A stretch of 25,773 bases of DNA from Beroe ovata (Eukaryota > Ctenophora > Nuda > Beroida > Beroidae), in NCBI GenBank assembly GCA_946803715.1, contig CAMPET010000442.1, positions 1-25,773 of the forward strand. The letters are read 5' to 3'. A program made the position numbers and the translations under genes. The notes beneath the pieces are model-generated. The model was not told where the DNA came from. It searched no databases and saw only the letters and a program-made list of their open reading frames with translations. Below, piece by piece: positions 1 through 25,773 of the stretch (the first letter of the stretch is position 1; each line of letters starts with the position of its first letter).

Positions 1-790
1 AATTGATTTTAGTCGTTTTTGTGTGTCCCATTGATTTTCGTGTTTTTGAGTGATTGCTTCCCACGGTTTTGAAATCGCCATTTGGGCGTGGCTTCACGGC
101 GAGTATGAACTCTTCACGATCGTCAGGAGGGTTGATATTTGTAGTGTGAGAGTAGGAGAGATGATTTGGCTGAAAATTAGTGTCATAAGTGCCATAAAAG
201 TAGTCATTAGAGACCTCCAAAAACGTAGTATAAAAGTGTGAAGTCACTCGCTTCACTTTCTACCGATTCTCAGATGAGGAATTAGAAGAAAATTTTTTGT
301 TGGATTTTTATGAAAATACCATCTATTCCTAGGTATTTTTGAACGCTGAATCGATTTCTAGTCGAATTTTGGGCCTATCTCGCTTCCCTGAAGAGTTGTT
401 GGTCATGTGACTTCGAACGTCACATCAGAGAAGAACTCATGATTTTCTCTTATTTTCTGATGTGCTAGCTCAAAAGTAATTCCGGATTCGAATTCCACGT
501 CAAAAAATAGGCCAGAATCACCTATTTCTAGTATGTTTTCTGCAAAATTGATTTTAGCCNAATTAGCATCGTAAGTGTCCGAAAAGTAGTCATTAGAGAC
601 CTTCAAAAACGTAGTAGAAAAGTGTGAAGTCACTCACTTCACTTTCTACCGAATCTCAGATCAGAAATTCGAATAAAAATTTTTGTTGAATTTTCGTGCA
701 AATGCCATGGTTTCCAAGGTGATTTTGGACGCTGAATCGATTCCCGACCGAATTTTGACTTCATTTCGCTTCCCTGAGGAGCTATCTGCC
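1..790. repeat. Tandem intronic repeat, copies 1 (partial) and 2 (internally gapped)
   Basis: Copy 1 covers about 1-405 and copy 2 about 406-790. They share the blocks around the TTGATTTTAG segment, the 'agtagtcattagagacct' segment (202-219; 585-602) and the 'gctgaatcgatt' segment, and also match later copies at 791 and 1660. Copy 2 carries one N at 560. By alignment with copy 3 (946-1106) that N stands where about 160 bp are missing, so it is an unsized assembly gap. A minus-strand reading frame (633 to 403) runs through copy 2. Neither copy carries the EGF exon found in copies 3 and 4. No coding exon of the plus-strand gene was recognised here. Confidence 0.8.
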
Positions 791-1436
791 ATGTGACTCC
801 AACACCCAAATCTTAGGAGGAGTTGGAATTTTCGTCCGTTTCTCGAAGAGCTAGCTCGAAAATTCCTTCGGATTCGGATTCTACGTCAAAAAGTAGGCTA
901 GGAACACCTATTTCTTGTATGTTTTCTGCAAAATTGATTTTAGCCGTTTTTGTGTGTCCCATTGATTTTCGCGTTTTTGAGCGATTGCTTCCCACGGGTT
1001 TGAAATCGCCATTTGGGCGTGGTTTCACGGCGAGTACGAACTTTTCATGATCGTTAGCAGAGTTGATATTTGAAGAATAAGAGTAGGAGAGATGATTTGG
1101 TCGAAAATTAGCATCGTAAGTGTCCGAAAAGTAGTCATTAGAGACCTTCGAAAACGTAGTAGAAAAGTGTGAAGTCACTCACTTCACTTTCTACCGATTC
1201 TCAGATCAGAAATACGAATAGAAATTTTTGTTGATTTTTTTGTGCAAATGCCATGGTTTCCAAGGTAATTTTGGACGCTGAATCGATTCCCGATCGAGTT
1301 TTGGCTCTATCTCACCTCCCCGGGTCATCATCTGTAATGCGACATAGAATTACAATTCTCAGATTGAACCGGGTTTTTCACCAATACAAAGCACTCATAT
1401 CTTGACATTGCATTCTCATCACTCATCCAAATTCAG
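791..1436. repeat. Tandem intronic repeat, copy 3, leading into EGF exon A
   Basis: Full-length copy of the repeat (about 791-1330), followed by a 100-bp tail (ATCTGTAATGCGACAT and onward to the 3' splice site) that recurs only in front of the second EGF exon. The minus strand carries a 121-codon open frame from 1178 to 813; related frames occur in the other copies. Distance to the equivalent positions in copy 4 is about 871-875 bp, so copy 3 plus exon A and copy 4 plus exon B form a larger tandem duplication. Confidence 0.8.
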
Positions 1437-1575
1437 GTGAATCACATCTCTCTGCAACCGTATGTCTCGTCCGAATGTTCCTCTAATAACGGCGGGTGCA
1501 GTCACCTCTGTCTTCTCAATGAGATGATGGGATACTCCTGTGCGTGCTCTAACGGTCTAATCCTCGCTCCAAACG
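1437..1575 (+). CDS. EGF-like exon A (duplicate of exon B)
   Basis: 139-bp exon between acceptor ...ATTCAG and donor GTAAG. It encodes the end of a preceding propeller ([13 protein letters not shown]) and an EGF module with the LRP hallmark [12 protein letters not shown], followed by YSCACSNG. Protein differs from exon B (2312-2450) only by M for T in the NEM-x-GYSC stretch; the other three base changes are synonymous. Its length is not a multiple of three and it ends in phase 1, so splicing A directly to B shifts the frame and meets TAA within about 18 codons. It is therefore an alternative to B, a recently duplicated spare copy, or an assembly duplicate (N at 1655 lies just downstream and could hide a copy of the next exon). 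Confidence 0.75.
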
Positions 1576-4500
1576 GTAAGTAATGGGGTGGAGTAGGATC
1601 GCGGGATGTCATTGTCGGCGTTTCTTCTGAGCTTTCCTCTAAATTAATTTTCACNGTCTGTCACGCGACTTCAACAATCAAGTCTCATGAGGAATTGGAA
1701 TTTTCACCCGTTTCCCGATGAGCTAGCCCAAAAATTCCTCCAGATTCGGATTCTACGTCAAAAAGTAGTCTAGGAACACCTATTTCTAGTATGTTTTCTG
1801 CAAAATTAATTTTAGCCGTTTTTGTGTGTCCGATTGATTTTCGCGTTTTTGTAGTCATTGCTTCCCATGGGTTTGAAATCGTCATTTGGGCGTGGTTTCA
1901 CGGCAAGTATGAACTCTACATGATCGTAACGAGGGTTGATATTTGTAGTGTGAGAGTAGGAGAGATGATTTGGTGGAAAATTAGTGACGTGAGTGTCAGA
2001 GAAGTAGTCATTAGGGACCTTCAAAAACGTAGTATAAAAGTGTGGAGCCACTCACTTCACTTTCTACTTTCCTTAGATCGGAAATACGAAGAAATTTTTT
2101 GTTCGATTTTCATGAAAATACCATCGATTCTGATGTCTTTTTCGACGCTGAATCGATTCCCAATAGTGTTTTTGGTCTATCTCACCTCCCTGGGCCGTTA
2201 TCTGTAATGCGACATTGAATTACCAGTCTCAGATTGAATCGGGTTTTTCACCAATATAAAGTGCTCATATCTTGGCATTGCATTCTCATCCCTCATCCAA
2301 ATTCATCCCAGGTGAATCACATCTCTCTGCAACCGTATGTCTCGTCCGAATGTTCCTCCAATAACGGAGGGTGCAGTCACCTCTGTCTTCTCAATGAGAT
2401 GACGGGATACTCCTGTGCGTGCTCCAACGGTCTAATCCTCGCTCCAAACGGTAAGATGGATGGGGTGGAGTCGGATCGCGGGATGTCGGCGTTTATTCCG
2501 TGCTTTTCAGACGCTTCACTGATGTGTGGAGTGTAAACAGTACAATCTCTAGGTTAGTTATTAATTTTCACAACGTTCTCCTTCATCCACAGGGAAGATT
2601 TGTTTGGAACCAGAACTCTCTCTCATACTCGCGGGCCGGACCAAACTGTTCAAAGTTCCCCTCGATCAGGGACTTCCTACCCGGGCAGCTGTACTCCCGT
2701 TCTCTGCTCATGCTGCTGGAGCTATTGCTGTAGCTGTGGATGTACTGAATGGAGTGTACTTCTGGAGTGATGTCACCAGCAATGCCATTGTCAGGTATTA
2801 TAATGACGAGATGTTTCGCGTACTATAGGCTGTTTTTGAGATACATATTTCACCCTAGAGCTAATCATCGTGGCTACACTCTTGATTCTAGAACATTCAC
2901 GCCTCTGGAAAACCTCAGTTTTTTCATCTCTGAGTTCTACATCATACTTGCCTCCCTAGAGGGTGGTATAACACGAGTGGTTTCTACCAAGAGAACATCA
3001 TCTCCACCGATGTCAAGACTCCTGATGGGATGACATTTGACTGGGTGTCCCAGCTTCTCTACTGGACTGACACTGCCATGACACATATACAGGTTCTTAT
3101 GATCACTTTGGGAAGTGTTTGGACTTATCAGAAATTTTATCAGTCCCTAGATCTCCAGGAACTTCTTCAAAAACTTACAGAAACATACTTTAAACTACGT
3201 TGATTAGTACTTGGACTGTTGATGGAATATCATGTTTCTATCTTATGTAAGAACCTCAATATCTCGCCCATATAGGTGTGTAGACCGGATGGTTCCGCCC
3301 GTAAAACTCTGATGAGAGGTCTGGACAAACCCCGTGCTCTGGCTGTGGACTACCTAGCTGGACATCTCTACTGGTCAGGTGAGTCTGCTCCTTCGCAAAG
3401 TTATAGAGTTTGCTCCTTCACATAACCACGCAGAGATGCAGCAGATCGAGCTTAGCTTCATGTTATCCTCTGCAAAGTTATTCATTGATACTCATGTGTC
3501 CGATACACAGTTACCATGACACCCACGTGTTTTCCGTCAGAGTGGGGTGAAAATCCGAGGATTGCCCGGTCACACACAGACGGTCACGAGCCAATCACAC
3601 TGATAGACGGGTTCGATAGTGTGGGCTGGCCCAATGGAATGGCAGTGCATCACGAGGATAGGTATGTGAGAACCCGGAATATTTTCTCTTAAACACTTTT
3701 TCGCTATAGAAGATGTATTTTCTGCTGAGCTCACTTTTCCCATCATAGGATTCTCTATTGGGCCGATGCTAAGTTGGATGTGTTGGTATCGTACGATCTG
3801 AGACTGAGCAGAAAGTCGGTGTTATTGAGTAGCGGTGCCCCGCATCCCTTCGGATTGGCAGTTTTCCAGGATTACCTCTATTGGACGGGTGAGATTGACA
3901 CTACATTATGAACATATTGACTGAATTGTTGACACCACTTTATGACCATTGACTGACATGTTGATTGTTGACACTCCCTGACACCACTTGTTGACACCTC
4001 CAAACATGACACATCTATTATACACAGATTGGATGCAGCAGTCAGTACTCAGACTGAACAGACACCAGCCTCAGCTACAGCCCACTACGGTGGTTTCAGG
4101 GTGGAGGGACCTCATGGGGATCGCAGTGGTCCACGACCAGGCCCAACCACGTGAGTAAATCCATGTGTAACTCAGTGAGTCGGATTTCTCTCTCTGAGGT
4201 TTCCTCGGTCATGTCCCTCCAAACGTTACTTTAATCTCTCTGAGGTTTCCAACTTACCTGATCGGCAATATATACCAGAATTTATTCCACATCGGTTCTC
4301 AATAACAGCTAAATAAGTCTCATTTTATTCTGCTTGCCTCATCATCGTAACTATAACCCCCCCGCCTCACCGTGTTACCTTGGTAACTCACCCTTCCCCC
4401 GTGTTACCTTGGTAACTCTCCCTTCCCCAGAGCTAGCAGAGAACACGTGTATATACCGTAACGGAGTTGATTACCGGGGAACAGTGTCCACCACTATCAG

Positions 4501-7500
4501 TGGGAGAGTGTGTCAAGCGTGGAGCTCCATGACACCACACCGCCACACCTTCACGGAACAAAACTACCCGTGTGAGTGTTTGTCCTCCATATTTGGGGGA
4601 GCAAGTAGTGATGGTTGAATCCTACTCGTTTCTATGGTTACGAATGACGTTGCTATGGTAAACAACATTTTCTCAGTTGCTGGTCTTGGTTCTCACAACT
4701 ACTGTCGGAATCCTAGCGGTGAACCCTTCCCGTGGTGTTACACTACCAGTGCTAACACGGAATGGGAGTATTGCTCCATCAAGAGATGTGGTGAGTTGAA
4801 ACCCAATAACACGACACTTCAGTCACCTGTGTGATAACGAGCTCAGGCTCACAAGTCTGACTTAAAAGTGGGATCTATTTCAATATCTCAAGGGACAGAA
4901 TTGAGATCTATTTCTCTCTCATGGTGGCATCCCCTATCTCTCTTCTTGTCATCCTCAATCCATCCCCAAACCCCCCTCTTCCCATCCCCAAATCCCCCTC
5001 ATCCCCAAATCCCCGTCTTTCTCATCCCCTAATCCCTCATCAGGTCATGTCCGGTACGAGCAGGTGACGAGTAACCTCACATTCTGGGATGCCCAGGCTG
5101 CTTGTGTCACGCTGGGTGGTAACCTGGTAACCATTCGCAGTGAGAAGGAGAACGATGTCGTCAGGTAATGATGGGAGTGAGGTGAGAATGGGGTGTCGAA
5201 TTTGTGAGGGGGAGGGTGCAAATGTGAAGGGGGGTGGGGAGGGGTGTAGCATTGGGAACTTTCAACTATAGAGTGTTTTTCAAATATCACTCGGATCAAT
5301 CATGTCACCTAATACAGCTTCTCCCATCCCTCAGATCGCAGATCAACCCTAGTGAGCGAGGTGTGGTGTGGATCGGTTTGATTAACCTGAAATCCGATAG
5401 CTCCCTCCCACTGAGTTGGCTAAGCGGAGACGGGAGCCAGTACAACAACCTGGCAACAGATAGCAACCTCCCTTCGGAAAATGGGTTTGTGTGGTTGTTT
5501 TTGTGTTTCTGTATCTCTGTGTGTGTGTGTGTGGATCTGTGTCTGTGTAGGTACATCTCTGTCTCTATGTTTGCGTATTTGTCTGTGTCTGTGTTTACAA
5601 ACACTTGTTTTTCTCAGAATGGCTGTGCAACTGAATGTGAGGAATGGGAGGTGGTTGTTGAGGAATCCGAAACAAAGAGTCCCAGCCACGTGTGAGATTT
5701 ACTGTGAGTCTGACACCACTTTCCTCCCTGACTATTCTCTCGCTCTGACACCACTTTAACTCTGACACCACTTTCACTCTGACACCACTTTCAGTTTTTA
5801 CTCTGACACCACTTTTCTGTTTTCACTCTGACACCACTTTCAGTTTTCACTCTGACACCACTTTCAGTTTTCACTCTGACACCACTTTCCTCCCTGACTA
5901 TTCTCTCGCCCTGACAGCACTTTCACTCTGACACCACTTCAACTCTGACATCACTCTCACTCTGACACCACTTGATTATCTTGATTGACACCACTTTCTC
6001 CCCTCAGCGGAACCTGAAGGCTTTACATCTGGTGGTAACGCCGAGGGTGCCAAGTGTTCATTCCCATTTTATCTGGTGAGTAGTACCTATTGAAGTGTAT
6101 TCTTTCTGTCTGATGGAAATGAATCAATCATGAGCAGGTCCACCGGAGGGTGGATCTACTCCTATCGATCGATTTTCGGTTTTTTCATTTCGTTCCTCCC
6201 CGCAGAACAACACACTGAGGTATTCGTGTCAAGCTGTCGGGGACTCCAAGCCCATGTGCGGCACTGTGGGTGTCAAGAATGAGAGTGCGAGGGAGTGGGG
6301 CTATTGTCACACCCACACCACCCAGGAGTCTGCTAGGAGTGAGTGGCTGTTTTTCTCGATTAGGCTCGTGAATTCATGAGTACACTACTGAGTATTTTTG
6401 ATAATACTGTGCGCAGCAATCCGATGTTTTTTCCGATAATTCGGTGATTCTTGTATTTTCGCAGGTAGCAATGTATTCAATCACGTCAAAGCATTTGTGG
6501 ATGGTGTTGTTAGCAGCCAACTGTTGACCGGACCTACAAAGTGTGAAACCAGTCTGACAAATCTCACTCTAATTGTTGAAGAGGACTTGCCAATACGCCA
6601 GGTAGTATCTAATGAACACTGCTCGGAATACTCAATTTGTCCAATCAAGGTGCTGACTATGGGTGACCGTTAGTTTTTCCCAATGTCCAGAAGAATAACC
6701 AAGAAATTAATCTCTCCAACCGCAGATTATTCTGGAGCTGACCTCGGGTTCCGTGGTCACCTCTGTGACGTCATCCTCTCTACCGTGTCGTCGTATCACC
6801 ACCCTGCCCTCTGCTCTCGGGTCTCGGACAACCACAACCGTGGTCGACTGTGACGATCCACCAACCAGGGGTCAGATTGAGGTCGTATTCGGGTCTGATT
6901 CTGTGATGTGCGGTGTCAGACTTTTACCTGTTGGTGAGTCATTCTTCATTGGTAGAGGTTTGGAACAATGAGTTCCTGGTCATGTTGGAAAAGTTAATGA
7001 TAATTGCGTTTGAATGGCTCACAGTTAACTTTGTTTCAGAAAATCTTGCTCTGGGAAAAACAGCTATGATGTCAGATCCCGTGTCAATTGACTCTGCCCG
7101 TTTTGCTGTAGATGGTAAGTGAGGAACGTTCCTAGCATCACCGTCTACTCCTTCATAAAGTGTGGGGTCACAAGTGTTACTCCTTCATAAACACGCAGGT
7201 CGGACGGGTAACGAATGTGCAATCTCACTCTCACGTGATCTCAAGAGACGGAGGTCGGAGTTAGACTCATTGGATTCACAGTCGGGGGAGAAGGAGGGGG
7301 TTGAAGTTTCTGATGAACCCCCGTTCCTCAGAGTAGACTTGGGTAAGATTCGGATTATCTTCTCGATAAGCATCTTATGCCAATCTCGATAATCTTCCGA
7401 ATTTCTACCTCTCGCCTAAACAGTTACGGAAGATATCTAACTTCCGAGTTTTATATTCAAAGGAATGAAAACCGTATTTGTTCAGGCGAGAGTAGGAGTG

Positions 7501-10500
7501 TGGCTCAAGTGCTGGTATTTGTGGAGACTCCCCTAAACCCGCTCGAGATCAGAGTTGGAGACAATGATGAAGAAGAGTGGGGTGCCAACCCCTCTTGTGG
7601 CAAGTACGTGAATATGAGTACGTGATACTAGGGACGTACTGTTTTCCTTCACTTCTCAAAGTTGATTTTGATTATTTCGAAGTGATTTGAGGTTCCACAA
7701 CTATCATCACCTATCATACTTTCTTCACTCCGGCCTTTCACCATTCTCCCCTCTTATTCTAGTTGGAACTACATGTCCGCTACTGATAAAATGAAGAGGA
7801 TAAACTGTGGACTAACTGGACGATACGTGACTATTGTTGTCAGGGATGAGAGAGCTTCCATCAGGTATAGTCCATGGAGTTTGAACCAGGGGACCGTCTA
7901 TCATCCCGAAAACTTGGGTTTAGTCTGGATGGTTTAGCTATTGGAGACAGTCTTTACTTCAGAATGAAAAATTGAATATTATCCTGCTTTGTAGCTATCT
8001 GATTTCATATAGTCTACTCTCTCCCGTGCAGTGTGTGTGAATTGGAGGTGTTCGGAGCTCCCTTCCCCACGATAGGGGGTACGGCCGGGGGAGCTGCCTG
8101 TCAGCACCCATTCGTGGCGGGAGGAGAGGTGAGTGTCAAGGGAGATGTGGTTACCATGGCAACGTGGTAACCAGGGAGATGCGGTTACCATAGTAACGTG
8201 GTAACCAGGGGGATATGAGTTTCTCGGAGAGAGATGGGGTTGCTAGGTTTCCATGACGACAGGGGAATTGTTTTATAAGAGGGTTGAGATCGCTGATTTT
8301 TCAGAGGGAACTATTACTCAACCATACTCCAGGTATACAGGGACGGATGTGTATCTGGACGCCCAGACGAAGCACCCTGGTGTTACACCATCCCATCCGA
8401 GAGTAACCAACTGTGGGGATACTGTCATCAAGCAGACGGTAATGTGCTTGCGGAGGAGGCAGTTGCTTAGCAACACAACTCACATGTTGCTATGGTCTGA
8501 TATGTAATGGATTTCACTGTAATCTATTCTTCAGATGTGAACGGATGTGCGTTCAATAACGGTGGCTGTTCTGATCTGTGCTTCAACACGCCAGTGGGGA
8601 TTAGATGTGGTTGTCCAGATTATATCCAGCTGCAGAAGGATGGCAAAACCTGCAGTGAGTTTCTGTTTAAGTGGTGTCAGCGCTCTTGACACCGGTTTTC
8701 ATATCCAGTATCCTGCGTGTTGACACCGCAATTCTCTTGACACCCATGTCTCCCGTCAGGAAAGGACCCGTGTGCTATTGACAATGGTGGTTGCCATGAC
8801 ACCTGCATGCTGAGTGACGGAGGTGCGGTGTGCGGGTGTAAACCCTGGTTCAAACTCAACCCGGACGGGATTTCCTGCTCTGGTGAGTGGAGCCTGTTTT
8901 TGTGTGTCTTTAGTTAGCCTGCAGGTTTTAAATTTACTAATAGAAAAGATATGAATTAGGATAGAGTTTGTTTGACATTTTGATACGGACCGTGGATATA
9001 AATCGAAAAGGATTGAACAAGAATTTTTGTAATAAAAGTATCTTCTGCATATTCTATTTTGGGGTATTTTATATGTGACATATTTTATATGTCACATTCA
9101 GAGTCTGAGCAGTTCCTTATTGGTGCGAACAAGACCACTATCTTCAACCTCTCCATCGATTCTGACCCTGGAGCTCTCAAGGTATGGGGACATATTCTAG
9201 CGATAAATTTATAAATCCGCGCTGAATCGGTAGTTGATCATCCTCCTCGGTCAACTGATCCATCACTCAAACCCCTGCTCCCATAAGGTGCTGATGGAAG
9301 ACGTGGGCACATCCATCGGTGTGGCATATTCTCAGAAGAAGCAGACAATATTCTGGACTGACTCTGCTCACGATGCAATCTTCTCGGCCAAGTTTGATGG
9401 GAGTGAGAAGAAGATTATCGTCAGCGAAGGTTTTCTTCGCCACGAAAAACATTTTACCCATTATCACTCCTCAATCTCCTCATCCATGGGATTTGTCCTC
9501 TGTATAAATCTCTGGAATCTTTTCCTGACCATTTTCTCTATCAGGTATCAAGTCTCCCGATTGTATCGCGTATGACTGGATCTCAGATCTCATCTTCTGG
9601 AGTGACAACAAGGCTGAGACGATCGAGGTACGTGAATAATTCTGTCTGAGAGGTGGGCAGAGGAGTGAGCAGAGAAAAGAAAACCTCTTTGGATCTGAAT
9701 CTAATTTCAAAGCTCCTCCCTTCTTAGCAAGTTCCCGAGCATCTCCACTCTCCCTCCCTTCAGGTGGCCCGGTTTGACGGCAAGTTCCGTAACGTGATCG
9801 TGAGTACGAAGACAGAGTCTCCACGAGGGGTGGCAGTGCACCCCATGGAGGTAACCGTGACAATCGGTTCACAATCGTCATCCCGCGCTTCACGATACAT
9901 CTTTTCGCTTCTCTCTCCTTCACCCCTATCCAATTATCTGCTCCTCAACCCCTTCCTCACTCTTCTACTCTCCCTCTCAGTTTTCAATACACCATTTTGA
10001 CAGGGTAAGATGTTTTGGACTGACTGGGGTAAAGTACCAATGATAGAATCAGCTAGTATGAACGGAGAGAATAGACGCGCTATAGTAACGGAGAACATAG
10101 TGTGGCCTAACGGTAAGTGTTACCATGGTAACTACAGCTTATGCTTTTGTTACTACTCACTGTATCCATGTTACCGTGGTGAATACTTGTAACCATAGTA
10201 AATTTCCAGGTATTACTATCGACTACGATGAGAATAAAATAATCTGGGTTGATGCCAAACTCGATACGATAGAATCAGCCAACTTGGATGGATCAAATCG
10301 GAAGGTGAGCTATTTATAGTAGCACGTGTTCCTCGCCTGTCACTAGAAACGTGAGAGCACGTGTACCAAGTAATACTCCTGTATTCAGACACATCATGTG
10401 TTAAACAGTGTTACAGTTTAACTCCAGTGTGTTAGGCTACTCATGGCATTTACACTGACTAACTTCGGATGTTCAGTCACATACTAACGGAAATATCCGA

Positions 10501-13500
10501 ATTCCGAATTCTGACCCATGTGTGTGCAGATGTATGCATTACCGAGTGCAAATTCCAAGATCTCAACTGTGTCTCCAGGTCATAGAGAATGTGGACGTCG
10601 TTCACCCGTTCGGGGCGACTCTATACGGAGACGAGATATTCTGGACAGACTGGGGTCGGAAAAGTGTGGAGGCTATCCGCAAAAACGGTGATTATTGAAC
10701 AAGTGATTAGCTGATTCGGTTGAATATGATATGTTGTCATGGTAACTGTTAACAAATGAACAAATCTTGACAAAGTTTCTGTGTTTCTGCAGATGGGCAC
10801 AGGAGAACAGTATACTCTGGTATCAACTATCCTATGAACATATTCGCCCTCTCTGAACAAACAGGTACGCAGAAATTGTGATCCAGAAAACGTGAAAAAC
10901 TGATTCTTCAGCGTTTGGGTTATTTAATATTCAATCGATGATTGTACTCCAACAATCAATATTCCCTCCTCAAACTTTCCCGTTCTCCATCATTCCCCCC
11001 TCCTGATTCTCATCATCACGTGACTTATTATCATTGTCACGTGACTTGAGTGTGTCACGTGATCCACTCTCTGTCGTGCTTAGCAACATGATAGAGTTCT
11101 CGTTGCTAGGGATTTTCAGGAATGAGCGTGTATCCTCGGGTGAGAAACAGTTCCTCCTTGACTCCGATAACTTTGTCCGTTCTAACATTTTGATCCGACA
11201 GCTATTCATCGATCCCCCGTGCCCCGATCCCCCACTCAGCACCCTACTCCGCAGCCGTTTTCGTTGTGACGTGTTAAAACTCCCGTCCCGAATAATCACG
11301 GAGTTCGATTTCTTTGCGCCGCGCGGCGTGCACAGCACACCATCCTTCACCAATCCTAGCAAAAACACTCTGAACGTGTTGTTGGTGGTCGTATAGATGA
11401 CAGGATTGATAACAGCGTTGATTGTGATAGCGTGTTCCGCTATAGTGATACAAATGGGTGGTACAGCGATATTACACAACCCACAAACCCATATCGCAAG
11501 ATATGGTGTCCATGACAACAGGAATCCCCAGCAAATGCACGCTACCATGGTAACGGCTGATCTCTTGGGACCTCCCCGTCCTGTGCGTTTCCGGGTGTAA
11601 TTTCCCGCAATGAACAAGATCCAGATATTGGTGGCTAGGATGAGACAGATGGGAACCACGGACAGAATGATGCCGGCAGTGTGCTGAAAATGCATCCAGG
11701 CTGCACGCCTCATCACACCTCCACACCCAATGAGATAGGGGTTGTAGTAGCCGACTATGTCGCTCCCAATTAGGATGGAGATGTAGGTGATGGCGAATAT
11801 CCATGTCGTCCCGATAAACACCTGGCGGAGAGGTGTTAGTGGATGTATTAGTTGTGGAGCATGGTGTTTCAATGGACATAGTAGAAGTGAGACAGCTGAG
11901 GATTGAGATGTCGGGTTGAGTCTGTTTGCAATATAAGATTTCATGAGGAATAGATCACCACGGTAACAGTTCTACTCCGAGTGTTACCATGGAAACACAT
12001 CATGGTACCTGCATGTAGCGAACTTTCACCACGTTCACTATGGTCCTCAGCACGTGTAATCTGTAGCACGCCATCCCCGTGGTTACCAGACTCTCCGCTA
12101 TGAACAGTGTGATCTTGATAGCAAAGGAAGCGAAGCACACTGCTTTACCTGGGGAGGAGAGGATGTTGTCATGGTAACAAGTTTAGGAGAGAGATGGGTT
12201 ATTACGAGGGCGTGGTCACTGGTCATGGTAGCTGGTAAACGGGGTCAATTATGCAAGAGCTGGTCGTGGTTTCCAAGTAAGGGAGATCGAATTCCTAAAT
12301 AGTCAGTAGCGTTGTCAGTCGTCTCTACGTATGTGACTGTAGTGAATAGACGGCCGAATAATATGGAATGAGACTGGGGATGTTTGACAACCTATAACCT
12401 CTCAAACCTAAATGCCAGCCGTTGAACGCAATAACCAGTATCCGTGGCAGTACTTTGACCAGCATGATCAGACAGTCTGCCAGTGCGATGTTTTCCACAA
12501 ACAGTCGAGAGCAATGGTCCATCTTGATAGCACTGAACTTCACTGAACCGATCAGTACCACAACGTTGCCTGGGAGGGAAGATGAGAGGAATTTAAAGGA
12601 AGGGTGCGGAGTGATAAGGAAGTTTTCCACTTTTCTGGGTGAAAGAAAAGCAAATAATAACGAGAATTGGTGAAAAATGAGAGGATTGTGAGGGAAGAAA
12701 TTCTGTTTCTCCAATATCCGGGGATGGGACTCACTTACCTGTGAATCCAGCAATGAACATGAGAATATTCAGATTGAGAAGGAGTACCCAGGTGGTGTGC
12801 CCCATTTCCAGTGTGTCCCGGAATGTCGCCGTGTTGTTGACACTCACTTCAAACATGGCACTAGAGGATGGGGTAAGATTAAAGCCAGGAATATGGGAAT
12901 TAGGGGTGCTCAAATATGGCCCTATAGGTGGGCAGGGTGGGTGGAGTTTGCTAAAAATAGAAAATGTTGTGCGTGCGTACTGCGAGTGGGGAAATTTTCC
13001 ACAATAGAATGGCTTAGATTGAGGGTAAAAGTCGCAAGACCGATGGTAAAGAAGATAAACAGCATCAGATATTTTCTAGAGAATGCCACTCTCTATGTGT
13101 GTGCAGTATGTATGTTGGGAAGAATGAGATGTTAAAAGCATATGACAATCGGAGATGATAATTAACACTAATAACTGAGTTAATGTGATGAGTAGCTGTT
13201 AATGTTAATTATCCCGGGACATATCAAGGTAGCTATCAAAGCGCGCCGTTCCTATTAATCGTTCTGATTATTAATCCTAGCGTGGAAAGTCGATTCATAA
13301 TGATGGGAGAATATTACAGGGATGATTTTACGACGATCTGTTCTTGAGAATATGTCGTGAGATCCAAAAAAATGAAGCCCCTAGCAGTCTACTTAGCTCT
13401 TATACTGAGGCCCATTACATGCTGACTACTGAGGTTTTAGCTGTTATGTGGTAACTCGAGACGAAGGAATGATCGAAGCAGGAATGGTGAAGACTGGTTG

Positions 13501-14033
13501 TCTCTACCCCATCAGTTCATGATAGAGAAATGTTGATTGCGACTTGATTGTCCTGAAAACGGGACAAATGTAGAATACTGTTGCCTATTATACTGGGTAT
13601 CCACATTGCAATATGCAGTATGCACTATTGTATGGTGACTGGACTAGGAATTGAGGTCTATAGCAGCTGAGATTCTTAGCTGTTGCGGAAAAATATTGAT
13701 CGAGTTGTTGTCTTCATCCTCCCCCTTTTTATACAAAGAGACACGGTGAAGAACAATAGTTATCCCGACATGATTGTGCTGTGAAATTGAGTACTGTGGA
13801 GTCACGTACTTTCTTGTGTGTCTGGTGGCACGAGGGAGTACGTGAGAGAGGAGGGTGATATACGACGCATGATACGTCAAATGACGTTGGGTGAGGATCT
13901 GTCGATCAATGATTGATGGTTGCGATTTGGGTTATTGGGTTATATAAGGGGGAAAGGAGGGGAAGTGATAAAAGGAAGACTTCGGGTTGGTGTTAAACAT
14001 ACTTAGTCGAGACTCGGAATAGTCGGTGGGTGT

Positions 14034-14077
<44 letters not shown>

Positions 14078-17000
14078 TTGTGTGGGGGTGGGGGTGTGTN
14101 NNNNNNNNNNNNNNNNNNNNNNNNNNNNNNNNNNNNNNNNNNNNNNNNNNNNNNNNNNNNNNNNNNNNNNNNNNNNNNNNNNNNNNNNNNNNNNNNNNNN
14201 NNNNNNNNNNNNNNNNNNNNNNNNNNNNNNNNNNNNNNNNNNNNNNNNNNNNNNNNNNNNNNNNNNNNNNNNNNNNNNNNNNNNNNNNNNNNNNNNNNNN
14301 NNNNNNNNNNNNNNNNNNNNNNNNNNNNNNNNNNNNNNNNNNNNNNNNNNNNNNNNNNNNNNNNNNNNNNNNNNNNNNNNNNNNNNNNNNNNNNNNNNNN
14401 NNNNNNNNNNNNNNNNNNNNNNNNNNNNNNNNNNNNNNNNNNNNNNNNNNNNNNNNNNNNNNNNNNNNNNNNNNNNNNNNNNNNNNNNNNNNNNNNNNNN
14501 NNNNNNNNNNNNNNNNNNNNNNNNNNNNNNNNNNNNNNNNNNNNNNNNNNNNNNNNNNNNNNNNNNNNNNNNNNNNNNNNNNNNNNNNNNNNNNNNNNNN
14601 NNNNNNNNNNNNNNNNNNNNNNNNNNNNNNNNNNNNNNNNNNNNNNNNNNNNNNNNNNNNNNNNNNNNNNNNNNNNNNNNNNNNNNNNNNNNNNNNNNNN
14701 NNNNNNNNNNNNNNNNNNNNNNNNNNNNNNNNNNNNNNNNNNNNNNNNNNNNNNNNNNNNNNNNNNNNNNNNNNNNNNNNNNNNNNNNNNNNNNNNNNNN
14801 NNNNNNNNNNNNNNNNNNNNNNNNNNNNNNNNNNNNNNNNNNNNNNNNNNNNNNNNNNNNNNNNNNNNNNNNNNNNNNNNNNNNNNNNNNNNNNNNNNNN
14901 NNNNNNNNNNNNNNNNNNNNNNNNNNNNNNNNNNNNNNNNNNNNNNNNNNNNNNNNNNNNNNNNNNNNNNNNNNNNNNNNNNNNNNNNNNNNNNNNNNNN
15001 NNNNNNNNNNNNNNNNNNNNNNNNNNNNNNNNNNNNNNNNNNNNNNNNNNNNNNNNNNNNNCCCATTGACCACGCCCTCTTTTCCCCTCAAACCCCCCCA
15101 TGTGACCACGCCCTCTTTTTCCCCGCAGGTCGGAGTGCGTGTTCAAGTAGACCGTGTCCGGATGGAATCTGTGTCCCAGTATCCTCAGAAGACCGGGTCT
15201 GTCTCTGCGAGAGAACAGTTACTCCAGATGAGAGGGGGTCGTGTGGTGAGTTTGCACGTGCAAATGTTATGGTAACAGCACGTGCACAAATGTTTCAAAG
15301 TGGGAGTGCAGCATAGAATCTACTATCATGGCGGCGGTGGATCAAGTATCCAGCACATGCAATATGATAGATATGCTTCACAATCCTCACAACTGTGACG
15401 CACCGTATGTGCCGTCCTATGAACATGTGTGTCACGTGTTGTCATGTTAACACGTGTTGCCATGGTGACACGTGTCATGATTTGTCTGGCAATCCTCATG
15501 AGAGATATTAAACACAGGTTCCTGGTGATATAAACACATGTTTGTTTTGATACATGTCCTAATTCAATCAGTGCGTCGCAGTAGGGGAGATGTGTCATTA
15601 TAAATAGATAACACATGGCACACGTGTGTCACTGTGTCATGTGTCAATTCCACATCTGAAGTGTAACTCTTATGATAAAAGAGTGTTCATTGGCAGTTAC
15701 CATGAGTGTCAATATCAATTCTACGGTGTCGTAGGACTGTATTAGATTAGTGTAATCACTAGATTGGTTGTAAGGTTGGGAGTAGTGATCACTAGCCTAG
15801 AATCCCCACAACACGTACTTAAATGTCAATCCTTGCGTCTCATAGACGTGAATCCAATGTGGATCCTAGCGTCAGTTCCTATCATAGAGGATCTATGGAC
15901 GTGAAGGGTAATCACTAACTTCTCCCCTTAGACCGGGCTCCCAAGCTGTACGTGTCACTGCCAGATCGGATCATTGGACTAGACCTCACCAAGTCTCAAC
16001 TACCGGAGGTTAGTAGCGGAAAGATGGTTATGTGCGGGTTGGGGAGAGGGGGAGGGCCTCCCTGAGAGGTGCTTCAAAAACCGCGGGAGATCAGTATCGA
16101 TGATATGACGACTTCCTTCTCGACTATGAAATCTACAAAATTATAAGGAAATCTACAAAATTATAAGGAACTTTCACATTCAATATAATCTGCAGCCAAT
16201 CACCGACGAAAATTCGACAGGCGCAATAAATTGGCAAGGAACTAATTTTCTGCCAATTTAAGTGTGATTGACGTAAAAGTGATTAAATCAAGGAATATAT
16301 TTTGGGGAGCATGATTTAATCAGCAAATTGTTGTGCACACCAATTTAACCAGGGGTTGTGAATAGGAGGTTCTGGTTGCGAGTGTTTTAGGGACACAAAT
16401 CAGTGATAAACAATATGCAGTGAGTCCTGTCGAGAGAAAATGATACAAGATTTTATCGCAGAATGCATTTGTACTTGATGCTTGTTGAATACTTGCATTA
16501 ATAAATAACTGAGAGTAGGTAGCTAGAACTCAGGGAGTCATGCGTGTGTGTGTTTTGACCAAGAGGAGTGAGTGCCAGCACTTATGTTAGCCATGTAGTT
16601 GTGCAACATCATATTATGTGCGCGTGTCTGTGTGGCTGTGTGTGTTTGTGTGTGTGCGTGTCTCTGTGTCTGTGTTTCAGGCAAGATTAAAACACATAAC
16701 CAGTCTACATATTATTCTCATATTCACTGCTCCTATATTGTGTGACGCTCAACAATGTTGTAACAATATTCGTCTACGAACACGTTTTGACTATGCGTTG
16801 GGACCCATAGGAAGTGCCTTAGTACAAGAAAGCTGTGGTTAAACAAAAATTGAAAAGCCCCTCAAGTTTTAGAGTGGATTAAGTCTACCATAAATCCAAT
16901 GACAACTTCGACAACTTCCACTCAAATTAGTCTGAATTTAAACTTAATCACTATCAGCGCTGGACTTGATACCTAACATACAGTTAATGTCAAAGTTATT

Positions 17001-20000
17001 CTACTGGTCGTATATGATATCAAAGTTCATGTATGTCTGCGTGTTTGCATGTTTTCTCTCTGTGTATGTGTTTGTGTGTGTGTCTCTGGTTGTGTCTGTG
17101 TATGTGTGTAGATGTCTGTGTGTTTGAAATATTTCTCCCCCGCCCAGACACAGATTATGACGGTGCGAGCTCACAGTTTCGATTTCGACCAAGTGAAGCA
17201 GAAGTTGTATGTGGCTAACAAGAACACCATCTTCAGTTTCAACATGGATGGTACAGGTAAGTGTGAAACATATAGCAACTCATGAAAAATACAGAGAGTG
17301 TCTCAATGAAAAACACAGGTTATGCAAAGAGAATTTGATAGAAAACCTCCATACTATCCTCATGTTTTTAGATCAAGTTTTTTATTTTCCTCGACTTATT
17401 CGAAAAATCTATATGATCAATTCATTTCACACACACTGATAACAGCAAGGAAAAGTACCTAGCCAATTTTGAAAAACACTTGGCTAGTGGCTACCTCTGG
17501 TTACGTATAGTACGTGAAAAAAGTAAATCGCGACGATGCGTAAAAAGTGAGGGTCAACAACATAATATGCTGCGACAGAAATTGCACAGAAATTTGCAGC
17601 GATTTCGAAATCACTCTTATAATATGAGCTACAATATATAATTTATACATGTGCCTAAAATTAGCTGTTAACTTGTGTAGCATTATCGCTATTTGAGCGG
17701 TATAGGTTTGGCACTCTAACGAATTCCATGGTGGATCAAGTAACAAGTTATTAGCAACTCAAGACTTTTATAAAGGAGCAGAAAAATGGAGAAATAATTT
17801 TGTAGAAATCATTCTTCCAAAATATTTTCCGTGCTAAAAGCTTTTTCGAAGTTATTTGTCACAACAAAGTTAAAAAGAGATGTTTCAAAATTTGCAAGCA
17901 TATCTGTGATGACAAAAGGAAAAACATGGGACATGTTTCAAAACAATCCCGAGATTACAGAGAAGGAATTTTAAACGATAAACGACATGTTGCCACTTGA
18001 GAGTGTCGTTACATTTCCTTGACATATTGTCAAGAAAATTGTGTCAGATAAGGATCATTGTCGATATTGATTATTTTTGTGCACAGATGATGGTGATAAT
18101 TATTGTTTTGACTAATTTTTGAGAGGGAGAGAAAGCATCATGTGTTTGTTTGTGTACTTTGGGGACTGTGTTTGTTGTTTGTTTGTGTGATGTGTGCTGT
18201 TTGTTTGTGTGCTTTGTGTGCTGTGTGCTATGTTTGTTTGTTTCTGCTGTCCGCAGTGACCAGATGACAAATAGAAGAGGAGTATGTCATATCTGTTTGA
18301 CAAATCATACGTTTTGAAAATGTGCCCTGAACGAGATATGAAAAATCAGTATTCGGACAAGCGTTGCCAAAACCTCAATGTTTGATAAGAGAATCAGAAA
18401 TGAACTATAGTCACAACACTGGCTTATTGGATCGAAATATCCAATGTTGGCACAGAAGTTTTATTCAAAGGTCGTAACTCCAATTATACTGCACTCGAAA
18501 ACCACACATTTTTCAGACCGTCGGAAGATTCTGGAGATAGGAATGGATGTTCAATATGAGTTGGCGGTGATCTCATGCCTAACCGTGGACTGGATCGGTC
18601 GCAACCTCTACTATATCAACACACTCTTCCCTAACAGAATCTGTGAGTAGACAATATATGCTCCATAACTTGTCTATCGATAGTGATACTAGCTGTTATA
18701 CTAGCTGTTATACTAGCTGTTAGTGATACTAGCTGTTTTTTTATAGTCAGCTATCATTCAACCGACTGTGACCAACCGACTGTGACCAACCGACTGTGAA
18801 CTATTATCGATGCTCCTTCAAAAAAAATGTGGTCCTTAAAAAAATATTGCCCTTCATCGAAATCAAATTTCATATAACAAGCGACTACACTCGAAAATCA
18901 ACTGTTCTTCCGCCAAATGACTTTATACGGTGGAACTGGATATTCGACATACATTATAGCTGAATAGTTTAACTTGGGTTTGACGCAAGTCCTCTCGATC
19001 GCACCAGACGTCTGATTTAGCGATGGGGGATATAATGTGCGAAAAGGGGTCCTTTTTTGAGCGATAGGGAGAAGTGAAACATTACCGAAACTCGGTTTAT
19101 ATATGGTCACATGGCACACGTGCACACGTGCACAGCTTGTTCATTGATCCCGTGCACCTTGCTCGAAAAGAGTTATTGATTGTTAAACTATATAGTATCT
19201 TAACCATCAAAAACACGTTGTCCGAAAACCTCCAGATTATAATCACCCCGGTTAGATAAACCGCAAAATTCACATGAGCAACATTAGCATGAGCAACATT
19301 GACATGAGCACATTGACATGAGCAACATTGACATGAGCAACATTGACATGAGCAACATTAGCAGCATCTGTGCGATGTGTCTATATACCGAGACGAGGAA
19401 GCTCCTTATTTAAACATCGCAATTCCTGGCTCTCGTTTTACACAAATATAGCTCGACACAGTGTTAAAAGAGGCTGAAGTAACATTGTTTCGTGTTATAG
19501 AGACTGCTATATAGGTCTAGATAGCAATGTTGTTACTATCTTAGAGTTTATGATCAAGAACCCATATGGGTGTATGGGTGTTTAGGTTCCAACTTCTAAT
19601 TAACAGTTCTCTGCTAAACCGTAATAACAAAGTTGATCAAGGGAGGCTTATTACCCTGAGATATTTTTGATCTCCCAAACCCTTACCCCTCCTTTTCAGA
19701 TGTGAGTTCAATGAACGGCAAGTATCAGAAAGCTGTGATCCGGGACACGACTCTGATCAGCTCATTCACGCTCAACATGAAGGAGAAGGAAATTATCTAC
19801 TCCACCGAGAAAGTTTTTGATGAGTGGGAGGGAGGAATTTTCAAGGTAGGAGATTGAAATAATAAGGGGGAAATAAGGGGTTTAGGGGGTGCAGACACTA
19901 GAAATGAGATGCGGACGAAAGGAGGGGGTTCAATGGGAAGGTGGTTGAAAGAAGGACGCCATGGGGGCTGTGATTAGAATAAGGGGGTTCGAGAAAGAGT

Positions 20001-23000
20001 AGTAAGGGGGGTGGGGGTGTGACACCATTCATTATCGTTCAACGTATTTGATAGTGATACTACTCTGAGTGTTATTGCGATGATAGAAATGGAATCATAG
20101 CATTTATGAGACTCCCATACGCTCCATTGGGACAAAATATATCTGAAATATGAAATATCAGATAGCTTTTAATAAAGATTCACAAGGAAACTAAATCTCG
20201 TGGATCATATTATATTTCTCTTCCCTGGACGAAACAAAACCTCATTGTTAATGTTTTCATCTGTTATAACAGAATGTTAAGTGTTAACAATTCTCAGATT
20301 GGCATGGATGGCAAGGGCACTCGTACTCAGATTCACAAGGCTGAGTCCTCCACATATGTGCCCACAGACTTGTTCGTTGACAATGACAAGTTGTTCTGGA
20401 TCGGTGTCGACATCAGAACCCAGGATAAAGTTCTATGTGAGTTCTTTGTTCATGTTTTCCCAAAAACTGAGCAGACAATAATTGGAGTTTCATTTTCTAT
20501 GTGATTTCTAGATTTTTCTAGATTTTTCTAGATTTTTCTAGACACTGATCATCTTTTCCCCACTCAGTGTCAAGTAATTTGGACGGTAGTGGGTTGACAA
20601 CACATCGACGCAGTTCCTCGCTGAAGACAAATCTACTCGCTGTGTTTAAGGAAAGTGTCTTTTACTTTGATAGAGACACCGAGACACTGGCTTCCTTCAA
20701 CAAAACAAGTGAGTCCATGAAAATGAGATATCGGATATAGTGGGTCACGCTCACTCTGATTGAGAGACACTGAATCCCATGTTTCTCAACTTTTACTCCT
20801 GATTTCGGAAACAACTTCTTTCGATCTATCTTTTCCTACTGAGACTCACATCAGTGATCCCAGGTGGTCGAGAGACAAGTTACAATGTTGAGATTGAGGG
20901 CGGGTCCTCGGTGTTCCAGTCCCGGGTAATACACCCCTCTCGACAACCATGGGGTGAGTGTGAGTGTGGTTGGGAGTTGGTAGGTTGGGAGTTGGTAGAG
21001 TGAGATAATAGGGTGTGTAATATCGGGGGGGGGGGNGGGGGGGTGTTATACATGGGATTGGGAAGTGATCATTCGGGAGGCGTACTTTCTCTCTTCAAAC
21101 CAATATAATTCCCTCTAATCCCATTGACAGTTTCGTCCAAGTGTGGCTCCAGCTCCCCCTGTGAGCAGCTCTGTCTGCTGAATGACAACACTCAGGACCA
21201 CTACTCGTGCAGTTGTAGTCAGGGCTGGACGGAGATACCCAACGTGGGATGTGTCCGTGAGTATTACATCACGTGACCATCACGTGATGATTTCATGATC
21301 ATTGATCATTGATCAATGTGGAAGTTGAATATTCAGTCCAGATGGTGTCGTGAACTAATCGATCGCGTTCATGACACTTGTTCGACATTTCGCTCGACTC
21401 CATTTCTCGATCGGGTAGTTGCTGCCAGCGTTGAAAATACCCCAACTATTTCTCTCTCTCCTTTCACAGAGGATAGAAAGTTTGCAGTCGTGACGTCCTA
21501 CTCCGGGATATACGAGATTAACACAAACCCGGACTCGGTCCCTGTTCAGCTGCCAATACCTGTTACACCGGATATAGACAGTGAGTTTCATTGACGATTC
21601 CTTTACATTTCCTTTACATTTCCTTGATTTCTTTTACTTTTTCTTGGATTCATTAAGATCCCTCTGCCATTCTTCTTTGCTTTCCCCACGCTTTCCTTCC
21701 TTTTCAAGCTTCGTTCCCCTCCATTTCTCTCTCCAAATCATGAGCAAATTGTGTATACTATACACAAATATCAGCCTAATCGAACCTTGTCAGGTGTACA
21801 CGTGAACCCAGTATCTAAGGAAGTCATTTTCCTTGACCCCTCTCTACAGAGAATACAGAGAACTACATTCGAGGGGAAATGTTAGTGTTTGTGAAGCAAT
21901 GAAAGTGGTGAACTCCGCTAAAAATGAACATCCTGAATCGATTTTTTCGTCTGCGGAGGTGAAAGTTCATTTTCGTCCTGTTTTCAGTGTCAAAGAGCCT
22001 CGTTGTTAGATATATGGATGGAGCAAGAGAACTTCAGGTCGATTTCATATCCAAATTAATGTTTTGGATCATCAATGACACACTGCAGGTAAAATTATTG
22101 GAACTCGGGTAAAAAAATGATTTCCCCAAAAAAAAGGTCTCACCGAGAGTCGAACTCGGGTCGCAGGATTCAGAGTCCTGAGTGCTAACCACTACACCAT
22201 GAGACCGATGCGAGGAATGGAATTGTTACGATTATAAACTGACACATACATCGTAATTGTAACTGAATTTAGCGGAATCCGTAGTATGCAAGTCACAGCA
22301 CGTATAGTGTAATCGCTACTAATGAATTCTATTTAGCATAACGGTCTCATGGTGTAGTGGTTAGCACTCAGGACTCTGAATCCTGCGACCCGAGTTCGAC
22401 TCTCGGTGAGACCTGTCTTTTGGGGAAATCATTTTTTTGTCCCGTTTTGAAAATTACTGGTCATAAGTTCATGATAGAAACGTGTTGTGCACTTAAACAT
22501 TCCAAAGGAATACTTATTATGCACATTGCACAATGGAATGTATACTTTACATTGTACAATTAGTACACTGCGGTAATATGATACCTTGTATTGTATTCTA
22601 TGTACAAGGTACCTGGCACACTGTTATAGGTAGTTAGCAAATAAAATAAATGATGTATATTCAAGGTATATAGTACCTCCTCTGACACCGCTCTACTTCG
22701 ACAGATTGACACTACTTAACTTTGACACCATCTGCTATTGACACCAGTACACACTACACACTGTCAACACATAAAACTCAACTTTAAACATGAAAGTATG
22801 ATATCTTTGGTGTTTATAGCAGAGAAATATTCACCAGACACACAGATGCTTTAGATACACAGTTACCATGGTTACACAGTTACCATGGTTGCAACCCCCT
22901 CCCCTCTCCCTCTCTTTGTCCCAGGTGTGCATGAGTGACGGTTCCTCACGACGCACGATTCTCAACTCGGGAATGTCCGCCGCCTCTCAGCTCACTCTGG

Positions 23001-25709
23001 ACGTGGATAACGGTCTGCTCTACTGGATCGAGAGGACGGGAGGTGTGGAGGGAAGGAGGAGGAAGAGGATGGCGGATACTGTGATTCTCCGATCTGTCTC
23101 GTAAGTGTCAATTTCACAAATCTTATCCAGTCATTTTTTCTATTCATATGCCTCCTATATTTGCACATTTCCCTGCCAAATTCTCTCCTTGGAAATCCTT
23201 TTGACATCGAGTCTCTCCAGTATGATTTGTGTCAAAGTTCATTGTGGTTTATGTACCTCCCTCACACAGATATTCTGGAGCTGATCTACGTAGGATTGAA
23301 CTGCCCACAGGCAGTGTGGAGTCCATGGACATCTCCGCACAACACGGTGTTCTGATATGGGTGAGGGAATGACACCACTCTTCATTGACACCACTCTCCC
23401 TTGACACTACTCTCCCTTGACACTACTCTAAGACAACTTTCTAATCTGACACCACTCTGACACCACTTTTTACTCATCACCTTGACACCACCCTCAATTG
23501 ACAGTTCCCTCCCTTGACACCATTTTTCGATCTGGCACAAAACATCACTCTGAAACCTTTGCACAATATCATCTCAGCATCACTTCTCTTTTCAGGTGAA
23601 CGTCGAGAAAAATGTTATTCAGTACACACGTTTGAAAGGCCTGTCTGAGGATACTATTCTGGTAGGATCATGTCAAACTAGAACTTATGATACTCCAATC
23701 ACTAACATTGATCTTCCCCAAATCTTCTTAATCTGAGTTACCCCCGTCTCTCCACAGGAACACCCCCTTCAAGTTACCCCCTCTTCACTGAATCTAGCCC
23801 CTCTCCCCCATTTTCAAATTAACCCCATCTCTCCCCCACTCATACTATCCCCCACTTTCAAACTAACCCCCCTCTCCCCAATTCATACTATCCCCCACTT
23901 TCAAACTAACCCGTCTCTCCCCCTTAGATCACAGATATTCGGCCTCCCAATCCTGGTCACATAACAAGAGTGGCTTCAACCAACGATGAGGTGTACTACA
24001 CTCAGTATTCCCGTGACACCAAGGGAGGTGAGTTCCTCGAAAAAACGATGGAAAAAACTACAATTCCTCACTTCCGGTTGACCTCTCGAGAACCCGGAAT
24101 TCTGCTCGTGGTTGTGTTTGATCATTTCCAATAATCATGCGATTCGGCGACAATTCCACTGTCTTTGCTCAGGTGTGGTGTTGTCGGATTCCACGAGTCA
24201 ACTGGTCCTGACAACATTCTCTGACAACACCTCGCACAAGGTCCTGACAACGCTTCCCTCCGCAAGGAATCTCGTTATTTACGATGCGGGGCAGGCATAC
24301 TGGAGTGGTAAGTGTGGGGGAAGATATGGTCCTTTTTCCGTGAAATTCCGGGGAGGAGTACCTGGATACTCTTTTCCCTACTTCCATAGGAAGTCATCCG
24401 TGTGAATCGGATCTGCACCTTACTAGCTACTTCACCCCTACTACAACCGAAGTGTTGTTGAATATGACTAAAGTTATGCGTATTACGACTCACGGTGTGA
24501 AGTCCGTATAGAACTCCGACTTGTCACATAATGACCGAGACAAGTATAAACATCTATTCTCCCCATTGTCCGAGATGTGGTAATTTCTCATCTCTCTCTC
24601 TACCAGGGAAGCGTAAGGAGGTCCAGCTGTACGAGAGGGAGGTGTCATACACGGAGGCGAGGACATACTGTAGAGAGGTTTACAACGGTACTTTAGCTCG
24701 GATTGGGGATGAGGATCAGAACAGGGAGATGTTCGAGGAGCTGAACACTGACGAGGTAACACCCCTACCACTGTAACACACCCTGTAACAAACTCCCCCC
24801 TGNACCCCCTCTCTCCCCCTCAGATCACTGATATTCGGCCTCCCAAACCTGGTCACATAACAAGAGTGGCTTCAACCAATGATGAGGTGTACTACACTCA
24901 GTATTCCCGTGACACCAAGGGAGGTGAGTTCCTCGAAAAAAGAAATAAAATGGAAAAAGTTACAAAATGAGTCCTCACTTCCGGTTCAACTCTCGAGAAC
25001 CTGGAATTCTGCTCGTGGTTGCGTTTCATCTTTACCAATATTAATGCGATCCTGTGTCAATTCCACTCTCTATGCTCAGGTGTGGTGTTGTCGGATTCCA
25101 CGAGTCAACTGGTCCTGACAACATTCTCTGACAATACCTCGCACAAGGTCCTGACAACGCTTCCCTCCGCAAGGAATCTCGTTATTTACGATGCGGGGCA
25201 GGCATACTGGAGTGGTAAGTGTGGGGGAAGATATGGTCCCTCTTTCCGTGGAATTCGGGGAGGAGTACCTGGATACTCTTTTCCCTACTTCCGTAGAAAG
25301 TCATCCGTATGAATCGGAATGAGATTGCTATTCACGATGGTTATTTCATTAGTGTTATCTACATTTCACTCTTCACTTTCCCCCTACTACAACCGAAGTG
25401 TTGTGGAATATGACTTCCTACTAAAGTTATGCGTATTACGACTCACGGTGTGAAGTCCGTATAGAACTCCGACTTGTCGTCACATAATGACCGAGACAAG
25501 TATAACATCTATTCCCCCATTGTCCGAGATGTGGTAATTTCTCATATTACTCTCTACCAGGGAAGCGTAAGGAGGTCCAGCTGTACGAGAGGGAAGTGTC
25601 ATACACGGAGGCGAGGACATACTGTAGGGAGGTTTACAACGGAACTCTAGCTAGGATTGGGGACGAGGATCAGAACAGGGAGATGTTCGAGGAGCTGAAC
25701 ACTGACGAG
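1437..25709 (+). CDS. Large LRP-like mosaic receptor, partial at both ends (overall exon chain)
   Basis: Multi-exon gene read from GT/AG splice sites, phase continuity and domain content. Exons: 1437-1575 or 2312-2450, 2593-2794, 2960-3092, 3276-3378, 3541-3661, 3749-3888, 4028-4150, 4431-4571, 4677-4790, 5044-5164, 5335-5484, 5618-5703, 6008-6075, 6206-6338, 6465-6601, 6726-6933, 7040-7114, 7199-7342, 7486-7603, 7763-7864, 8032-8128, 8333-8438, 8535-8654, 8760-8882, 9102-9181, 9288-9429, 9545-9627, 9764-9850, 10004-10112, 10210-10304, 10579-10687, 10793-10864, 15129-15245, 15932-16008, 17154-17256, 18517-18642, 19700-19845, 20298-20436, 20568-20708, 20864-20953, 21131-21256, 21470-21580, 21794-21880, 21988-22088, 22925-23100, 23270-23360, 23596-23661, 23928-24027, 24173-24307, 24607-24755, then a duplicate cassette 24824-24923, 25080-25214, 25561-25709. 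Neither start codon, signal peptide, transmembrane segment nor stop lies in the window. EGF/YWTD alternation places it with LRP-type receptors by family knowledge; ligand and pathway are unknown. Residue numbers in other entries count from 2312 as residue 1. Confidence 0.85.
1656..2311. repeat. Tandem intronic repeat, copy 4, leading into EGF exon B
   Basis: About 1660-2200 repeats copy 3 with scattered substitutions, then the same exon-proximal tail ends at the acceptor ATCCCAG. The minus-strand frame present in copy 3 is broken here into two overlapping frames (1885-1685 and 2051-1812), consistent with a small indel. The 5' end adjoins the N at 1655, where the sequence jumps from intron downstream of exon A into the repeat. 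Confidence 0.8.
2312..2450 (+). CDS. EGF-like exon B
   Basis: Second copy of the 139-bp EGF exon: acceptor ATCCCAG, donor GTAAGA. Encodes residues 1-46 and the first base of 47, with [12 protein letters not shown] and YSCACSNGL. The last EGF cysteine lies in the following exon (GKIC), joined in phase 1 (AAC-G/GG-AAG). In LRP proteins this EGF type closes one propeller and precedes the next, so a further propeller should lie left of the window. Downstream intron sequence is also similar between copies A and B until the N at 1655. Confidence 0.88.
2593..4150 (+). CDS. YWTD (LDLR class B) beta-propeller 1
   Basis: Six exons (2593-2794, 2960-3092, 3276-3378, 3541-3661, 3749-3888, 4028-4150), residues about 47-321, close to the roughly 260 residues of a six-bladed propeller. 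Visible blade motifs are [31 protein letters not shown] and LYWTDW, with the typical HPFGLAV before the last strand. This fold binds protein ligands outside the cell in LRP and LDL receptors. Unusually, no EGF follows: a kringle starts directly after it. The intron at 3889-4027 contains a few TGACACCAC repeats. Confidence 0.9.
4374..4416. repeat. Two X-box-like palindromes in a short tandem repeat
   Basis: GTTACCTTGGTAAC occurs at 4374-4387 and again at 4403-4416, as part of a 29-bp tandem repeat just before the kringle acceptor at 4430. The palindrome resembles RFX X-box sites (GTNNYYATRRNNAC) although the centre is TTGG-type here. Function is not shown by the sequence. Confidence 0.55.
4431..4790 (+). 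CDS. Kringle domain
   Basis: Two exons (4431-4571, 4677-4790; phase 1 to phase 1) encode residues about 322-405. The pattern is [37 protein letters not shown] and WEYCSIKRC: all six kringle cysteines are present, plus the family landmarks CQAW, NYCRNP and PWCYT. The split between the second and third cysteines is a usual kringle intron position. Kringles bind proteins or lysine-like ligands in clotting proteases, and occur in Kremen, an LRP6 co-receptor; a kringle inside an LRP-like chain is unusual. The NYP-F-AGLG stretch fits NYPNAGL of typical kringles. Confidence 0.93.
5044..5703 (+). CDS. C-type lectin-like domain 1 (degenerate)
   Basis: Three exons (5044-5164, 5335-5484, 5618-5703; phase 1 to phase 1), residues about 406-524. 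Landmarks are [18 protein letters not shown] (first cysteine and helix), [14 protein letters not shown] and VPATCEIYC. The two inner cysteines that normally form the second disulphide are both missing, as are EPN/QPD and WND calcium-binding motifs (NGRWLLRN stands in the WND region). It therefore keeps the fold but probably not calcium-dependent sugar binding (inference). Confidence 0.88.
5704..6007. repeat. TGACACCACTTTC minisatellite filling an intron
   Basis: This 304-bp intron consists mostly of about a dozen imperfect copies of CTCTGACACCACTTTCA. The last copy supplies the pyrimidine tract of the 3' splice site (TTTCTCCCCTCAG). Related TGACACCAC units are scattered through other introns of the same gene. 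Confidence 0.85.
6008..6338 (+). CDS. Fibronectin type II domain 1
   Basis: Exons 6008-6075 and 6206-6338 (phase 1 to phase 1), residues about 525-591. [27 protein letters not shown] and WGYCHTH reproduce the FN2 layout: C-x-FPF, second C, W/M-C, and WGYC, four cysteines. In the usual family the third cysteine is preceded by W; here it is M. FN2 modules bind collagen or gelatin and accompany CTLDs in mannose-receptor proteins (family knowledge). Confidence 0.87.
6465..6933 (+). CDS. Unrecognised extracellular module (possible galactose-binding-like fold)
   Basis: Exons 6465-6601 and 6726-6933 (phase 1 to phase 1), residues about 592-706. I do not recognise the family. Visible features are alternating hydrophobic strands ([21 protein letters not shown]), four cysteines (PTKC, LPCR, VVDC, VMCG) and an ending [10 protein letters not shown] that resembles the CELEVFG end of the next, FTP-like module. 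It could be a divergent FTP or other beta-sandwich domain. Splice phases fit both neighbours, so the exons themselves are well supported. Confidence 0.75.
7040..8068 (+). CDS. Fucolectin/F5-8C-like (FTP) lectin module
   Basis: Exons 7040-7114, 7199-7342, 7486-7603, 7763-7864 and the start of 8032-8128, residues about 707-866. Landmarks in order: [55 protein letters not shown] and VCELEVFG. This is the layout of the fucolectin/tachylectin-4/pentraxin (FTP) family, which binds fucose through a calcium-stabilised site. The central loop ([20 protein letters not shown] and onward) is longer and more charged than in the family and lacks the usual histidine-rich stretch, so fucose binding is uncertain. 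The exon at 7486 was chosen over an acceptor at 7423 because the latter gives TAA in the required frame. Confidence 0.85.
8069..8438 (+). CDS. Fibronectin type II domain 2
   Basis: Begins inside exon 8032-8128 and continues in 8333-8438, residues about 867-920. [33 protein letters not shown] and LWGYCHQAD give the four FN2 cysteines with PWCYT and WGYC in the right order. Phase 0 joins the two exons (GAG/GTA). It shares an exon with the end of the FTP module, the only module boundary in this protein not set by an intron. Confidence 0.88.
8150..8210. repeat. Cluster of X-box-like palindromes in an intron
   Basis: GTTACCATGGCAAC (8150-8163) and GTTACCATAGTAAC (8184-8197), each followed by GTGGTAACCAGGG, form an imperfect tandem repeat of 34 bp. 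Both 14-mers fit the RFX X-box consensus. The same intron carries a palindromic GTTGCTTAGCAAC in the next one (8462-8474). Confidence 0.6.
8535..8882 (+). CDS. Two EGF-like domains
   Basis: Exon 8535-8654 encodes an EGF with [19 protein letters not shown] and DGKTC. Exon 8760-8882 encodes a second with [20 protein letters not shown] and PDGISC. Each is a single exon bounded by phase-1 introns, residues about 921-1001. The NNGGCS-LC type is the one that caps LRP propellers. A pair before a propeller is the arrangement seen in LDLR and LRP proteins. Confidence 0.93.
9102..10864 (+). CDS. YWTD (LDLR class B) beta-propeller 2
   Basis: Eight exons (9102-9181, 9288-9429, 9545-9627, 9764-9850, 10004-10112, 10210-10304, 10579-10687, 10793-10864), residues about 1002-1260. 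This is the most canonical propeller of the four: [68 protein letters not shown] and IFWTDWGRK mark six blades. Exon boundaries tend to fall between strand-forming segments. The last exon ends in phase 1 and its partner EGF exon is 4.3 kb away at 15129, with a complete GPCR gene on the other strand in between. Confidence 0.93.
10119..10132. repeat. Perfect X-box-like palindrome
   Basis: GTTACCATGGTAAC, a perfect 14-bp palindrome seven bases downstream of the donor at 10113. A degenerate relative (GTTACCGTGGTGAA) follows at 10170. It fits the RFX X-box consensus; no function can be read from the sequence. Confidence 0.55.
10970..12856 (-). CDS. Class A (rhodopsin-like) GPCR, complete, nested antisense
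   Basis: Minus-strand exons 12856-12739, 12569-12408, 12148-12009 and 11821-10970 join to 1272 nt, 423 residues plus stop. The ATG at 12856 is chosen because it gives a short extracellular N-terminus with an N-glycosylation sequon (N7) before TM1; upstream reading lacks an in-frame ATG nearby. TM landmarks: G40-N41 in TM1, LAD (D71) in TM2, W91 of the WxLG loop, C98 at the top of TM3 pairing with C173, W147 in TM4, P197 in TM5, SWTPY (W244, P246) in TM6 and NPVIY (279-283) in TM7. TM3 ends in Y-R-L (R123) rather than D/E-R-Y. Position 7.43 is T273, so it cannot be an opsin; 3.32 is K105, so it is not a typical amine receptor. The cytoplasmic tail is about 130 residues, Ser/Thr/charged. The ligand is unknown. 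Confidence 0.92.
11015..11063. repeat. Three TCACGTGA octamers inside the GPCR tail
   Basis: TCACGTGA occurs in ATCACGTGAC (11015-11024), GTCACGTGAC (11036-11045, perfect palindrome) and GTCACGTGAT (11054-11063). On the coding strand they give the repeated Ser-Arg-Asp triplet in the receptor tail. The core is an E-box of the MITF/TFE/USF type. Confidence 0.6.
12857..14028. other. Intronic stretch upstream of the GPCR
   Basis: Lies 5' of the antisense GPCR and within the large intron of the LRP-like gene, so it should hold the GPCR promoter and 5' UTR. I see no clear TATA box, no convincing additional coding exon and no long repeat. The open frames here are short, unlike any domain, and not supported by splice sites. 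Confidence 0.5.
14029..14099. repeat. GT microsatellite at gap edge
   Basis: About 70 bp of (GT)n with small interruptions, running straight into the N run. The repeat is the likely reason the assembly broke here. Confidence 0.95.
14100..15061. other. Assembly gap (962 N)
   Basis: Unknown sequence inside the intron 10865-15128. The flanking exons match in phase (1 and 1), so no missing exon is required, though a symmetrical phase 1-1 module could be hidden. Open frames that run through it are artefacts. Confidence 0.99.
15129..15245 (+). CDS. EGF-like domain after propeller 2
   Basis: Single 117-bp exon, phase 1 to phase 1, acceptor CCCCGCAG, donor GTGAGT, residues about 1261-1299. [25 protein letters not shown] and GSC give six cysteines in EGF spacing. 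It closes propeller 2 although separated from it by 4.3 kb. NGGC is replaced by RPCPDG-C, so it is a diverged LRP-type EGF. Confidence 0.88.
15246..15931. other. Intron with CACGTG-rich sequence
   Basis: Contains numerous ACACGTGT/CACGTG words (15253-15292, 15430-15475, 15610-15640) and an X-box-like GTTGCCATGGTGAC at 15456-15469. No coding exon or RNA gene recognised. Confidence 0.6.
15932..20953 (+). CDS. Diverged YWTD-type beta-propeller 3
   Basis: Seven exons (15932-16008, 17154-17256, 18517-18642, 19700-19845, 20298-20436, 20568-20708, 20864-20953), residues about 1300-1573. Phases agree throughout and the set begins and ends in phase 1. Blade-like strands remain ([78 protein letters not shown]), but the YWTD core is nearly lost. 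It is called a propeller because of this strand rhythm, the length and the flanking EGFs. Exon 17154 has a second usable acceptor six bases upstream (CCCAG/ACACAG), which would add Thr-Gln. Confidence 0.8.
16009..17153. other. Long intron, AT-rich, with short inverted and direct repeats
   Basis: Holds a 21-bp direct duplication (AAATCTACAAAATTATAAGG, about 16131-16170), inverted AAATTGGCA/TGCCAATTT (about 16227-16260), inverted TGATTAAATCA/TGATTTAATCA (about 16279-16321), and GT-rich tracts at 16615-16680 and 17030-17125. No exon or RNA gene recognised. The paired inverted repeats could be the remains of a small non-autonomous transposon, but no complete terminal repeats or target duplication were identified. 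Confidence 0.5.
17257..18516. other. Long AT-rich intron
   Basis: Between propeller 3 exons. Contains a TTTGTTTGTGTG-rich tract at about 18140-18245. No coding exon, RNA gene or complete mobile element recognised. Confidence 0.5.
18643..19699. repeat. Intron with three minisatellites
   Basis: GATACTAGCTGTTA-type units at 18681-18737, CCGACTGTGACCAA repeated at 18762-18799, and ATGAGCAACATTGAC repeated about six times at 19273-19360. The remainder is unremarkable AT-rich intron with no coding exon recognised. Confidence 0.75.
19846..20297. other. Intron, nothing distinctive
   Basis: G-rich plus-strand tract at 19860-20020 (AAGGGGG-type words) and otherwise AT-rich. No exon or RNA gene seen. 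Confidence 0.5.
20508..20542. repeat. TAGATTTTTC short tandem repeat
   Basis: TAGATTTTTC repeated about three times in the intron before exon 20568. Confidence 0.8.
21131..21256 (+). CDS. EGF-like domain after propeller 3
   Basis: Single exon, phase 1 to phase 1, residues about 1574-1615. [24 protein letters not shown] and VGC give the six cysteines; CEQLCLL resembles the CSHLCLL of the first EGF. It closes propeller 3. The intron before it has a poly-G run with an N at 21036. Confidence 0.9.
21470..24307 (+). CDS. Diverged YWTD-type beta-propeller 4
   Basis: Eight exons (21470-21580, 21794-21880, 21988-22088, 22925-23100, 23270-23360, 23596-23661, 23928-24027, 24173-24307), residues about 1616-1904, phase 1 to phase 1. 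Strand rhythm and remnants of the blade motif remain ([46 protein letters not shown]). A basic insertion GRRRKRM follows LLYWIER and contains a furin-type R-R-K-R. No EGF follows: the next exon starts a CTLD. The intron 22089-22924 carries two tRNA genes. Confidence 0.8.
22135..22206 (-). tRNA. tRNA-Gln (anticodon CTG)
   Basis: 72-nt cloverleaf on the minus strand: acceptor GGTCTCA/TGAGACC, D-arm with TAGTGGTTAGC (A box), anticodon stem CAGGA/TCCTG with loop CTCTGAA, T-arm CCGAG-TTCGACT-CTCGG (B box). No intron. A run of seven or more T follows the 3' end on the minus strand (complement of 22128-22134), a Pol III terminator. Identical in sequence to the plus-strand copy at 22343. Confidence 0.96.
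22343..22414 (+). tRNA. tRNA-Gln (anticodon CTG)
   Basis: Same 72-nt sequence as the minus-strand copy. Acceptor GGTCTCA pairs with TGAGACC, discriminator T; anticodon CTG at 22376-22378 reads CAG codons. TTTT at 22418-22421 is a Pol III terminator. The two genes point away from each other within one intron of the LRP-like gene. Confidence 0.96.
22422..22924. other. Intron remainder with X-box-like and TGACACC repeats
   Basis: AT-rich sequence, TGACACCAC-type units at about 22681-22745, and two X-box-like 14-mers, GTTACCATGGTTAC (22862-22875) and GTTACCATGGTTGC (22879-22892), shortly before the acceptor at 22924. No exon seen. Confidence 0.6.
23361..23595. repeat. TGACACCACTC minisatellite intron
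   Basis: Short intron largely made of imperfect TTGACACCACTCTCCC units (23368-23530), related to those at 5704-6007. Confidence 0.8.
23750..23927. repeat. C-rich tandem repeat in intron
   Basis: Imperfect duplication of a unit containing CATACTATCCCCCACTTTCA and AACTAACCC (about 23841-23912), ending at the acceptor CCCTTAG. Confidence 0.75.
24607..24755 (+). CDS. C-type lectin-like domain 2, N-terminal exon
   Basis: 149-bp exon, phase 1 to phase 0, residues about 1905-1954. [32 protein letters not shown] and REMFEEL match the first helix, first cysteine and second helix of CTLDs (compare [17 protein letters not shown] in the first CTLD). The rest of the domain must lie in later exons beyond the window, or after the duplicated cassette. 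Confidence 0.82.
24824..25709 (+). CDS. Duplicate three-exon cassette (propeller 4 end plus CTLD start)
   Basis: Exons 24824-24923, 25080-25214 and 25561-25709 repeat 23928-24027, 24173-24307 and 24607-24755 with the same lengths (100, 135, 149 nt), phases and splice sites; introns are also alike. Total 384 nt, 128 codons, phase 0 in and phase 0 out, so it can be included without a frameshift. About nine of the ten or so coding differences are synonymous; one changes N to K in RPPNPGH. Including both copies would put half a CTLD next to a repeated propeller blade, which is structurally odd. Alternatives are mutually exclusive use, or two alleles laid in tandem by the assembler; an N at 24803 lies just before this copy. 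Confidence 0.75.
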
Positions 25710-25773
25710 GTAGCACCCCCCCCCTGTAACACACTCCCTCACTGTAACACACTCCCCCCTCCCTGTAGCACAC

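Follow-up and report, generated by a model that had tools for sequence, protein, structure and literature searches.

The question raised by this locus of the ctenophore Beroe ovata is to which receptor family a gene belongs in which YWTD beta-propellers and EGF repeats surround a kringle, a C-type-lectin-like domain (CTLD), fibronectin type II (FN2) domains and an F5/8C-like domain, and what such a receptor would bind.

Gene structure and domain order

The window, i.e., the whole stretch of DNA analyzed (25,773 nucleotides, GC 44%), is the entire contig C436 of a 77.8-Mb assembly of 534 contigs. It carries a gene model of 50 exons and 49 introns on the + strand (2312-24755), which is truncated at both contig ends. 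The exons were read by hand and checked by script (32 in 2312-10864 and 18 in 15129-24755) and form a single phase-consistent frame of 1956 codons with no stops, replacing the 1954-residue product given in the earlier note on this DNA; since the exon boundaries were hand-chosen at AG/GT, the GT-AG consensus is not an independent test of the model. The introns have a median length of 162 bp, and the longest (4264 bp), which lies between propeller 2 and the EGF after propeller 2, holds a run of Ns representing an assembly gap (14100-15061). An antisense rhodopsin-like GPCR fragment is also located inside this intron.

All domains are encoded on the + strand. The chain opens with an EGF exon (2312-2450), followed by YWTD beta-propeller 1 (2593-4150; 6 exons, residues ~52-318), a kringle (4431-4790; 2 exons) whose top single PDB match is plasminogen kringle 4, CTLD 1 (5044-5703; 3 exons), a first FN2 domain (6008-6338; 2 exons), a module of 115 aa termed X (6465-6933; 2 exons), an FTP/F5-8 type C-like domain of ~160 aa that matches the fucolectin FBP32 (7040-8072) and a second FN2 domain (8073-8438), the modules from the kringle to the second FN2 being referred to here as the cassette. 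An EGF-EGF pair on two exons (8535-8882), of the kind that opens a propeller unit in LRP1, LRP2, LRP4 and LDLR, leads into propeller 2 (9102-10864; 8 exons), and beyond the intron containing the assembly gap the order continues with an EGF exon (15129-15245), the divergent propeller 3 (15932-20953; 7 exons), another EGF exon (21131-21256), the divergent propeller 4 (21470-24307; 8 exons) and the first exon of a second CTLD (24607-24755), where the gene runs off the contig.

Near-copies of exons were observed on the + strand toward both ends of the window. The first EGF exon has an upstream copy at 1437-1572, a tandem or allelic duplicate in which 132 of 136 aligned bases equal those of 2312-2450, and a near-copy of exons 23928-24755 lies at 24824-25709 (identical bases 97/100, 134/135 and 143/149 by exon).

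An orthologue in Bolinopsis microptera

When the half from propeller 2 to propeller 4 was searched against ~5.8 billion proteins, 86 of 4535 scored candidates matched, the top one being the 3352-aa 'uncharacterized protein LOC134814511' of the ctenophore Bolinopsis microptera (hereafter P0028), encoded on a 16.3 Mb contig; this was the only match for which a kringle was listed and the only full-length relative found. By BLASTP, window residues 1-1956 align with P0028 residues 836-2780 in one piece at 56% identity (1978 columns, 1106 of them identical; gaps take up 55 positions and none is as large as a domain), and the alignment spans the joins 4150/4431 and 8438/9102 as well as the 4264-bp intron and includes every cassette domain. 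Because P0028 aligns end to end, the chain in the window is one gene conserved in two ctenophores, and the single phase-consistent exon chain described in the earlier note is borne out by the open frame and the one-piece alignment together.

The layout of P0028 is propeller, EGF-EGF, three propellers, cassette, EGF-EGF, three propellers, CTLD, EGF-EGF, propeller and transmembrane (TM) helix. The upstream part thus adds three further propellers with EGFs, the last of them preceding the counterpart of the first EGF exon of the window and the first of them clipped by the start of the gene model. The position 'between propellers 1 and 2' that the earlier note gave to the block therefore holds within the window and is relative in the gene as a whole, as P0028 carries three more upstream propellers and matching exons are present in B. 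ovata: the minus strand of contig C288 matches P0028 residues 1-~518, the match stopping near the contig edge, and more blade and EGF exons occur along C288 up to ~45 kb. The B. ovata assembly yielded no match to P0028 residues ~518-835 (~318 residues) or to anything beyond the first CTLD 2 exon. After the aligned part, P0028 completes the second CTLD and goes on to two EGFs, one final propeller, a TM helix (~3231-3252) and a long, acidic tail with additional tyrosines and one NPxY motif (NPVY at 3286, reading TYDNPVYEF); the TM helix and NPxY tail, which were not found in the B. ovata assembly, are known from one predicted Bolinopsis gene model only. No kinase domain was detected by Pfam in P0028, no ricin-type family in either the window protein or P0028, and no protease, kinase or CUB domain alongside the kringle.

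Evidence for the individual domains

The Pfam scan of the window protein was done on seven pieces. Matches above the Pfam cut-offs were obtained for Ldl_recept_b in propeller 1 (75.4 bits) and propeller 2 (157.7 bits), the kringle (93.9 bits), Lectin_C (46.5 bits), the first FN2 (30.2 bits), EGFs of the FXa_inhibition family (39.9 and 64.6 bits) and F5_F8_type_C_2 (30.0 bits vs a cut-off of 27.8). The second FN2, at 22.0 bits, is slightly below its cut-off of 22.2; it matches the FN2 modules of MMP-9 and fibronectin, and mannose-receptor proteins more weakly. In P0028 the FN2 (21.7 vs 22.2) and the F5/8C-like domain (21.1 vs 27.8) are likewise just below cut-off. Propellers 3 and 4 had no Pfam match above cut-off; a profile from 30 non-ctenophore propeller segments scored them at 76.6 and 54.9 bits, respectively, and gave no hits to 200 shuffles of the same regions. 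A previous propeller profile scored both higher, yet it is not independent because 7 of its 37 segments were of ctenophore origin. The exon of the second CTLD in the window had no Pfam match and is so named because it aligns to P0028, which has two Lectin_C stretches.

Module X, whose versions in the window and P0028 are 32% identical, had been left as 'unknown' by the earlier note; this still holds in that it has no Pfam family, while the model of the module alone now gives it a predicted beta-sandwich fold (pLDDT 78). Foldseek gave no match to this model with an E of 0.001 or lower, structural matches were middling (best Z 7.9), CBM32, DOC and fucosidase C-terminal domains standing beside unrelated beta-sandwich rows of similar Z, and comparison with PDB sequences gave no match below E 0.49. 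To call module X a galactose-binding-like sandwich is only a guess from the predicted model. The idea that it might be a second FTP domain found no support (profile comparison probability 0.1), and the fold of X plus FTP from a single sequence was poor (pLDDT 36.5).

Relationship to LDL receptor-related proteins

The YWTD propellers are flanked by EGF repeats, as in LRP1/LRP2-type receptors, so that the earlier description of an LRP-like receptor stands. An EGF-EGF-propeller-EGF unit is present after the position of the binding cluster; such a unit following the ligand-binding cluster is described in an extract of PMC8192809 and is also common to LRP4 and LDLR. The order cluster, EGF-EGF, propellers recurs as in LRP1/LRP2, the cassette standing at the position of the LDLa cluster, and LRP1/2 are preferred over LRP4 because the cluster slots recur in mid-chain. 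Shared with LRP1/LRP2 are the giant YWTD propeller-EGF chain, the recurring clusters each followed by EGF-EGF and runs of propeller-EGF units, and, in the predicted orthologue P0028, a single TM helix with an NPxY tail. The receptor differs from LRP1/LRP2 in having the kringle-CTLD-FN2-X-FTP-FN2 and CTLD cassettes where these have LDLa clusters, and in that propeller 1 abuts the cassette without the usual intervening EGF, the kringle occupying the position of the EGF that follows a propeller in an LRP; LRP1 moreover has two NPxY motifs vs one in P0028.

Regarding sequence similarity, comparison of the EGF-EGF-propeller 2-EGF segment with PDB chains gave the top whole-chain scores for LRP2 (best stretch 1352-1711, 226.5 bits) and the best single stretch for LRP4 (3v65_B, 279 bits), with LDLR, VLDLR and ApoER2 at 191-204 bits from the first EGF. 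Chains of LRP4, LRP2 and the LDLR type align from query residue 2-4, those of LRP6 from 42 or later. Propeller 1 matches LRP2 and LRP4 and aligns well with LRP6 E1-P2. The likeness to LRP4 and LRP5/6 thus includes the YWTD propellers and these two matches; the cassette receptor differs from them by having no detected LDLa or PPPSP motif (the latter judged on P0028) and by slots that recur in mid-chain.

In a tree built from 50 propellers (7 partial matches having been dropped from the 57 found with the profile), in which the bootstrap was not settled and several rows are long, propellers 1 to 4 of the window and of Bolinopsis pair one to one with a bootstrap of 100. Propeller 2 joins three LRP1/2 rows (85/87, support not starred) and propeller 4, on a long branch, falls in a starred set of seven rows that includes four LRP1/2 rows and one vitellogenin-receptor row (95/97), while propeller 1 is placed in no resolved group and propeller 3 only with ctenophore propellers. 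When path lengths are compared, the outside rows closest to each of the four window propellers are one of LRP4 and one that is LRP6-like. The tree may weakly favor LRP1/2; because tree and PDB matches are mixed, the designation 'LRP1/2-type' is based more on layout than on sequence.

LDLa repeats were not detected by Pfam in the window protein or in the 3352 aa of P0028 covered by the scan, the N-terminus of P0028 itself being cut, and an LDLa motif pattern, which is strict and undercounts, gave 0 in both; the three LRP1/LRP2 sequences scanned had 19, 15 and 27 motifs, an LRP4 sequence had 4 and an LRP6-like one had 1. With the same strict pattern, no LDLa-like motif was found on C436 or C288, the control contigs C204 and C226 giving 2 and 3 hits. 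Elsewhere in the assembly LDLa repeats gave at least 150 matches (150 of 150 scored, of 579 candidates), including several that adjoin a propeller exon of C226 and two located on C204, a contig on which open frames, read by eye, outline a gene with the LRP5/6-like layout EGF-propeller-EGF-LDLa-TM. Complement-type (LDLa) repeats are carried by every LDL-receptor family member according to an extract of PMC8192809, and because no LDLa was detected here the receptor falls outside the family as strictly defined there.

Candidate ligand-binding residues of the cassette

Calcium-dependent sugar-binding C-type lectins carry EPN or QPD and WND motifs. None of the three triplets occurs in the window protein, CTLD 1 included (CTLD 2 being incomplete), or in P0028. 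The PDB chains scoring highest with CTLD 1 are PLA2R, the yolk-sac IgY receptor, DEC-205 and MRC2, and single-stretch scores are weak (PLA2R 20.9 bits; tetranectin 30.7). FTP fucolectins bind fucose through His and Arg residues; when the alignment with the first domain of FBP32 is read by eye, the RGDCCPER stretch, which contains fucose-site residues, shows a gap over five of its residues and a change in both Arg columns. The lysine-binding kringle 4 of plasminogen uses an anionic pair plus aromatic and Arg residues. At this site, again by eye, the window kringle has S/E for the D/D pair, both Trp kept and Glu for Arg, and that of P0028 has a D/E pair with Arg-Trp kept.

The earlier note had proposed a multi-ligand receptor joining protein and glycan recognition. 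Binding of multiple ligands stays plausible; glycan recognition is unsupported, as the CTLDs lack the canonical motifs for binding sugars and the FTP domain has not kept the fucose-site stretch, and with these motif tests failing protein ligands would be the likelier cargo.

Occurrence of related proteins

With the cassette as query, the matches listed from other species numbered 27 of 7991 scored candidates and covered 11-19% of it; among these listed matches YWTD (PF00058) was listed for none of the 27, and kringle together with Lectin_C for four (P0006, P0012, P0013 and P0014). These four, from amphioxus and acorn worm, have kringle and Lectin_C in one protein according to precomputed Pfam annotation, and three of them also list PF22633, P0014 being without F5/8C type 2; they differ from the ctenophore receptor in that YWTD and FN2 are unlisted and in covering 12-15% of the cassette query. 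With the cassette without its kringle, the matches listed were 2 of 2626, namely P0028 and an amphioxus protein (26% coverage). The view of the earlier note that no receptor with this combination had been described is upheld insofar as none was found outside ctenophores in these searches, which were limited by length, so that fragmentary gene models of other ctenophores could escape them, and in comparisons that did not include Mnemiopsis, Hormiphora, Pleurobrachia or other Beroe sequences.

Within the B. ovata genome, DNA copies of 4400-8900 gave at least 57 matches (40 of 288 candidates scored), which besides the region itself were nearly all an intronic repeat. Protein-level matches numbered at least 62 (72 of 79 candidates scored), and those outside C436 were all to the kringle except for a weak one to the FTP region on contig C230. 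The 3'-end unit had no same-genome match except itself.

Among known receptors, the mannose receptor family (MRC1, MRC2, PLA2R and DEC-205) also combines FN2 and CTLD in endocytic type-I receptors. Its members have an N-terminal cysteine-rich (ricin-type) domain, FN2 and then 8-10 CTLDs, and to our knowledge lack YWTD propellers, whereas the cassette has one CTLD, with FN2 placed after it. A kringle is shared with plasminogen, HGF, ROR and Kremen and is here embedded in an LRP; the FTP-type F5/8C domain is shared with fucolectins of the FBP32 and eel agglutinin type, of which the fucose-site stretch is not kept here. What is new is an LRP receptor with an exchanged ligand-binding cluster, the module types of the cassette already co-occurring in amphioxus and acorn worm proteins.

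In the titles and abstracts of open-licence PMC full texts, nothing describing propellers together with the cassette was found. A figure legend on Mnemiopsis CTLD proteins in PMC11797021 lists 'LY' and no kringle, and a relative may be drawn in that figure. In an excerpt of Pang et al. (2010; PMC2959043), a single Mnemiopsis LRP5/6 contig is reported whose domain list has EGF and LY, without LDLa; the contig might be a fragment of the cassette gene or of the orthologue of the gene on C204.

Interpretation and alternative explanations

We consider it probable, with some reservation, that the gene encodes an LRP1/2-type endocytic receptor in which the ligand-binding cluster has been replaced, so far in two ctenophores; the architecture is observed, and from it we infer the endocytosis, the ligands and the replacement. 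The window would hold the central part of a single ctenophore gene, coding for a very large receptor with one membrane pass, in which kringle-CTLD-FN2-X-FTP-FN2 would have replaced the LDLa cluster before EGF-EGF-propeller, by replacement presumably rather than insertion, and a lone CTLD would occupy the next cluster position. The cassette may capture extracellular protein ligands, with the EGF-propeller units acting as a spacer and perhaps as a device for pH-dependent release as in LDLR, and the YDNPVY tail would recruit adaptors for uptake, so that the receptor may clear ligands and possibly signal. More tentatively, and with clearly less than even expectation, a ctenophore endocytic receptor of LRP1/2 scale could have lost its LDLa clusters and gained other cassettes at the same slots, one lysine-docking module, LDLa, giving way to another, the kringle, with FN2, CTLD and discoidin-like modules added.

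The cassette of an LRP-derived receptor could instead serve mainly matrix or cell adhesion or signaling, with endocytosis secondary. F5/8C-like domains are common in adhesion proteins, the FN2 matches are those of gelatinases and fibronectin, and P0028 has a long acidic tail with more tyrosines. Signaling adaptors also bind NPxY motifs, as stated in an extract of PMC8192809; the layout and YDNPVY tail nevertheless fit endocytic receptors of the LRP1/LDLR type and P0028 has no Pfam kinase, and we regard a primarily adhesive or signaling role as rather unlikely. LRP5/6, the reference chosen in the earlier note, would make the gene a Wnt co-receptor with a lectin/kringle insert. Kremen, a partner of LRP6, has a kringle, propeller 1 fits LRP6 E1-P2 and, by path, the closest outside rows include an LRP6-like one. 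The Mnemiopsis LRP5/6 contig with no LDLa listed (PMC2959043, in excerpt) also agrees with this. The LRP5/6 layout of four propeller-EGF pairs, LDLa, TM and a PPPSPxS tail was however not found, the tail being judged on P0028: EGF-EGF precedes propeller 2, CTLD-EGF-EGF-propeller follows propeller 4, the YDNPVY tail is without PPPSP, and a separate propeller-EGF-LDLa-TM gene is present on C204, leaving this already weakened explanation improbable.

A cassette inserted where the LRP had never carried LDLa, without any replacement, would agree with the lack of LDLa-like motifs on C436 and C288 (by the strict pattern) and with the cassette abutting propeller 1 without an EGF; we give it very little weight, as the cassette directly precedes EGF-EGF-propeller, which is the LDLa site in LRP1/2/4 of other animals. 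The least credible explanation is that neighboring genes were joined in one chain or that the chain is an artifact of assembly or gene model, for which the near-identical duplications at the contig ends, the gap at 14100-15061 and the antisense GPCR fragment in the 4264-bp intron could be cited, against which stand the same domain order in one Bolinopsis predicted protein and the consistent phase over 49 introns.

If the more tentative reading, with LDLa clusters lost and other cassettes gained at their slots, is true, LRPs would have an exchangeable slot for ligand binding at the position of the LDLa cluster, and if the blade exons on C288 belong to the cassette gene, the receptor could rank among the largest LRPs known. 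An LRP chassis that carries a different cassette, with the NPxY tail seen in the orthologue, would demonstrate that evolution can separate the chassis from the ligand slot.

Upstream part of the receptor gene

The upstream part of the receptor gene, together with many further propeller-blade and EGF exons, was located on the reverse strand of another contig of the same assembly, C288, at 0.5-45 kb (loci L019-L022 and L024), and no LDLa-like motif was detected on this stretch using a strict pattern. These exons could belong either to a single receptor with many more propellers or to two neighbouring genes. Within C288, positions 511-3400 and 4265-7084 are near-copies, identical at 2742 of 2811 aligned bases. 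Duplications at scaffold ends, which may possibly represent unmerged alleles, occur on C288 and likewise at 24.8-25.7 kb of the window and at window positions 1-2310, where repeated stretches 5' of the first EGF exon include a second copy of that exon.

Intron content of the receptor gene

The long intron separating propeller 2 from its EGF contains, antisense to the receptor gene, a partial rhodopsin-family GPCR (10971-11971, reverse strand; 7tm_1 27.9 bits, cut-off 30.5), with additional GPCR exons likely to extend as far as about 12.9 kb of the window. An intron of propeller 4 carries two tRNA-Gln (CTG) genes inverted relative to each other, at 22135-22206 (reverse strand) and 22343-22414 (forward strand). 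An intronic repeat made of TGACACCAC-like units spans about 5700-6015, and similar text was found by reading the sequence at 22680-22760 and 23370-23540. Searching the genome DNA with window positions 4400-8900 (40 of 288 candidates scored) returned at least 57 matches, nearly all to the TGACACCAC-type intronic repeat.

Related domains and genes

Regarding kringles, 80 matches were found in the whole 77.8 Mb genome, and some long open frames, such as those on contigs C20 and C18, each hold several of them. Contig C204 (104000-113500, reverse strand; L017) encodes, as read by eye, EGF, propeller, EGF, LDLa repeats and a TM, and on this domain order is a candidate ctenophore LRP5/6. On C226 (about 42-47.5 kb; L018), LDLa repeats with a propeller exon after them make up a candidate LDLR/LRP-like gene. 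The domain label LY in the legend of a published figure (PMC11797021), if taken from SMART, would denote the LDL-receptor YWTD repeat. Therefore, a Mnemiopsis protein combining CTLD and YWTD repeats may already be drawn in its figure.
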